Shown one piece after another: positions 1 through 52,543 of a stretch of 52,543 nt of DNA. This DNA is from Muribaculaceae bacterium (GTDB lineage: Bacteria; Bacteroidota; Bacteroidia; Bacteroidales; Muribaculaceae). Within the stretch, counting starts at the first letter, position 1. Each line of letters starts with the position of its first letter. Where the stretch lies: positions 1 through 52,543 of the forward strand of contig JAFZRJ010000010.1 in NCBI GenBank assembly GCA_017619935.1. The letters are read 5' to 3'. The notes beneath the pieces are model-generated. The model made no database searches. It was not told the origin of the DNA and worked only from the letters and a program-made list of their open reading frames with translations. Position numbers and translations under genes: made by a program.

Positions 1-510
1 GGTAACGATGAAGTTGCCCTCACTCACGCCACCCAGCCAGTTGCCATTCTCATCTTTCAGTTTGAATTCGGCGTCGGCATCCATCGCTTGGGTAATGGTC
101 CACTTGCCGTCATTGCCCAGCGTGAGAGGAACCTTCGTTTCCTCATTCCACTCATTGAACGAGCCAATGAGATAAAGGGCAGGATCTGTAACAGGTTCGT
201 TCCATTCACCGCTGATGACCATGTTCAAGTTTTCTTTGTCAACGGTGAGGGTCCAAGTGCCGGCCACAGGAATCTGGAAGTTCATACCAGGATTGGAGAG
301 TGTGAGAGGAAGAGAGTCCGTTACCTGCTCTTGGGTAACGATGAAGTTGCCCTCACTCACGCCACCCAGCCAGTTGCCATTCTCATCTTTCAGTTTGAAT
401 TCGGCGTCGGCATCCATCGCTTGGGTAATGGTCCACTTGCCGTCATTGCCCAACGTGAGGGGAACCATGTTTTCCTCGCTCCACTCATTGAACGAGCCAA
501 TGAGATAAAG
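1..510 (-). repeat. 333-bp in-frame tandem duplication inside a CDS
   Basis: Bases 1-118 recur at 334-451 without a difference that I can see, an offset of 333 bp (111 codons). Further along (119-195 against 452-528) the copies differ at scattered positions. The unit encodes one complete SusE/F-like module, so the protein gained a module by recent duplication. The first copy is cut by the window edge. Confidence 0.9.
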
Positions 511-1059
511 AGCAGGATCAGGATTTGTCTGATTTTGGGAAACACCAACAAAATTTTTTGTCACCGGTTCATCGAGCAAAGTCATGCCCCAGCCCCCCAT
601 GGTAATCACCACGCGACATTCAAAATTAGCGGTCATGGTAGTTTCATTAAACTTGGCTTCCATCGAAATGGGGAATGACGAGCCAATCATACTACCCAAC
701 ATACCCGGATCCATGCCGCCCAACAAATCGGACAAGTCCATATAATCAAGAAAATTAACCTGTTTGGTGCCACTGACAACCATCAGGTTTTCATCATCGT
801 CATCTGGCATAGCCATCATGTTGGAATATTCCATCGTGCCCAGGCTGTACTGCTCTCCCATAACATAGAGATAGAAATTCTCAATGGTCATTTTGTAGAG
901 ACCCCGTCCGTCATCCTCAAGTGTAACAACGGCATTGTTATCAACGATGGTACCTTCATTACCGGTTGTGGTCATGGTACCCGTGTAATTGGTCGTAGTA
1001 CCTGCCAAAGCTGTAATGCTGTAGATAAGCACAAATAGCAAAAGAGTAATTTTTTTCAT
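1..1059 (-). CDS. Secreted calycin-like / SusE-F-like multidomain protein, 3' end cut off
   Basis: The frame is open for 353 codons from an ATG at 1059 to the window edge, so the C-terminus is missing. The protein starts with a type I signal peptide (MKKITLLLFVLIYSITALA). A calycin-like region follows (about residues 20-170; YTGTMTTTGN and the aspartate-rich MPDDDDEN are visible), then two SusE/F-like carbohydrate-binding-type modules that each open with ALYLIGSFNEW. The second module is a 111-codon duplicate of the first. The closest relatives in the window are the proteins at 1950-3422 and 33023-34441, which continue into another module and a dockerin-like tail; the same ending is expected here but is not visible. 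It follows two similar minus-strand genes. The domain assignment rests on pattern recognition; no enzymatic function is apparent. Confidence 0.85.
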   Translation of the reverse strand, partial: MKKITLLLFVLIYSITALAGTTTNYTGTMTTTGNEGTIVDNNAVVTLEDDGRGLYKMTIENFYLYVMGEQYSLGTMEYSNMMAMPDDDDENLMVVSGTKQVNFLDYMDLSDLLGGMDPGMLGSMIGSSFPISMEAKFNETTMTANFECRVVITMGGWGMTLLDEPVTKNFVGVSQNQTNPDPALYLIGSFNEWSEENMVPLTLGNDGKWTITQAMDADAEFKLKDENGNWLGGVSEGNFIVTQEQVTDSLPLTLSNPGMNFQIPVAGTWTLTVDKENLNMVISGEWNEPVTDPALYLIGSFNEWNEETKVPLTLGNDGKWTITQAMDADAEFKLKDENGNWLGGVSEGNFIVT

Positions 1060-1084
1060 CCTATTTTTTTATTATGAATTTACC

Positions 1085-1128
1085 AAAAAAATTAGAAGTC
1101 CTAGATTTTCCAAAGAATCTAGGACTTC
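1085..1128 (-). terminator. Hairpin terminator downstream of the 1137-1874 gene, built of 9-base units
   Basis: A perfect 13-bp stem (1095-1107 with 1116-1128, 8-base loop) begins 8 bases after the stop codon at 1137. On the minus strand it is followed by TAAT and a run of seven T, so it fits an intrinsic terminator. The sequence also has a 9-base rhythm (TCCTAGATT, TTCCAAAGA, ATCTAGGAC). Confidence 0.75.
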
Positions 1129-1136
1129 AATGATTA

Positions 1137-1874
1137 TTAATTAGCAAGAATGATATTGATTATGGCGTTCACATCACTGATATCCACCTTACCGTCTCCC
1201 GTGAGGTCGGCACTGCCCTGAAAATCGCTGGCAACATTCGCCTCAAGGATGATGTTGATGGCACAGTTCACGTCGCTGATATCCACCTTGTCGTCCCCAT
1301 TAACATCGCCCTCCATTAATGGCGGTTGCGGAGCATCGGTTTTGTCGCCCGTGTAATCAATGTCCATATGCGTCTGGAACACTGTCATAACAGCGCCCGA
1401 ACTAGAAACTTTAATCACAATATCAGTATCGATTGTGACAAAGAATTTGGAGCCATTGAATCGTCCCGTAAATTTCACCTCAAACGGCGTATTACCGGCA
1501 TCCGACAAAAGATGTTGATACTGACTGGGAATCATATCCTGATACCCTTCAATGTCACTCACCCTCATTTGTCGAGTACCCTCTACTTTCCAATAGCCAT
1601 TATTCTGCTTTTTGGCTGTGAGGTTATCATATTCCAGCGTGCCGATGTCATAGAGCTTGCCGTCACGTAAGAGGACGAAGTCATAGAGCGTCACCTTATA
1701 GGTGCCATCGGCATTCTTCTCTACCGAAGTCAAAACATCTTCCTGTTCCACTTGTTCGTCTCCGCCAGAACTCTTTGTAGCATTGATGGTCATCCAACCC
1801 AAGTAGTAGTCAATAGCCCATGCGCTCATCGAACACATAAGAGCCATCATGATGATAGCAAATTTCTTTTTCAT
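1137..1874 (-). CDS. Secreted calycin-like protein with C-terminal dockerin-like module
   Basis: The 245-residue protein has a signal peptide of about 20 residues ending in SAWA. A single calycin-like beta-barrel region (about 21-175) shows the family rhythm TYKVTLYDFVL...DIGTLEYDNL. A two-repeat dockerin-like module forms the last 58 residues. Both calcium loops are intact (DVNGDDKVDISD and DLTGDGKVDISD), each followed by a VN..INIIL helix; the protein ends only two residues later. No catalytic motif is seen. It lies 75 bases after the 1950-3422 gene with no clear promoter in between, so co-transcription is likely. The function is unknown; the dockerin-like end suggests export and attachment to a partner. 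Confidence 0.85.
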   Translation of the reverse strand: MKKKFAIIMMALMCSMSAWAIDYYLGWMTINATKSSGGDEQVEQEDVLTSVEKNADGTYKVTLYDFVLLRDGKLYDIGTLEYDNLTAKKQNNGYWKVEGTRQMRVSDIEGYQDMIPSQYQHLLSDAGNTPFEVKFTGRFNGSKFFVTIDTDIVIKVSSSGAVMTVFQTHMDIDYTGDKTDAPQPPLMEGDVNGDDKVDISDVNCAINIILEANVASDFQGSADLTGDGKVDISDVNAIINIILAN

Positions 1875-1920
1875 TATATTTTGTTTTTAAGTTGATACTT
1901 TATTTTTCAAAAACTACTAT

Positions 1921-1947
1921 TACTAGATAATCTAGAGTTTCTAGTGA
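1921..1947. repeat. Three 9-base units with CTAG core
   Basis: Three consecutive 9-mers share a central CTAG: TACTAGATA, ATCTAGAGT and TTCTAGTGA. They fill the gap between the 1950-3422 gene and the next minus-strand gene and can fold into alternative short hairpins. They have the same period as the CTCNGAG arrays at 38667-46942. Confidence 0.7.
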
Positions 1948-1949
1948 CA

Positions 1950-3422
1950 CTATTCAGTGAGAATAATATTGATGATCCTGTTCACGTCACTGATATCAAT
2001 GATGCCATCACCTGTCAAGTCGGCATTGCCGGGATAGTCGGCTACAGTCTTCCTCTCAAGGATGATATTGATGGCGGCATTCACGTCGGCCACGTCAACC
2101 ACATCGTCACCATTCATGTCACCCTCCTTGAGATTGTAAATCTTCTTGAGGATGGTCAACTTCATTTCATCGAGATTCACGCTCAGTGTATATGCACCAT
2201 TAGGAATCCTGAACGCCTGGCCGTTCTCGTTGGTGAGCGAGAGAGACATTCCAAGCATATCTTCGGTCACGTGGAAGTCGCCATTACTCACGGCACCGAA
2301 GCGATAAGGAGCTATGGCATCCCAATCGTTGTCGCCTTCGGCCAACTTGGTGGTAAAGCTGAAGAAACTGTAGAAATTATCATCTTCAACATAGAGACCA
2401 GAGCCTACAATGTCGGCATAGTAGATGTTGGCGTCTGGGTCTTTTGTCATCTTCAAGCCCACGTTGGGGGCCCAAGTGTTTGCATTCACTTCACCCAAAA
2501 CATACACATCGACAGGATCGGGGTCGGGGTCAGGCACAGTCTCGTTCCATTCGCCGCTGACCACCATCATCAAGTGTGTCTTGTCAGCTGTGATAGTCCA
2601 CGTTCCCGCCACGGGCATCACGAAGCTCATACCCGGTTGTTCCAGAGGGATAGGAGTGATAACGGTTACCTGATTCTTAGTGAAGACCAGGTCGTCATCA
2701 CCTACAGCTCCATACCAGTAACCCTTCTCGTCTCTTAACTTGAATTCGGCATTGGCCTCCATTGTCTGCGTCACCGTCCACTTGCCAGTTGATGTTTTTG
2801 TGAGAGGAACCATATTGTTCTTATCCCAATCATTGAATGAGCCGATGAGATAGAGTCCGGGGCTGAGCGCCGGGCCTTGGGTACCACTGACGAAGTCCTT
2901 TGTCACTCGCTCATTGATTATATCGAAAAGGTAGCCATAATAGGTGATATTAATTTCCGCTACGCACTCAAATTGAGCTGACATGTAATTATCATTAAAC
3001 CTGGCTACCATCGAAACCGGAACTTGTGTGTCAACTGGCACGCCCAACATGCTGGGAGTATAACCGAAAAACGCGTCGCCATACAATTCGTCTTCAGACA
3101 TAAAATCGAGAAGGTCAACAAACTTGTTACCACTGACAACCCACAAATCATCATCATCGTCATCGGGCATGGCCATCATGTTGGAGAATTCAATTGTGCC
3201 CGCATTATAGACACGGCCCTTGAAATACAGAGTGAAATTGGGAATTCTAGCGTTGTACACACCCCGTCCGTTATCCTCCATGATAACAACGGCATTGTTA
3301 TCTACGACCTGACCTTTATTGCCAGTGGTTGTCATTTTACCATTATAATTGACCGTATTATCGGCATACGCAATCAAGCCGAACAACAGCACAAATAGGA
3401 AAAGTGTGAATTTTTTAAACAT
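1950..3422 (-). CDS. Secreted calycin-like / SusE-F-like protein with dockerin-like module
   Basis: This 490-residue protein has a signal peptide (about 20 residues, ending in AYA), a calycin-like region (21-185) and a SusE/F-like module opening with LYLIGSFNDW (about 192-298). A PDPDPDP linker leads to a second, different module (VDVYVLGEVNANTWAPNVG, about 305-425) and a two-repeat dockerin-like module (about 430-490; DMNGDDVVDVAD and DLTGDGIIDISD). The 33023-34441 protein has the same order of domains. SusE/SusF proteins bind starch at the Bacteroides surface; whether these modules bind glycan cannot be read from the sequence. A TAAATTTG promoter element lies at 3459-3466. Confidence 0.88.
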   Translation of the reverse strand: MFKKFTLFLFVLLFGLIAYADNTVNYNGKMTTTGNKGQVVDNNAVVIMEDNGRGVYNARIPNFTLYFKGRVYNAGTIEFSNMMAMPDDDDDDLWVVSGNKFVDLLDFMSEDELYGDAFFGYTPSMLGVPVDTQVPVSMVARFNDNYMSAQFECVAEINITYYGYLFDIINERVTKDFVSGTQGPALSPGLYLIGSFNDWDKNNMVPLTKTSTGKWTVTQTMEANAEFKLRDEKGYWYGAVGDDDLVFTKNQVTVITPIPLEQPGMSFVMPVAGTWTITADKTHLMMVVSGEWNETVPDPDPDPVDVYVLGEVNANTWAPNVGLKMTKDPDANIYYADIVGSGLYVEDDNFYSFFSFTTKLAEGDNDWDAIAPYRFGAVSNGDFHVTEDMLGMSLSLTNENGQAFRIPNGAYTLSVNLDEMKLTILKKIYNLKEGDMNGDDVVDVADVNAAINIILERKTVADYPGNADLTGDGIIDISDVNRIINIILTE

Positions 3423-3458
3423 CTTGGCTATGGTTTTGAATTAATAATTTTCAACTTG

Positions 3459-3466
3459 CAAATTTA
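3459..3466 (-). promoter_or_regulatory. -7 promoter element of the minus-strand secreted-protein cluster
   Basis: On the minus strand this reads TAAATTTG, a full match to the Bacteroidota TAnnTTTG element, 37 bases upstream of the start codon at 3422. A TTG-type -33 box at the usual distance is not clear. Confidence 0.5.
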
Positions 3467-3527
3467 TGATTATTTTTTTAATTATCCTCGTTTTTTGACA
3501 AAATTCTGAGTTATAAACGCGAAAAAC

Positions 3528-3558
3528 TTGCAATTTAGAATTCTTTTCCCTAATTTTG
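3528..3558 (+). promoter_or_regulatory. Bacteroidota-type promoter for the DKNYY lipoprotein
   Basis: TTG (3528-3530) and TAATTTTG (3551-3558) are separated by 20 bases, matching the -33/-7 pattern of the phylum. Transcription would begin near 3565. This places the start codon at 3594 and rules out an earlier in-frame start. Confidence 0.75.
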
Positions 3559-3593
3559 TGAGCAACTTTCATGACCATTTAACCCCCATTGTG

Positions 3594-4295
3594 ATGAACC
3601 GAAACATCTTTTCTTTGAGCCTCGTCGCGCTGCTTTTACTCTGCGTCTCGTGCAACACCGACGGAAAATATATCGTACACAACGGCACCGTGTGCTACAG
3701 TTATTGGACATTCAGCTTTGGCACGCGTTATGACTCGCTGCCAGGAGTCGATATCACCACCTTTCACAGTGTCAAAGGATGGATTGGCCACGACGCGGAG
3801 CGCGTGTATTTTAAGGACAAGCTCGTCCCGGGTGTAGACATTTCCACGCTTGAAATCGAAAAATATCCGCTGTTCCGCGACAAGAACGACTATTACTATG
3901 AAAACGTGCCCATGCATGTGGCCGACCGGGCCAGTTTCAAAGTGCTCAGGTGGAATGAAGAAGATTTTTGGGCCCAAGACAATCGTTACGCTTACTACGA
4001 CACCATTTGCATCAAGGACGTGGATTTGCCCACTTTCAAAGTCAAAGCATGGAACACCGCCGTTGACAAAAACCACGTTTACCGGTATGGTGAGATTCTG
4101 CCACTGGCCGACCCCGCCACCTACGATGAGGTTTGGAAAGGTCTTTACAGCCGCGACAAGTCACACATATGGTACTGCGGAAGTCTTCTGGAAGATGTCG
4201 ATTATGCCACTTTCGATGTTGATAAGGAAGGTCACGCTTTCGACAAAAATGGTCGCTTCCATGGCGAAAAACGCGTCACCGACGAAGATGAGTAA
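3594..4295 (+). CDS. DKNYY-repeat lipoprotein
   Basis: The predicted lipoprotein has 233 residues. A hydrophobic leader ends in a lipobox with Cys20 (LLCVSC). The rest is built of the short repeats of the DKNYY family: motifs such as DKNDYYYENV, DKNHVYRYGE, DKSHIWYCGS and FDKNGRF alternate with phrases of the type G.DI.TF. Repeats of this kind form extended arrays in many Bacteroidetes lipoproteins of unknown function. The ATG at 3594 was chosen because it follows the promoter at 3528-3558 and starts the signal peptide directly. The gene stands alone and converges on the cobalamin operon. No enzymatic role can be assigned. Confidence 0.85.
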   Translation: MNRNIFSLSLVALLLLCVSCNTDGKYIVHNGTVCYSYWTFSFGTRYDSLPGVDITTFHSVKGWIGHDAERVYFKDKLVPGVDISTLEIEKYPLFRDKNDYYYENVPMHVADRASFKVLRWNEEDFWAQDNRYAYYDTICIKDVDLPTFKVKAWNTAVDKNHVYRYGEILPLADPATYDEVWKGLYSRDKSHIWYCGSLLEDVDYATFDVDKEGHAFDKNGRFHGEKRVTDEDE

Positions 4296-4335
4296 CCCCG
4301 TCCAAAAGCGCGTGGAAACGCCCTCAGACGGGGTT
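4294..4335. terminator. Hairpin between convergent genes
   Basis: A perfect 9-bp stem (AACCCCGTC at 4294-4302 with GACGGGGTT at 4327-4335) lies between two converging genes and overlaps the stop codon of the plus-strand gene. No long T-run follows on either strand, so bidirectional termination is only plausible. Confidence 0.4.
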
Positions 4336-4378
4336 TAGAAGCGGCTCGCATTTAAGCGATGCCGTGTGTTCCTATTGA

Positions 4379-5359
4379 TTAACGAATCACTTTTACCGAA
4401 GTGGTGGTGCCATCAGTATAGTTGGTCACCTTCACATTCACGCCATCAAATGGAGTCGAGCTCATCTGGCCTGCCATATTCACATAGTGAACACCAGCAA
4501 CCTCCTTTGCGGTCGACACCTCATCGACAGCAGTGTTGATATCATCAACTCGCACCTGCATCTTGTCCATGCAGAAATAAGCGGCGGTATTCATACCCCA
4601 ATCTCCAGTATCGGTCGAATTCATCGTAAAGTAAACCGATTCCACTGCTCCTAGACTGGAAAGGTCAAAGAAAGTCCAGTCGTTGAGAGCTTTGAGTTCG
4701 CCGTTCTCGTACTCTATCAGATTGATGCTAGTGCTGGTTTCGTCACCATTGGCATCAACACCTACAGCGGTAAGTTCAAAATAGTCACCCTCTTCAAACG
4801 CACGGCCAAAACCATCGCCATGCACGCAGCCATAATAAGGCCAAGGATGGTTGCAAACATACACACCCACGGGCTCAAAGATAGAGTTACCGTTTTTATC
4901 AACAAACATCACCTGATTGCTTGGAGGATCAAGTGTCCAAGTAGCAAAATAAGCCACGAGGTAAGGCAGAGAAGCATCGGCGGTTGCCGTACCATTGCCA
5001 ACGACGCAACCACCACCGGCCATACAACCAGTAAAGTTAGAGGTCCATCCGTCACTGGAAGTATCTTGACCGTAATCGGTCGTGTCACCACCCTTAGCTG
5101 GACTGAAGCCATCCCAATAATAGCCGCCATATGAAGAGCCGGGACCGCCAATGAGGTGCGAAAGCATAAACTCTCCGTTTTCGTCGCCAAATTCCAACCA
5201 TGTGTAGTCCTCGTCGTTGTAGCATTCAGTCCAAAGACCTTTTTGGTCAAACGCCAATGAAGTAGGATTCAATGGTTTGCTCAAGTCAAGCGTAATGACT
5301 TCGGCCCACGATGTAGAAGCCATCAGGGCAACAATAACTGCAGTAAAAATTTTCTTCAT
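4379..5359 (-). CDS. DUF4465-type surface protein of the cobalamin operon, type IX-like tail
   Basis: This protein of 326 residues has a cleavable signal peptide ending in SWA. The body (about 20-270) resembles DUF4465 proteins, with aromatic and glycine-rich stretches such as YGGYYWDGFSP and a final PCMDK-like segment CMDKMQVRV. DUF4465 genes recur in Bacteroidetes B12-uptake loci, and the BtuH family of surface B12-binding proteins is the comparison I would make, without being able to confirm it. The last 40 residues (YVNMAGQMSSTPFDGVNV...VKVIR) look like a type IX secretion C-terminal signal rather than a lipid anchor. It is the last gene of the operon driven by the riboswitch at 9873-10080, 53 bases after its neighbour. 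Confidence 0.78.
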   Translation of the reverse strand: MKKIFTAVIVALMASTSWAEVITLDLSKPLNPTSLAFDQKGLWTECYNDEDYTWLEFGDENGEFMLSHLIGGPGSSYGGYYWDGFSPAKGGDTTDYGQDTSSDGWTSNFTGCMAGGGCVVGNGTATADASLPYLVAYFATWTLDPPSNQVMFVDKNGNSIFEPVGVYVCNHPWPYYGCVHGDGFGRAFEEGDYFELTAVGVDANGDETSTSINLIEYENGELKALNDWTFFDLSSLGAVESVYFTMNSTDTGDWGMNTAAYFCMDKMQVRVDDINTAVDEVSTAKEVAGVHYVNMAGQMSSTPFDGVNVKVTNYTDGTTTSVKVIR

Positions 5360-5412
5360 AAGTAAAAAGTTTTAATGATTAGTAAATAATTATGTTAACC
5401 TATTTTGCTTGT

Positions 5413-6633
5413 TCATTCCAAAATAATATTGATTATCGCGTTCACGTCTGCCACGTCAACCTTCTTGTCACCGGTAAGGTCGGCAAGAGCCTTAATCTGC
5501 ACGTCTTCATTAATTTCCAAAATGATATTGATGCAGATGTTCACATCGGCTACATCCACCTTGCCGTCGCCGTTAAGGTCTCCGCGCACAACATCAGGCT
5601 CGGCTACCGCATCGGGATGAAGGTCAATGCCACCACATACCTCGGTACTGGTTTCTCCTAACCAGCCGCACTGCTGCAGCAAGGCACTGTACACCTTGAT
5701 GAAATCAACTTGCGACAGATGTATGGGCGTGCCGTCGTCTTCCACGGCCCAACCAATGTCATAGCCCAAATTTTGGTTGGATTGCAGATTTCCAGTGATA
5801 TAGCCGTAGCCATAATCCGGGCGGTTATCCACATAACCCCATCCCAAGTAGTACTGCACCCAATACTCTTTGCCATTTTGTCCTTCATTGACAGCGTTGT
5901 TGGCCAACTTGGTGCCCGTGAATGTGAGGGTCTCACCTTCGGCCCATCCAGGCCAGTAGCTTTGGTTGTGGAACGTGTTTTTATAGACATATCCTTCTTG
6001 CACGCTATCGGTGGCGTTGCTTGTCCAACGCACATACTCGGTATCGACTATTGCACGGTTGTTCGGGTCGGGGACCGGAGTATGGTCATCGCTAGGCTTA
6101 TAATAGGTGATGGTGAAATGGTGCTGCGTGCCAGGTTTGTCATATTCACTGCCTGCGAGTTCATACCATGGGTCATCGGGAATGCCATTGCCGTTCACGT
6201 CGCGACTCACCATCACGATGCCCGGCTCGCAACTGCCGCCCGACACCTTGAGACTATCGGAACCGAAGGCATTTCCAAACAACTGAAAGTCCTTCTCTCC
6301 TGCGACGTTCACCACTGGATGGTCGAACCCGAACACCACATAGCCGCCAAAACTTCCCAAACTGATTAAGCCTGGCTTGACCACAATGGTCGTGTCATAA
6401 AGCAGTGTACCGTCGGGCAACTCGCCCTCTTCGATGGTGGTGGAACCACAGATGGCGCTCTCCACTCTAGCTATAACATTTTCGCGCGTATCGCCGGCGT
6501 TCCACAGAGGCGAATTATTGACAAACTGTCCAGGAGCCGGCATAAAATCGTACACTTTTGTGATGTAGGGTTTGTTGTCGGCCACAGCCAGCAAAGCCAT
6601 CACGCTAACTAGTACAAATAAATAATGCTTCAT
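5413..6633 (-). CDS. Surface protein of the cobalamin operon with dockerin-like module
   Basis: The 406-residue protein has a short signal peptide (about 18 residues) and no lipobox. The body (about 20-340) opens with KVYDFMPAPGQFVN and contains a long secreted domain with many aromatic residues (DDPWYELAGSEYDKPGT, YWPGWAEGETL). Similar cell-surface proteins sit beside btuG in Bacteroides B12 loci (from memory; their function is not established to my knowledge). The C-terminal 58 residues are a dockerin-like pair (DLNGDGKVDVAD and DLTGDKKVDVAD, each with VN..INIIL). It lies 15 bases after btuG and so is clearly co-transcribed. A role as accessory corrinoid-binding or receptor-associated protein is inferred from context only. 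Confidence 0.78.
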   Translation of the reverse strand: MKHYLFVLVSVMALLAVADNKPYITKVYDFMPAPGQFVNNSPLWNAGDTRENVIARVESAICGSTTIEEGELPDGTLLYDTTIVVKPGLISLGSFGGYVVFGFDHPVVNVAGEKDFQLFGNAFGSDSLKVSGGSCEPGIVMVSRDVNGNGIPDDPWYELAGSEYDKPGTQHHFTITYYKPSDDHTPVPDPNNRAIVDTEYVRWTSNATDSVQEGYVYKNTFHNQSYWPGWAEGETLTFTGTKLANNAVNEGQNGKEYWVQYYLGWGYVDNRPDYGYGYITGNLQSNQNLGYDIGWAVEDDGTPIHLSQVDFIKVYSALLQQCGWLGETSTEVCGGIDLHPDAVAEPDVVRGDLNGDGKVDVADVNICINIILEINEDVQIKALADLTGDKKVDVADVNAIINIILE

Positions 6634-6648
6634 ATCTATTTTTCTTAT

Positions 6649-7800
6649 TTAATGTTCATTCTCATTGTTACCTAAAAAAGCAATGTGGGCAGGTATGTCA
6701 CCAGTACGCACATCCCATTTCAGCACGCCATCATTACTATAACAAAGCAACCGACCGGGCGACACGTAGTCCTTGGCGTCGGTCACAAGGATGTCTTTCG
6801 TAATAGGATGCACCGCCACTCCGTAGGGTATGGCTATATCGGCATCGGTGCCATCGGTAATGAAACGGTCGGAAACCTGTTCGAGAGTGGCGGTATTGAT
6901 AATGGCAAACGACACCTCATTCTTCATCGTCACATAACTGAACTGCACCCCTATCACATAGAGCGAGTCGCCGTCAAGCCACATGTTGCTCACGCTGCAA
7001 TCAAATTCTTTAATCAAGCGCTGGTGACGCGTGTCGTAGGCATACAGACGGCTCGACGTGTCATAATAATCGCCTCGGGACGATATCCACAGCACACCTC
7101 GGGCATCGGCACGACACCTGTGCAGGTTGATGGCAATGGGGATGCGGCGTTCTTCCTTAAATGTGGCCATATCTATCACCGAAATGGTGTTCTCATAGTT
7201 AGGAACCATATAACCGCCCGAGTTCGCCACATAAATCTTGCCGTTCACAATGTCCAGCTCGTCGGGTTGGTATCCCACCACGCAAGTGGCCACCACTTGC
7301 AGCGAGGCGGTGTCTATCTTCGCCACATAACCGAGTTGCTTGTAGTCTTCCCTGATTTCCACAGGCCCTGCATAACTGGTCACATAAGCATATCCACCAT
7401 AGAACTTGATATATCGACAATTCGGAATGTCTATCTGGCCTATTTTTTTGACCGTCATCTTGTCCATGACATCAATCTTGTTGGAGCAGTTGATAACGGC
7501 GTAGAGTTTGCTGCCATAGATGCCCAAGTCATTACCCACGTCACCCATTTCCTTGGGCACCGAAGGATTGGCAAAGGCGAAAATATTACGGGAGTAGCGG
7601 CCTGTGTTGAAATTGTAATAGTCCAACGTGGCTTTGTTGCTACCCATGTTGCCCTCGTTGAGCAGATAGAGCCCCTGTACCGATGTGAATTCGGGAAGGC
7701 TGACCTCGACCTCTTCAGGAATGAAGATGAATTCTTCCTCACGGCACGACACGAGTGCCAACAAGCCGAGAACGAGTATTATATGTATCGCCTTTTTCAT
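6649..7800 (-). CDS. btuG: BtuG-type surface cobalamin-binding beta-propeller lipoprotein
   Basis: This predicted lipoprotein has 383 residues and a lipobox at Cys19 (LALVSC). The acidic stretch after it (REEEFIFIPEE) fits a Bacteroidetes surface-export signal. The rest is a YncE/DUF5074-like beta-propeller with repeated blades (LYVIGVQFSY, IDMATFKEERRI, VDAKDYVSPG are typical strands). Known BtuG proteins bind cobalamin very tightly and act as a lid on BtuB at the outer surface. Its start codon overlaps the btuB stop as TGATG, so translation of the two is probably coupled. Riboswitch control and position directly after btuB make the identification strong. Confidence 0.9.
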   Translation of the reverse strand: MKKAIHIILVLGLLALVSCREEEFIFIPEEVEVSLPEFTSVQGLYLLNEGNMGSNKATLDYYNFNTGRYSRNIFAFANPSVPKEMGDVGNDLGIYGSKLYAVINCSNKIDVMDKMTVKKIGQIDIPNCRYIKFYGGYAYVTSYAGPVEIREDYKQLGYVAKIDTASLQVVATCVVGYQPDELDIVNGKIYVANSGGYMVPNYENTISVIDMATFKEERRIPIAINLHRCRADARGVLWISSRGDYYDTSSRLYAYDTRHQRLIKEFDCSVSNMWLDGDSLYVIGVQFSYVTMKNEVSFAIINTATLEQVSDRFITDGTDADIAIPYGVAVHPITKDILVTDAKDYVSPGRLLCYSNDGVLKWDVRTGDIPAHIAFLGNNENEH

Positions 7801-9857
7801 CAGATGTCAAACTTCAGGATAAGTTTATAATTTCGTCCCGGCATGGGATAATTCTGTATCACATCATATTGCTGATTGAACAGGTTGTTGACCTCGGCGG
7901 TCACTTTGCACGCCACACGACGCCACTTGAACTCATAGCTGGCCGAAAGGTCGTGGGTGTACCACGGCTGCTCATGATTGGCAAGAATGTTGGCGCTGTT
8001 GTGGTAACGCTCACCCACATAGATGAAACTGTAGTTCACGTTCAGGTCTCGCCATGCGCCATGCAAGGTGGCGCTACCGCTGTGCCATGGGATATAAGCG
8101 ATTTGCCCCTTATAGGTGCCACCGTCAAGGCAGTCTTCGGGATGGGTGTAGTCCTGTGCCCGCTGATAGGTATAGGTCAAGCCGCCTTCAATCAACACCG
8201 ATTGTGGCAGTCTAAAAGCCAGACGAGCCGTAAGGTCAATTCCTCGTATTTTCACCTTGCCTATGTTCATCATCATCCACCTGTACTGGCCAGTGCCTTT
8301 GGGCACCGCGATAATCTTGTCATCCACGATATTGTAATAAGCGTCGGCGCTCAGGTGAAGGGCGTTGAACCAACTCTCGTCGTTGTAGTGCTGATACATG
8401 GCGCCCACATTCCACTGCGTGGCATATTCGGGACGCAGCGAGGCATTACCCATATCGGTATAATACAAGTCGTTGAACGTGGGCATACGGAAGATGCGCT
8501 TGTAAAACGCCCTGAAATTCAGGTCATGTTCCAACCACGGCTGATAACTGATGAAAACTGCCGGAGTGAACTTGTTGAGGTGCTTGTCGTGACGCTTGAC
8601 GACCGTTTCGCCCGACTGTGACGTGTAGCGGTCATTGACGTGTGTGTAGAGCACACTTGCCTGTCCCTTGAACCTCCGCCACGAGTAGGCGGTGGCAATG
8701 GCGGCCAAAGCGGTGTGGCGAGTGGGCTTGGCAAAATTCACCAATGTGGAATTAAGGTAGTTCCACTTGTAGTCCACACTCACGTCCACATCCCAATCAC
8801 GTGCAAGGGTGTATTTGTTCGCCAGCGATACATAGACCTCGTCTTGCCAGAACTTGTTGTCGATATACATCAACGTGGTGTCGGGATTCCAGTAGCGCAT
8901 ATAATCACGGGCATACTTGGCGCTGGCAAGCAATTCATAGCGTTCAGCCAGTTTTTTGCGGAACATACCTTGGGTGAAGAAGTTCTTGTCCCACTGCCGC
9001 TGGGCGGTTTTCCACACATTGTTGACAATGGCGCCAGGAATGCCCTTTTCGCTGTCGTAGTAATAGATTTTGGCATTCCAACGGCCATCGGTCATCACGC
9101 CGAACAGCGCCCCTTCGGCACGGAACGAACCTATATCGCCGTTATTACGCACCGCGGTGGTATCCCACGCCACTACCCCATCGCTGAAGAGTTTGCGATA
9201 ACGGAAATGGTATTTTCCGGTGGCATAGGTGTACTCAGCGTTCAGCGCCATGCTCACATGGCGACTAAACTTGTGTTCCCAACGCATCGAAGGATTGGCA
9301 AGCCCGAACGAACCCGTGCGGAACGTCACATTGAGGTGGTCGCGCTCACCTTGGGCAAACTTCGGGCGACGAGTGCGCAAATAAATGCTGCCAGCCGACC
9401 CAAAATCGCGGGCAGGCTGGAATATATCGCTCTTCTGACCATTATACAAGGAGATTTCCTCTATGTTGTCGAGCGAAAATTTTCCCAAATCTATTTGTCC
9501 GTTCTGCGCGTTGCCCAGTTGGATGCCGTCGTAAAACACCCCCATGTGGTTGCTGCCCATCGAGCGCATGTCCACCGTCTTGATGCCACCCACTCCGCCA
9601 TAGTCCTTGATTTGCACACCCGAAAAATAACGAATGGCGTCGGCCACGCTGTGGCTGTTCAGCCCCTCCAGTTGCTTGCCGGTTAACCGTTGGGCAGGGA
9701 CAACCTCGGAATATGGCCGGATGCCATACACCGTCACATTGCGGAGATATTGCATGGAGTCAAGACGACTGGTGCCCACGACCTCATTGTCCTGCGCTTC
9801 ACAGCACACGACAACAATACACAACAAAACAACCAACCATGTCAGTCTCGTTTTCAT
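7800..9857 (-). CDS. btuB: TonB-dependent cobalamin receptor BtuB
   Basis: This 685-residue outer-membrane receptor has a signal peptide ending near EAQ. A plug domain follows (about 40-165) with SVADAIRYFSGVQIKDYGGVGG and the plug strand VDMRSMGSNHMGVFYDGI. A 22-strand-type barrel fills the rest and ends in the terminal aromatic strand YKLILKFDI. It would import corrinoids across the outer membrane with TonB energy. No N-terminal carboxypeptidase-like extension of SusC type is present, which fits a vitamin rather than a glycan receptor. The gene is first in its operon and directly downstream of a cobalamin riboswitch, which decides between B12 and other siderophore-like substrates. Confidence 0.93.
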   Translation of the reverse strand: MKTRLTWLVVLLCIVVVCCEAQDNEVVGTSRLDSMQYLRNVTVYGIRPYSEVVPAQRLTGKQLEGLNSHSVADAIRYFSGVQIKDYGGVGGIKTVDMRSMGSNHMGVFYDGIQLGNAQNGQIDLGKFSLDNIEEISLYNGQKSDIFQPARDFGSAGSIYLRTRRPKFAQGERDHLNVTFRTGSFGLANPSMRWEHKFSRHVSMALNAEYTYATGKYHFRYRKLFSDGVVAWDTTAVRNNGDIGSFRAEGALFGVMTDGRWNAKIYYYDSEKGIPGAIVNNVWKTAQRQWDKNFFTQGMFRKKLAERYELLASAKYARDYMRYWNPDTTLMYIDNKFWQDEVYVSLANKYTLARDWDVDVSVDYKWNYLNSTLVNFAKPTRHTALAAIATAYSWRRFKGQASVLYTHVNDRYTSQSGETVVKRHDKHLNKFTPAVFISYQPWLEHDLNFRAFYKRIFRMPTFNDLYYTDMGNASLRPEYATQWNVGAMYQHYNDESWFNALHLSADAYYNIVDDKIIAVPKGTGQYRWMMMNIGKVKIRGIDLTARLAFRLPQSVLIEGGLTYTYQRAQDYTHPEDCLDGGTYKGQIAYIPWHSGSATLHGAWRDLNVNYSFIYVGERYHNSANILANHEQPWYTHDLSASYEFKWRRVACKVTAEVNNLFNQQYDVIQNYPMPGRNYKLILKFDI

Positions 9858-9872
9858 CCGGGTTTCTTTTAC

Positions 9873-10080
9873 CGACTTGGCAGGTCTTCTGGCTTATTCC
9901 GCCCTTTGTTTCGGAAATTCCTTCCCACACACCTCAGTCTAGAAGCGCCCGTGTGCAGTGAAATATCCTAGGGACTCATCGATTTTCGATGGGAAAATAC
10001 AGCAGCACCGTCTGCTCGGGATTCTCACCCGATTCCCTTTTCACTCAAGCCTTTTAGGGCTTAAGCACCAAATCACCTTG
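9873..10080 (-). ncRNA. Cobalamin riboswitch
   Basis: On the minus strand the leader shows the hallmarks of the class: GGGAATC...GGTGAGAATCCC, then GACGGTGCTGCTGTATT, GAGTCCCTAGGATA...CACTG, GGGAAGGAATTTCC, and the terminal B12 box GCCAGAAGACCTGCC (9879-9893). The start codon of btuB lies about 20 bases beyond the box with no intervening terminator, so control is probably at translation initiation. It senses adenosyl- or other cobalamins and represses btuB-btuG and the two following genes. Confidence 0.96.
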
Positions 10081-10088
10081 CAAAATTA
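10081..10088 (-). promoter_or_regulatory. -7 element of the cobalamin operon promoter
   Basis: On the minus strand this reads TAATTTTG, a full TAnnTTTG match directly upstream of the riboswitch. The transcript would therefore start at the 5' edge of the aptamer. A clear -33 box is not seen. Confidence 0.6.
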
Positions 10089-10167
10089 CTCATTCACAAA
10101 GTAAGAAACTAACATTTTTACAATTTTAACTATTAAATAGATGGCTTTTCATGGAAAACGACAAACG

Positions 10168-10455
10168 TCATTGCCGCTTGGCGAAGTAGTCGTTATACAT
10201 CTTAATACCGAAAATGATGGTACTCATGCTGGTTGTGAGCAAGTTGCACACGAACAACGGCCAGTTTTCGGTCAGCCAGCCATTGATGGCAAACAGCAGG
10301 CCGCCGATGGCCATCAGCAAAAAGGTACCCATGGCGATGTCGTCGGTTTTGCGCGTGCGCAGCGTGTGTATCAACTGCGGCAAATAGCCCAGCACCATGC
10401 AGATACTGGCCCCATAGCCCACAATGAGGGTGATATTTTCAGAAAGGAATCCCAT
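10168..10455 (-). CDS. SemiSWEET/PQ-loop small transporter
   Basis: The protein of 95 residues has three membrane helices. The first carries the PQ-loop signature GYLPQLIHTLRTRKTDD (about residues 25-41), typical of SemiSWEET half-transporters, which dimerise to move sugars such as sucrose or glucose across the inner membrane. The ATG at 10455 was chosen over one 17 codons upstream because homologues begin just before the first helix and the upstream stretch falls in a hairpin. It lies downstream of the S41 protease gene and may be co-transcribed with it. The substrate cannot be deduced. Confidence 0.85.
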   Translation of the reverse strand: MGFLSENITLIVGYGASICMVLGYLPQLIHTLRTRKTDDIAMGTFLLMAIGGLLFAINGWLTENWPLFVCNLLTTSMSTIIFGIKMYNDYFAKRQ

Positions 10456-10480
10456 GATAATCTGTTTCTTGTTTTGGAGA

Positions 10481-10512
10481 AGTAGTGTGATGAGCAAACT
10501 CACCACACTACT
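10481..10512 (-). terminator. Hairpin between the protease and SemiSWEET genes
   Basis: AGTAGTGTG (10481-10489) pairs with CACACTACT (10504-10512); an inner GAG/CTC pairing extends it. It follows the protease stop at 10528. No T-run follows on the minus strand, so it may be a partial terminator or processing hairpin. Confidence 0.4.
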
Positions 10513-10527
10513 CCTTATTTAATATAG

Positions 10528-13500
10528 TCATTTAATCTCGCGAAGCAGTTCTTCGACGGCGGCTTTGAGCTGCGCATCCTCGCCCTTGACCACCTTGGCA
10601 GGATCGTTTAGGACAAGAATGTCAGGCTCTAGTTGGCTATTCTCCAGATAGGAGCCATCGGGCAAACGATAACCGATGATAGGAATACCAAATATGAGCG
10701 ACTCGTCTTGCAGCGTCTCCCACGACACGCTGGTCATCGTTCCCGGAACGGGAGCGCCCACCAACTTGCCTATGCCAGTGTGGCTATACACCCAGGGGGT
10801 ACCGTGAGCGTTGCTGTAGCAGGCCTCACTCTGCACCATGATGCTTGGCTTGTTCCATCTGCGGCTGGGCATGTCGCACGCTTCACGACCACGCACCACC
10901 TGCGTGAAATACTTCTTGCCACTGAACAGCACCTCGATGTCTTCGTGCAGACGACCACCACCATTGAAACGGATGTCAATCACGATACCGTCTTTCTTGT
11001 AGTACTTGCCCATCACCTGGCTATAAACCTCGCGATAACTGTCATCACCCATCGACTGAATGTGGACATAGCCCAAACGGCCGCCCGACAAGCTATCGAC
11101 CAAGTGAGCATTGCGCTTCACCCAGCGGCGATACAGCAAATCATTCATGGCGCCGTTAGAGATGGGAAGCACCACCTCTTCCCAGCGCTTGCCCGTTGAG
11201 GGGTTGTAGAGCGAAACCAGCGTCTTTTTGCCGGTCTGACCATTGAGCAAAGCGGTGTAGTCGTTCTCCTGGTCTATGGCAGTGCCATTGATTTTTTCCA
11301 CAATGGTGCCACGACAAACCTGCGACTTTGAGCGGCCGAAAGGCCCTTTCGCCAGCACCTCATCAACTTTCAGGCCCTGGCCAGTGTAGGTCCAGTCGAA
11401 GAGCAAGCCCAAACGAGCTGTGGCCTCGCTGCCCCCGCTGGGATAATAACGACTTCCGGTATGCGACACATTGAGTTCTCCCAGATACTCGCTGAGCAAG
11501 TCGGCAAAGTCATAATTATTATTAATGTGTGGCAGGAATTTGCGATAAGCCTTGGTCATAGCCTCCCAGTCCACACCATGATAGTTCAGGTTATAGAAAC
11601 GCTTGTCGATTTGGCGATGGACATGCTCAAACATATACTCGCGCTCGGCGACAAGGTCCATTTTCACCTCTGCTTTATAAGTGATGGGGGTGAGTTTGTC
11701 GCCGCTCACGGTGAGTTTCTGCATCGTGCTGCTGCCCAGCAAGAAGAAGTTTTTGCCGTCCTTGTCGCTCTGAATCGAAGCCCACCCGGCTCCCATCTTG
11801 TTGATGAGCTTAGTGCTGTGCTTGCGCATATCCAGTTTCCACAAGTCGTAGCCTTTCTCCACCTTCGACAGATAGTAGAGGCTTTCACCGTCGTCGGTAA
11901 TCATGGCGCTGGCGATGTCGCTGGAATTTGGCGTAAGGCGCACAATGCGGTCCTCGATGCCTTCCAGTTCAACTACGATGTCTTTCTTTTCTTCTTTTTT
12001 GTCGGCAGCCTTGTCGTCTTTTTTCTTTTTGTCCTTGTTAGCGGATTCTTTGGCCTTGTCGGCCTCGCTCTTCTGCTCTTTCTCAAGTTCTTTCATCAAC
12101 TCGTAATCCTCTTTCGAAAGGCGGTATTTATCATAGGCGTCCTGGTTGACAAAGCACAACAGCACATCGTCTTGCGAGCCCCACGAAGCATGGCTGCGCA
12201 TTCCGTAACGATTGCTCTTGAACAGAATGGCGTTGCCACCCATCACCCATTGCGGACTCTCGCTGAAATAGCCGCTGGAAGTGATGTTGGTGATTTTTCC
12301 ACCGTCCACGCTCACGATACCGATGTCGGTGTACGGGTCACGCTGGTTGCCGATGAATTCCAGCGCCAACCAGCGACCGTCGGGCGACCACGAGTAACCA
12401 AAACCTCCATTGGTTTCATACCAAGTGCTGCCGTCGGTCACCTGATGCACATTGCCACTCTTCACATCCATCACCATGAGTTTCGTGCGGTCTTCGATAA
12501 AGGCGAGTTTCTTGCCATCTGGACTCATGTCGGGCATCGCACGCTCAATGGTATTGGAGGGCAACAGCAATTCTTCCTTGATGGTGGTCGCATTGGGGAA
12601 GTTCAAGTCCTCCTTGCGCTCAATGGTGGCTTTGACCAACTGCCAGTTGCCACTGCGTTCGCTGGCATAAATCAGCGTGCGGTTGTCGGCGCCCCACGTG
12701 AGGCCTTTTTCGGCTTGCGGCGTGTTGGTGATGCGCTTGGTGGTTCCATATTCCACCGAAGCGACAAACACCTCGCCACGCACGATGAACGCCACCTGCT
12801 TGCCGTCGGGCGATACCACAGCACTGCTCGCCCCGCTGGTCTTGGTGAAACGGCTCATCTGGTCGCTGTCGTCATGGAAAATGTCAATCTCCACTTTCTG
12901 AGGCTTGCCTCCTGGGCGCTGCGTATAAATCTCGCCATCATAGGTGTAGCACAAGGTGCCGCCATGTGACTGCGAAAGGAACCGCACCGGATGCTGCTTG
13001 AAATCGGTTACCGACTGCACCTGGGCGGGATTGTTGATATCAAATTTCCATACATTAAACGAACCGCCATCACGCTCGCTGAGCATAAACACCGTTTTGC
13101 CGTCGGGACCGAGCACGGGGTCGCGGTCTTCACCGGTATGGCGTGTCAAGTTGGTATGGTTTCCTGTGGCCACGTCATAACGCCAGATATCACGGGTTAT
13201 CGACGAAGTGTGATGCTTGCGTAATGCGTCTTCCATTCCCTTCTGGTCTTGGTACAGAAACATTTTGCCATCGGTCGAGACGTTCAACGCCTCGGCGGGA
13301 GTACCCAGCACCTGAGTGGTGCGGCCTCCGGCCACAGGCACTTTATATAATTCCGTCATACGGCCGCTGGGGAAAAGCGCACTTTCGGCAGGGTCTTGAA
13401 TGGCAGCCGAGAAATAAATTTCTCGCCCGTCGGCGCTGAACGACCACGGCAACTCGCTGGCCGAGTTGCTGGTCAGCCGTTTAGGTGTTCCGCCATTCGA

Positions 13501-13788
13501 CGGCATCACATACACGTCAAAATTACCTTTACGGTCGCTGGCAAAGGCTATCATACTGCCATCGGGCGACCACACCGGGTTACGTTCGTAACTCGCCTGG
13601 GTAGTGAGCTGAACGGCCGTTCCGCCCAAAGCGGGTACTTTGTAGATGTCACCCTTATAACTGAAAGCAATCTGCGTGCCATCGGGAGAAATGGCAGCAT
13701 AACGCATCCACATTGGCGACATCGCCATGGCACTTGTCGCGCCAACCAGCAGCAATGCCGCAGACAAAAGTAATTTCTTCATTTTCAA
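10528..13788 (-). CDS. Tricorn-like S41 peptidase, secreted
   Basis: This 1086-residue protein is about the size of archaeal tricorn protease. A signal peptide ends in SAMA. Two beta-propellers of PD40/WD-like blades follow (about 25-330 and 335-680; GTQIAFSYKGDIYKVP, PVWSPDGSMIAFASDR, YSWSPDGRWLALE). Next come a helical C1-like region, a PDZ-like domain (about 830-910) and an S41 catalytic domain. The tricorn Ser-His pair is visible in NVSHTGSR (S775, H776), and the likely nucleophile is S992 in ACYSNAHGTPW. A lysine-rich insertion (about 575-610) interrupts the second propeller. It probably cleaves peptides in the periplasm or at the cell surface. It has its own promoter at 13822-13853. Confidence 0.9.
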   Translation of the reverse strand: MKMKKLLLSAALLLVGATSAMAMSPMWMRYAAISPDGTQIAFSYKGDIYKVPALGGTAVQLTTQASYERNPVWSPDGSMIAFASDRKGNFDVYVMPSNGGTPKRLTSNSASELPWSFSADGREIYFSAAIQDPAESALFPSGRMTELYKVPVAGGRTTQVLGTPAEALNVSTDGKMFLYQDQKGMEDALRKHHTSSITRDIWRYDVATGNHTNLTRHTGEDRDPVLGPDGKTVFMLSERDGGSFNVWKFDINNPAQVQSVTDFKQHPVRFLSQSHGGTLCYTYDGEIYTQRPGGKPQKVEIDIFHDDSDQMSRFTKTSGASSAVVSPDGKQVAFIVRGEVFVASVEYGTTKRITNTPQAEKGLTWGADNRTLIYASERSGNWQLVKATIERKEDLNFPNATTIKEELLLPSNTIERAMPDMSPDGKKLAFIEDRTKLMVMDVKSGNVHQVTDGSTWYETNGGFGYSWSPDGRWLALEFIGNQRDPYTDIGIVSVDGGKITNITSSGYFSESPQWVMGGNAILFKSNRYGMRSHASWGSQDDVLLCFVNQDAYDKYRLSKEDYELMKELEKEQKSEADKAKESANKDKKKKDDKAADKKEEKKDIVVELEGIEDRIVRLTPNSSDIASAMITDDGESLYYLSKVEKGYDLWKLDMRKHSTKLINKMGAGWASIQSDKDGKNFFLLGSSTMQKLTVSGDKLTPITYKAEVKMDLVAEREYMFEHVHRQIDKRFYNLNYHGVDWEAMTKAYRKFLPHINNNYDFADLLSEYLGELNVSHTGSRYYPSGGSEATARLGLLFDWTYTGQGLKVDEVLAKGPFGRSKSQVCRGTIVEKINGTAIDQENDYTALLNGQTGKKTLVSLYNPSTGKRWEEVVLPISNGAMNDLLYRRWVKRNAHLVDSLSGGRLGYVHIQSMGDDSYREVYSQVMGKYYKKDGIVIDIRFNGGGRLHEDIEVLFSGKKYFTQVVRGREACDMPSRRWNKPSIMVQSEACYSNAHGTPWVYSHTGIGKLVGAPVPGTMTSVSWETLQDESLIFGIPIIGYRLPDGSYLENSQLEPDILVLNDPAKVVKGEDAQLKAAVEELLREIK

Positions 13789-13821
13789 ATCAGATTATGT
13801 TGTTCGTATTTTTACGAGGGC

Positions 13822-13853
13822 AAAGGTAATGATTTTTACACTGACTACCAAAT
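13822..13853 (-). promoter_or_regulatory. Promoter of the tricorn-like protease
   Basis: On the minus strand TTTG (13850-13853) and TACCTTTG (13822-13829) are 20 bases apart, a full match to the Bacteroidota pattern, 34 bases upstream of the start codon. Confidence 0.75.
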
Positions 13854-14027
13854 TATGCCCTCTATTGAGGGACTGATCATCCAATTCCGACGAGGATTTG
13901 TTCTAGGGACTTTCAACGCATTAATTAGTTCGGGTTAAAAAATGCAAACATTAGGCCCTAACTCACAAAATATGCGTAACTTCGCACCGCAAATGGGTAT
14001 ATCAAAAAATATGCACATTTTTGTATT

Positions 14028-14045
14028 GTGTTAATCGATTATCAA
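14028..14045. promoter_or_regulatory. Candidate Rex operator upstream of the hydrogenase operon
   Basis: GTGTTAATCGATTATCAA matches the Rex-box pattern TTGTTAA-N4-TTAACAA at 12 of its 14 fixed positions and contains the perfect palindrome TAATCGATTA. It lies 25 bases before the hydB start, between a TTTG (14020-14023) and an imperfect TAATTTAC (14050-14057). Rex represses NADH-linked fermentative genes when NADH/NAD+ is low. The assignment is by pattern only. Confidence 0.45.
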
Positions 14046-14070
14046 CTAATAATTTACACTAATTAGCCAA

Positions 14071-15978
14071 GTGAAGACCCTAAATTTTGAGGATCTGACC
14101 CAGGTCAGAAAAAAGGCTCAAGCGACACTCAGTGTGCGTGAGTTGAGTTATGCGGCTGCCGATGAGAGCAGTTGCGGTTTGGCTGTAGGAACCGAGCACA
14201 TTCAGTTATTGTGCTGTGGCGGAACTGGCTGTAAAGCCTCTCAAAGCCAGAAAATTGTTGAAAACCTGAAGGCTTGTATTGAAGCCAACGGCATCGCCGA
14301 CAAGGTGCAAGTTATCGTTACCGGATGCTTCGGCTTCTGCGAGAAGGGCCCCATCGTGAAAGTAATGCCCGACAACACTTTCTACACTCAGGTCAAGCCC
14401 GAAGACGCCGAGGAGATTGTCAAGGAACACGTTATCGGTGGACGCAAAGTAGAACGTCTGCTCTACGTTGACCCCAAGACCGAAAAAACCGTGAGCGATT
14501 CCAAGCACATGGACTTCTATCGCAAGCAAATGCGTATCGCTCTGCGTAACTGTGGTTTCATCGACCCAGAAAACATTGAGGAATACATTGCTCGCGACGG
14601 TTACGCCGCTTTGGCCAATGCTTTGCAAGGACAAACTCCCGAAGAGGTCATCGACATCATCAAGAAATCCGGATTGCGCGGACGTGGTGGCGCCGGTTTC
14701 CCCACTGGCATGAAATGGGGATTTGCCCGCAACTACCAAGCCGAGAACAAATATGTAGTGTGCAACGCCGACGAAGGCGACCCCGGTGCATTCATGGACC
14801 GCTCCATCATGGAAGGTGACCCCCACTCTGTAATCGAGGCCATGGCCATCTGCGGCTTCTGTATCGGCGCATCACAGGGTCTTATCTATATCCGTGCCGA
14901 GTATCCTCTGGCTGTTCATCGCCTGAAAATCGCCATTGAGCAAGCTCGCAACTATGGCATGCTGGGTAAGAACGTCATGGGCAGCGATTTCAGTTTCGAC
15001 ATTGAGATTCGCTATGGTGCTGGCGCATTTGTCTGCGGTGAGGAAACCGCACTTATCCACTCGATGGAAGGCAAGCGTGGCGAACCCACCCTCAAGCCAC
15101 CGTTCCCCGCCGAAAGCGGCTACAACGGCTACCCCACTAACGTGAACAACGTGGAGACACTGGCCAACGTGCCCATCATTCTCACTAAGGGAGCCGACTG
15201 GTTCGCTTCAATCGGCACCGAGAAATCCAAGGGCACCAAGGTGTTCGCTTTGGCTGGTAAAATCAACAACGTGGGTCTGATTGAAGTGCCCATGGGCACC
15301 ACCCTGCGTGAAATCATCTACGACATCGGTGGCGGTGTGAAGAACGGAAAGAAGTTCAAAGCCGTGCAAACCGGTGGTCCTTCGGGAGGCTGCTTGACTG
15401 AAAAGCACCTTGATCTCCCCATCGACTACGAAAGTCTGGGTGCCGCTGGCTCAATGATGGGCTCTGGTGGTATGATTGTCATGGACGAAGACGACTGTAT
15501 GGTGTCGGTAGCCAAGTTCTACCTTGAGTTCACCGTGGGTGAATCTTGCGGAAAGTGCACGCCGTGTCGCATCGGCAACAAGCGTATGCTCGAGATTCTC
15601 ACCCGCATCACCGAGGGCAAAGGCACTATGGAAGACCTGGATATGCTCAAGACGCTGGCCACAACCATCAAGGACACTGCCCTGTGCGGTCTGGGACAGA
15701 CCTCGCCCAACCCCGTGCTTTCGACGCTCGACAACTTCTATGACGAATATGTAGAACATGTGAAGCAACACAAGTGCCGTTCACACCAGTGCAAGGCTCT
15801 TCTCACCTTCACCATCAACCCCGAAAAGTGCAAGGGTTGCGGTGCCTGCAAGAAGAATTGCCCGTCAGAAGCCATCATCGGCGATGTGCGTAAGCCACAT
15901 ATTATTAACCCATATCAGTGCATCCGCTGCGGTATGTGCAAGTCTCGTTGCCGTTTCGATGCCATTCAAGTTTTCTAA
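14071..15978 (+). CDS. hydB: NADH-dependent [FeFe]-hydrogenase, NuoF-like subunit HydB
   Basis: The 635-residue diaphorase subunit of a multimeric [FeFe]-hydrogenase passes electrons between NADH and the HydA chain. In order it has a thioredoxin-like [2Fe-2S] domain (LLCCGGTGCKAS, TGCFGFCEKG), the FMN/NADH fold with GLRGRGGAGFPTG (201-213) and CNADEGDPGAF (from 231), an SLBB region, the [4Fe-4S] motif ESCGKCTPC (Cys493, 496, 499, with Cys539), and two C-terminal ferredoxin clusters (CKGCGACKKNC, CIRCGMCKSRC; from 587). The C-terminal ferredoxin domain separates it from complex I NuoF. The start is GTG at 14071; no in-frame ATG fits. hydA starts 14 bases after its stop. Confidence 0.93.
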   Translation: MKTLNFEDLTQVRKKAQATLSVRELSYAAADESSCGLAVGTEHIQLLCCGGTGCKASQSQKIVENLKACIEANGIADKVQVIVTGCFGFCEKGPIVKVMPDNTFYTQVKPEDAEEIVKEHVIGGRKVERLLYVDPKTEKTVSDSKHMDFYRKQMRIALRNCGFIDPENIEEYIARDGYAALANALQGQTPEEVIDIIKKSGLRGRGGAGFPTGMKWGFARNYQAENKYVVCNADEGDPGAFMDRSIMEGDPHSVIEAMAICGFCIGASQGLIYIRAEYPLAVHRLKIAIEQARNYGMLGKNVMGSDFSFDIEIRYGAGAFVCGEETALIHSMEGKRGEPTLKPPFPAESGYNGYPTNVNNVETLANVPIILTKGADWFASIGTEKSKGTKVFALAGKINNVGLIEVPMGTTLREIIYDIGGGVKNGKKFKAVQTGGPSGGCLTEKHLDLPIDYESLGAAGSMMGSGGMIVMDEDDCMVSVAKFYLEFTVGESCGKCTPCRIGNKRMLEILTRITEGKGTMEDLDMLKTLATTIKDTALCGLGQTSPNPVLSTLDNFYDEYVEHVKQHKCRSHQCKALLTFTINPEKCKGCGACKKNCPSEAIIGDVRKPHIINPYQCIRCGMCKSRCRFDAIQVF

Positions 15979-15992
15979 ACATTTTATCAGTC

Positions 15993-17759
15993 ATGGAACA
16001 AAATATGATTCAACTCACTATAGATAATCATGTTGTGGAAGTGCCCAAAGGCACAACCATTCTGGAAGCCGGCAAACAAATCGGCATCGAGATTCCTACG
16101 CTGTGCCACATTGACTTGAAGGGCACCTGCGTGAAAAACAAACCCGCTTCTTGCCGCCTTTGCGTGGTCGAAGTGGAAGGACGCCGCAACCTGGCTCCCG
16201 CCTGCGCGACCGACTGTATGCCCGACATGGTGGTTCACACCAACTCGGCACGCGTGATTCGCGCACGCAAGACCATCGCTGAACTTATCCTCAGCGATCA
16301 CCCCAACGATTGCCTCACCTGCCCCAAGTGCAGCGACTGTGAGTTGCAACGTCTGGTTATGCGTTTCAACATTCGCAAGATGCCGTTCAATGGTGGTGAA
16401 CAAAGTGAGCGCAAACGCGAACTGACTCCCGCCATCACGCGCAACATGGAGAAATGTATCTATTGCCGCCGTTGCGAGAGTGTTTGTAATAATGTCCAGA
16501 GTGTGGGCGTGCTTGGCGCTGTGCGCCGTGGTTTCGACACCACCATCGCTCCCACTTTCGACAAGATGTTTGTCGATACAAACTGTACCTATTGCGGTCA
16601 GTGCGTAGCCGTTTGCCCCGTTGGTGCGCTCACCGAGCGTGACTACACCGACCAGCTCATGGACGACCTCACTAACCCCGACAAGGTGGTCATCGCACAA
16701 CCCGCTCCTGCTGTACGCTTCGCTTTGGGCGAAGAGTTTGGCATGGAACCCGGTACCAGCGTCACTGGCAAACTGGCCTCTTCGCTGCGTAGCCTCGGTT
16801 TCGACTATGTGTTCGATACCGACTTCGGCGCCGACTTGACCATCATGGAAGAAGGTGCTGAGATTCTCCACCGCCTGAAAAAATTCCTCGCTGGGGACAA
16901 GGATGTCAAGATTCCTATCATGACCTCATGCTGCCCCGCTTGGGTGAATTTCTACGAGCATGAATATCCCGACTTGCTGGGTCATCCCTCAAGCGCCAAG
17001 TCGCCCGCCCAGATGTTCGGTGCCATCACCAAGACTTATTGCGCCGAGAAAATGGGTATTCCACGCGAGAAAATCGTGGTGGTTTCCATCATGCCTTGCT
17101 TGGCCAAGAAATACGAGTGCGCTCGTCCCGAATTCAAAGTTGACGGCAATCCCGACGTGGATTACAGCATCTCAACCCGCGAATTGGCACGCCTCATCAA
17201 ACGCGCCAACATCAGGTTCACCCAGTTGCCCGACAGCGACTTCGACAGTCCTCTGGGCGAGTCAACCGGTGCCGCTGCCATCTTTGGCATCACCGGCGGT
17301 GTGATGGAGGCTGCTCTGCGTACGGTTTATGAGGTTTACACTGGACAAACACTGCCTCACATTGAGTTTGAACAAGTGCGTGGTTTCGAAGGAATTCGTG
17401 AAGCCACCATCGACCTCAACGGCTTCCCCTTGAAAGTGTGCGTCGCTCACACGCTGAGCAATGCCCGCAAAATCATGGACAAGCTGCGTGCCGGTGAACT
17501 TGACTATCATGTGGTGGAAATCATGGCTTGCCCGGGCGGATGTATCGGCGGTGCAGGACAACCCTACCACCATGGCAACTTTGAGATTCTCAATGCTCGC
17601 CGCAACGCCCTCTATGCTGAAGACGAAGGCAAGAAGCTGCGCAAGAGCCACGAGAACCCCGACATCCAAAAACTCTACAAAGAGTTCTTGGGTGAGCCCA
17701 TGAGCGAGAAAGCACATCACCTGCTGCACACTCACTATAGCGACAAGTCAATCAAGTAA
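15993..17759 (+). CDS. hydA: Group A3 [FeFe]-hydrogenase catalytic subunit HydA
   Basis: This 588-residue subunit reduces protons or oxidises H2. The N-terminus is a [2Fe-2S] plant-type ferredoxin domain. A His/Cys-ligated [4Fe-4S] site follows (HPNDCLTCPKCSDC), then two [4Fe-4S] clusters (CIYCRRCESVCN, CTYCGQCVAVCP). All three H-cluster motifs are intact: TSCCPAW (Cys313 for proton transfer, Cys314 ligand), MPCLAKKYE (Cys369) and ACPGGCIGG (Cys513, Cys517). The small-subunit tail (KLYKEFLGEP) is fused. The ATG at 15993 was chosen because the ferredoxin domain begins there; an upstream in-frame start would overlap hydB. With HydB and HydC it forms an NADH- or electron-bifurcating complex. Maturases HydEFG are not in the window. 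Confidence 0.95.
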   Translation: MEQNMIQLTIDNHVVEVPKGTTILEAGKQIGIEIPTLCHIDLKGTCVKNKPASCRLCVVEVEGRRNLAPACATDCMPDMVVHTNSARVIRARKTIAELILSDHPNDCLTCPKCSDCELQRLVMRFNIRKMPFNGGEQSERKRELTPAITRNMEKCIYCRRCESVCNNVQSVGVLGAVRRGFDTTIAPTFDKMFVDTNCTYCGQCVAVCPVGALTERDYTDQLMDDLTNPDKVVIAQPAPAVRFALGEEFGMEPGTSVTGKLASSLRSLGFDYVFDTDFGADLTIMEEGAEILHRLKKFLAGDKDVKIPIMTSCCPAWVNFYEHEYPDLLGHPSSAKSPAQMFGAITKTYCAEKMGIPREKIVVVSIMPCLAKKYECARPEFKVDGNPDVDYSISTRELARLIKRANIRFTQLPDSDFDSPLGESTGAAAIFGITGGVMEAALRTVYEVYTGQTLPHIEFEQVRGFEGIREATIDLNGFPLKVCVAHTLSNARKIMDKLRAGELDYHVVEIMACPGGCIGGAGQPYHHGNFEILNARRNALYAEDEGKKLRKSHENPDIQKLYKEFLGEPMSEKAHHLLHTHYSDKSIK

Positions 17760-17780
17760 AATCTCAACAAGACATATATT

Positions 17781-18263
17781 ATGGCAAAAGAAATGAAACT
17801 GGCATGTAATGTCGTTGAACAGGTGGAGGCCATCTGCGACAAGCACGGCAATAAACCAGGCGAACTCATCAATATCCTGCACGAGGCCCAATCGATGCAC
17901 GGCTACCTCCCCGAAGAGATGCAGCGCATCATTGCACGCAAACTCGGCATCCCCGCCTCTAAAGTCTATGGTGTGGTGACTTTCTACTCGTTCTTCACCA
18001 TGACCCCAAAGGGCAAGCACCCCATCTCGGTGTGCTTGGGTACCGCCTGCTATGTGCGCGGCTCCGAGAAATTGCTTGACGAAATCAAGCGCGTGCTCAA
18101 CATCGAAGTGGGACAAACCACTCCCGACGGAAAATTCTCGCTCGACTGCCTGCGCTGCGTGGGCGCATGTGGTTTGGCACCTGTGGTGACTATCGGCGAG
18201 CAGGTTTACGGACGACTTGAGCCCAAGGATGTCAAGAAAATCCTTGACGAAATTCCCGACTAA
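17781..18263 (+). CDS. hydC: NADH-dependent [FeFe]-hydrogenase, NuoE-like subunit HydC
   Basis: This 160-residue NuoE/HydC-family protein has a helical N-terminus (LINILHEAQSMHGYLPEEMQ) and a thioredoxin-like [2Fe-2S] domain with the four cysteines in CLGTACYVRG and CLRCVGACGLAP. It docks on HydB to complete the NADH-oxidising module. It lies 21 bases after hydA and ends the operon; a strong terminator follows at 18287. The order hydB-hydA-hydC differs from hydC-hydB-hydA as in Thermotoga. Confidence 0.94.
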   Translation: MAKEMKLACNVVEQVEAICDKHGNKPGELINILHEAQSMHGYLPEEMQRIIARKLGIPASKVYGVVTFYSFFTMTPKGKHPISVCLGTACYVRGSEKLLDEIKRVLNIEVGQTTPDGKFSLDCLRCVGACGLAPVVTIGEQVYGRLEPKDVKKILDEIPD

Positions 18264-18286
18264 GCAAGTCCATGCCAAAAGTTATC

Positions 18287-18322
18287 GGCCACTCGAATAC
18301 AAAATTCGGGTGGCCTTTTTTA
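18287..18322 (+). terminator. Intrinsic terminator of the hyd operon
   Basis: A 12-bp stem (GGCCACTCGAAT with ATTCGGGTGGCC, one wobble pair) is followed directly by six T. Confidence 0.92.
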
Positions 18323-18332
18323 TCCCATAAAG

Positions 18333-18364
18333 AAAACCGGTGCGTGAAATGAATCACACACCGG
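18333..18364 (-). terminator. Intrinsic terminator of the hpf transcript
   Basis: On the minus strand an 11-bp stem (CCGGTGTGTGA with TCACGCACCGG, one wobble) is followed by TTTTCTTT. It lies 38 bases after the hpf stop and faces the hyd terminator. Confidence 0.75.
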
Positions 18365-18402
18365 CCACATTTCTTCTATTCAATAATCCGTGATGATATT
18401 GT

Positions 18403-18693
18403 TTAACGGTCTTTGCCCTTCTCAAGCTGGCGCTTCAAGGCATCGACACATTGATCTACAGCTTCTTCAAACGTGTCGGCTACCTTTGAGGCAAACAAGT
18501 CGTCACGCTGTGGCACCAGCAGCTTGATGGACGCCTCCTTGTTCATCGCTGTTTCGGGTTTTACTACTTTGAGGTTAACCTCTACATCGGAGATTTCTTC
18601 GTGATGCTTAACCAGTTTATCAACTTTCTTGTTGATGAACAGTTGTAATTTCTCAGTCGCATCGAAGTGGATGGCTTTGATTTTCGTTTCCAT
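18403..18693 (-). CDS. hpf: Ribosome hibernation-promoting factor, short form
   Basis: The 96-residue HPF/RaiA-family protein has the usual beta-alpha-beta pattern (KIKAIHFDATEKLQLFINKK, ISDVEVNLKVVK, LFASKVADTFEEAVDQCVDALKRQ). It binds the 30S subunit in stationary phase and protects or dimerises idle ribosomes. The length is that of the short form without the C-terminal dimerisation domain. Unusually for Bacteroidota, an extended Shine-Dalgarno AAAGGAGG (18699-18706) lies 5 bases before the start codon and is itself formed by the last codons of xerC. The gene follows xerC by one base. Confidence 0.93.
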   Translation of the reverse strand: METKIKAIHFDATEKLQLFINKKVDKLVKHHEEISDVEVNLKVVKPETAMNKEASIKLLVPQRDDLFASKVADTFEEAVDQCVDALKRQLEKGKDR

Positions 18694-18694
18694 A

Positions 18695-19597
18695 TTATCC
18701 TCCTTTTTTTAAAGCCCTGGGATGGGCGAGTTTATAATTATTCTTTAAGTCACTTAAAGTGACATGCGTATATATCTGTGTTGTCGCAATGGATTCGTGC
18801 CCCAGCAACTCTTTCACACTGTCAAGCCCAGCTCCATTGTTGAGCATGGCGGTAGCGAACGTGTGGCGTAACACGTGCGGGCTCATTTTGTCGGTTCCGC
18901 CCACCGAAGCGAGCGCTTGATGCACCACATTATATATAAGTGACGCATACAACGGCTGACCACCACGGCGAGTGAAAAACGTGTCTCCCTTCTCGCCTGC
19001 CTCGTCGCGCAACTTGCGATACCGCTCTATCCATGTGGCAAGTTCCGTGCCAAACGGGATGATACGATCCTTGTCACGCTTGCCATGCACTCGCATCTCA
19101 CGCTTCGATACGTCAACCGCCGCGTCGCGTAGCGACAGGAGCTCGGCTCGGCGAATCCCGGTTTCATAGAGCATCATGATAATGAGCCGGTCTCGCACTT
19201 CATGAACATTCTGTAAGTCAATCTCGTCATCCAGCAGAGCCGACATTGACTGTTCACGCATGAACGAGGGTAACCGCTGCGGCACTCGGGCCAATTCCAA
19301 GTCGGCTGCAGGATTGTCCTGAACCATTCCTTTGCGCATGAGATATTTATACAACGCCCTTACGGCCTGCACCTTGCGGCGAATGGTGCGCGCGCCATCG
19401 CCGTCACTCGACAATTGCGCCAGCCACGTTCTGATGTCAATGCTATCAACCGTCGTTAGGTCGACGGTGTTGTGCGATGGCCCTGACAAGAAATCGACAA
19501 ATTGGCACAAATCACCCCGATAGGCCGTAACCGTGTGCTGCGAGTAGTTAAGTTCCAATCGCACATACTGTAAGAACTGTTCTACTGTTGCGTTCAT
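18695..19597 (-). CDS. xerC: XerC/D-type tyrosine recombinase
   Basis: This 300-residue recombinase has an N-terminal SAM-like DNA-binding domain (1-90) and a catalytic domain with the full set of active residues: R149 in YETGIRRAEL, H241 and R244 in HVLRHTFA, H267 in LLGHES, and nucleophile Y276 in TQIYTH. It probably resolves chromosome dimers at dif with a partner Xer protein. The rpsU-xerC-hpf order is a conserved Bacteroidetes arrangement (from memory), which argues against a phage or transposon integrase; xerC versus xerD naming is uncertain. It has its own promoter at 19623-19653, and its last codons (Lys-Lys-Gly-Gly) double as the ribosome-binding site of hpf. Confidence 0.9.
   Translation of the reverse strand: MNATVEQFLQYVRLELNYSQHTVTAYRGDLCQFVDFLSGPSHNTVDLTTVDSIDIRTWLAQLSSDGDGARTIRRKVQAVRALYKYLMRKGMVQDNPAADLELARVPQRLPSFMREQSMSALLDDEIDLQNVHEVRDRLIIMMLYETGIRRAELLSLRDAAVDVSKREMRVHGKRDKDRIIPFGTELATWIERYRKLRDEAGEKGDTFFTRRGGQPLYASLIYNVVHQALASVGGTDKMSPHVLRHTFATAMLNNGAGLDSVKELLGHESIATTQIYTHVTLSDLKNNYKLAHPRALKKGG
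18699..18706 (-). promoter_or_regulatory. Extended Shine-Dalgarno site of hpf
   Basis: On the minus strand AAAGGAGG, complementary to the 16S rRNA tail CCUCCUUU, ends 5 bases before the hpf ATG at 18693. It is encoded within the last three sense codons of xerC. Sites this strong are not seen at the other start codons I inspected in this window. Confidence 0.85.
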
Positions 19598-19622
19598 TCG
19601 GGTTGCATGTTTTCACTCGCCA

Positions 19623-19653
19623 CGAAATTAGACAATTTATTTTAAAATCGCAA
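19623..19653 (-). promoter_or_regulatory. Promoter of xerC-hpf
   Basis: On the minus strand TTG (19651-19653) and TAATTTCG (19623-19630, one mismatch to TAnnTTTG) are 20 bases apart, just downstream of the rpsU terminator. Confidence 0.6.
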
Positions 19654-19673
19654 CCTTTTTGCCGATTTTAACT

Positions 19674-19705
19674 AAAAAAGCCAGAAACATTTCGTTCCCG
19701 GCTTT
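19674..19705 (-). terminator. Intrinsic terminator of rpsU
   Basis: On the minus strand AAAGCCGGGAAC pairs with GTTTCTGGCTTT (12 bp with wobble pairs, 5-base loop), followed by a T-run. It separates rpsU from xerC. Confidence 0.85.
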
Positions 19706-19731
19706 ATGTTGTCGATGTCGTTAGGAATTGA

Positions 19732-19923
19732 TTACTCCTCGCGAGCGCGCAACTGCTGCACATACACAGCCTTCATCATTTTGCGACGGTTGGTCACCGA
19801 AGGCTTCTGGAATGCCTGGCGGATGCGGAGTTCCTTAATGACACCTGTCTTTTCAGTTTTACGTTTGAATTTCTTCAAGGCGCGTTCGATGTTTTCGCCT
19901 TCCTTTACGGGTACAATAATCAT
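19732..19923 (-). CDS. rpsU: Small ribosomal subunit protein bS21
   Basis: The 63-residue bS21 has the conserved N-terminus MIIVPVKEGENIERALKKFK and a basic C-terminal half. In Bacteroidota, bS21 together with bS18 and bS6 helps to bury the anti-Shine-Dalgarno tail of 16S rRNA, which explains why Shine-Dalgarno sites are little used in the phylum. No such site lies directly before this start codon. A leader of about 170 bases precedes it and carries a 10-base complement of the 16S tail at its 5' end (20080-20089). Confidence 0.95.
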   Translation of the reverse strand: MIIVPVKEGENIERALKKFKRKTEKTGVIKELRIRQAFQKPSVTNRRKMMKAVYVQQLRAREE

Positions 19924-20096
19924 AATGCTTTTTGTTTTTTATTTTTTGTTGTTATTAATTCTTATTGGCGGCAAGTGGACATCCTCAACGCATGTCCTAC
20001 TGCCTAAAATGGGCCTGATTTTATTACCCATCTGCTTGATTATATGATATTTACTTCAGTTTCTTGCAGAGTCTAAACGACCTCCTTTCACATTAG
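19924..20096 (-). promoter_or_regulatory. rpsU 5' leader with 16S-tail complement
   Basis: On the minus strand GAAAGGAGGT (20089-20080) is a perfect 10-base complement of the usual 16S tail ACCUCCUUUC. It lies about 7 bases from the predicted transcript start and 156 bases before the rpsU ATG. It overlaps a start-stop pair (ATG TGA, 20093-20088). Downstream are a GGACAT/ATGTCC hairpin (19977-19997) and an ATGGG/CCCAT pairing near 20010-20031. A 30-codon ATG frame (20031-19939) is probably chance. A feedback role in bS21 synthesis is inferred. Confidence 0.55.
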
Positions 20097-20102
20097 CGAC
20101 TG

Positions 20103-20137
20103 CAAAAGTACAAAATATTTGATAATCTGCAATCAAA
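20103..20137 (-). promoter_or_regulatory. Promoter of rpsU
   Basis: On the minus strand TTTG (20134-20137) and TACTTTTG (20103-20110) are 23 bases apart, a full match to the Bacteroidota pattern. Transcription would begin near 20096. Confidence 0.7.
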
Positions 20138-20188
20138 CTTTGCAAATTATTTTTCGCAACTTTTTTTGATTTGTTCTCAGCTGGAGCG

Positions 20189-21706
20189 TCAGAAGCCCAA
20201 TATTCGGTTCACGACATAGTTCACATCTTCCACATCTACCTTGCCGTCGATGAGCACGTCCAGGTCACCATATTCCGTTTCACGTCCTTCCAGTTCGAGG
20301 ACCGCGTTAATCAACCTGTTCAAGTCGCTAACGTCGGTTTTTTTATCGCCATCGAAATCCGACGATGACTTGATGGTCCACCAGTTCTCTGGAATTGACT
20401 CGTCGAAGTCGGCCCCCATGTTCGAGATGACAATTTCTTTTGTAAGACCCTTGTAGGTGGCGCGCAAAATGGCGGCAGTATATGTATCGGCAGGATGTAC
20501 CAGCAAGGTGGAGCCATCTATTTCAAACACTCCTTGCCCGCCTTGCAAACTCCATTCCAAGCCTTCGGCTTCAGCCAGTTGTGCCGGCTGTGTGACATGG
20601 CAGCGGGTGTCGCCATCAGCAAATATCACGGGCTTGGCTGCCAATATCGAACCCGGATATTGAGCATTGCGATAGATACGGGGATATTCACCTTTCGACT
20701 GGGTCCACGCCCTTGAGCCTGACCATGGATCATTAATCAATTCACTGGTTGTTTTGGGCCAAATGCTCTTGGAGCCTTCTTTGTTGAAAATCGACAGTTG
20801 ATAATCGTAATAGACTTCATGAATGGCCATATGTTCTCCCGACGAGTACCCAATGACAGCACCCTCCTTGGAATAATCCACATAGTTCTTCAGCACTGCC
20901 GTGCAAAGCGAAAAATCAATTTGGCACCCGGCTTGTCCCACAGCCACCAGGCCGCCCACGGCACCATAACCCGTCAGGCCACCGGCACTCACGCAATTCG
21001 ACACAAGGCCATGGTTTTCTCCCACGATGCCGCCCACGTCGCCTCCTTGAGCAGCGCGCACTCGAGCAACATTCTCGCTTCGTGTCACAGTTCCAAAGTT
21101 CACACCGACCACACCGGCGGCATAGCCCACCGCTCCACCGTCGATGTCACCCTCATTAAAGCAACTTTCAACCGTTCCTTTGTCCAAAACATAGACAATT
21201 CCTGCTTGCATACCTGTTCCATGTATCGCAGCCCTGTTGACGCAATGGTTAATCGTCCCATAAGCGCAATAAACCAGCGGGGCGAACTCTTGAACCTGGA
21301 GAAACTTGCACGATGAATCTATGACGACATTGGACAACAACCCGTCAGCACCCAACCAGGTCACGAAACCGCATTGCTTGGCATTCTGCAACGTCCACCC
21401 TATTATACTATGACCGTCGCCTTCAAACATACCATTAAACGGATGTTTGGCATTTTGGCTCAATGGCGCGAAATCGGTCACCGCCGACAAGTCAATGTCA
21501 TCGGTCATCAAAAAGAATTGGCCGGCAAACTCCATGCCCAACTCATTGGTCGCCCGTGACAACTCGACAAGATCATCGGCCGACGAAATAAGATAAGGCG
21601 ACTCTACAGTACCCTCGCCAGAAAATGACACCGTTTCATCCTGTTGGGCGTGACCAGCGAGAAAACTCATCACCAGAAGCACCCATAAATAACATCTCGT
21701 TTTCAT
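20189..21706 (-). CDS. GLUG-type beta-helix surface protein with divergent dockerin-like end
   Basis: This secreted protein has 505 residues. The signal peptide ends in GHAQ. The central part (about 30-300) is a beta-helix of GLUG-like repeats (GGIVGENHGLVSNCV, GGLVAVGQAGCQIDF, AGVVGVNFGTVTRSENV), as in adhesins and some IgA protease-like proteins. An Ig-like region follows (about 355-435), then a divergent dockerin-like pair at the end (DFDGDKKTDVSDLN and DVLIDGKVDVEDVN, final NRILGF). The ATG at 21706 starts a clean signal peptide; an in-frame ATG nine codons upstream would add a basic extension. A TAAATTTG element lies at 21731-21738. It probably acts in adhesion; no enzymatic motif is seen. 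Confidence 0.83.
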   Translation of the reverse strand: MKTRCYLWVLLVMSFLAGHAQQDETVSFSGEGTVESPYLISSADDLVELSRATNELGMEFAGQFFLMTDDIDLSAVTDFAPLSQNAKHPFNGMFEGDGHSIIGWTLQNAKQCGFVTWLGADGLLSNVVIDSSCKFLQVQEFAPLVYCAYGTINHCVNRAAIHGTGMQAGIVYVLDKGTVESCFNEGDIDGGAVGYAAGVVGVNFGTVTRSENVARVRAAQGGDVGGIVGENHGLVSNCVSAGGLTGYGAVGGLVAVGQAGCQIDFSLCTAVLKNYVDYSKEGAVIGYSSGEHMAIHEVYYDYQLSIFNKEGSKSIWPKTTSELINDPWSGSRAWTQSKGEYPRIYRNAQYPGSILAAKPVIFADGDTRCHVTQPAQLAEAEGLEWSLQGGQGVFEIDGSTLLVHPADTYTAAILRATYKGLTKEIVISNMGADFDESIPENWWTIKSSSDFDGDKKTDVSDLNRLINAVLELEGRETEYGDLDVLIDGKVDVEDVNYVVNRILGF

Positions 21707-21730
21707 AGCCTTTTGCTTTTTTCTCGACCG

Positions 21731-21738
21731 CAAATTTA
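21731..21738 (-). promoter_or_regulatory. -7 element of the GLUG protein gene
   Basis: On the minus strand this reads TAAATTTG, 24 bases before the start codon. A -33 box at normal spacing is not evident. Confidence 0.5.
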
Positions 21739-21833
21739 ATCAATTCATATCATAATTCCTAATTATTCAACGCTTAACGTCCAAAAGAATATAAAAAACC
21801 ACAAAAATCAAGCATTTTTTGCGACCTTTATTG

Positions 21834-21841
21834 TACCTTTG
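21834..21841 (+). promoter_or_regulatory. -7 element of the pyrC operon
   Basis: TACCTTTG matches TAnnTTTG, 22 bases before the pyrC start; no well-spaced -33 box is seen. Confidence 0.5.
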
Positions 21842-21863
21842 CACTTGCGAAACACGGAAATGA

Positions 21864-23210
21864 ATGGAACTCATCTATAATGCCACATTAATCAACGAAG
21901 GTACCGCCAGCACTGGATTTCTTGCCATTGAAGACGGGCTTATCGCCGAAGTGGGACATGGCGAGCCTTCGACCGAATTGATGACACAAGCCGCCGTCAA
22001 GACTAATGCCCATGGCGACTTGCTCATGCCTGGTGTAATCGATGACCATGTGCACTTCCGTGAACCAGGACTCACCCACAAAGCCGACATAGCTACCGAG
22101 AGCCGCGCCGCCGTGACGGGAGGCGTGACCTCGTTCATGGATATGCCTAACGTGAAGCCACCCACCACATCGCTTGAAACACTGGATGACAAATTTGAGC
22201 GGGCGGCACAAAAATCGGTGGCCAACTACAGTTTCTATATTGGTGCCACAGCTTCTAACATCGACTTGCTGCGCAACGTGGACTATAGCCGGGTGTGTGG
22301 CGTGAAGGTGTTTTTGGGTTCCTCTACGGGAGGAATGTTGCTTGACGACGACAATGCTCTGAGACGATTGTTCAGCACGGTTCCAGCTTTGATTGCGGCG
22401 CACTGCGAAGATGAAAGCATCATCAATGAAAACCGGTTGCAATATCAAGCCGCCCATGGACCATATATCCCCGCCAAAGACCATCCGATGGTGAGAAGCC
22501 GTGAAGCATGCTTGCAAAGCACCCACCGGGCTATTTCGCTGGCCAAAGAAACGGGGGCTCGACTGCACGTATTACACATCTCCACCGCCGACGAATTGGA
22601 ATTATTGGAGCAGCACACCCATCTCACTGACAAGCGCATCACAGCCGAAGCATGCTTGGGGCATCTGTGGTTCTGCGATGATGACTACACACGACTTGAC
22701 AACCGCATACGGGTGAACCCTGCCATCAAAACACTCGCCGACCGCACCGCACTGCGCCGTGCCGTAGCCGAAGGACTTATCGATGTGGTAGCCACCGACC
22801 ACGCTCCGCATTTGCTGAGTGACAAAAGCAAAAAAAACATAACTGTAGCATCAGGAATGCCTTTGGCACAGTTTTCGCTAGTAGCCATGCTTGAGCTGGC
22901 TTATTTAAATGAGTTCTCTGTCACGCAAGTGACACAAGCCATGTCGCACGCTCCGGCAATCCTCTTCGGCATTGACCGACGCGGATTCCTGCGCAAAGGC
23001 TATCATGCCGACCTTGTGCAAGTACGACCTGACGATGCTGGTTACATCATTACCGACGACAGTGTCGTTTCCAAGTGCGGATGGACTCCTCTGGCCGGTG
23101 CAGTGATGCATCACCGCGTTGTGGGCACTTGGGTAAACGGACACAAAGTTCTTGACCACGGAGCCATCAACGACATTTATCTGGGCCAGCCACTAACTTT
23201 CAAGCGTTAG
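21864..23210 (+). CDS. pyrC: Dihydroorotase
   Basis: The 448-residue protein belongs to the class I dihydroorotase / amidohydrolase family and catalyses ring closure of carbamoyl aspartate to dihydroorotate in pyrimidine synthesis. The zinc-binding signature DDHVHFREPGLTHK begins at residue 60 (His62, His64). KVFLGSSTGGML, HISTADELELL and the catalytic VATDHAPH are also present. The length fits stand-alone bacterial enzymes of this class. It is the first gene of a pair with the P-type ATPase, which starts 4 bases after its stop. No neighbouring pyrimidine genes are in the window. Confidence 0.93.
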   Translation: MELIYNATLINEGTASTGFLAIEDGLIAEVGHGEPSTELMTQAAVKTNAHGDLLMPGVIDDHVHFREPGLTHKADIATESRAAVTGGVTSFMDMPNVKPPTTSLETLDDKFERAAQKSVANYSFYIGATASNIDLLRNVDYSRVCGVKVFLGSSTGGMLLDDDNALRRLFSTVPALIAAHCEDESIINENRLQYQAAHGPYIPAKDHPMVRSREACLQSTHRAISLAKETGARLHVLHISTADELELLEQHTHLTDKRITAEACLGHLWFCDDDYTRLDNRIRVNPAIKTLADRTALRRAVAEGLIDVVATDHAPHLLSDKSKKNITVASGMPLAQFSLVAMLELAYLNEFSVTQVTQAMSHAPAILFGIDRRGFLRKGYHADLVQVRPDDAGYIITDDSVVSKCGWTPLAGAVMHHRVVGTWVNGHKVLDHGAINDIYLGQPLTFKR

Positions 23211-23214
23211 AAAC

Positions 23215-25875
23215 ATGAAACAAGAATGGACAGGACTCACCGAGCAAGAAGTTGTTGACAGCCGACTCAGGCATGGCGACAATGTACTCACGCCTCCACC
23301 CCGCCGCTCGCTGTGGTCACAATTCATAGCGAAATTCAACGATCCACTCATCAAGATTCTACTGGTAGCGCTATTGCTGGCAGTAGGACTGGCTTGTTAT
23401 GAGTACTTCCATCTGGGCACTGGAGCCGAGACTTTTCTAGAACCAGTAGGTATCTTCGTGGCGATTGTACTGGCCACGATGGTGGGATTTGTTATTGAGG
23501 TAAAAGCCAACAAAAAATTCGATATTCTCAACAAAAGCGACGACGACCTGGCGGTGACCGTCTTGCGTGATGGCCGTGTACGACAAGTTCCACGGCGCGA
23601 CATCGTAGTAGGTGACACCGTTTTACTCAACACGGGTGAAAGGGTTCCTGCCGACGGACAGTTGATTGACAGCATGTCGATGGCGGTGGATGAGAGCAGC
23701 CTCACCGGTGAACCCTTAGCACACAAAACCCACTTGACCGAAAAAGCCGCCAAAATGGAGGGCACCTACCCCGCCGACAAAGTTTTGCGCAGTTCCGTGG
23801 TGATGGAGGGGCTCGGAGTGATGAAGGTGGAACAGGTGGGCGACAGCACCGAATATGGCCAAGTTGCTACCAAGTCACAAATTGAAAGCGGGGTAAAAAC
23901 ACCCCTGATGATACAACTCAACAATTTGGGACGACTCATTGCCCGCGCCAGTTATGTGATTGCGGCGCTCATCGTAATAGGACGTTTCCTTGTGTTCACG
24001 CTCAATGAGCCACCGGCCACCGCCATCGACACGATACAATATATCATTGAAACGGTGATGATTGCCATCACGCTCATCGTGGTCAGCGTTCCCGAAGGAC
24101 TGCCCATGAGCATCACGCTGAGCCTGGCTTTGAGCATGCACCGCATGTTACGCAACAACAATCTCGTGCGGCGTTTGCACGCCTGTGAAACAATGGGGGC
24201 CGCTACCGTCATCTGCACCGACAAGACAGGGACCCTTACCCAGAACCAGATGCAGGTGGCTCATGCTTTTTTTGAGCATCTGGATGAAAATGATATTCCC
24301 AGCCAGTTGGTGACTACGAGCATGGCCTGCAACTCCACCGCCCACCTTGATGATAGCGACCCCAGGCACATCAAAGTACTAGGCAACCCCACCGAAGGTG
24401 CACTGCTCATCTGGTTACGCCAGCATGGTATCAATTATTTTGATATCAGACAACGCTATAGCATCATCGAGCAAGTCCCGTTCAGCACTGAGCTGAAATA
24501 CATGGCCACAATAGTGGAAGGACCAGATGACAAAAAAGTTTTGTTGGTCAAAGGCGCCCCTGAAATTATCATTCAAGCCTGCAAACTGGATGATAACGAT
24601 ATAAAAGAACAGCTACACGGCTTCCAGCAGAAAGCCATGCGCACTCTGGCTTTTGCCTATGCATACGTTCAAGTCGATATTGTCGCTGAAGACCTGCAAC
24701 ACTTGCTACAAAGCGATATAGAACTGAACTTCTTGGGATTTGTAGCCATCAGTGATCCTGTGCGTCCCGATGTGCCTGCCGCTATTCAAGACTGCCACAA
24801 TGCGGGTGTGGAAGTGAAGATTGTCACCGGCGACAATCCCGACACCGCTCGTGAAGTGGCACGTCAAGTAGGCATATGGACTGACTCCGACACCACTCAA
24901 TCTGCGCTCATTACCGGCAATGAATTTGCCTCGATGACCGATGAAGAGGCGATGGCCATCGCCAAGAGCATCAAAGTGATGGCACGCGCGCGTCCTGCCG
25001 ACAAGGCCCGGTTAGTAGAACTGCTGCAACGGCAAGGCGAGGTGGTCGCGGTAACCGGTGACGGTACCAACGACGCTCCGGCGCTTAAAAAAGCTCAGGT
25101 AGGACTGTCGATGGGTGACGGCACACATGTGGCCCGCGAAGCCAGTGATATCACCATTCTCGATAACTCCTTTGCCAGCATCAACAAGGCTGTGCTGTGG
25201 GGACGCTCATTGTACCGCAACATCCAGCGGTTCATCCTTTTCCAGCTCACCGTCAACGTGTGCGCCTGCATGGTGGTGTGTGTTGGCTCGTTCCTGTGCA
25301 AACAGCCACCGCTGTCGGTAACACAAATGCTTTGGGTGAACTTGATTATGGACACTTTCGCCTCTCTTGCGTTGGCGTCATTGCCGCCTAACAGCATTGT
25401 CATGAGAGTGCCACCGCGCCGCAACGGGGAGAACATCATCACTCAAAACATGATGAAGACCATCTTCGGTGTTGGTTTCACGTTCGGTTTCCTCATGATT
25501 GCCTTATTCCTTACGATTCTTAACCATCAAGTGATTGGCAATGGAGGCAGCATCATCAGTCAGAACATCTCAACCATCGAGTTGACCGTTTTCTTCACCA
25601 CTTTTGTCTTTTTGCAATTCTGGAACCTGTTCAACGCCAGGTCGTTCGCCAGCGGACATACGGCTTTGCACAATTTTAAAGACAGCAAGACATTCTTTGC
25701 GGTGGCATTAGCCATTCTGGTGGGGCAAGTCCTCATTGTCCAATATGGTGGAGCGACATTCCATGTCGCACCCATGCACTTCATGACATGGATTATGATT
25801 GCACTCATCACTAGCCCGGTGTTTTTCATAGGTGAAACATGGCATTTCATAAAAAGAATAAAAATCCATAAATAA
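23215..25875 (+). CDS. Calcium-type (P2B-like) P-type ATPase
   Basis: The 886-residue cation pump has all P-ATPase landmarks: the actuator TGE motif (SSLTGEPLAHK), VPEGLP in helix M4 (292-297), the phosphorylated D336 in CTDKTGTLTQNQ, and TGDGTNDAPAL (614-624). Ten membrane helices are expected, and M6 carries VNLIMDTFASLALA. The pattern is that of PMCA-like Ca2+ exporters common in Bacteroidales; other divalent cations cannot be excluded. It is translated from the same message as pyrC (4-base gap). A calcium exporter fits an envelope rich in calcium-binding dockerin-like modules, but the link is speculative. Confidence 0.9.
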   Translation: MKQEWTGLTEQEVVDSRLRHGDNVLTPPPRRSLWSQFIAKFNDPLIKILLVALLLAVGLACYEYFHLGTGAETFLEPVGIFVAIVLATMVGFVIEVKANKKFDILNKSDDDLAVTVLRDGRVRQVPRRDIVVGDTVLLNTGERVPADGQLIDSMSMAVDESSLTGEPLAHKTHLTEKAAKMEGTYPADKVLRSSVVMEGLGVMKVEQVGDSTEYGQVATKSQIESGVKTPLMIQLNNLGRLIARASYVIAALIVIGRFLVFTLNEPPATAIDTIQYIIETVMIAITLIVVSVPEGLPMSITLSLALSMHRMLRNNNLVRRLHACETMGAATVICTDKTGTLTQNQMQVAHAFFEHLDENDIPSQLVTTSMACNSTAHLDDSDPRHIKVLGNPTEGALLIWLRQHGINYFDIRQRYSIIEQVPFSTELKYMATIVEGPDDKKVLLVKGAPEIIIQACKLDDNDIKEQLHGFQQKAMRTLAFAYAYVQVDIVAEDLQHLLQSDIELNFLGFVAISDPVRPDVPAAIQDCHNAGVEVKIVTGDNPDTAREVARQVGIWTDSDTTQSALITGNEFASMTDEEAMAIAKSIKVMARARPADKARLVELLQRQGEVVAVTGDGTNDAPALKKAQVGLSMGDGTHVAREASDITILDNSFASINKAVLWGRSLYRNIQRFILFQLTVNVCACMVVCVGSFLCKQPPLSVTQMLWVNLIMDTFASLALASLPPNSIVMRVPPRRNGENIITQNMMKTIFGVGFTFGFLMIALFLTILNHQVIGNGGSIISQNISTIELTVFFTTFVFLQFWNLFNARSFASGHTALHNFKDSKTFFAVALAILVGQVLIVQYGGATFHVAPMHFMTWIMIALITSPVFFIGETWHFIKRIKIHK

Positions 25876-25907
25876 TTTGGTGATTTCTGCTGCATTGACT
25901 AAATTTG
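25876..25907 (+). promoter_or_regulatory. Promoter of the sugar-nucleotide dehydratase gene
   Basis: TTTG (25876-25879) and TAAATTTG (25900-25907) are 20 bases apart, a full match to the Bacteroidota pattern; it begins just after the ATPase stop codon. Confidence 0.8.
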
Positions 25908-25942
25908 CAAATTGCTAATAAATAGAAAACACGACATCGTTG

Positions 25943-27931
25943 ATGTTAGATAGTTTTTTCAACCGATTATTTGATCTGCGCATTGTCAGACTCTTCAAGA
26001 TAAACACCACGCCACGGTGGATTATCTTCCTCATTGACATGCTCATTGTGGCCGCCAGTTATATTCTGGTGGTGCTGGCCGACATGTACGCGCACAGTTC
26101 ACTGCTCACGCCGTTGTCGCTCCTCGGCAACTTTGCGATAGTGATGGCCGTGTATTTCATTGTCACCTATCTCAGCAAGATTTATACATGCGTAATACGC
26201 CTCTCGGTGATCGAAGACCTCTATCGAACTTTTTTGGTCGTAATTGTTTCCACAGTGATTCTCCTACTCATCAATGGCATAACCGGGTTCTTCAACTCCC
26301 CCATTATGCGCATGTGGAACATTATGATTATAGGTGCGCTCACCTTCTCCATCATGACCATCGAGCGACTCATGATCAAGTACACATACATGAGGCTCAC
26401 TAACATCGCCTCAAGCCGCCGGCGAGTGCTCGTGCTGGGCACCACACTTGAATCGCTCATCCTTGCCAATGCGTTGAAGAACGAGATTGACGGCCGATAT
26501 AACCCCGTAGGACTTCTCAGCATCAAGACAGGCAAGGAGAATGAAAACATCAACGGGTTCCCTGTCTATCGTTTCAATCCCGAAACGGTAGGCGACATTT
26601 TCATTGAGCATGGCATCTATGCGCTCATTTTCGCTTCGAGCCATTTCGAACTTATGCGTAACGGGTTTGCCGATTATTTCCTGCAGCACAACATAACCCT
26701 ACTTGGTTTCAACAAAGTCCAGGAATACGATGACAAGGACGCCAACAGCAACGAAGATTCCCCCACCAACATTTCCACCTACGTGAAAGAGGTGCAAATC
26801 GAGGACTTGCTGGGTCGCGACCCCATTGTGCTCAACAACAGTTTAGTGCGCAACACCATGCGAAACGGATGCGTACTCATTACAGGTGCTTGCGGTTCTA
26901 TTGGCAGTGAGATTGTGCGACAAGTGGCCGCTTACCATGCCAGCAAAATCATTCTCGTCGACCAGGCCGAGACCCCCATGCATGACATGCAGTTGGAACT
27001 GAGCAAATCATTCCCGGAGGCCGACATTGAACTTTTCATCGGCGACGTGCAGAATTACCATCGCATGGAGGAAGTGTTTAAGAAGTTCCATCCGCGATTT
27101 GTGTTCCATGCCGCGGCCTACAAACATGTGCCCATGATGGAACTGAATCCCACTGAAGCCATCCTCACCAATGTATTGGGCACCAAGAACATCGCCGACC
27201 TTGCATTGAAATACGGTGTATATAAGTTTGTCATGATTTCAACCGACAAGGCTGTCAATCCCACCAATGTGATGGGATGCTCCAAGCGTCTAGCCGAAAT
27301 CTACTGTCAATCGCTATTCTTTGATGCTTCCAAACGAGGTATGAGCACACAATTCATCACCACACGTTTCGGCAATGTGCTGGGCAGTAACGGCTCGGTG
27401 ATTCCGCTTTTCCGCAAGCAAATCGAGGCTGGCGGACCGGTGACCATCACCCACAAGGAAATCATCCGTTACTTCATGACCATTCCCGAAGCTTGCTCAT
27501 TGGTGCTCGAAGCCGGATGTATGGGTAACGGCGGTGAAATATACATTTTCGACATGGGTCAGCCTGTACGCATCTATGACCTGGCCGTGCGCATGATTTC
27601 GCTCGCCGGACTCAAGCCTGATGTTGACATTAAAATTGAAGAGGTGGGACTGCGTCCAGGCGAAAAACTGTTTGAGGAACTGCTCAATGACAAGGAAAAG
27701 ACCACCGCCACCATGAACAAGAAAATCATGATTGCCAAGGTCAGAACCTACGACTACCCTGACGTGTGCAACTACATCGAACAGATTGTCAACTATGCCA
27801 ATGAAGGCAACGTGCACGATATGGTTTACACCATGAAGAAGTTTGTGCCCGAGTATAAGAGCAATCATTCCGAGTTTGAGGCCATCGACCAAGAGATTGA
27901 AGAGGTCTCGCCACAAGTGACGGATAAATAG
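25943..27931 (+). CDS. WbpM/PglF/CapD-type membrane UDP-sugar 4,6-dehydratase
   Basis: The 662-residue protein has four N-terminal membrane helices (about 22-150), a degenerate CoA-binding-like nucleotide fold (about 155-290) and an extended short-chain dehydrogenase domain. The NAD motif is GACGSIG (315-321). The catalytic region ISTDKAVNPTNVMGCSKR has Met444 in place of the usual tyrosine, followed by Lys448, which is the hallmark of the large dehydratases of the WbpM/PglF group. They convert UDP-GlcNAc to the 4-keto-6-deoxy sugar, the first step to bacillosamine or fucosamine-type sugars for capsule, O-antigen or protein glycans. The ATG at 25943 was chosen over an adjacent TTG. No other glycan genes adjoin it. 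Confidence 0.92.
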   Translation: MLDSFFNRLFDLRIVRLFKINTTPRWIIFLIDMLIVAASYILVVLADMYAHSSLLTPLSLLGNFAIVMAVYFIVTYLSKIYTCVIRLSVIEDLYRTFLVVIVSTVILLLINGITGFFNSPIMRMWNIMIIGALTFSIMTIERLMIKYTYMRLTNIASSRRRVLVLGTTLESLILANALKNEIDGRYNPVGLLSIKTGKENENINGFPVYRFNPETVGDIFIEHGIYALIFASSHFELMRNGFADYFLQHNITLLGFNKVQEYDDKDANSNEDSPTNISTYVKEVQIEDLLGRDPIVLNNSLVRNTMRNGCVLITGACGSIGSEIVRQVAAYHASKIILVDQAETPMHDMQLELSKSFPEADIELFIGDVQNYHRMEEVFKKFHPRFVFHAAAYKHVPMMELNPTEAILTNVLGTKNIADLALKYGVYKFVMISTDKAVNPTNVMGCSKRLAEIYCQSLFFDASKRGMSTQFITTRFGNVLGSNGSVIPLFRKQIEAGGPVTITHKEIIRYFMTIPEACSLVLEAGCMGNGGEIYIFDMGQPVRIYDLAVRMISLAGLKPDVDIKIEEVGLRPGEKLFEELLNDKEKTTATMNKKIMIAKVRTYDYPDVCNYIEQIVNYANEGNVHDMVYTMKKFVPEYKSNHSEFEAIDQEIEEVSPQVTDK

Positions 27932-28024
27932 CCGCATTCCGAAGATTACATTTAATCCTCTTTTATTCATTGTTAATTATAGAACTGCAGCCCCCACAAT
28001 TTATAAATAATTGTTAATCGGCGC

Positions 28025-28054
28025 TTGCGGTTTTTCCATAATGTCGTAATTTTA
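28025..28054 (+). promoter_or_regulatory. Promoter of the PCMD operon
   Basis: TTG (28025-28027) and TAATTTTA (28047-28054, one mismatch) are 19 bases apart, 33 bases before the start codon. Confidence 0.55.
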
Positions 28055-28087
28055 CATTTTGTTTGGAAAATTGCGAATTAGACGACA

Positions 28088-29245
28088 ATGAAATATATCT
28101 CAAAAACTGTTGCAACGATACTGGTCACAATACCATTTTGGGCCACTTCTTGCTTTCAGGATGAGCCACTCAACGCCGAGTGCGACATTGAGCGCATACA
28201 AATCACCATAGACCATCCCGAACAGTTCTTTTTTCAGGTTACCGACTCGATGCAAACGGTCATCACGACCGACAGCGTCATCACATTCGAAGTGCGCAGC
28301 CACGCCGATATTACGGCCTTGGCTCCACGATTCACGCTCACCGATGGTGCGACCATCTCACCCGCTAACGGTAGTGTTCAGGACTTTTCTAATGGGCCCG
28401 TACTCTATACCGTCACCTCGCAAGATGGCCGATGGACAAGGCGTTACTGGGTGGAGTTTATCCACAAAACCATTACCGTCAGCGACACGCTCAAAATTGA
28501 CTTTGAGCATTACGAACTTGAACCGACCAACAACAGCTACTATGTGTGGTACCAGCCTCAAGACGACGGTTCTCTTTCCACACTATGGGCGAGTGGAAAT
28601 GGAGGTTTCTGGATTTCCAAGCGGTCGGCAAAACCCAATGAATACCCTACAGTGCCTGAGGAAAACGGACTCGACGGAGCCTGTCTGCGCCTCACTACCC
28701 GCGACACCGGTCCTCTCGGAGCAGCTATGAACAAGGCCATTGCAGCTGGCAACTTCTACATGGGCGAATTCGACATCTCCGTTGCAGCTCGCACTCCACT
28801 GAAAGCCACAAGATTCGGCAAGCCCTTCGACCGCAAACCCGTGAAGTTCATAGGAAATTACAAGTACCAACCCGGGCCAACATTCATTGACAAATACAAA
28901 AAGCCCGTTGTGGGACGTACTGACTGCGGATCGGCCTATGCCGTGCTTTACCGCAACCATGATGCTGACGGCAACCCCGTTATGCTCTTTGGCGACGATG
29001 TGCAGACCAATCCCAACATTGTCGCCATAGCCAAAGTGCCAAACATCCACCCGACCAACTCCTGGACCCCCTGGGAGGTGGAATTCAATTATTACACCGA
29101 ACTCGACACCGAGTTGCTTGCCAACTACGGCTACAGCCTAACAGTGGTCTTTTCATCGAGTGTTGACGGTGATGTTTTCGAGGGCGCCATTGACAGCGAG
29201 ATGTTGGTCGATAAGGTGCGCGTTGTGTGCGTGCGCGAAGAATAG
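28088..29245 (+). CDS. PCMD-domain surface lipoprotein
   Basis: The 385-residue lipoprotein has a lipobox at Cys22 (WATSC). The N-terminal part (about 30-130) is an Ig/DUF5018-like fold (ITALAPRFTLTDGATISPANG, YTVTSQDGRWTRRYWVEF). The C-terminal part (about 140-380) is a putative carbohydrate metabolism (PCMD) domain with IDFEHYELEP...WYQPQDDGSLSTLWASGN and the late strand VDKVRVVC. PCMD proteins of Bacteroidales are often next to outer-membrane barrels and are thought to bind glycans (inference of the family, not proven). The next gene, 9 bases on, is such a barrel, so the two probably form a surface complex. Confidence 0.85.
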   Translation: MKYISKTVATILVTIPFWATSCFQDEPLNAECDIERIQITIDHPEQFFFQVTDSMQTVITTDSVITFEVRSHADITALAPRFTLTDGATISPANGSVQDFSNGPVLYTVTSQDGRWTRRYWVEFIHKTITVSDTLKIDFEHYELEPTNNSYYVWYQPQDDGSLSTLWASGNGGFWISKRSAKPNEYPTVPEENGLDGACLRLTTRDTGPLGAAMNKAIAAGNFYMGEFDISVAARTPLKATRFGKPFDRKPVKFIGNYKYQPGPTFIDKYKKPVVGRTDCGSAYAVLYRNHDADGNPVMLFGDDVQTNPNIVAIAKVPNIHPTNSWTPWEVEFNYYTELDTELLANYGYSLTVVFSSSVDGDVFEGAIDSEMLVDKVRVVCVREE

Positions 29246-29254
29246 TTCATTCAA

Positions 29255-30046
29255 ATGAAGACGACAATGAGTTTAATTCGACGATATATTGTGATGACGG
29301 TAGTGATGATGATGGCTCTTGCTTTTCATGGTCACGCCCAGAACATCCAGGAACAAGGTTTCACGAAAGGGAAATACCAAGTCAAAGCCCGTTTGGGTTA
29401 TAACATTGGCGGCACCATGCCGCTGGGAATGCCCGCTTCTATCCGCAAATTGAACAGTTATTCATTACAGATGACGCCAGCCGTTGGGGCCGATTTCCTT
29501 TTACCCATCGATGCTTCCCGTGGTGTCCAAATCGGATTGATGTTTGAACACAAGGGGATGAAAGAAGATGCCAATGTGAAGAATTACCACATGGAAATCA
29601 CCCAAGGGGGACAAACCCTATCGGGTATGTTTACAGGTGATGTCACTACTAAGGTATCGCAATGGATGCTCACCGTGCCCATTCAAGCCGTCTGGCGAGT
29701 GAAAAAAGTGAACCTCAAGTTCGGTCCCTACGTTTCCATCATCATGGGACAGGAGTTCAGCGGATGGGCTCACAGCGGGTATCTCCGCGTCAACGACCCC
29801 ACCGGTCCTAAAGTGGAACTTGGAGAGGTTGAAAACGAACGTGGCAACTATGATTTCAGCGAACACTTGCGAAAAGCACAGTTCGGCATGACGCTAGGTG
29901 CCGATTGGAACCTGGGTGGACGACTTGGACTATATGCCGATGTCAACTGGGGAATGACCGCGGTTTTCCAAAGTGATTTTCACACCATCGAGCAAAATCT
30001 CTACCCCGTCTATGGCCAGTTGGGAATCACTTATCGAATCAAGTAA
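29255..30046 (+). CDS. PorT-like outer-membrane beta-barrel protein
   Basis: The 263-residue protein has a long signal peptide ending in GHAQ and an eight-strand type barrel (alternating strands such as YQVKARLGYNIGG, GVQIGLMFEHKGM, WMLTVPIQAVWRV, VNLKFGPYVSIIMG). The terminal strand is YGQLGITYRIK. This is the OMP_b-brl_2 / PorT-like fold. It is translated with the PCMD lipoprotein (9-base gap) and 22 bases ahead of the next secreted protein. The substrate or partner is unknown. Confidence 0.82.
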   Translation: MKTTMSLIRRYIVMTVVMMMALAFHGHAQNIQEQGFTKGKYQVKARLGYNIGGTMPLGMPASIRKLNSYSLQMTPAVGADFLLPIDASRGVQIGLMFEHKGMKEDANVKNYHMEITQGGQTLSGMFTGDVTTKVSQWMLTVPIQAVWRVKKVNLKFGPYVSIIMGQEFSGWAHSGYLRVNDPTGPKVELGEVENERGNYDFSEHLRKAQFGMTLGADWNLGGRLGLYADVNWGMTAVFQSDFHTIEQNLYPVYGQLGITYRIK

Positions 30047-30068
30047 ACAACTAAATTATTAATTAGAT

Positions 30069-32216
30069 ATGAAAAAATCTTTTACCCTTTTGGTTGCCGC
30101 AGCTTGCTCTTTGAGCATGCTGACAGCAAATGCTACAACGGTTTCGGTTGCCGCCAACGGTAACAACTACAACATCACCGTTGATGAAATCACTATCAAT
30201 GACGTGCCAGCCATCCAACAAGGTGGTGTCAATGTGCTGGCTATCAACCGCGACGGAGTGTCGCTGTTAGTCCGTTTTACCGACACCAACACACTCGTGG
30301 CCGATGGCACCGTGAATGGTTCTGACATCCACTACGTCAGCGACGGAGCAAAAACTTACGCCGCTGGATTCCAAATTCCCAGCAGTGACTTTGAGAATTG
30401 GAACGAAACCACCAGTGAGCCTGTCAGTGGTTGGCACAGTTTCCAAACATGCTTTGGTAGTTCTTCCGCAACGGCAAGGAGTCTGGGTGGCAAACTCTAT
30501 TGCAGCAACTATACCACCGCTGAAAAAGCGACATATCCTAACGCTGGAGATCATTATGCCACAGTAGAATCCAAAAACGTTGTTTTTTCCATCGCCAATG
30601 GCACAATAACCACAGGTCGTCTGAAAGCAGGTTCAACATCGGCAACTAACACTGAAAACCATAGCGAGATGGACATCAACAAAACGTACACTGACGATTA
30701 TGCCAAGTATGGTCCCTTCTATGTGTTGCTTCAAGCAGAGCCCGACGCCATCAAAACCATGTTAAAGGTTGTGTTGAAAAACTCCAACTCCAAGGCCAGT
30801 TTAAGTGCCGCTATCACCGATGGCACTTATTACCAAGAACCGAAAGACAAAAACTACACCAACGTGGCCGCCACAGCGGGAAGCACAACTATCGCCAATT
30901 GCGATTGGACGGAGTTTTCATACCCCTTCACTTATAATGAAGGTGTAGAAGCCAAAGCCATTCTGGTAACCATCTCAACCAACGCCAACCCCGGTCAAGG
31001 TTCAGGAGGCGACCAAGTTTCAGTCGACAATGTAGAGTTGGTTTATAACAGCAACATCACCGGCATTACAGCCACAGGCCTCAATGATTTCAGCTTCAAT
31101 GCCGACACCCACAATTACGTTATCAACTATAGTGGCGCCCCCTTAACCCTTACTGCCGACAACTTTACGGTCACCACCAACGGACGCGCCGCAATGACGG
31201 TGAAGAACGTCGAGGATATGGGGCGTGGCAACTATCGAATCACCCTGGGCGCTTACTCAGCCGATATGCTTAACGGCTCGGTTTATACCATCACCGTGAA
31301 CCGTGAGATGGACAACGTTTGGGCGCTAGGCAACGTGAACGGCAATGAATGGGCTGCCAACTCAGGTGCGCTGATGACCTATAATGCAGACGACGACACC
31401 TACACCCTCGACATCACCACCACCAGCACCGCCTGGTTCAGCTTCACAAAAAGACTGGCAACAGGTAACACCTATGATGACTGGGATGCTATCGCCCCCT
31501 ATCGATTCGGTGCCAACACCGAGGGAGAAGGCACAAACTTCGTGATGCGCAAGATGTATCTGGGGCAGGAATTGGAACTTGCACAGGATGGTTGGTACAA
31601 TGCTTTCGAGATTCCCGCAGGCAATTACACGCTCACCATCAAGAACCTTGACGGCGACCGCAAGCTCATCATAAATGGCGACAGTTGGCCCGAACCACGG
31701 CTTTTGGTCTATGGTTCATTCAACAACTGGAGTGATTATGACAATGTCATTGAAATGAATCTCAACGAGGGCGCCTACAGCACAAGCTACCAATCCATTG
31801 ACAATGGCGACGGCTACAGCTACTTCAAGTTCATCAAGAAAGAAGCCGGGGAGCAAGACGCCGTGATCGGTGCGGTCAGCAATGGCGACTTCCTAGTTTC
31901 CAACGAATTTTTCAACACCGAACTGTCGCTCACTGCCAACAACGGACAAGCCTACAGAATCCCAACCGGCGAATACACCCTTACCGTCAACCTTGACGCG
32001 ATGGAACTCATCATCGGCGCCGAACAGCCTGAATACCCCCGCGGCGATGTGAACGGCGACGGCAAGGTGGACGTGGCCGACGTGAACGCAGCCATCAATA
32101 TCATTCTAGAAATGAAACAACCCAGTGATTATGTTGGTAACGCCGACATTACTGGCGACGGCAAGGTGGACGTAAGCGATGTAAACGCCATCATCAACAT
32201 TATTTTGACTCAATAA
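30069..32216 (+). CDS. Secreted PCMD-like / SusE-F-like protein with dockerin-like module
   Basis: The protein has 715 residues. The signal peptide ends in ANA. A calycin-like start (24-95) leads to a PCMD-like domain (about 98-330; DFENWNETTSEPVSGWHSF, SVDNVELVYN). An Ig-like stretch follows, then two modules of the second SusE/F-like type (WALGNVNGNEWAANSG, about 416-540; VYGSFNNWSDYDNV, about 548-650). A two-repeat dockerin-like end closes it (DVNGDGKVDVAD, DITGDGKVDVSD). It is the third gene of the PCMD operon. The combination suggests a secreted glycan-binding protein that is tethered by its C-terminal module; the ligand is unknown. Confidence 0.85.
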   Translation: MKKSFTLLVAAACSLSMLTANATTVSVAANGNNYNITVDEITINDVPAIQQGGVNVLAINRDGVSLLVRFTDTNTLVADGTVNGSDIHYVSDGAKTYAAGFQIPSSDFENWNETTSEPVSGWHSFQTCFGSSSATARSLGGKLYCSNYTTAEKATYPNAGDHYATVESKNVVFSIANGTITTGRLKAGSTSATNTENHSEMDINKTYTDDYAKYGPFYVLLQAEPDAIKTMLKVVLKNSNSKASLSAAITDGTYYQEPKDKNYTNVAATAGSTTIANCDWTEFSYPFTYNEGVEAKAILVTISTNANPGQGSGGDQVSVDNVELVYNSNITGITATGLNDFSFNADTHNYVINYSGAPLTLTADNFTVTTNGRAAMTVKNVEDMGRGNYRITLGAYSADMLNGSVYTITVNREMDNVWALGNVNGNEWAANSGALMTYNADDDTYTLDITTTSTAWFSFTKRLATGNTYDDWDAIAPYRFGANTEGEGTNFVMRKMYLGQELELAQDGWYNAFEIPAGNYTLTIKNLDGDRKLIINGDSWPEPRLLVYGSFNNWSDYDNVIEMNLNEGAYSTSYQSIDNGDGYSYFKFIKKEAGEQDAVIGAVSNGDFLVSNEFFNTELSLTANNGQAYRIPTGEYTLTVNLDAMELIIGAEQPEYPRGDVNGDGKVDVADVNAAINIILEMKQPSDYVGNADITGDGKVDVSDVNAIINIILTQ

Positions 32217-32237
32217 CATTTCATTATAGCAACAACT

Positions 32238-32813
32238 ATGAAAAAAATCGCATTATTTCTTACAGCCGCCTTGTGTTCAATGGCCATGATGGCCACTGAA
32301 TACGCCGGCAAACTCACTGTTAACGTGAATGGAGAAGTGATTTCGGAACAAGAAAACGTGAACATCTCCATCGTCAACAATGAAGACGGCACAGCAAACT
32401 TGAACCTCAACAACTTTGTCCTGGGCAACACGGCAGAAGATGGTATTCCCGTGGGAAATATCAATCTGGAAAAAGTGCCCGGCGTCAAGGCTTGTGGTTT
32501 CAACGCTATCGCTATCAATCAAGACCTCTTGATTACCGAGGGCGACCTCGAAGGAGTCGTCTATTGGCTGGGGCCAGACCTGCAGGAAGTGCCCATTCGT
32601 CTCATTGCCTTGTACAACGATACTGAAGTACGTGTACACATCGACATCGACATGACGGAAACCGACCTTGGTCAAGTCATCGAAGTGGATTTTGAAACTC
32701 CAGGTGTCGACAAACCCGCCTCATCGGGCGTAAGAGGAGACCTCGATGGTGACGGCAAAGTGGACGTGAGCGACGTGAACCACGTCATCAACATCATCCT
32801 GGATCTGGAATAA
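32238..32813 (+). CDS. Small calycin-like secreted protein with a single dockerin-like repeat
   Basis: The 191-residue protein has a signal peptide ending in MMA and a complete calycin-like barrel (about 20-155): EYAGKLTVNVNGE opens it and VPIRLIALYNDTEVRVHIDID closes it. It has only one dockerin-like repeat (DLDGDGKVDVSDVNHVINIILDLE) instead of two. The stop follows directly, so the second repeat is truly absent and not lost to a frameshift. It is the last gene of the PCMD operon and precedes a strong terminator. The half module could bind its partner only weakly or act as a dimer (inference). Confidence 0.85.
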   Translation: MKKIALFLTAALCSMAMMATEYAGKLTVNVNGEVISEQENVNISIVNNEDGTANLNLNNFVLGNTAEDGIPVGNINLEKVPGVKACGFNAIAINQDLLITEGDLEGVVYWLGPDLQEVPIRLIALYNDTEVRVHIDIDMTETDLGQVIEVDFETPGVDKPASSGVRGDLDGDGKVDVSDVNHVINIILDLE

Positions 32814-32840
32814 GAACCGATTCATTGACGAAATTGATGG

Positions 32841-32879
32841 GTTGGCGCTTGGCTTGAGCTATGCGCCAACTCTTTTTTA
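32841..32879 (+). terminator. Intrinsic terminator of the PCMD operon
   Basis: GTTGGCGC (32841-32848) pairs with GCGCCAAC (32863-32870), followed by TCTTTTTT. Confidence 0.92.
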
Positions 32880-32954
32880 GTCACTCACGCTCATATGATA
32901 CCACGTCAAAAATCTCGCCGAAAATCTGACATTTTTTTAAAAAAAGCGCATTTT

Positions 32955-32988
32955 TTTGTGATAAAACGAAAAATTATTTCTATATTTG
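32955..32988 (+). promoter_or_regulatory. Promoter of the 33023 gene
   Basis: TTTG (32955-32958) and TATATTTG (32981-32988) are 22 bases apart, a full match to the Bacteroidota pattern. Confidence 0.75.
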
Positions 32989-33022
32989 CACGTTGATTTT
33001 TAACTAACCAAAATTCCAAATT

Positions 33023-34441
33023 ATGATGAAAAAAATTACGCTTCTTTTAACCGTTCTATTATGCAGCATGACTGCACTAGCAGCTAGCACCGACTACACC
33101 GGAACTATGAAAACCAACAGTAGTCAAGGTACAACCGTTGACAACAATGCCGTCATCAAACTTGACAAGAGTTTGTTGGGCCTCTACACAGCTACGATTG
33201 ACAACTTTACCCTCAATCTCATGGGCGAGGAAGTCAATTTCGGAACTTTGGAATACTCTAATATGATTGGAATTCCTGCAGGTAATGGCTACAAGACCAT
33301 TAAAGGCTCCAAGACTATCGATTTGACACAAGTTCTCGGCGAAGACGGCATCCTCTCAATGATTCCTGAGCAATACCGCAGTTTGATTTCTTTGGCAGGT
33401 TTAACCTACCCTGTCACTATGGAAGCCAAGTTTAACGATGTCGAGATGACCGCCACCTTCGATTGCCATGTTACAGTTTCCGTTTCTTTTATGGGTTTCG
33501 ATGTGCCTCTAATCGACGAAACGGTAAACAAGGAATTCGCCGGTGTTTCTAAGAATCAACCCGAACCCGCTCTCTACCTCGTAGGCTCGTTCAACGAGTG
33601 GAACGAAGAGGAAATGGTTCCCCTCACGCTGGGCAATGACGGCAAGTGGACCGTTACCCAAGCAATGGATGCCGATGCCGAATTCAAACTGAAAGACGAG
33701 AAGGGCGAATGGCTGGGTGCCGTGAGTGATGGCAACTTCATCGTCACCAAAGAGCAGGTTACCGACGCTACTCTTCTCACGCTCTCCAGTCCGGGCATGA
33801 ATTTCCAGATTCCTGTGGCCGGCACTTGGACTCTGACCGTGGACAAAGAAAACTTGAACATGGTCATCAGCGGCGAATGGAACGAACCGATTCCCGAACC
33901 CGTTGACATCTATATTCTGGGCGAAGTGAACGAGAACAGCTGGGCACCCAACGTGGGTCTGCTCATGACCAAAGCAGAAGACGCCAACATTTACACCGCC
34001 GACATTACTGCCGACGGACGTAACGATGGCTTCAACTACTTCAGCTTCACCACCAAGTTGGCTGAAGAAGCCACCGACTGGGCAGCCATTGCTCCTTACC
34101 GTATCGGTGCCGTGAGCGAAGGTGACTTCTGGGTGACCGACGACATGCTGAACACCGACTTGTCGCTGCAAGCTGGTGAAGCCGCATTCAAGATTCCTAC
34201 CGGCAAATATGCGCTTACTCTCGACTACGACGCCATGACACTGGTCATCAAGAAGGACTTGATTCCTGGCGACGTGAATGGCGACGGCAAGGTGGACGTT
34301 GAAGACGTGAACGCTGTCATCAACATCATCTTGAACCTCAAGACCACTGAAGATTATCCAGGCAATGCCGACCTGTTGGAAGACGGAAAGGTAGATGTCG
34401 AAGACCTGAATGCAGTCATCAACCTTATTCTGGCTATATAA
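33023..34441 (+). CDS. Secreted calycin-like / SusE-F-like protein with dockerin-like module
   Basis: The 472-residue protein is a paralogue of the minus-strand proteins at 1-1059 and 1950-3422. The signal peptide ends in ALA. A calycin-like region (20-180), one SusE/F-like module (LYLVGSFNEW, about 184-290), a second-type module (VDIYILGEVNENSWAPN, about 294-410) and a dockerin-like pair follow. The first calcium loop is canonical (DVNGDGKVDVED); the second has Leu where Asn/Thr is usual (DLLEDGKVDVED). Its SusE/F-like segment is strikingly similar at the DNA level to the duplicated one at 1-510. It is monocistronic, with its own promoter and terminator. Confidence 0.88.
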   Translation: MMKKITLLLTVLLCSMTALAASTDYTGTMKTNSSQGTTVDNNAVIKLDKSLLGLYTATIDNFTLNLMGEEVNFGTLEYSNMIGIPAGNGYKTIKGSKTIDLTQVLGEDGILSMIPEQYRSLISLAGLTYPVTMEAKFNDVEMTATFDCHVTVSVSFMGFDVPLIDETVNKEFAGVSKNQPEPALYLVGSFNEWNEEEMVPLTLGNDGKWTVTQAMDADAEFKLKDEKGEWLGAVSDGNFIVTKEQVTDATLLTLSSPGMNFQIPVAGTWTLTVDKENLNMVISGEWNEPIPEPVDIYILGEVNENSWAPNVGLLMTKAEDANIYTADITADGRNDGFNYFSFTTKLAEEATDWAAIAPYRIGAVSEGDFWVTDDMLNTDLSLQAGEAAFKIPTGKYALTLDYDAMTLVIKKDLIPGDVNGDGKVDVEDVNAVINIILNLKTTEDYPGNADLLEDGKVDVEDLNAVINLILAI

Positions 34442-34465
34442 TCCGTTCAGGATTTCTATACAGAG

Positions 34466-34494
34466 GCGACCCCTATCGGGTCGCTTCTTTTTTG
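34466..34494 (+). terminator. Intrinsic terminator of the 33023 gene
   Basis: GCGACCC (34466-34472) pairs with GGGTCGC (34478-34484), followed by TTCTTTTTTG. Confidence 0.92.
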
Positions 34495-34497
34495 TTT

Positions 34498-34524
34498 GGG
34501 ACACAGGGACGGTTCTTTTGTCCC
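34498..34524. repeat. REP-like inverted repeat
   Basis: GGGACA (34498-34503) and TGTCCC (34519-34524) bracket CAGGGACGGTTCTTT. From memory, sequences of this form occur as dispersed palindromes linked to Y1/REP-associated transposases. Only one copy is in the window, so this is tentative. Confidence 0.35.
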
Positions 34525-34615
34525 ATTTTTGCGCCCGACAAGTCAGGATTACATCGATGTAGCCACTCCCCAAAAACAGGAATACTCCCCGCTTTTTGTT
34601 TTTTTAAAGAACAAA

Positions 34616-34649
34616 TTGTAACAGGTTATCAAAAAATGTTTTATATTTG
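34616..34649 (+). promoter_or_regulatory. Promoter of the 34708 gene
   Basis: TTG (34616-34618) and TATATTTG (34642-34649) are 23 bases apart, 59 bases before the start codon. Confidence 0.7.
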
Positions 34650-34707
34650 CAAATCGTAATGAAGTGACAACAATACATTTTATATTTAATCATTAATTTA
34701 TTTTATT

Positions 34708-36522
34708 ATGAAGAAATTTTTACTCTCAGCAATGGCATTGCTCGTTGCAACAGTGACATTTGCACAACCCACCACCGTGCCAGTTCCCACCGGCGACGAC
34801 ATCGAGGGCATCTATGGCAGCCAGTTGGGCAAACCAGTTGGACAAGGTTTCAATTTCTATGACTGGGGCAGCGGCAGTGCTGGCCAAGTCTATAGCGTTG
34901 ATGGCAAAGAGACCTATATGATTCCCAACTTAAAGTGGTATGGCTCGCAATTTGGCGACTTTGACGCCTCTAACAAGAAGTTTATCCACCTCGACATCTA
35001 TCCCATGGAAGACATGGAGTTGTGCATTGCTCTCATCAGCTGGAACCGTTCCACAAACGGTAACTGGGGCGAGCGCGGTGTGAACTTCACACTCACTGGT
35101 GGCGAATGGAACAGCCTTGACATCACCATGCAGGATCTTATTGACCGTGGCGGCAATTTTGACATACTGTATCAAATAAAGTTTGTCAAAAAAATGGTTA
35201 CCCCAGATAATACCAACCCCACTGCTGCCGACGGTTTCGAAAATGGCGATGGCACCAAGACTTTCTATGTGGGCAATATCTATGCTTATGGCACCCGCGT
35301 GGTTGACAATGAGAATCCCGTGATGGTTAGTGCCGAAGCAACAGAGGTGCTGGGCAACCAAGTCACTCTGACCATGAACGCCACCGACAACAACGACAAG
35401 GTGACCTACATCGTGACCGACGCAACCAACAGCAAGACTTACTCTCAGCAAGGTGTGGCCGGAGAAAACACCACCCTCACCGTCAAAGGTCTGAATGCTG
35501 AAACCTCTTACTCTTGGACCGTGCAGGCTAAGGATATGGCTGGCAACATGAGTGATAACTCTATCACCGTCAACTTCACGACCATCGAAGGGTTCAAGCT
35601 TACTGCCGCTCCCGTTCCTACCCACAGTACCGACAAATACGAAATCTTCAGCATCTATAGCGATGCCTATGACAAGGCAGCTGAAGCACAGGGTGCCTTC
35701 TTCAACACTTGGGGCAGTGCTGGAGAATCGTTCGAAGAAGTACAGGTTGATGGCGACCATATCTGGAAAGTCATGAACTTCGGTTATCTGGGCAATGAAT
35801 TCACAACTACTACCGACTTGCGCGACTACACTGTCCACATGGACCTGCTCGCCACCGAACTGACACAAATCGGCCTCACCCCCATCACTCAAAGCGGTGA
35901 AGCTTCAACTATGTATAACATCACAGCAGGTGAATGGACTAGCCTCGACATCCCCATGAGCGCATGGAGCACCCTCAATGCACAATACACCTTCCAGTTC
36001 AAGTGGGATCGGGGTAATTCAGCAAGCGACCTCTACATCGACAACTTCTACTTCTACAAAGCTCTTCCCCCTGTGGAAAGCGCTGTGACTTTTGAAACTG
36101 CCGTGGATAATGCCACTATCCAAGTGCTTGTTGATGGCGAAGCCATTGCCACTGGCGATGTGGTGGCCGAAGGCACTGAGGTGACCATCGTGGTTACCCC
36201 CGAAGAAGGTTATGAGGTGAAGGAAGTGAAGGTTACCGAAGTTGCCGCTGAACCCACTGGCACCGGCGCTCCTCGCCGTGCTGCTGGCGACGACGTGACT
36301 GTTACTCCAGGTGAGAACAACCAGTACACCTTCGTTATGCCTGCCAACCCTGTTGCCATCGATGTAACCGTTGAAGCGAGTCCCACAACAGCCGTTACCG
36401 ACCTCCATGTCAGTGCCGGCGCTGTGAAGTATGTCAACGCTATGGGCCAGGTGAGCAACCGTCCGTTCAAGGGCGTGAACATCGTCATCGACGGAAACAA
36501 GACTTATAAAGTGGTGAAATAA
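34708..36522 (+). CDS. Secreted galactose-binding-like / FN3 protein with type IX-like tail
   Basis: The 604-residue protein has a signal peptide ending in FAQ. Two jelly-roll-like domains (about 30-205 and 300-450; FIHLDIYPMEDMELCIALIS and YTVHMDLLATELTQIGLTP are parallel segments, both with GGEW/AGEW.SLDI) flank a fibronectin III domain (about 210-295). A divergent InlB-like repeat follows (about 455-565), interrupted by a basic PRRA motif (P522-R523-R524). The end, KYVNAMGQVSNRPFKGVNIV...YKVVK, resembles a type IX secretion C-terminal domain and is nearly identical to that of the 46988-50821 protein. The function is probably surface glycan binding; no catalytic motif is seen. Confidence 0.82.
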   Translation: MKKFLLSAMALLVATVTFAQPTTVPVPTGDDIEGIYGSQLGKPVGQGFNFYDWGSGSAGQVYSVDGKETYMIPNLKWYGSQFGDFDASNKKFIHLDIYPMEDMELCIALISWNRSTNGNWGERGVNFTLTGGEWNSLDITMQDLIDRGGNFDILYQIKFVKKMVTPDNTNPTAADGFENGDGTKTFYVGNIYAYGTRVVDNENPVMVSAEATEVLGNQVTLTMNATDNNDKVTYIVTDATNSKTYSQQGVAGENTTLTVKGLNAETSYSWTVQAKDMAGNMSDNSITVNFTTIEGFKLTAAPVPTHSTDKYEIFSIYSDAYDKAAEAQGAFFNTWGSAGESFEEVQVDGDHIWKVMNFGYLGNEFTTTTDLRDYTVHMDLLATELTQIGLTPITQSGEASTMYNITAGEWTSLDIPMSAWSTLNAQYTFQFKWDRGNSASDLYIDNFYFYKALPPVESAVTFETAVDNATIQVLVDGEAIATGDVVAEGTEVTIVVTPEEGYEVKEVKVTEVAAEPTGTGAPRRAAGDDVTVTPGENNQYTFVMPANPVAIDVTVEASPTTAVTDLHVSAGAVKYVNAMGQVSNRPFKGVNIVIDGNKTYKVVK

Positions 36523-36528
36523 TCAACC

Positions 36529-36600
36529 ACAAGCCATAAAGGTCACAAGCCTTAAATGACAAGTGGCGCGGCTCTCTCATGAGATTCGCGCCACTGCTTT
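36529..36600 (+). repeat. Intergenic element R1 (terminator-like, with GTGGCGCG arms)
   Basis: A spaced pair of AAGCC words is followed by a 9-bp stem AGTGGCGCG (36562-36570) / CGCGCCACT (36587-36595) with CTCATGAG in the loop. A close copy follows the other gene with the same C-terminal tail (50830-50899). A T-run is lacking. Confidence 0.7.
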
Positions 36601-36672
36601 GATGTGTATCCCCAGATTCCGCAACATTTACAACAAAATGCACATTAGTTTTTAGAATTTATCACCAAATTG

Positions 36673-36703
36673 TTGCAACAACCAATAATTATTAGTAATT
36701 TTG
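36673..36703 (+). promoter_or_regulatory. Promoter of the first BspA-like pair
   Basis: TTG (36673-36675) and TAATTTTG (36696-36703) are 20 bases apart. The region from here to the start codon closely resembles 40862-40930 upstream of the paralogous gene. Confidence 0.8.
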
Positions 36704-36741
36704 TAAGATGAATATTTCTTGAACTTTTTAACTATATCAAA

Positions 36742-38658
36742 ATGAAAAAACCAATTACAACTCTTCGACTTATGGTCATGGCTATTATGCTATGCTGTAC
36801 TTCACTGTCATTGCTCGCCTTCGACATCGACGGCATGAGTTATGAAGTCAACAACGAAGTGAACAAAACCGTCACGCTCACCAAGGGCAAATCATCGCTA
36901 ACCAACATCACTGTGCCCGAGACAGTAACCAACGGCGGCGTGACCTACACAGTGAACACCATTGGCGAAGATGCTTTCTACCAGTGCGAAATACCCGGTG
37001 TGCTTGACCTGCCCGCCACAGTGGTCGTCCTCCAATTCTGCGCTTTCCAACAACTGACAGGAAGCAGTGTGCGCATCCGTGGCGACCTGCAGAGTGTGGA
37101 CTATGGTGCTTTCTACGGCAACAAACTACAAGCCATCATTTGCTACGCCACAACCTATTTCACCCACGACATGGGCGTCCTCACCAACAAGGAGAAAACG
37201 ATGATCATCGCCTTCCCCGGCAGGCCGACCAGCGACAAATGGAGTTCCGCCAACCTCTCTATTCCAGAAGGATATGAATATATTGCGCCATACGCTTTCA
37301 CCGAAAACCCAAATTTGACGAGCATCACCATCCCCACATCGGTGAAGGAAATCGGTGTTGGCGCCTTCCAGGAATGCCCGAATCTGAAGACCGTCACCAT
37401 CCTTGACGGCAACACTGTGGTGCGCGACCGCGCCTTCATGGGTTGTGAGCAAGTGACCAGTTTAAATCTGCCCACAGGCATGAAGACGGTTGGACACAGT
37501 GCATTCTTTGACTTGGCAGCCCTTAAGACCCTCACCTTGCCCGAAGGCATGATTCATACAGGCATTAATTCGTTTGCCAATTGCGGCTTGACAACTCTCA
37601 ACTTGCCCAGCACGCTAAAAAACATCGGCGACCGCAGCTTCATGAACAACATCGATTTGCACCAGATAAACCTGTCCGAGTCGGTTGACACTATCGAATA
37701 CAGCGCATTTTATGGTTGCGACCTGACGGCCATCGACCTGAAAAACGTCAAGTGGATTGGCGGTCAAGCATTCTGCAACAACTACAACCTCGCCTCGGTG
37801 GACTGCAGCAACAACCAGCTTGACTTCATGGGCAACGCCTTGTTCTATGGCTGCCGTTCTCTCACCGGCATCACGCTGCCCGAGAGTCTGCGTGAGATGG
37901 AAAGCAGCACGTTCTATCTGTGCACTGGACTCAACAGCCTCACCATACCTGCCAATGTCGAAGTAATCGGCGCTGGCATCACCGTGGGCACCACTGCGCT
38001 GAACGAAATTCAAATTGATCCCGCTAACACGCACTTTGACGTGAAAGACGGATGGCTCTATACCAGCGACTTAAAGCGGATCGTCGCCATCCCTGGAGCT
38101 GTTTCAGGTGTGCTCACCATACCCGAAGGAGTCACAACCATCGGCGCTCAAGCCGGACGCCGCCTAGCCATCACCGAACTGGAGACCCCCAGAGGGCTTA
38201 AAACTTTGGAATTTGCCGCTTTCATGCAGTGCACCCAACTGGCGAAAGTCACGTTAAGTGCCACCGTCGATTCCATTGCCGGCAATGTCTTTGCTAATTG
38301 CCCAGCCATCACCGAGGTCACTTCGCTCAACCGTGTGCCCCCTGTGGGCGGCGTGTTTGTCGAAGATGTCTATAACGCAGCTACGCTCTACGTGCCACGT
38401 GGCTACAAGGAAGCTTATCAAGCCGACGAGAACTGGGGCAAGTTCCTCTACATCGAGGAAATCGACGTGGAAGAGCCCGGTGTGGTCGGCGACCTTAACG
38501 GCGACGGCGTGGTGGATGTTGCAGACGTGAACATCTGCATCAACATCATCCTTGAATTGAACAACGATCCCGAGGTCAAGGCGCTTGCCGACCTCAACGG
38601 CGACGGTGTGGTGGACGTGGCAGACGTAAACGCCATCATCAACATCATCCTGCAGTAA
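36742..38658 (+). CDS. BspA-like leucine-rich repeat protein with dockerin-like module (A1)
   Basis: The 638-residue protein has a signal peptide ending near LLA. A start domain (FDIDGMSYEVNNEVNKTVTL) leads into a run of BspA/LRR_5 repeats (about 55-560; units such as LTSITIPTSVKEIGVGAF and LKTLTLPEGM). A conserved segment ATLYVPRGYKEAYQADENWG precedes a short linker (IEEIDVEEPG). A dockerin-like pair ends it (DLNGDGVVDVADVNICINIIL, DLNGDGVVDVADVNAIINIIL). BspA-type proteins mediate adhesion to host matrix or other bacteria in known cases. It is the first copy of a duplicated A-B gene pair and has its own promoter. Confidence 0.88.
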   Translation: MKKPITTLRLMVMAIMLCCTSLSLLAFDIDGMSYEVNNEVNKTVTLTKGKSSLTNITVPETVTNGGVTYTVNTIGEDAFYQCEIPGVLDLPATVVVLQFCAFQQLTGSSVRIRGDLQSVDYGAFYGNKLQAIICYATTYFTHDMGVLTNKEKTMIIAFPGRPTSDKWSSANLSIPEGYEYIAPYAFTENPNLTSITIPTSVKEIGVGAFQECPNLKTVTILDGNTVVRDRAFMGCEQVTSLNLPTGMKTVGHSAFFDLAALKTLTLPEGMIHTGINSFANCGLTTLNLPSTLKNIGDRSFMNNIDLHQINLSESVDTIEYSAFYGCDLTAIDLKNVKWIGGQAFCNNYNLASVDCSNNQLDFMGNALFYGCRSLTGITLPESLREMESSTFYLCTGLNSLTIPANVEVIGAGITVGTTALNEIQIDPANTHFDVKDGWLYTSDLKRIVAIPGAVSGVLTIPEGVTTIGAQAGRRLAITELETPRGLKTLEFAAFMQCTQLAKVTLSATVDSIAGNVFANCPAITEVTSLNRVPPVGGVFVEDVYNAATLYVPRGYKEAYQADENWGKFLYIEEIDVEEPGVVGDLNGDGVVDVADVNICINIILELNNDPEVKALADLNGDGVVDVADVNAIINIILQ

Positions 38659-38666
38659 AAGATAAT

Positions 38667-38711
38667 CTCGGAGGTCTCGGTGTTCTCTGAGACCTCCGAG
38701 TTCTCCGAGAA
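38667..38711 (+). repeat. 9-base-period array P1 with hairpin
   Basis: Five in-register units of CTCNGAGNN: CTCGGAGGT, CTCGGTGTT, CTCTGAGAC, CTCCGAGTT, CTCCGAGAA. Bases 38667-38678 pair perfectly with 38689-38700 (12 bp). It starts 8 bases after the stop codon of A1, between the genes of a pair. Confidence 0.85.
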
Positions 38712-38741
38712 ACCATAAACTGATTAACCTTTTAACAAAAT

Positions 38742-40691
38742 ATGATGAAAAAATTTACTTTATTATGCTTGTCGGCATTTGTATGCCTTTGCACAAGCGC
38801 TTTTACCTCTGGAAAATTTAATTACACCATCGTAGGTGAAAACGAGGTGGAAATATGCCAGCCAGCCGATATCAGCGAAGACGGTGGCTACAAGGATGTG
38901 GTTGATTTGCCGTCAAGCGTGAGCTATGGTGGTAAGACCTACACGGTAGTGGGCATCGGCGAACGCGCGTTCCAGCATGCCGAAATCGCAAGTATGCTCA
39001 TACTACCCTCCACATATCGCTATATTGGTCCTTGGGCTTTCCACAGTGCCTATGGCGTTGCGGTGATGTTGAGTGAGAACACCGATTCGCTGGGTGTCGG
39101 CGCATTTGCTTACAACGAGCTCAATAATCTGCTTTGCAACGAAAACAACCCGAAGTATTCACTCATCTATTCCCGCGATTTGCCTGAAGGCGAAACTTGG
39201 GTGGGCGGTGTGCTAGTTACCAAGGACAAGGAGACCGTTGTCGCTTTCCCTGGAGGTAAGAAAGTTAACGGCAGTTATGTTTATACTTATAACGTGCCCT
39301 CCATCGTCAAGCATATTGCGCCCCACGCTTTCCACGGCGCACCACACCTTAAACGGGTCGTGTTCCACGATGCAGTGGAAGATATTGGCGAATATGCCTG
39401 CTATGAGTGCTTGGAGATGACCCGAGTGGAAATTCCCGGCAACACCAAGTTGAGCTATGCTGCATTTGCCGCATGCGAGACCAATCTGAACACCATCATC
39501 TTGAATGAAGGTGTGACGGAAATCCCCGACTACTGCTTTTTCGATGCCGAGAATTGCACCAACTTGCAATTGCCCAGCACGCTGGAGCGCATCGGGGAAT
39601 ATGCTTTGTGTTATTTCGAGAACATCACCACCATCAACTTGCCCGAGAACCTGCAGATTCTTGACAATGGCGCCTTGTCAAGCTGCACCCGACTGACAAC
39701 GGTGAATTTCAACGACAAGTGCCGTTATGTGGGACCACAATGTTTCGCTAATTGTGATGCGCTGGTTTCCATCGACCTGAATAAGGTGGAGATTCTCGAC
39801 AAACTAGCTTTCAACGGCTGTTCCAACCTGACCAACGTCACGCTAAACCATATCACGCATCTAGGCCGCGCCCCATTCTACCAGTGCAGCAAAATCACCA
39901 AAATTGATTTCCCCGAAACACTGGTTTACATGGATCCTGTGACCTTTATGATGTGCCGAGGACTCAATGAACTGACCATTCCCGCCAGTGTTCAGTACAT
40001 CGGTGGCGGAACGGCTGCTGGCGCAACCTCACTCAAGGAGATTGCCGTGGCTGAAGGCAGCAACTACTTCACTACCATCGACGGCGTGCTCTACGACAAG
40101 GCCCTCACCACGCTGGTGGCCATTCCCGGAGGATGGGAACCCACCGAACTCAACTTGCCCGCCTCGGTCACTACCATTGCCGAGCAAGCCGGACACTGGT
40201 GCAACATCACCAAACTCAACGCGCCTGGCGTGAAGGTTTTGATCAAGTCGGCCTTCAGCGAGTGCGCTTCGCTCGAAGAAGTATTGTTGGGCGCCGCATG
40301 CGACAGCATCGGAGAAACCGTGTTTGCCTCATGCACAGCCATCACGAAGGTGACCAGTCTGAATCAGATTCCGCCCAAGGGTGGCATTTTTGACGATGCC
40401 GTCTATAACGCGGCTACACTCTACGTACCCCGTGGCTACAAGGAAGCTTATCAAGCCGACGAGAACTGGGGCAAGTTCCTCAACATCGAGGAAATCGACG
40501 TGGAAGAGCCCGGTGTGGTCGGTGACCTCAACGGCGACGGTGTGGTGGATGTGGCTGACGTGAACATCTGCATCAACATCATTTTGGAAATCGACAATGA
40601 CCCCGAGGTCAAGGCGCTGGCCGACCTCAACGGCGACGGCGTGGTGGATGTCGCCGACGTGAACGCCATCATCAACATCATCCTGCAGTAA
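38742..40691 (+). CDS. BspA-like leucine-rich repeat protein with dockerin-like module (B1)
   Basis: The 649-residue protein has a signal peptide of about 20 residues (ending near TSA). A characteristic start (FTSGKFNYTIVGENEVEI) is followed by BspA/LRR_5 repeats (about 50-570), the ATLYVPRGYKEAYQADENWG segment, the acidic linker and a dockerin-like pair. The central repeats differ clearly from those of A1, but the last 95 or so codons are nearly identical to A1 at the DNA level. No promoter is seen before it, so it is probably read with A1 through the P1 array. An adhesin-like role is inferred from the family. Confidence 0.88.
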   Translation: MMKKFTLLCLSAFVCLCTSAFTSGKFNYTIVGENEVEICQPADISEDGGYKDVVDLPSSVSYGGKTYTVVGIGERAFQHAEIASMLILPSTYRYIGPWAFHSAYGVAVMLSENTDSLGVGAFAYNELNNLLCNENNPKYSLIYSRDLPEGETWVGGVLVTKDKETVVAFPGGKKVNGSYVYTYNVPSIVKHIAPHAFHGAPHLKRVVFHDAVEDIGEYACYECLEMTRVEIPGNTKLSYAAFAACETNLNTIILNEGVTEIPDYCFFDAENCTNLQLPSTLERIGEYALCYFENITTINLPENLQILDNGALSSCTRLTTVNFNDKCRYVGPQCFANCDALVSIDLNKVEILDKLAFNGCSNLTNVTLNHITHLGRAPFYQCSKITKIDFPETLVYMDPVTFMMCRGLNELTIPASVQYIGGGTAAGATSLKEIAVAEGSNYFTTIDGVLYDKALTTLVAIPGGWEPTELNLPASVTTIAEQAGHWCNITKLNAPGVKVLIKSAFSECASLEEVLLGAACDSIGETVFASCTAITKVTSLNQIPPKGGIFDDAVYNAATLYVPRGYKEAYQADENWGKFLNIEEIDVEEPGVVGDLNGDGVVDVADVNICINIILEIDNDPEVKALADLNGDGVVDVADVNAIINIILQ

Positions 40692-40699
40692 AAGATTAT

Positions 40700-40744
40700 C
40701 TCGGAGCTCTCCGAGAACTCAGAGTTCTCAGAGACGTCCGAGCA
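40700..40744 (+). repeat. 9-base-period array P2 with hairpin
   Basis: Five in-register units: CTCGGAGCT, CTCCGAGAA, CTCAGAGTT, CTCAGAGAC, GTCCGAGCA. GAACTC and GAGTTC form an inner pairing, and CTCGGA (40700-40705) can pair with TCCGAG (40737-40742). It lies 8 bases after the stop of B1 and just before element R2. Confidence 0.82.
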
Positions 40745-40754
40745 GTTAATTCAC

Positions 40755-40795
40755 CACTTGTGACGCGGTCCTCGCACGAGGGTCGCGTCACTGCC
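40755..40795 (+). repeat. Intergenic element R2 (terminator-like)
   Basis: Nested stems: GTGACGCG (40760-40767) with CGCGTCAC (40784-40791) and CCTCG with CGAGG inside. It has the same layout as R1 and R3, with compensating differences in the arms, and lies at the end of the first A-B pair. Confidence 0.7.
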
Positions 40796-40861
40796 ATCTT
40801 ACACTCTTTATTTTTTGCGGTAAAAATAATGACAATTTTCAAGAATTAATGAAAGTTTTTA

Positions 40862-40892
40862 TTGCACAAGTCAATAATTATCACTAATTTTG
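40862..40892 (+). promoter_or_regulatory. Promoter of the second BspA-like pair
   Basis: TTG (40862-40864) and TAATTTTG (40885-40892) are 20 bases apart. The sequence continues to the start codon almost as upstream of A1, so promoter and leader were duplicated with the gene. Confidence 0.8.
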
Positions 40893-40930
40893 TAAGTCAA
40901 AATTTCTTGAACTTTTCAACTATAACTCAA

Positions 40931-42847
40931 ATGAAAAAAACTACTACCCTCTTTAAGACCATCATGCTGGCCATTATGCTATGCTGTTCGTGCCAAGTGA
41001 TGATGGCTTTCGACGTGGACGGAATGAGCTACGAAGTCAATAATGAAGTGAACAAGACTGTGACCCTTACAAAGGGCAAGTCATCGGCAACTCACGTCTT
41101 CGTACCTGAGACAGTAACCAATGGCGGTGTCACCTACACGGTCAACACCATTGGCCAAAATGCTTTTGCACGGTGTGAAGTTGTGGGGCAGGTCAGGCTT
41201 CCCGAAACAGTGACTCGTTTGGAGTTCTACGCGTTCTATGAGTTGGACGCTACTGGCATTCGCATCGCTGGCGACCTGGATTACGTGGAATTTGGAGCTT
41301 TCTACGGCAATAAGGTAAGTGCCATCATCTGCTACTCCACTACCTATTTCTCACAGGATATGGGTGTCCTCGCCAACAAGGAAAAGACGATGATTATCGC
41401 TTGTCCTGGAAAACCCTCCATTGACAAGTGGAAATCGCCCAACCTCACCATTCCCGAAGGCTATGAGTATATCGCTCCATACGCATTCGCTGAGAATCAG
41501 AATCTGACAGGAATCACCATTCCTGCTTCAATCAAGGAGATTGGCTTAGGAGCCTTTGAGCAGTGCCCCAACCTGCGCAGCATTAACATCCAAGGCGGTG
41601 AGACCCTGGTGGGCGACCGAGCCTTTATCGGCTGCGAACAGGTGACCAGCCTGAGCCTGCCGACGGGACTGAAAACCGTAGGAAACAGCGCATTTTACGA
41701 CCTGATGGCCCTGACAACGCTTAACTTGCCCGAAGGTATGATATCAACGGGCGTCAACTCGTTTGGTGGTTGTGAAGCGCTTACCACCGTTAATTTCCCC
41801 AGCACACTCCAGACCATCGGCGAACGAGCTTTCATAGCTTGTGGCGCACTTAAACAAGTCAACCTCCCGGAATCGCTCGACACCATCGGCAACAACGCTT
41901 TCTTTAATGTTGATTTGCAGTCGGTTGACCTGAAAAACGTCAAATGGGTAGGCAGCCAAGCATTTAGCAACAACTATAATTTGTCATCGGTGAACTTTGG
42001 CGAACAACTTGATTACCTCGGCAATGCCGCATTCTACGGCTGCCGCTCGCTTGGCACTGCAAATTTGCCTGCCAGCTTGCGTGAAATGGTAGGTACCACC
42101 TTCTACAGATGTTCTGGACTCAACGACCTTACCATCGGTGCCGGTGTGGAAATCATCGGTCAGGGCATCACAGTGGGAACCACCTCACTGAACGAAATCA
42201 AGATTGACCCGGCCAACACACACTACGCCGTCAAAGACGGATGGCTCTACACCAGTGACTTCAAACACCTGGTGGCCATTCCGGGAGCAATGACAGGCGT
42301 GCTCACCATTCCTGAAGGAACGGTAAGCGTAGGAGAACAAGCCGGTCGTATGCTGGGCATCTCCGAACTGATGACATCGACAGGACTTAAAACGCTGGAG
42401 GGCGCTTCTTTCATGGGATGTAGCCAACTGGCGAAGGTCACCCTCAGCGCCACCGTTGATTCCATTGCCGGCAATGCCTTTGGCAGCAGTTCGGCCATCA
42501 CCGAGGTCACCTCGCTCAACCGCGTGCCACCTATTGGCGGCTTATTTGACGAAGCCGTTTATTCGGCAGCCACGCTCTATGTGCCTCGTGGCAGCAAGGA
42601 GGATTATGCCGCCCATGAGAACTGGGGTAAGTTCCTCAACATCGAGGAGATTGACGTTGAAGATCCCGGTGTGGTCGGCGACCTTAACGGCGACGGCGTG
42701 GTGGATGTGGCCGACGTGAACATCTGCATCAACATCATCCTTGAAATTGACAATGACCCCGAGGTCAAGGCGCTTGCTGACCTCAATGGTGATGGTGTGG
42801 TGGATGTCGCCGACGTGAACGCTATCATTAACATCATCTTGCAATAA
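40931..42847 (+). CDS. BspA-like leucine-rich repeat protein with dockerin-like module (A2)
   Basis: The 638-residue protein is the paralogue of A1 (36742-38658), equal in length and collinear throughout. The signal peptide ends near MMA. The start domain FDVDGMSYEVNNEVNKTVTL, the LRR_5 repeats, the ATLYVPRGSKEDYAAHENWG segment and the dockerin-like pair are all in the same places. The ATG at 40931 was chosen because upstream in-frame start codons fall inside the promoter (40862-40892). It opens the second A-B unit, which continues into two further large genes. Confidence 0.88.
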   Translation: MKKTTTLFKTIMLAIMLCCSCQVMMAFDVDGMSYEVNNEVNKTVTLTKGKSSATHVFVPETVTNGGVTYTVNTIGQNAFARCEVVGQVRLPETVTRLEFYAFYELDATGIRIAGDLDYVEFGAFYGNKVSAIICYSTTYFSQDMGVLANKEKTMIIACPGKPSIDKWKSPNLTIPEGYEYIAPYAFAENQNLTGITIPASIKEIGLGAFEQCPNLRSINIQGGETLVGDRAFIGCEQVTSLSLPTGLKTVGNSAFYDLMALTTLNLPEGMISTGVNSFGGCEALTTVNFPSTLQTIGERAFIACGALKQVNLPESLDTIGNNAFFNVDLQSVDLKNVKWVGSQAFSNNYNLSSVNFGEQLDYLGNAAFYGCRSLGTANLPASLREMVGTTFYRCSGLNDLTIGAGVEIIGQGITVGTTSLNEIKIDPANTHYAVKDGWLYTSDFKHLVAIPGAMTGVLTIPEGTVSVGEQAGRMLGISELMTSTGLKTLEGASFMGCSQLAKVTLSATVDSIAGNAFGSSSAITEVTSLNRVPPIGGLFDEAVYSAATLYVPRGSKEDYAAHENWGKFLNIEEIDVEDPGVVGDLNGDGVVDVADVNICINIILEIDNDPEVKALADLNGDGVVDVADVNAIINIILQ

Positions 42848-42855
42848 CCAATAAC

Positions 42856-42891
42856 CACCGAGACCTCGGAGCTCTCCAAGAACTCCGAGGT
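42856..42891 (+). repeat. 9-base-period array P3 with hairpin
   Basis: Four in-register units: CACCGAGAC, CTCGGAGCT, CTCCAAGAA, CTCCGAGGT. AGACCTCGGA (42861-42870) pairs perfectly with TCCGAGGTCT (42884-42893). It lies 8 bases after the stop of A2. Confidence 0.82.
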
Positions 42892-42931
42892 CTTAACAAA
42901 GATACTAATACTTAACCTTTTTAAATACATT

Positions 42932-44878
42932 ATGATGAAAAAATTTACCTTTTTATGTTTGATGGCTACTGCCGCATTGAGCGCCAGTGCTTTTACATCA
43001 GGAAAATTCAATTACAACATCGTGGGTGACAACGAGGTGGAAATCGCCCGTCCAACCGACACAAGCCAAGATGGCGCCTATAAAGACGTCACCACTTTTC
43101 CCTCAACGGTGACATACAGCGGAACCAACTACACAGTGGTAGGCATCGGCGAACGCGCTTTCCAGTATGCCGAGGTGATTGGTGCCACCATGCCCGCTTC
43201 TTATCGCTATGTGGGTCCTTGGGCTTTCTTCCAGGCCTATGGCGTGAGTGTAAAAATCGGTGCCAATGTCGATTCCATTGCATTAGGCGCTTTTGCCGGC
43301 AACAAGTTCACAAACTTCCTTTGCGACTTGAACAACCCCAATTACTCACTCATCTACCCTGGTGATGTAGAGGAGGATGAAGTCTGGGTAGGCGGTGTAC
43401 TCGCCGACAAGAACAAGGAAACCATCATCGCCTTCCCTGGCAACAAAAAGGATGGAAACACCTATCTTTACACCTATACTGTGCCCCGACGCATCAAACA
43501 TATTGCCAATCACGCGTTCAACCGCAACCCCATTCTGAAAAAAGTCTATTTCCACGATGGTGTGGAGGACATCGGTGAATATGCTTTCTATGGTTGCGAA
43601 AACATGACTTCGGTGGAGATTCCCGGCAACACAAAACTCAGTTACGGTTCATTTGCAGCCATTGAGTTTACACTTAAACAAATCATTCTGCACGAAGGTG
43701 TGACCGAAATTCCGGCTTATTGTTTCTTTGATGCCGACCCGCTCACCGACCTGCAGTTGCCCAGCACACTGCAACTCATTGGCGAGGGTGCTTTCAGCCA
43801 CTGCGCAAACTTGGAGAGTGTCACCTTCCCCGAAGAACTCCTTGCTTGCGACCCGCAGGCTTTCTCCAACTGCTCCAAACTCGCTGAAGTCAATGTCAAT
43901 GATAAATGTGTCTTCTTGGGTAGCAATTGTTTCATGAACTGCTCAGCCATTACCAACATGGACCTAAAGAACGTAAAGTATCTTGGCTCCACAGCTTTCA
44001 ATGGATGTACGGCTTTGAAGACCGTCACTGCTGCTAAACTGGAAGAAACGGATCGTGCACCATTCTACAACTGCACCTCGCTAGAGACCGTCACCTTCCC
44101 CGAAACACTCAAGAAGATTGGTCCTGTCGCATTCATGAAATGCCGGTCACTCACCGATGCCGTTATTCCCGCCAGCGTTGAATATGTGGGCGACGGATAC
44201 GCAGTGGGTTGCACTGCACTTGAAGCTATCCAGCTCGCAGAGGGCAACCAAAATTACGTGGTGGTCGATGGCGTGCTCTACGATAAGGACATGACACGCT
44301 TGGTATCGCTGCCCGGCACCATGACCAATACCGAATTTACCGTTCCCGCAACGGTTGAAACCATCGGTGAACAATCGGCACGTTGGACCAACCTCACCAA
44401 GCTCAACACCAGCAACGTGAAACTGATTGCCCAAACAGCATTCGGCGAAAGTTCAGCACTTGCCGAAATCACTTTCGGCGCCGCTACCGACTCTATCAAC
44501 GATATGGCTTTCGGCTCTTGCCCGGCTATCGTGAAAGTCACCAGCCTGAACCCCGCACCTCCCAAGGGTGGCGTGTTTGACGAGGCTGTTTACTCAGCAG
44601 CTACGCTCTATGTACCCATAGGCAGCAAGGACGCTTACGCCGCACATGTCAATTGGGGCAAGTTCCTCAACATCGAGGAAATCGAGGTGGAAGAGCCCGG
44701 TGTGGTCGGTGACCTTAACGGCGACGGCATAGTGGATGTCGCAGACGTGAACATCTGCATCAACATCATCCTTGAGTTGAACAACGATCCTGAACTCAAG
44801 GTGCTGGCCGACCTCAACGGTGACGGTGTGGTGGATGTCGCAGACGTGAACGCAATGATCAACATCATCCTGCAATAA
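42932..44878 (+). CDS. BspA-like leucine-rich repeat protein with dockerin-like module (B2)
   Basis: The 648-residue protein is the paralogue of B1, with the same start (FTSGKFNYNIVGDNEVEI), LRR_5 repeats (about 50-570), ATLYVPIGSKDAYAAHVNWG and a dockerin-like pair (DLNGDGIVDVAD, DLNGDGVVDVAD). It differs from B1 over the repeats much more than over the last 70 codons. It follows A2 through the P3 array without a visible promoter and precedes the next gene by 37 bases, so it is probably part of a four-gene transcript. An adhesin-like surface role is inferred. Confidence 0.88.
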   Translation: MMKKFTFLCLMATAALSASAFTSGKFNYNIVGDNEVEIARPTDTSQDGAYKDVTTFPSTVTYSGTNYTVVGIGERAFQYAEVIGATMPASYRYVGPWAFFQAYGVSVKIGANVDSIALGAFAGNKFTNFLCDLNNPNYSLIYPGDVEEDEVWVGGVLADKNKETIIAFPGNKKDGNTYLYTYTVPRRIKHIANHAFNRNPILKKVYFHDGVEDIGEYAFYGCENMTSVEIPGNTKLSYGSFAAIEFTLKQIILHEGVTEIPAYCFFDADPLTDLQLPSTLQLIGEGAFSHCANLESVTFPEELLACDPQAFSNCSKLAEVNVNDKCVFLGSNCFMNCSAITNMDLKNVKYLGSTAFNGCTALKTVTAAKLEETDRAPFYNCTSLETVTFPETLKKIGPVAFMKCRSLTDAVIPASVEYVGDGYAVGCTALEAIQLAEGNQNYVVVDGVLYDKDMTRLVSLPGTMTNTEFTVPATVETIGEQSARWTNLTKLNTSNVKLIAQTAFGESSALAEITFGAATDSINDMAFGSCPAIVKVTSLNPAPPKGGVFDEAVYSAATLYVPIGSKDAYAAHVNWGKFLNIEEIEVEEPGVVGDLNGDGIVDVADVNICINIILELNNDPELKVLADLNGDGVVDVADVNAMINIILQ

Positions 44879-44915
44879 CCTCTGACAACTATTACTCACT
44901 TTATCATACAAAAAA

Positions 44916-46880
44916 ATGAAAAAATTAGTTTTAACATGGCTGGTTGCCACCTGCTTCACGCTGACAGGCGCAGCCCAGATCTTCGAAGCGAACAACTTCT
45001 TCTTTAATGTGGTGGACGCTGCGAACGCGAAGGTCGAAATCCAACGGCCATTCAACGACGACGGCTACCTGTACTACAACGGCATCAGTGGCACACTGCC
45101 CGAAACGGTCACCTACAACGGCATCACCTATACCGTGGTGGGTGTGGGTGAACGCGCCATGCAGGGAGCCAAGTTGTCGAGCGACCTCATCATCCCCGAT
45201 TCCTACACCTATCTGGCCGACTGGGCTTTCCGCGAAGTAAGCGGCAACTCGGTCACCATCGGTGCCGGACTGGTCAATTTGGGACTCGGCACTTTCTCTT
45301 GCAACAAACTGAAAGAGTTCAAATGCTCGGCCAACAACCCCTTGTTCACCGTGCTCACCTCCACCGACGACAGCAACTCGGCAGGTGTCCTTGTCAGCAA
45401 GGACAAAACCGTGTTGGAATTCTTCCCGGGTGCTAAAGGTTCAAGTTCGTGGTGGGGTGGATCATCCGCCGTTAGCCGATACACGGTGCCCAGTTTCATC
45501 ACCGCCATCGGTGACTACGCCTTCCAGAAACATGAGGGTCTGCGCAGCATCACCTTCCACAACGGAATGACCAAGATTGGCAACTATGCCTTCTACGAGT
45601 GTCTGGAACTCACCTCCGTCAGCATTCCCTACGGATGCCAGTTGGGTAAAGGCAGTTTCGGTGCATGTGAATTCAATCTCACCAGCGTGACGCTGGGAGG
45701 TGGCCAGACCGAGATTCCCGACTATTGCTTCTTCGACAGCGATGCGCTCAAGAGCATCACCTTGCCCGAAGGTCTGGAATCCATTGGCGATTACGCTTTC
45801 AACTACAGCGGTATCACCAGCGTGAAATTCCCCAGCACGCTCAAGAGCATTGGTTACAACTCGTTCTCTTATGCTCCCAACCTCACCAGCGTCACTATTA
45901 ACGACGCGCTGGAATACGTCGGGGAACGTGCTTTCGGTATGTTGTCTATTACTAGCATCGACCTCAAGAATGTGAAATACCTTGGCGATTTCGCTTTCCA
46001 GAGTTGCAGCACATTGGCTTCGGTAACGATGAACCATGTGGAACGCATCGGAAAAGCCGCCTTCTTCGGTTGCAAGGCACTCTCATCGGTATCTCTCCCC
46101 GAATCCCTCACCACCCTTGACGGTCTCACCTTCTTCAATTGCTCGAAACTGTCTGATTTGGTGATTCCAACCAACACGAACAGCATCGGTATCGGTATCG
46201 CCGTGGGCACTTATGCCCTTCCAGGAATCCAAGTGGAAGACGGCAACGAGTTCTACACTGCCATTGACGGATGCCTCTATGACATCGACGTGACCCAACT
46301 CTATGCAGTACCATGCGGCAAGCCCGATTCCGCCCTCGTGATACCCGAATCGGTGGTCACCATCGGCGAACAGGCTGTGCGTTACGCCCGTGTGAAGACC
46401 GTCACCATGGGCAACAAGGTGACCTACATCGCGGCAAACGCATTCGCCACCAATCCCGTTTTGGAGGAAGTTACCCTCAGCGCTCGTCTCGACAGCATCA
46501 AGGAACAGGCATTCCTCGGCTGCCCAGTTATCAAAAAGGTGACTTCGCTCAACCGCGTTCCGCCCTATGGTGGCATATTTGACGAAGCCGTTTATAATGA
46601 AGCCACACTATACGTGCCACGCGGCAGCAAAGAGGCTTACCAGGCCGACGCCAACTGGAGCAAGTTCCTCAACATCGAGGAAATCGACGTGGAAGAACCC
46701 AGTGTGGTCGGCGACCTCAACAATGACGGCAAGGTGGATGTCGCCGACGTGAACATCTGCATCAACATCATCCTTGAATTGAACAACGATCCCGAACTCA
46801 AGGCGCTAGCCGACATCACGGGCGAAGGTGTGGTGGATGTAAGCGACGTGAACGCAATGATCAACATCATCTTGCAGTAA
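44916..46880 (+). CDS. BspA-like leucine-rich repeat protein with dockerin-like module (C)
   Basis: The 654-residue protein has a signal peptide ending near GAAQ. A distinct start domain (FEANNFFFNVVDAANAKVEI) is followed by BspA/LRR_5 repeats (about 60-575), ATLYVPRGSKEAYQADANWS and the linker IEEIDVEEPS. In the dockerin-like pair the first loop is DLNNDGKVDVAD and the second is altered (DITGEGVVDVSD, Glu for Asp at the fifth position). It is less similar to A and B than these are to their own copies. It lies 37 bases after B2 with neither array nor promoter between. Its role is probably adhesin-like. Confidence 0.87.
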   Translation: MKKLVLTWLVATCFTLTGAAQIFEANNFFFNVVDAANAKVEIQRPFNDDGYLYYNGISGTLPETVTYNGITYTVVGVGERAMQGAKLSSDLIIPDSYTYLADWAFREVSGNSVTIGAGLVNLGLGTFSCNKLKEFKCSANNPLFTVLTSTDDSNSAGVLVSKDKTVLEFFPGAKGSSSWWGGSSAVSRYTVPSFITAIGDYAFQKHEGLRSITFHNGMTKIGNYAFYECLELTSVSIPYGCQLGKGSFGACEFNLTSVTLGGGQTEIPDYCFFDSDALKSITLPEGLESIGDYAFNYSGITSVKFPSTLKSIGYNSFSYAPNLTSVTINDALEYVGERAFGMLSITSIDLKNVKYLGDFAFQSCSTLASVTMNHVERIGKAAFFGCKALSSVSLPESLTTLDGLTFFNCSKLSDLVIPTNTNSIGIGIAVGTYALPGIQVEDGNEFYTAIDGCLYDIDVTQLYAVPCGKPDSALVIPESVVTIGEQAVRYARVKTVTMGNKVTYIAANAFATNPVLEEVTLSARLDSIKEQAFLGCPVIKKVTSLNRVPPYGGIFDEAVYNEATLYVPRGSKEAYQADANWSKFLNIEEIDVEEPSVVGDLNNDGKVDVADVNICINIILELNNDPELKALADITGEGVVDVSDVNAMINIILQ

Positions 46881-46888
46881 AAGAAAAC

Positions 46889-46942
46889 CTCGGAGGTCTC
46901 AGAGAACTCTGAGACCTCCGAGATGTCTGAGATGTCCGATAA
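46889..46942 (+). repeat. 9-base-period array P4 with 16-bp perfect hairpin
   Basis: Five to six in-register units: CTCGGAGGT, CTCAGAGAA, CTCTGAGAC, CTCCGAGAT, GTCTGAGAT, GTCCGATAA. Bases 46889-46904 pair perfectly with 46907-46922 over 16 bp with a 2-base centre. It starts 8 bases after the stop of gene C. Confidence 0.88.
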
Positions 46943-46987
46943 ACAAAAAACTAAATAACCCTTTTTATTAATCCAATTTCATTCCCT

Positions 46988-49900
46988 ATGAAAAAATTAC
47001 TATTATCTTTGTGCTTGCTTGTGGCTACATTAGCCGCTGCAGCAGCAGATTTCCAATCAGGGAATTTGTACTTCAACATCCTCACCGAACCTGCCGATGG
47101 GAACCCAGGTACCGTTGAGGTGGCTCCGCCACCCAGTGGCGCCTATCAACTGTCGTCCGCAACGGGTTACACTTTCCCGGATGTAGTCACTTACAATGGC
47201 AATACTTACAATGTTACCGCCATTGGTGTGAGAGCATTCAAGGATGCCAAATTTACTAGTTCCAACTCCAACAAGGTTTATCCAATGATGTGGTTGGGCA
47301 ATAATGTGCAGGAAATCAAGGCTGAAGCTTTCATGGGCTGCCAGCTTAACCTGACGGGGTTCCGTGCTGCTATCACCACCATTGACCCCAGTGCCTACAA
47401 AGACAACAAGATTAACTGGTTCAACAGCAGCAACAGTATCTACACTTCAGATGGCAAGGGTGTTATCCTTTCTCAAGGTGGAACTCACCTGTCATTCTTC
47501 GGTGGTGTGCATTGCTCTGACACTCCCAGCACAAGCGGTTTCGTAACCAATTATGCAGTTGCTTCATCGATCGTAGCCATTGACGATTATGCCATGAGTG
47601 GCAACTCAAAGATTGTCACGCTCAATCTGGGCTCTGTGCAGAGCATTGGCAAGGAGTCTTGCGCCCGCATGACTGCGCTCAAGACCCTCACCATCCCTGC
47701 TACAGCAACCACCATCGATGCCGATGCATTTTTGGGAACAACAGGAATCACCACGCTCAACGTTAACCTCACCGAGCCAGTGCCCGGAGTGGTGTTTGAC
47801 GACGCTGTTTATGAGCGCCTACGCGACCATGTGAACTTTGCCGCCAATGCCAACATCGGCGCTTTCCAAGCCGACCCCGACTGGGGAAAGTTCTTCTCTA
47901 ACATCTATCCCAAACTGTACATTGCCGGCTCGTTCACCGACTGGGCAAATGGCAAATTGGAGATGAGTTGTGACAACGACGGAAACTACTCTATCACTGT
48001 GGCCGATGTGCCCAACGGTGCCACATTCAAGTTCTTGAATGAAGACAACACCTGGTTTGGTGGCGCTACCAACGACGAGACGTATCGCGTACACAGCGGT
48101 TGGTGCACCGACATCGACTTGAGCGACACGGGCAAAAACTTCGTTGTTGACGGTACCGGCACGCTTACTTTCAATGTGAGTGCCGACATGAAACTCACCA
48201 TCACCGGTTGGGCTACTGGCGTCTATTTGGCTGGCACAATGACTGACTGGACAACCAACAAGGTAGAAATGGCTATCAACAATGGCATACTTACCATTAC
48301 AAGCGAGATGGCAGCCAACGACGAGTTTAAGTTCATTGACTATGCCAACAACTGGTACGGAGCTACTGGCTCATACGTCATCGACAGCGACCACCTTGGC
48401 ATTGATTTGGATGTCACGACAGTAAATGGTGGCGAGAATTTCAAAGTGGAACAAGCTGGTGTCTATGTTCTGGCATTTGACAAGACCAACATGAAGCTCA
48501 ATGTCACGCTGGCACCCTTCGACGCCACTCCGTTCCAGGCTGGAAAGCTTTACTACAAGCCTGTGAGTGAAACAGAGGTGGAAATTATACCCGATCCTTC
48601 GGGCGTGCCTTACACTATTGAATTGGACAACCCCAACGAGCTTACAACTCAGGTTACTAATTCTGCCAACAGCAAGGTATATACCGTGATTGGTATCGGT
48701 GAAGGTGCTTTCGAGGATGGTTCAATCCGCACCAAGGCCAGTTATAACACCACGGCCAACAGTACGGGCTATTTCTTCTTCCCGAACACCATCACCTACG
48801 TGAGTGCCAACGCTTTCAAGAATGTAACCTCCCAGTTGTTCGGTCTGCGTCTCGGCAACATCACCAGCATTGACAACACCGCGTTCCTCAACAACCATAT
48901 TGTATGGTTCAACACGGGTATGTCAGGCTCAGTATATAAGGTGTCTAGTGAGTCTGGTAACAACGGCGACAACGTGGGTGGCCTGCTCTATAAAGAGGAA
49001 GAAGGCGTGAAGACGCTGTTGTGCTTCCCCGGCGACCGTCACCGCGACTATCGCAAGCTCAAAGCAGACGGAACGAACTGGGTTGACAACCCGAACTACA
49101 CCATCGCCACCGTTGCCGACTTGAGTGCTTACAACGTGATTGGCGAGAATGCCATGTATGGCAACACCAACATCAAGACGCTGATTTTAGGCGCAAATCT
49201 CACTGCCATTGAGACCAACGCCTTCAAGAATGCTACCGCTATCACCAGCATTACTTGTAACGCCACAGTGCCTCCCACGGGTGCCGTGTTTGAGGATGCT
49301 GTGATTGCTGCTTGCAAGGACAAACTCGTTATCCCCGCTGGCACCGAGGCTGCTTATCGTGCCGATGAGAACTGGACCAAGTTCTTCAGCCCAGCATATA
49401 ACGTGACTATCGCCGAAGGCATCACCAACGGTACCGTCACCGCCGACAAGGAAACGGCTATCGAAGGTACTACCGTGACTCTGACCGCCACCCCCGACGA
49501 GGGTTATCAGCTCGAAACCCTGACCGTGATGAACGGCGAGACCGCTGTTGAGACCACCGCCACCGAGACTGGCGCAACATTCTTGATGCCCGCAGCCGAT
49601 GTGACTGTGAGCGCTACCTTCAGTTTGATTCCGCCTCCCACATTTGCCATCACTATTGATGAGAATATCGAGAACGGAACCGTGACAGCCGACAAGGAAG
49701 AGGCCGAGGAAGGCGATACGGTTACCCTGACCGTCACTCCTGCCGAGGGCTACCAGCTTGAGACCATCACCGTCAATCCCGAGACGCTCGAGCTTGTGGT
49801 TGAAGTCAATGAGAACAACCAGTTCATCATGCCCGCCGACAACGTGACCGTGACCGCTACCTTCTCGTTGATTCCTCCCACGATGTACACCATCACCATT

Positions 49901-50821
49901 GATGAGAATATTGAGAACGGTACCGTGACTGCCGACAAGGCTGAGGCCGAGGAAGGCGAGATTGTGACCCTGACCGTCACTCCAGCCGAGGGATACCAGC
50001 TCGAGAACATCACCGTCTCTCCCGAGACGCTCGAACTCGAGGTGATTGTGGATGAGAACTACCAGTTCACCATGCCGGCCGACAACGTGACCGTGACCGC
50101 TACCTTCTCGTTGATTCCTCCCACGACTTACACCATCACCATCGATGAGAATATTGAGAACGGTACCGTCACAGCCGACAAGGCTGAGGCCGAGGAAGGC
50201 GAGATTGTGACTCTGACCGTCACTCCAGCCGAGGGCTACCAGCTCAAGACCATCACCGTCACTGGTGTGAACACCGATGTCCTGGCACCTGTGGACGAGA
50301 ACAACCAGTTCGAGATGCCCGCCGACGATGTATTCGTGACCGCCGAGTTCGAGGAGATTCCTCCCGTCGTGGTGGAAAGCGCTGTCACCTTCAACGCCGA
50401 GATTGAGCACGCCACCATTGAAGTGAGCGTGGATGGCGAACCCATCGTGAGCGGTGCTCTCGTGGCCGAAGGAACTGAGGTGACCGTTACCGTCACTCCC
50501 GAGAACGGATACTACGTGCAAAACATCTCTATCGTGACTGTGGACACCGCCGAGCCCGACGGACCCGCCGGAATGCCTCGTCGCGCCGATGTGAACGTCA
50601 CTCCTGGTGACAACAACACCTACACCTTCAACATGCCTGCTGAGCCCATCAACATCGACGTGACCATGGCTCAGCAGATCACCACTGGTATTTACGACCT
50701 GAACGTCAATGGCAACAAGGGCGTGAAGTATATCAATGCCATGGGTCAGGTGAGCGACCGTCCGTTCGAAGGCATCAACATCGTCATCGACGGCGACAAG
50801 GTCTACAAAGTAGTGAAATAA
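46988..50821 (+). CDS. Giant secreted protein: BspA-like repeats, SusE/F-like modules, InlB-type repeats, type IX-like tail (D)
   Basis: The 1277-residue protein has a signal peptide ending near AAA. A BspA-like region (about 22-300) is followed by two SusE/F-like modules (LYIAGSFTDWANG near 311, VYLAGTMTDWTTN near 411) and a second BspA-like region (about 515-800; FQAGKLYYKPVSETEVEI). Four InlB-type beta repeats follow (804-1130; ITIDENIENGTVTADK...MPADNVTVTATF), three of them with an 81-residue period. A fifth, divergent repeat carries a basic PRRA motif (P1197). The tail KYINAMGQVSDRPFEGINIV...YKVVK is type IX-like and matches the 34708-36522 protein. It probably acts as a surface adhesin; partner and function are unknown. 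Confidence 0.86.
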   Translation: MKKLLLSLCLLVATLAAAAADFQSGNLYFNILTEPADGNPGTVEVAPPPSGAYQLSSATGYTFPDVVTYNGNTYNVTAIGVRAFKDAKFTSSNSNKVYPMMWLGNNVQEIKAEAFMGCQLNLTGFRAAITTIDPSAYKDNKINWFNSSNSIYTSDGKGVILSQGGTHLSFFGGVHCSDTPSTSGFVTNYAVASSIVAIDDYAMSGNSKIVTLNLGSVQSIGKESCARMTALKTLTIPATATTIDADAFLGTTGITTLNVNLTEPVPGVVFDDAVYERLRDHVNFAANANIGAFQADPDWGKFFSNIYPKLYIAGSFTDWANGKLEMSCDNDGNYSITVADVPNGATFKFLNEDNTWFGGATNDETYRVHSGWCTDIDLSDTGKNFVVDGTGTLTFNVSADMKLTITGWATGVYLAGTMTDWTTNKVEMAINNGILTITSEMAANDEFKFIDYANNWYGATGSYVIDSDHLGIDLDVTTVNGGENFKVEQAGVYVLAFDKTNMKLNVTLAPFDATPFQAGKLYYKPVSETEVEIIPDPSGVPYTIELDNPNELTTQVTNSANSKVYTVIGIGEGAFEDGSIRTKASYNTTANSTGYFFFPNTITYVSANAFKNVTSQLFGLRLGNITSIDNTAFLNNHIVWFNTGMSGSVYKVSSESGNNGDNVGGLLYKEEEGVKTLLCFPGDRHRDYRKLKADGTNWVDNPNYTIATVADLSAYNVIGENAMYGNTNIKTLILGANLTAIETNAFKNATAITSITCNATVPPTGAVFEDAVIAACKDKLVIPAGTEAAYRADENWTKFFSPAYNVTIAEGITNGTVTADKETAIEGTTVTLTATPDEGYQLETLTVMNGETAVETTATETGATFLMPAADVTVSATFSLIPPPTFAITIDENIENGTVTADKEEAEEGDTVTLTVTPAEGYQLETITVNPETLELVVEVNENNQFIMPADNVTVTATFSLIPPTMYTITIDENIENGTVTADKAEAEEGEIVTLTVTPAEGYQLENITVSPETLELEVIVDENYQFTMPADNVTVTATFSLIPPTTYTITIDENIENGTVTADKAEAEEGEIVTLTVTPAEGYQLKTITVTGVNTDVLAPVDENNQFEMPADDVFVTAEFEEIPPVVVESAVTFNAEIEHATIEVSVDGEPIVSGALVAEGTEVTVTVTPENGYYVQNISIVTVDTAEPDGPAGMPRRADVNVTPGDNNTYTFNMPAEPINIDVTMAQQITTGIYDLNVNGNKGVKYINAMGQVSDRPFEGINIVIDGDKVYKVVK
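49397..50371 (+). repeat. Tandem 243-bp coding repeats (InlB-type)
   Basis: Repeat starts are at 49397, 49643, 49886 and 50129. The last three are exactly 243 bp apart (81 codons). The third and fourth copies are almost identical over their first 100 bases or more, which points to recent expansion or homogenisation. Confidence 0.88.
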
Positions 50822-50829
50822 GCTACCGA

Positions 50830-50899
50830 CTATAAGCCGAGGCAATAAGCCTTGAGTGAAACAAGTGGCGCGACCCTCACACGAGAGCCGCGCCACTGC
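50830..50899 (+). repeat. Intergenic element R3 (terminator-like)
   Basis: AGTGGCGCG (50864-50872) pairs with CGCGCCACT (50889-50897). Preceded by the same spaced AAGCC words as R1. It follows the second gene with the VNAMGQ/INAMGQ tail. Confidence 0.7.
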
Positions 50900-51007
50900 T
50901 ATAATAGTGCTGAAGGCACTACACACCTTATTATTCACACCAAATGGTTATTTTTGTGGTTATTGGCTTGCAAATGTGATTTATTTTTACTTAATTTGCA
51001 ACGAAAT

Positions 51008-51015
51008 TATATTTG
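51008..51015 (+). promoter_or_regulatory. -7 promoter element of the 51070 gene
   Basis: TATATTTG matches TAnnTTTG, 54 bases before the start codon. No clear -33 box at normal spacing. Confidence 0.5.
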
Positions 51016-51069
51016 CTACCGACATAAACTAATGAAATAACCCTATATTATTAACTAAATTCTTTTTCT

Positions 51070-52543
51070 ATGAAAAAACTTCTATTAACATTTTGTATGC
51101 TGGCGGCAACACTAGCCGCCACAGCAGCAGATTTCATGGTGACGACCTCCGGCGGCGATGTGTATTACAACATCGTCGATGCCGATGCCCTCACCTGCGA
51201 GTACGCCCCTAACCCCAACGGGCCGTACAACCTGACTTTTCCTTCAAGTTCAGTTTTAACCACTACAGTGACCAATCCTAACGATGGCAAAACCTACACG
51301 GTCATCGGTGTTGGTGAGAATGCCTTCAAGGATGGAACCATAAATTCTGATGCAAGTGGGGGCTCCGTTGCATACAACCACATGTGGTGGTGGCCCAATA
51401 CCATCACTTACATTAGGGCTGGTGCATTCGAAAACACCAAGAGTAATTTCCCGTGTGCTAGATTCAACTCCGGTTTTACACCTGGTTCCATTGACAAAGC
51501 TGCGTTCATCAACAACCGCATCAACCAGTTCAATCCAGCGGTATCGGGCAATTATTATAAGGTGACCGACTACAACGCTGGCAATACGGGTGATGCGGAA
51601 GGTCGCTCAGGTGCGCTCTATTGCGAAGAGAATGGCAAGAAGATTCTTCTTGTTTATGGTGGCGACCATCACCGTTCGTCATGGGAGAGAAAGCCTGATG
51701 GAACTTCAGCGGCTTCTAACCCTTATTACACGCTCACAACTAGAGTTGACTTGAGCGAGTTTAATATTATTGGCGAGAATGCGTTATATGGCAACCAAAA
51801 TTTGCAGCAGATTACTTTTGGCGCTGACCTAGAAGCTATCGAAACCGATGCTTTCAAGGGGGCAACAGCCATCACCACCATCATCTGCAATGCCACCACA
51901 CCCCCCACGGGTGCTGTATTTGAAGATGTCGTATATGAAAGTATCCGCGAGAGTGGCAACATCACCGTGCCTTCCGGCAGCCTCGATGCTTACAAGGCTG
52001 ATGCCAACTGGGGCCTATTTTGGGCCGCTCCCGCACAGAGAGTGCATATCGCCGAAGCTGAACATGGTGCTGTTGCAGCCGACAACATGAATCCCGAGGA
52101 CGGCGCAACGGTGACATTGACCGTGACACCGGATGCCGGATACAGACTCAAGGACATCAGTGTGCAGGCAGTCATCGATCCAGGCAACGCCCAGGCTCCC
52201 CACCGTGTCGAAGGCCCGGGTGTGGGTATCCCCGTGACCCTGACTACCGTCACCGAAGGCCAGACTTACACCTTTGAGATGCCCGTAGCTCCCTACGAGG
52301 TGTTGGTGACATCCGAGTTCGAACTCGTTGACTACACCGTCACCGTGGCCGATGGCATTGAGAACGGTACCGTGGAGGCCGACAAACAGACCGCCAACTA
52401 CGGCGAGGCCGTGACGCTGACCGTCACTCCAGCCACTGGCTATGAGCTGGCTTCGCTGACCTACACCGTTGAGGGCGCAGACCCCGTGACCATCGAGAAC
52501 GGCACGTTCAACATGCCCGCGGCCGACGTCACCATCAACGCAA
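51070..52543 (+). CDS. Secreted BspA-like / InlB-repeat protein, 3' end cut off (E)
   Basis: The frame is open for 491 codons from ATG 51070 to the window edge. The signal peptide (MKKLLLTFCMLAATLAATAA) closely resembles that of gene D. A BspA-like region (about 22-320; FNIIGENALYGNQNLQQITF, TVPSGSLDAYKADANWG) is followed by at least two InlB-type repeats (VHIAEAEHGAVAADNMN..., VTVADGIENGTVEADKQ...). The order matches the second half of D, so a type IX-like tail rather than a dockerin-like one is the expectation, but the C-terminus lies outside the window. It probably starts its own transcript after element R3. Confidence 0.85.
   Translation, partial: MKKLLLTFCMLAATLAATAADFMVTTSGGDVYYNIVDADALTCEYAPNPNGPYNLTFPSSSVLTTTVTNPNDGKTYTVIGVGENAFKDGTINSDASGGSVAYNHMWWWPNTITYIRAGAFENTKSNFPCARFNSGFTPGSIDKAAFINNRINQFNPAVSGNYYKVTDYNAGNTGDAEGRSGALYCEENGKKILLVYGGDHHRSSWERKPDGTSAASNPYYTLTTRVDLSEFNIIGENALYGNQNLQQITFGADLEAIETDAFKGATAITTIICNATTPPTGAVFEDVVYESIRESGNITVPSGSLDAYKADANWGLFWAAPAQRVHIAEAEHGAVAADNMNPEDGATVTLTVTPDAGYRLKDISVQAVIDPGNAQAPHRVEGPGVGIPVTLTTVTEGQTYTFEMPVAPYEVLVTSEFELVDYTVTVADGIENGTVEADKQTANYGEAVTLTVTPATGYELASLTYTVEGADPVTIENGTFNMPAADVTINA

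What the first reader, a model, noticed from the sequence alone, without database searches (positions are those of the whole stretch)
1137..46880. A dockerin-like C-terminal code on at least eleven secreted proteins without cohesin or glycosidases
Proteins at 1137, 1950, 5413, 20189, 30069, 32238, 33023, 36742, 38742, 40931, 42932 and 44916 (twelve genes; the 20189 copy is divergent and the 32238 copy is half-length) end in F-hand calcium loops DxNGDGxVDVxD followed by VN..INIIL. They end within a few residues of the last helix. The bodies are unrelated: calycin-like, SusE/F-like, PCMD-like, GLUG and BspA folds. Classical type I dockerins recruit enzymes to cohesin scaffolds, but here the passengers are binding proteins and adhesins and no cohesin is present. 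The near-invariant hydrophobic helix face suggests one common receptor, perhaps a distant cohesin-like surface protein or a secretion/anchoring machine.
Basis: partly seen in the sequence, partly recalled or inferred. Interest (0 to 1): 0.76.

Follow-up and report, generated by a model that had tools for sequence, protein, structure and literature searches.

The report
Dockerin tags replacing secretion tails
A rumen bacterium labels more than a hundred of its secreted proteins with the same small plug-like tag, its genus also encodes cohesin-family domains, the usual sockets for such plugs, and relatives carry two of the same proteins with a secretion tail or lipid anchor instead, so the tag probably fixes proteins to the cell surface.

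Summary
The twelve modules are real type I dockerins (one borderline, one single-repeat) and part of a genome-wide set: 129 PF00404 matches in a 66%-complete genome, 116 distinct proteins recovered. "No cohesin" holds for the window only. Three cohesin-family domains lie on contig C30, two in dockerin–cohesin–tail proteins, and a fourth is cut by a contig end. The family occurs in 41 of 41 genomes of the genus; some carry a six-cohesin scaffoldin ending in a dockerin. "No glycosidases" also fails genome-wide.

Functional clue: an ortholog swap. The dockerin protein of the window's B12-uptake operon carries a dockerin in 34 of 34 same-genus ORFs read, but ends in a T9SS-like tail (18) or is a lipoprotein (2) in the 20 other-genus genomes read. 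GH53 shows a similar contrast, with orthology unsure for four of ten. Recognition residues agree more within genomes (0.74) than between (0.38).

Best reading: a cohesin–dockerin surface-display system in which one noncovalent tag replaced individual sorting tails. Binding, localisation and export route are inferred.

The parts
1137..1874 (-). Secreted calycin-like protein with C-terminal dockerin (module 1146-1310)
1950..3422 (-). Secreted protein with C-terminal dockerin (module 1959-2123)
5413..6633 (-). Protein of the B12-uptake operon with C-terminal dockerin (module 5419-5586); the ortholog used for the swap test
20189..21733 (-). Secreted protein with divergent C-terminal dockerin (module 20198-20362, 22.8 bits)
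30069..32216 (+). Secreted protein with C-terminal dockerin (module 32040-32207)
32238..32813 (+). Calycin-like protein with a single-repeat (half) dockerin (module 32733-32807, below Pfam cut-off)
33023..34441 (+). Secreted protein with C-terminal dockerin (module 34268-34432)
36742..38658 (+). BspA-type LRR protein with C-terminal dockerin (module 38488-38652)
38742..40691 (+). BspA-type LRR protein with C-terminal dockerin (module 40521-40685)
40931..42847 (+). BspA-like protein with C-terminal dockerin (module 42677-42841); body assigned by eye
42932..44878 (+). BspA-like protein with C-terminal dockerin (module 44708-44872); body assigned by eye
44916..46880 (+). BspA-type LRR protein with C-terminal dockerin (module 46710-46874)
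4379..5359 (-). DUF4465 protein of the same operon; ends in a T9SS-like tail (by eye), no dockerin
6649..7800 (-). DUF5074 protein with a lipobox by eye (BtuG-like, name recalled) of the B12 operon
7800..9857 (-). TonB-dependent receptor (BtuB-like, name recalled) of the B12 operon
9862..10087 (-). Cobalamin riboswitch upstream of the operon that holds the dockerin protein 5413-6633
   Evidence: 79.8 bits

Best explanation
The modules are type I dockerins of a noncovalent surface-display system of a rumen Bacteroidales genus. Cargo proteins with Sec signals carry a dockerin, mostly C-terminal and sometimes N-terminal; where compared, it stands in place of the T9SS sorting tail or lipid anchor that homologs in other genera have. 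Cohesins that bind this dockerin sit in a few adaptor proteins: dockerin–cohesin–tail proteins, which I take to be exported and held at the outer membrane by the type IX secretion system, small cohesin proteins, and in some species a six-cohesin scaffoldin with its own dockerin. One shared receptor set would thus fix over a hundred proteins, of some two dozen body clusters, to the cell surface. Species differ in dockerin code. Shown at sequence level: modules, cohesin-family domains, adaptors, scaffoldins in relatives, the swap, code homogeneity, SprA in the genus. Inferred: binding, surface location, and how tail-less cargo crosses the outer membrane.
For: Dockerin set: 129 PF00404 matches in 1.86 Mb; 116 distinct proteins recovered, 100 of 116 with at most 7 residues after the dockerin. 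Cohesin: three copies on C30 and the start of a fourth, behind a signal sequence, cut by the end of contig C31. The standalone copy is 36% identical to a relative's scaffoldin over 125 residues, E 2e-21; that scaffoldin scores 52.8 bits on PF00963, cut-off 24.1. Profile against PDB: best hit a cellulosomal scaffoldin cohesin, E 0.0012. Cohesin domain in 41 of 41 genus genomes, 20 of 20 good ones. SprA of T9SS in 37 of 41, 20 of 20 good ones, 0 of 14 controls. Anchor–scaffoldin gene pair in 10 of 10 public loci. Co-occurrence outside the genus: cohesin match in 21 of 46 dockerin genomes against 8 of 93 without, Fisher p 1.2e-6 (on hits). Swap: B12-operon protein, dockerin in 29 of 29 plus 5 of 5 same-genus ORFs, 0 of 20 other-genus; GH53 best match, dockerin in 10 of 10 same-genus genomes, T9SS-like tail in 11 of 11 others. 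Code: recognition positions 0.74 identical within and 0.38 between genomes, 0 of 500 label shuffles reach it.
Against: No binding or localisation data. Structure prediction failed and was then switched off. The own genome's cohesins stay below Pfam's cut-off (19.1 bits) and only 14 of 62 aligned copies match PF00963 at E<=0.01. G001, with 31 dockerin matches, has no cohesin match, and 25 of 46 dockerin genomes outside the genus have none. SprA was not found in the own genome (66% complete). The anchors' tails match TIGR04183 only below cut-off (13.6-17.4 bits, cut-off 23), and at E<=10 that model rings in 13 of 14 control genomes. Only 7 of 31 other-genus homologs match it at E<=0.05. GH53: in four of the ten genus genomes (G122, G135, G060, G040) the best match is only 45-47% identical and may be a second paralog; second GH53 copies read in four other genus genomes (L312-L315) have neither dockerin nor tail. 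Three complete cohesins for 116 cargos is a low ratio. In G135 and G060 the scaffoldin's dockerin has the cargo code, so who binds whom is not resolved. Within-genome similarity is also raised at other positions (0.58 against 0.41), so some of it is paralogy. Swap tested on two cargos only.
Confidence: 0.72

Rival explanations
1. The dockerin is itself a C-terminal secretion signal read by the type IX machine or another exporter, not a plug for a cohesin.
For: It stands where other genera have T9SS-like tails and mostly sits at the very C-terminus. SprA is present in the genus.
Against: In a GH53 protein of five same-genus genomes the dockerin is N-terminal and the protein has no C-terminal tail; 7 own proteins have it N-terminal. 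Its predicted recognition residues differ strongly between species of one genus, odd for a signal read by a conserved machine. Cohesin-family proteins are present in every genus genome searched.
Confidence: 0.1
2. The complex is periplasmic: cohesin and dockerin proteins assemble between the membranes and never reach the surface.
For: In 100 of 116 own dockerin proteins nothing that could be a sorting tail follows the dockerin, and by regex most have a Sec-type signal without lipobox. The own standalone cohesin protein has no tail. Second GH53 copies of the genus have neither tag nor tail.
Against: Other-genus homologs of the two tested cargos carry T9SS-like tails or lipoboxes. One cargo lies in a TonB-receptor operon under a cobalamin riboswitch. 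Two of the three complete own cohesin proteins end in T9SS-like tails.
Confidence: 0.13
3. The modules are calcium-binding stabilising caps without a partner, spread by gene duplication.
For: Repeats keep calcium-ligand positions, and many bodies cluster (63 of 104 own cargos in one single-linkage cluster).
Against: Taking one cargo per body cluster leaves the code contrast unchanged (0.74 against 0.38). The B12-operon orthologs carry their own genome's code class. Cohesins co-occur.
Confidence: 0.05

Closest known systems
Dockerins without recognised cohesins in rumen Bacteroidetes (PMC7260996; Muribaculaceae C941 in PMC9863278; passages read)
   Same: Same habitat and phylum, dockerins mostly not on CAZymes (PMC7260996), cohesins not recognised with standard models. 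PMC7260996 suggests that the cohesins may be too distant to be recognised.
   Different: Here cohesin-family domains, anchors and scaffoldins are identified and linked to the dockerins. Bacteroidetes bins in the one per-genome table read (PMC6071333, Table 1) have at most 11 dockerins; here 116 proteins in one genome. Whether this genus is C941 could not be told.
Cohesins already reported in some Bacteroidetes bins (PMC6071333 Bin136 with 5 dockerins and 1 cohesin, Bin129 with 2 cohesins and no dockerin; Prevotella in PMC9863278; passages and Table 1 read)
   Same: Cohesin-family domains in the phylum, sometimes with dockerins.
   Different: The passages read give counts or prevalence only: no anchor, code or link to secretion tails.
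Many dockerins, few cohesins: Ruminococcus albus type (category iv in PMC6118326, passages read)
   Same: Large dockerin set with one or few cohesins, proposed there to fix single enzymes to the cell surface rather than build a cellulosome.
   Different: Double-membrane bacterium; cargos include many LRR proteins, peptidases, FGE-like proteins and some glycosidases; anchor ends in a T9SS-like tail.
Clostridial cellulosome (CipA-type scaffoldin and anchoring scaffoldins; details recalled)
   Same: Tandem cohesins followed by a C-terminal dockerin in relatives; adjacent gene for an anchor with a cohesin.
   Different: No carbohydrate-binding module seen in the scaffoldin, cargo code not distinct from the scaffoldin dockerin, fibre enzymes a minority among cargos.
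T9SS substrates with C-terminal sorting domain (TIGR04183, PF18962)
   Same: Other-genus homologs of the two tested cargos end in such tails; SprA is present in the genus.
   Different: In this genus these cargos carry a dockerin and no tail; the dockerin–cohesin adaptors keep a tail.
Distinct cohesin group in the cow rumen (Bensoussan et al. 2017)
   Same: May include these cohesins.
   Different: The paper is not held; known here only from one sentence in PMC5742341. Overlap could not be checked.

Membership tests
Type I dockerin (PF00404) | Two F-hand calcium loops with following helices, above the Pfam cut-off | tested here: met
   10 of 12 window copies clearly, 1 borderline, 1 single repeat below cut-off
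Type I dockerin (PF00404) | Calcium-dependent binding to a cohesin | not testable with these tools
   needs bench binding; structure prediction was off
Cohesin (PF00963), copies in relatives | Match above Pfam cut-off | tested here: met
   L048 (G135) 52.8 bits and L061 (G042) 54.1 bits against 24.1; the other seven proteins of that call had no Cohesin match at E<=0.1
Cohesin (PF00963), the copies in the own genome | Match above Pfam cut-off | tested here: not met
   best 19.1 bits; homologous to a recognised copy, E 2e-21. Called cohesin-family by homology, not by Pfam
Cohesin fold | Nine-strand jelly roll (recalled) | not tested
   structure job failed; sequence profile hits PDB cohesins, best E 0.0012
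Cellulosome | Scaffoldin with several cohesins in the same genome as the dockerins | tested here: inconclusive
   Met in G135 and, by in-session profile only, G060; six-repeat frames in G157, G158, G174; in the own 66%-complete genome only single cohesins and one cut by a contig end
Cellulosome | Carbohydrate-binding module in the scaffoldin | tested here: not met
   none among Pfam matches of L048 and L049 scaffoldins
Cellulosome | Dockerin cargos are mainly plant-fibre enzymes | tested here: not met
   105 ORFs (104 distinct proteins): LRR_5 26, FGE 9, M6 6, CotH 5, C10 4, alpha-amylase 3, single GH53 and GH16 (25 top families shown per call)
T9SS-dependent anchoring of adaptors | Core translocon gene SprA present | tested here: met
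   37 of 41 genus genomes, 20 of 20 good ones; not in the own genome
T9SS-dependent anchoring of adaptors | Adaptor ends in a recognised sorting domain | tested here: inconclusive
   TIGR04183 below cut-off 23: own 15.7 and 14.4 bits, relatives 14.7-17.4 in four of the adaptors scanned

The most novel reading that the evidence does not exclude
The cohesin adaptors are shared secretion tails. Tail-less dockerin cargos fold in the periplasm, bind a cohesin that is covalently joined to a T9SS sorting tail, and are carried through the outer membrane as a folded complex. A bacterium would then have replaced many individual sorting tails by one noncovalent sorting tag with a species-specific code.
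Probability: 0.33. Interest if true: 0.92.

Novelty: new variant of a known kind. Interest (0 to 1): 0.74.

Why it matters
PMC7260996 reports dockerins without cohesins in rumen Bacteroidetes and leaves their role open; PMC9863278 reports dockerin-rich Muribaculaceae C941 without cohesin and proposes a non-amylosomal use (passages read). Here such missing cohesins get gene-level candidates, an anchor–scaffoldin gene pair in public genomes, and an ortholog comparison that says what the dockerin replaced. If right, cohesin–dockerin pairing is not only for fibre-degrading complexes but can take over general surface display in a double-membrane bacterium, including a protein of a vitamin B12 operon. 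It would also supply many species-specific protein pairs. Papers searched for prior description. In the passages read, cohesins are reported in some Bacteroidetes and Prevotella genomes (PMC6071333, PMC9863278), but none describes this anchor, scaffoldin, code or swap. Listings were otherwise seen only as titles and abstract starts, and papers such as Bensoussan 2017 are not held.

Tried and rejected
Structure route: the cohesin alignment was submitted, the job failed and the tool was then off, so no fold comparison was made. Considered and rejected: dockerin as a C-terminal secretion signal (N-terminal copies); a local feature (genome-wide); cohesin truly absent; a second receptor domain in the apparent 233-residue tails, which equal the 700-base flank of my fetched stretches. 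A tree of the cohesins leaves many deep forks open and was not used to define two cohesin types. A dockerin regex hit in one other-genus GH53 (L287) was a false hit inside the catalytic domain. Peptidase cargos listed were passed over for GH53 in the second swap test. Limits of my counts: the first count of 117 dockerin ORFs held one gene twice (L017, L108); work on that list. The recognition positions for one search were chosen from recalled dockerin knowledge and after seeing the sequences; the tail regex was written after seeing the tails; the repeat regex forces Asp at position 12 and an acidic or similar residue at position 1, and in at least 6 of 104 own cargos it read the second repeat out of register, which lowers within-genome identity. 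Dockerins of the other genomes were sampled from their best PF00404 hits. The nine weakest of the 129 matches were left off the fetch list, though some lie in stretches held anyway; L101 and L130 gave no ORF in the set.
Full report
OBSERVATION. The window is contig C14, bases 1-52543, of a 1.86 Mb genome in 38 contigs, estimated 66% complete. The twelve C-terminal modules are present. Ten score clearly above the PF00404 cut-off, 20189 is borderline and 32238 has one repeat only. Genome-wide, PF00404 gives 129 matches at E<=1, 122 of them marked over cut-off, with 150 of 195 candidates scored. In 100 of 116 the dockerin ends at most 7 residues before the end of the frame. In the other 16 more than 100 residues follow, in several cases cut by the end of my stretch.

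CODE. In 106 of the 117 ORFs both repeats could be read. Asn14, Ile17, Asn18, Ile20 and Leu21 each hold 98 to 104 of 106 in both repeats (the regex itself forces Asp12), so the two halves carry the same residues, as in dual-binding dockerins (recalled). Among 104 own cargos read for the comparison, 95 have Asn14 in both repeats and 91 have Ile17-Asn18 in both; these are lower bounds, since six second repeats were read out of register.

PASSENGERS. Pfam on the 105 non-window ORFs (104 distinct) gave LRR_5 in 26, FGE-sulfatase in 9, peptidase M6 in 6, CotH in 5, peptidase C10 in 4, alpha-amylase in 3, and single GH53, GH16, subtilase and others (only the 25 most frequent families per call are shown). 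So glycosidases do carry the module, but are a minority. By a simple regex 108 of 117 ORFs have a hydrophobic signal stretch without lipobox, 6 a lipobox-like match, 3 neither.

THE MISSING COHESINS. PF00963 gave one sub-threshold match in the own genome (19.1 bits), inside a protein that is BspA LRR, dockerin, cohesin-like domain and T9SS-like tail. A search with that domain found two more copies beside it on C30, and weak partial hits elsewhere. The three genes are adjacent: a 161-residue cohesin-like protein and two LRR–dockerin–cohesin–tail proteins. A fourth gene, signal sequence followed by the start of a cohesin domain, runs off the end of contig C31 behind a dockerin gene; how many cohesins it holds is unknown. 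In the family-wide search (149 genomes) the domain occurs in 39, including 10 of 10 of the own genus. A wider profile found it in 41 of 41 genus genomes, 20 of 20 good ones, and in 29 of 393 genomes of the order, in 18 of 207 genera, with at most 11 candidates scored per genome.

SCAFFOLDINS. In G135 and G060 a 914-residue protein has a signal sequence, six tandem cohesins and a C-terminal dockerin. Pfam calls it Cohesin in G135 at 52.8 bits and a three-cohesin protein of another genus (G042) at 54.1 bits, cut-off 24.1; the G060 copy is not called Cohesin by Pfam at E<=0.1. The own standalone copy aligns to the G135 scaffoldin at 36% identity, E 2e-21. Against PDB sequences the profile's best hit is a cellulosomal scaffoldin cohesin, E 0.0012, followed by NagJ entries at E 0.07 and above, cohesin-like by recall. 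Only 14 of 62 aligned copies match PF00963 at E<=0.01, which would explain why surveys with that model miss them. Ten public loci hold the scaffoldin; their titles name water buffalo omasum, goat reticulum and red deer, four are RUG genomes (rumen, by recall), two give run numbers only. In 10 of 10 it lies directly behind a roughly 570-residue dockerin–cohesin–tail protein; nine have six cohesins and one (L186) has four. Six-repeat frames also appear in G157, G158 and G174. No complete tandem scaffoldin was found in the own genome.

CO-OCCURRENCE. PF00404 on the 149 family genomes: all ten of the own genus fill the 40-scored limit (93 to 229 first-look candidates), G001 of another genus has 31, the rest 0-9. 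Outside the own genus, 21 of 46 dockerin genomes have the cohesin against 8 of 93 without dockerin (Fisher p 1.2e-6). Genomes are not independent and the two domains often share a protein, so p is indicative. Against the reading: G001 has 31 dockerins and no cohesin match, and 25 of 46 have none.

SPECIES CODES. In seven genus genomes the cargo dockerins share a code within the genome; codes differ between genomes, some of which share a class: Asn14/Ile17-Asn18 in the own genome and G017, Thr14/Tyr17-Asn18 in G135, G060 and G040, Ser or Thr14/Ile17-Asn18 in G122. At seven chosen recognition positions mean identity is 0.74 within and 0.38 between genomes; at calcium ligands 0.87 and 0.71; at other positions 0.58 and 0.41. 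0 of 500 label shuffles reach the difference in each class. The contrast is largest at the recognition positions and unchanged there with one cargo per body cluster (24 clusters). Scaffoldin dockerins carry the cargo code, whereas several dockerin–cohesin–tail proteins carry a different one.

ORTHOLOG SWAP 1. Window protein 5413-6633 lies in an operon with a cobalamin riboswitch, a TonB receptor, a DUF5074 protein and a DUF4465 protein. Its body was found in 39 of 41 genus genomes. Of 30 loci fetched 29 gave an ORF, and 29 of 29 carry a dockerin; five more genus genomes agree. In the family search 117 of 149 genomes match, 107 of them of other genera. I read the 20 best of these: 0 have a dockerin, 18 end in a T9SS-like tail (17 by regex, one by eye), 2 are lipobox proteins without tail. 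The dockerin on the ortholog follows the genome's code class: for the own genome 0.79 to its own cargos against 0.26-0.71 to others, G122 0.65 against 0.28-0.40, G109 0.50 (one cargo) against 0.18-0.39. G135 (0.64; 0.71 to G060, 0.65 to G040) and G017 (0.71; 0.77 to the own genome) are at least as close to a species with the same code class.

SWAP 2. The own GH53 protein ends in a dockerin. The best GH53 match of each of ten genus genomes has a dockerin: C-terminal in five (G000, G146, G017, G095, G079), N-terminal behind the signal sequence in five (G109, G122, G135, G060, G040; a single repeat in G040), there without any C-terminal tail. For four of the latter (G122, G135, G060, G040; 45-47% identity) orthology is unsure: G109, G095, G146 and G079 have second GH53 copies of similar distance, and these four have neither dockerin nor tail, nor has a distant one in G017. 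Eleven of eleven other-genus best matches read end in a T9SS-like tail. Of the 31 other-genus homologs of both tests, 7 match TIGR04183 and 5 match PF18962 at E<=0.05; the others rest on the visible motif.

MECHANISM. T9SS SprA is in 37 of 41 genus genomes and in 0 of 14 controls. The two own adaptors match TIGR04183 only at 15.7 and 14.4 bits, in a search where 13 of 14 controls ring at E<=10. I conclude that the dockerin took over the job of sorting tail and lipid anchor, and that cohesin adaptors at the outer membrane are the receptor. N-terminal dockerins argue that it is a plug, not a secretion signal. How tail-less cargo crosses the outer membrane is open; export as a complex with a tail-bearing cohesin is the boldest reading not excluded.

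LITERATURE. PMC7260996 (passages) reports dockerins without recognisable cohesins in Bacteroidetes genomes and offers distant cohesins as one explanation. PMC9863278 (passages) reports dockerin-rich Muribaculaceae C941 'without cohesion', and cohesins in other dockerin-bearing genomes including Prevotella. PMC6071333 (passages and Table 1) lists Bacteroidetes bins with at most 11 dockerins; Bin136 has 5 dockerins and 1 cohesin, Bin129 2 cohesins and no dockerin. PMC9177762 (passages) found cohesins only in Firmicutes_A bins. PMC6118326 (passages) describes many-dockerin, few-cohesin species. PMC5742341 (passages) mentions a distinct cohesin group in the cow rumen (Bensoussan 2017, not held).

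The dockerin count was corrected from 117 to 116, the cut fourth cohesin was added, and the GH53 comparison was weakened by reading second copies.

Noticed in passing
window 4379-10087 (-): A B12-uptake operon under a cobalamin riboswitch includes a dockerin-bearing protein; the dockerin on it is kept in all same-genus ORFs read.
   Followed up: yes
window 4379-5359, 34708-36522, 46988-50821: Three window proteins without dockerin end in a T9SS-like tail by eye: in the complete window proteins the two kinds of C-terminus were not seen together.
   Followed up: partly
L016 2530-2873 (G000:C31, contig end): A signal sequence followed by the start of a cohesin domain, cut by the contig end behind a dockerin gene: possibly the own genome's scaffoldin.
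   Followed up: partly
L094 (G000:C22:29091-30372) and L119 (G000:C30:124488-125746): Proteins with several dockerin repeats in a row at contig ends, like the polydockerins mentioned in PMC7260996.
   Followed up: no
G001 (same family, other genus): 31 dockerin matches but no cohesin match; its best GH53 match keeps a T9SS-like tail.
   Followed up: no
L058, L067, L051, L060 (other genera of the family): Genomes with one to three dockerin matches still carry a neighbouring pair: a protein with dockerin and cohesin beside a two-cohesin protein, perhaps the ancestral minimal system.
   Followed up: no
window 32238-32813; L302 (G040): Single-repeat dockerins on a calycin-like protein and on a GH53 protein of another species.
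   Followed up: no
L312-L315 (G109, G095, G146, G079): Second GH53 copies without dockerin and without sorting tail, beside a dockerin-bearing GH53 in the same genomes.
   Followed up: partly
window 14071-18263: Three genes that look like an electron-bifurcating hydrogenase or NADH dehydrogenase set (by eye).
   Followed up: no
L075, L083, L091, L112, L113, L120, L121, L123 (own genome): Many dockerin proteins with a formylglycine-enzyme-like (SUMF1) domain after the dockerin (by eye; 9 Pfam matches).
   Followed up: no
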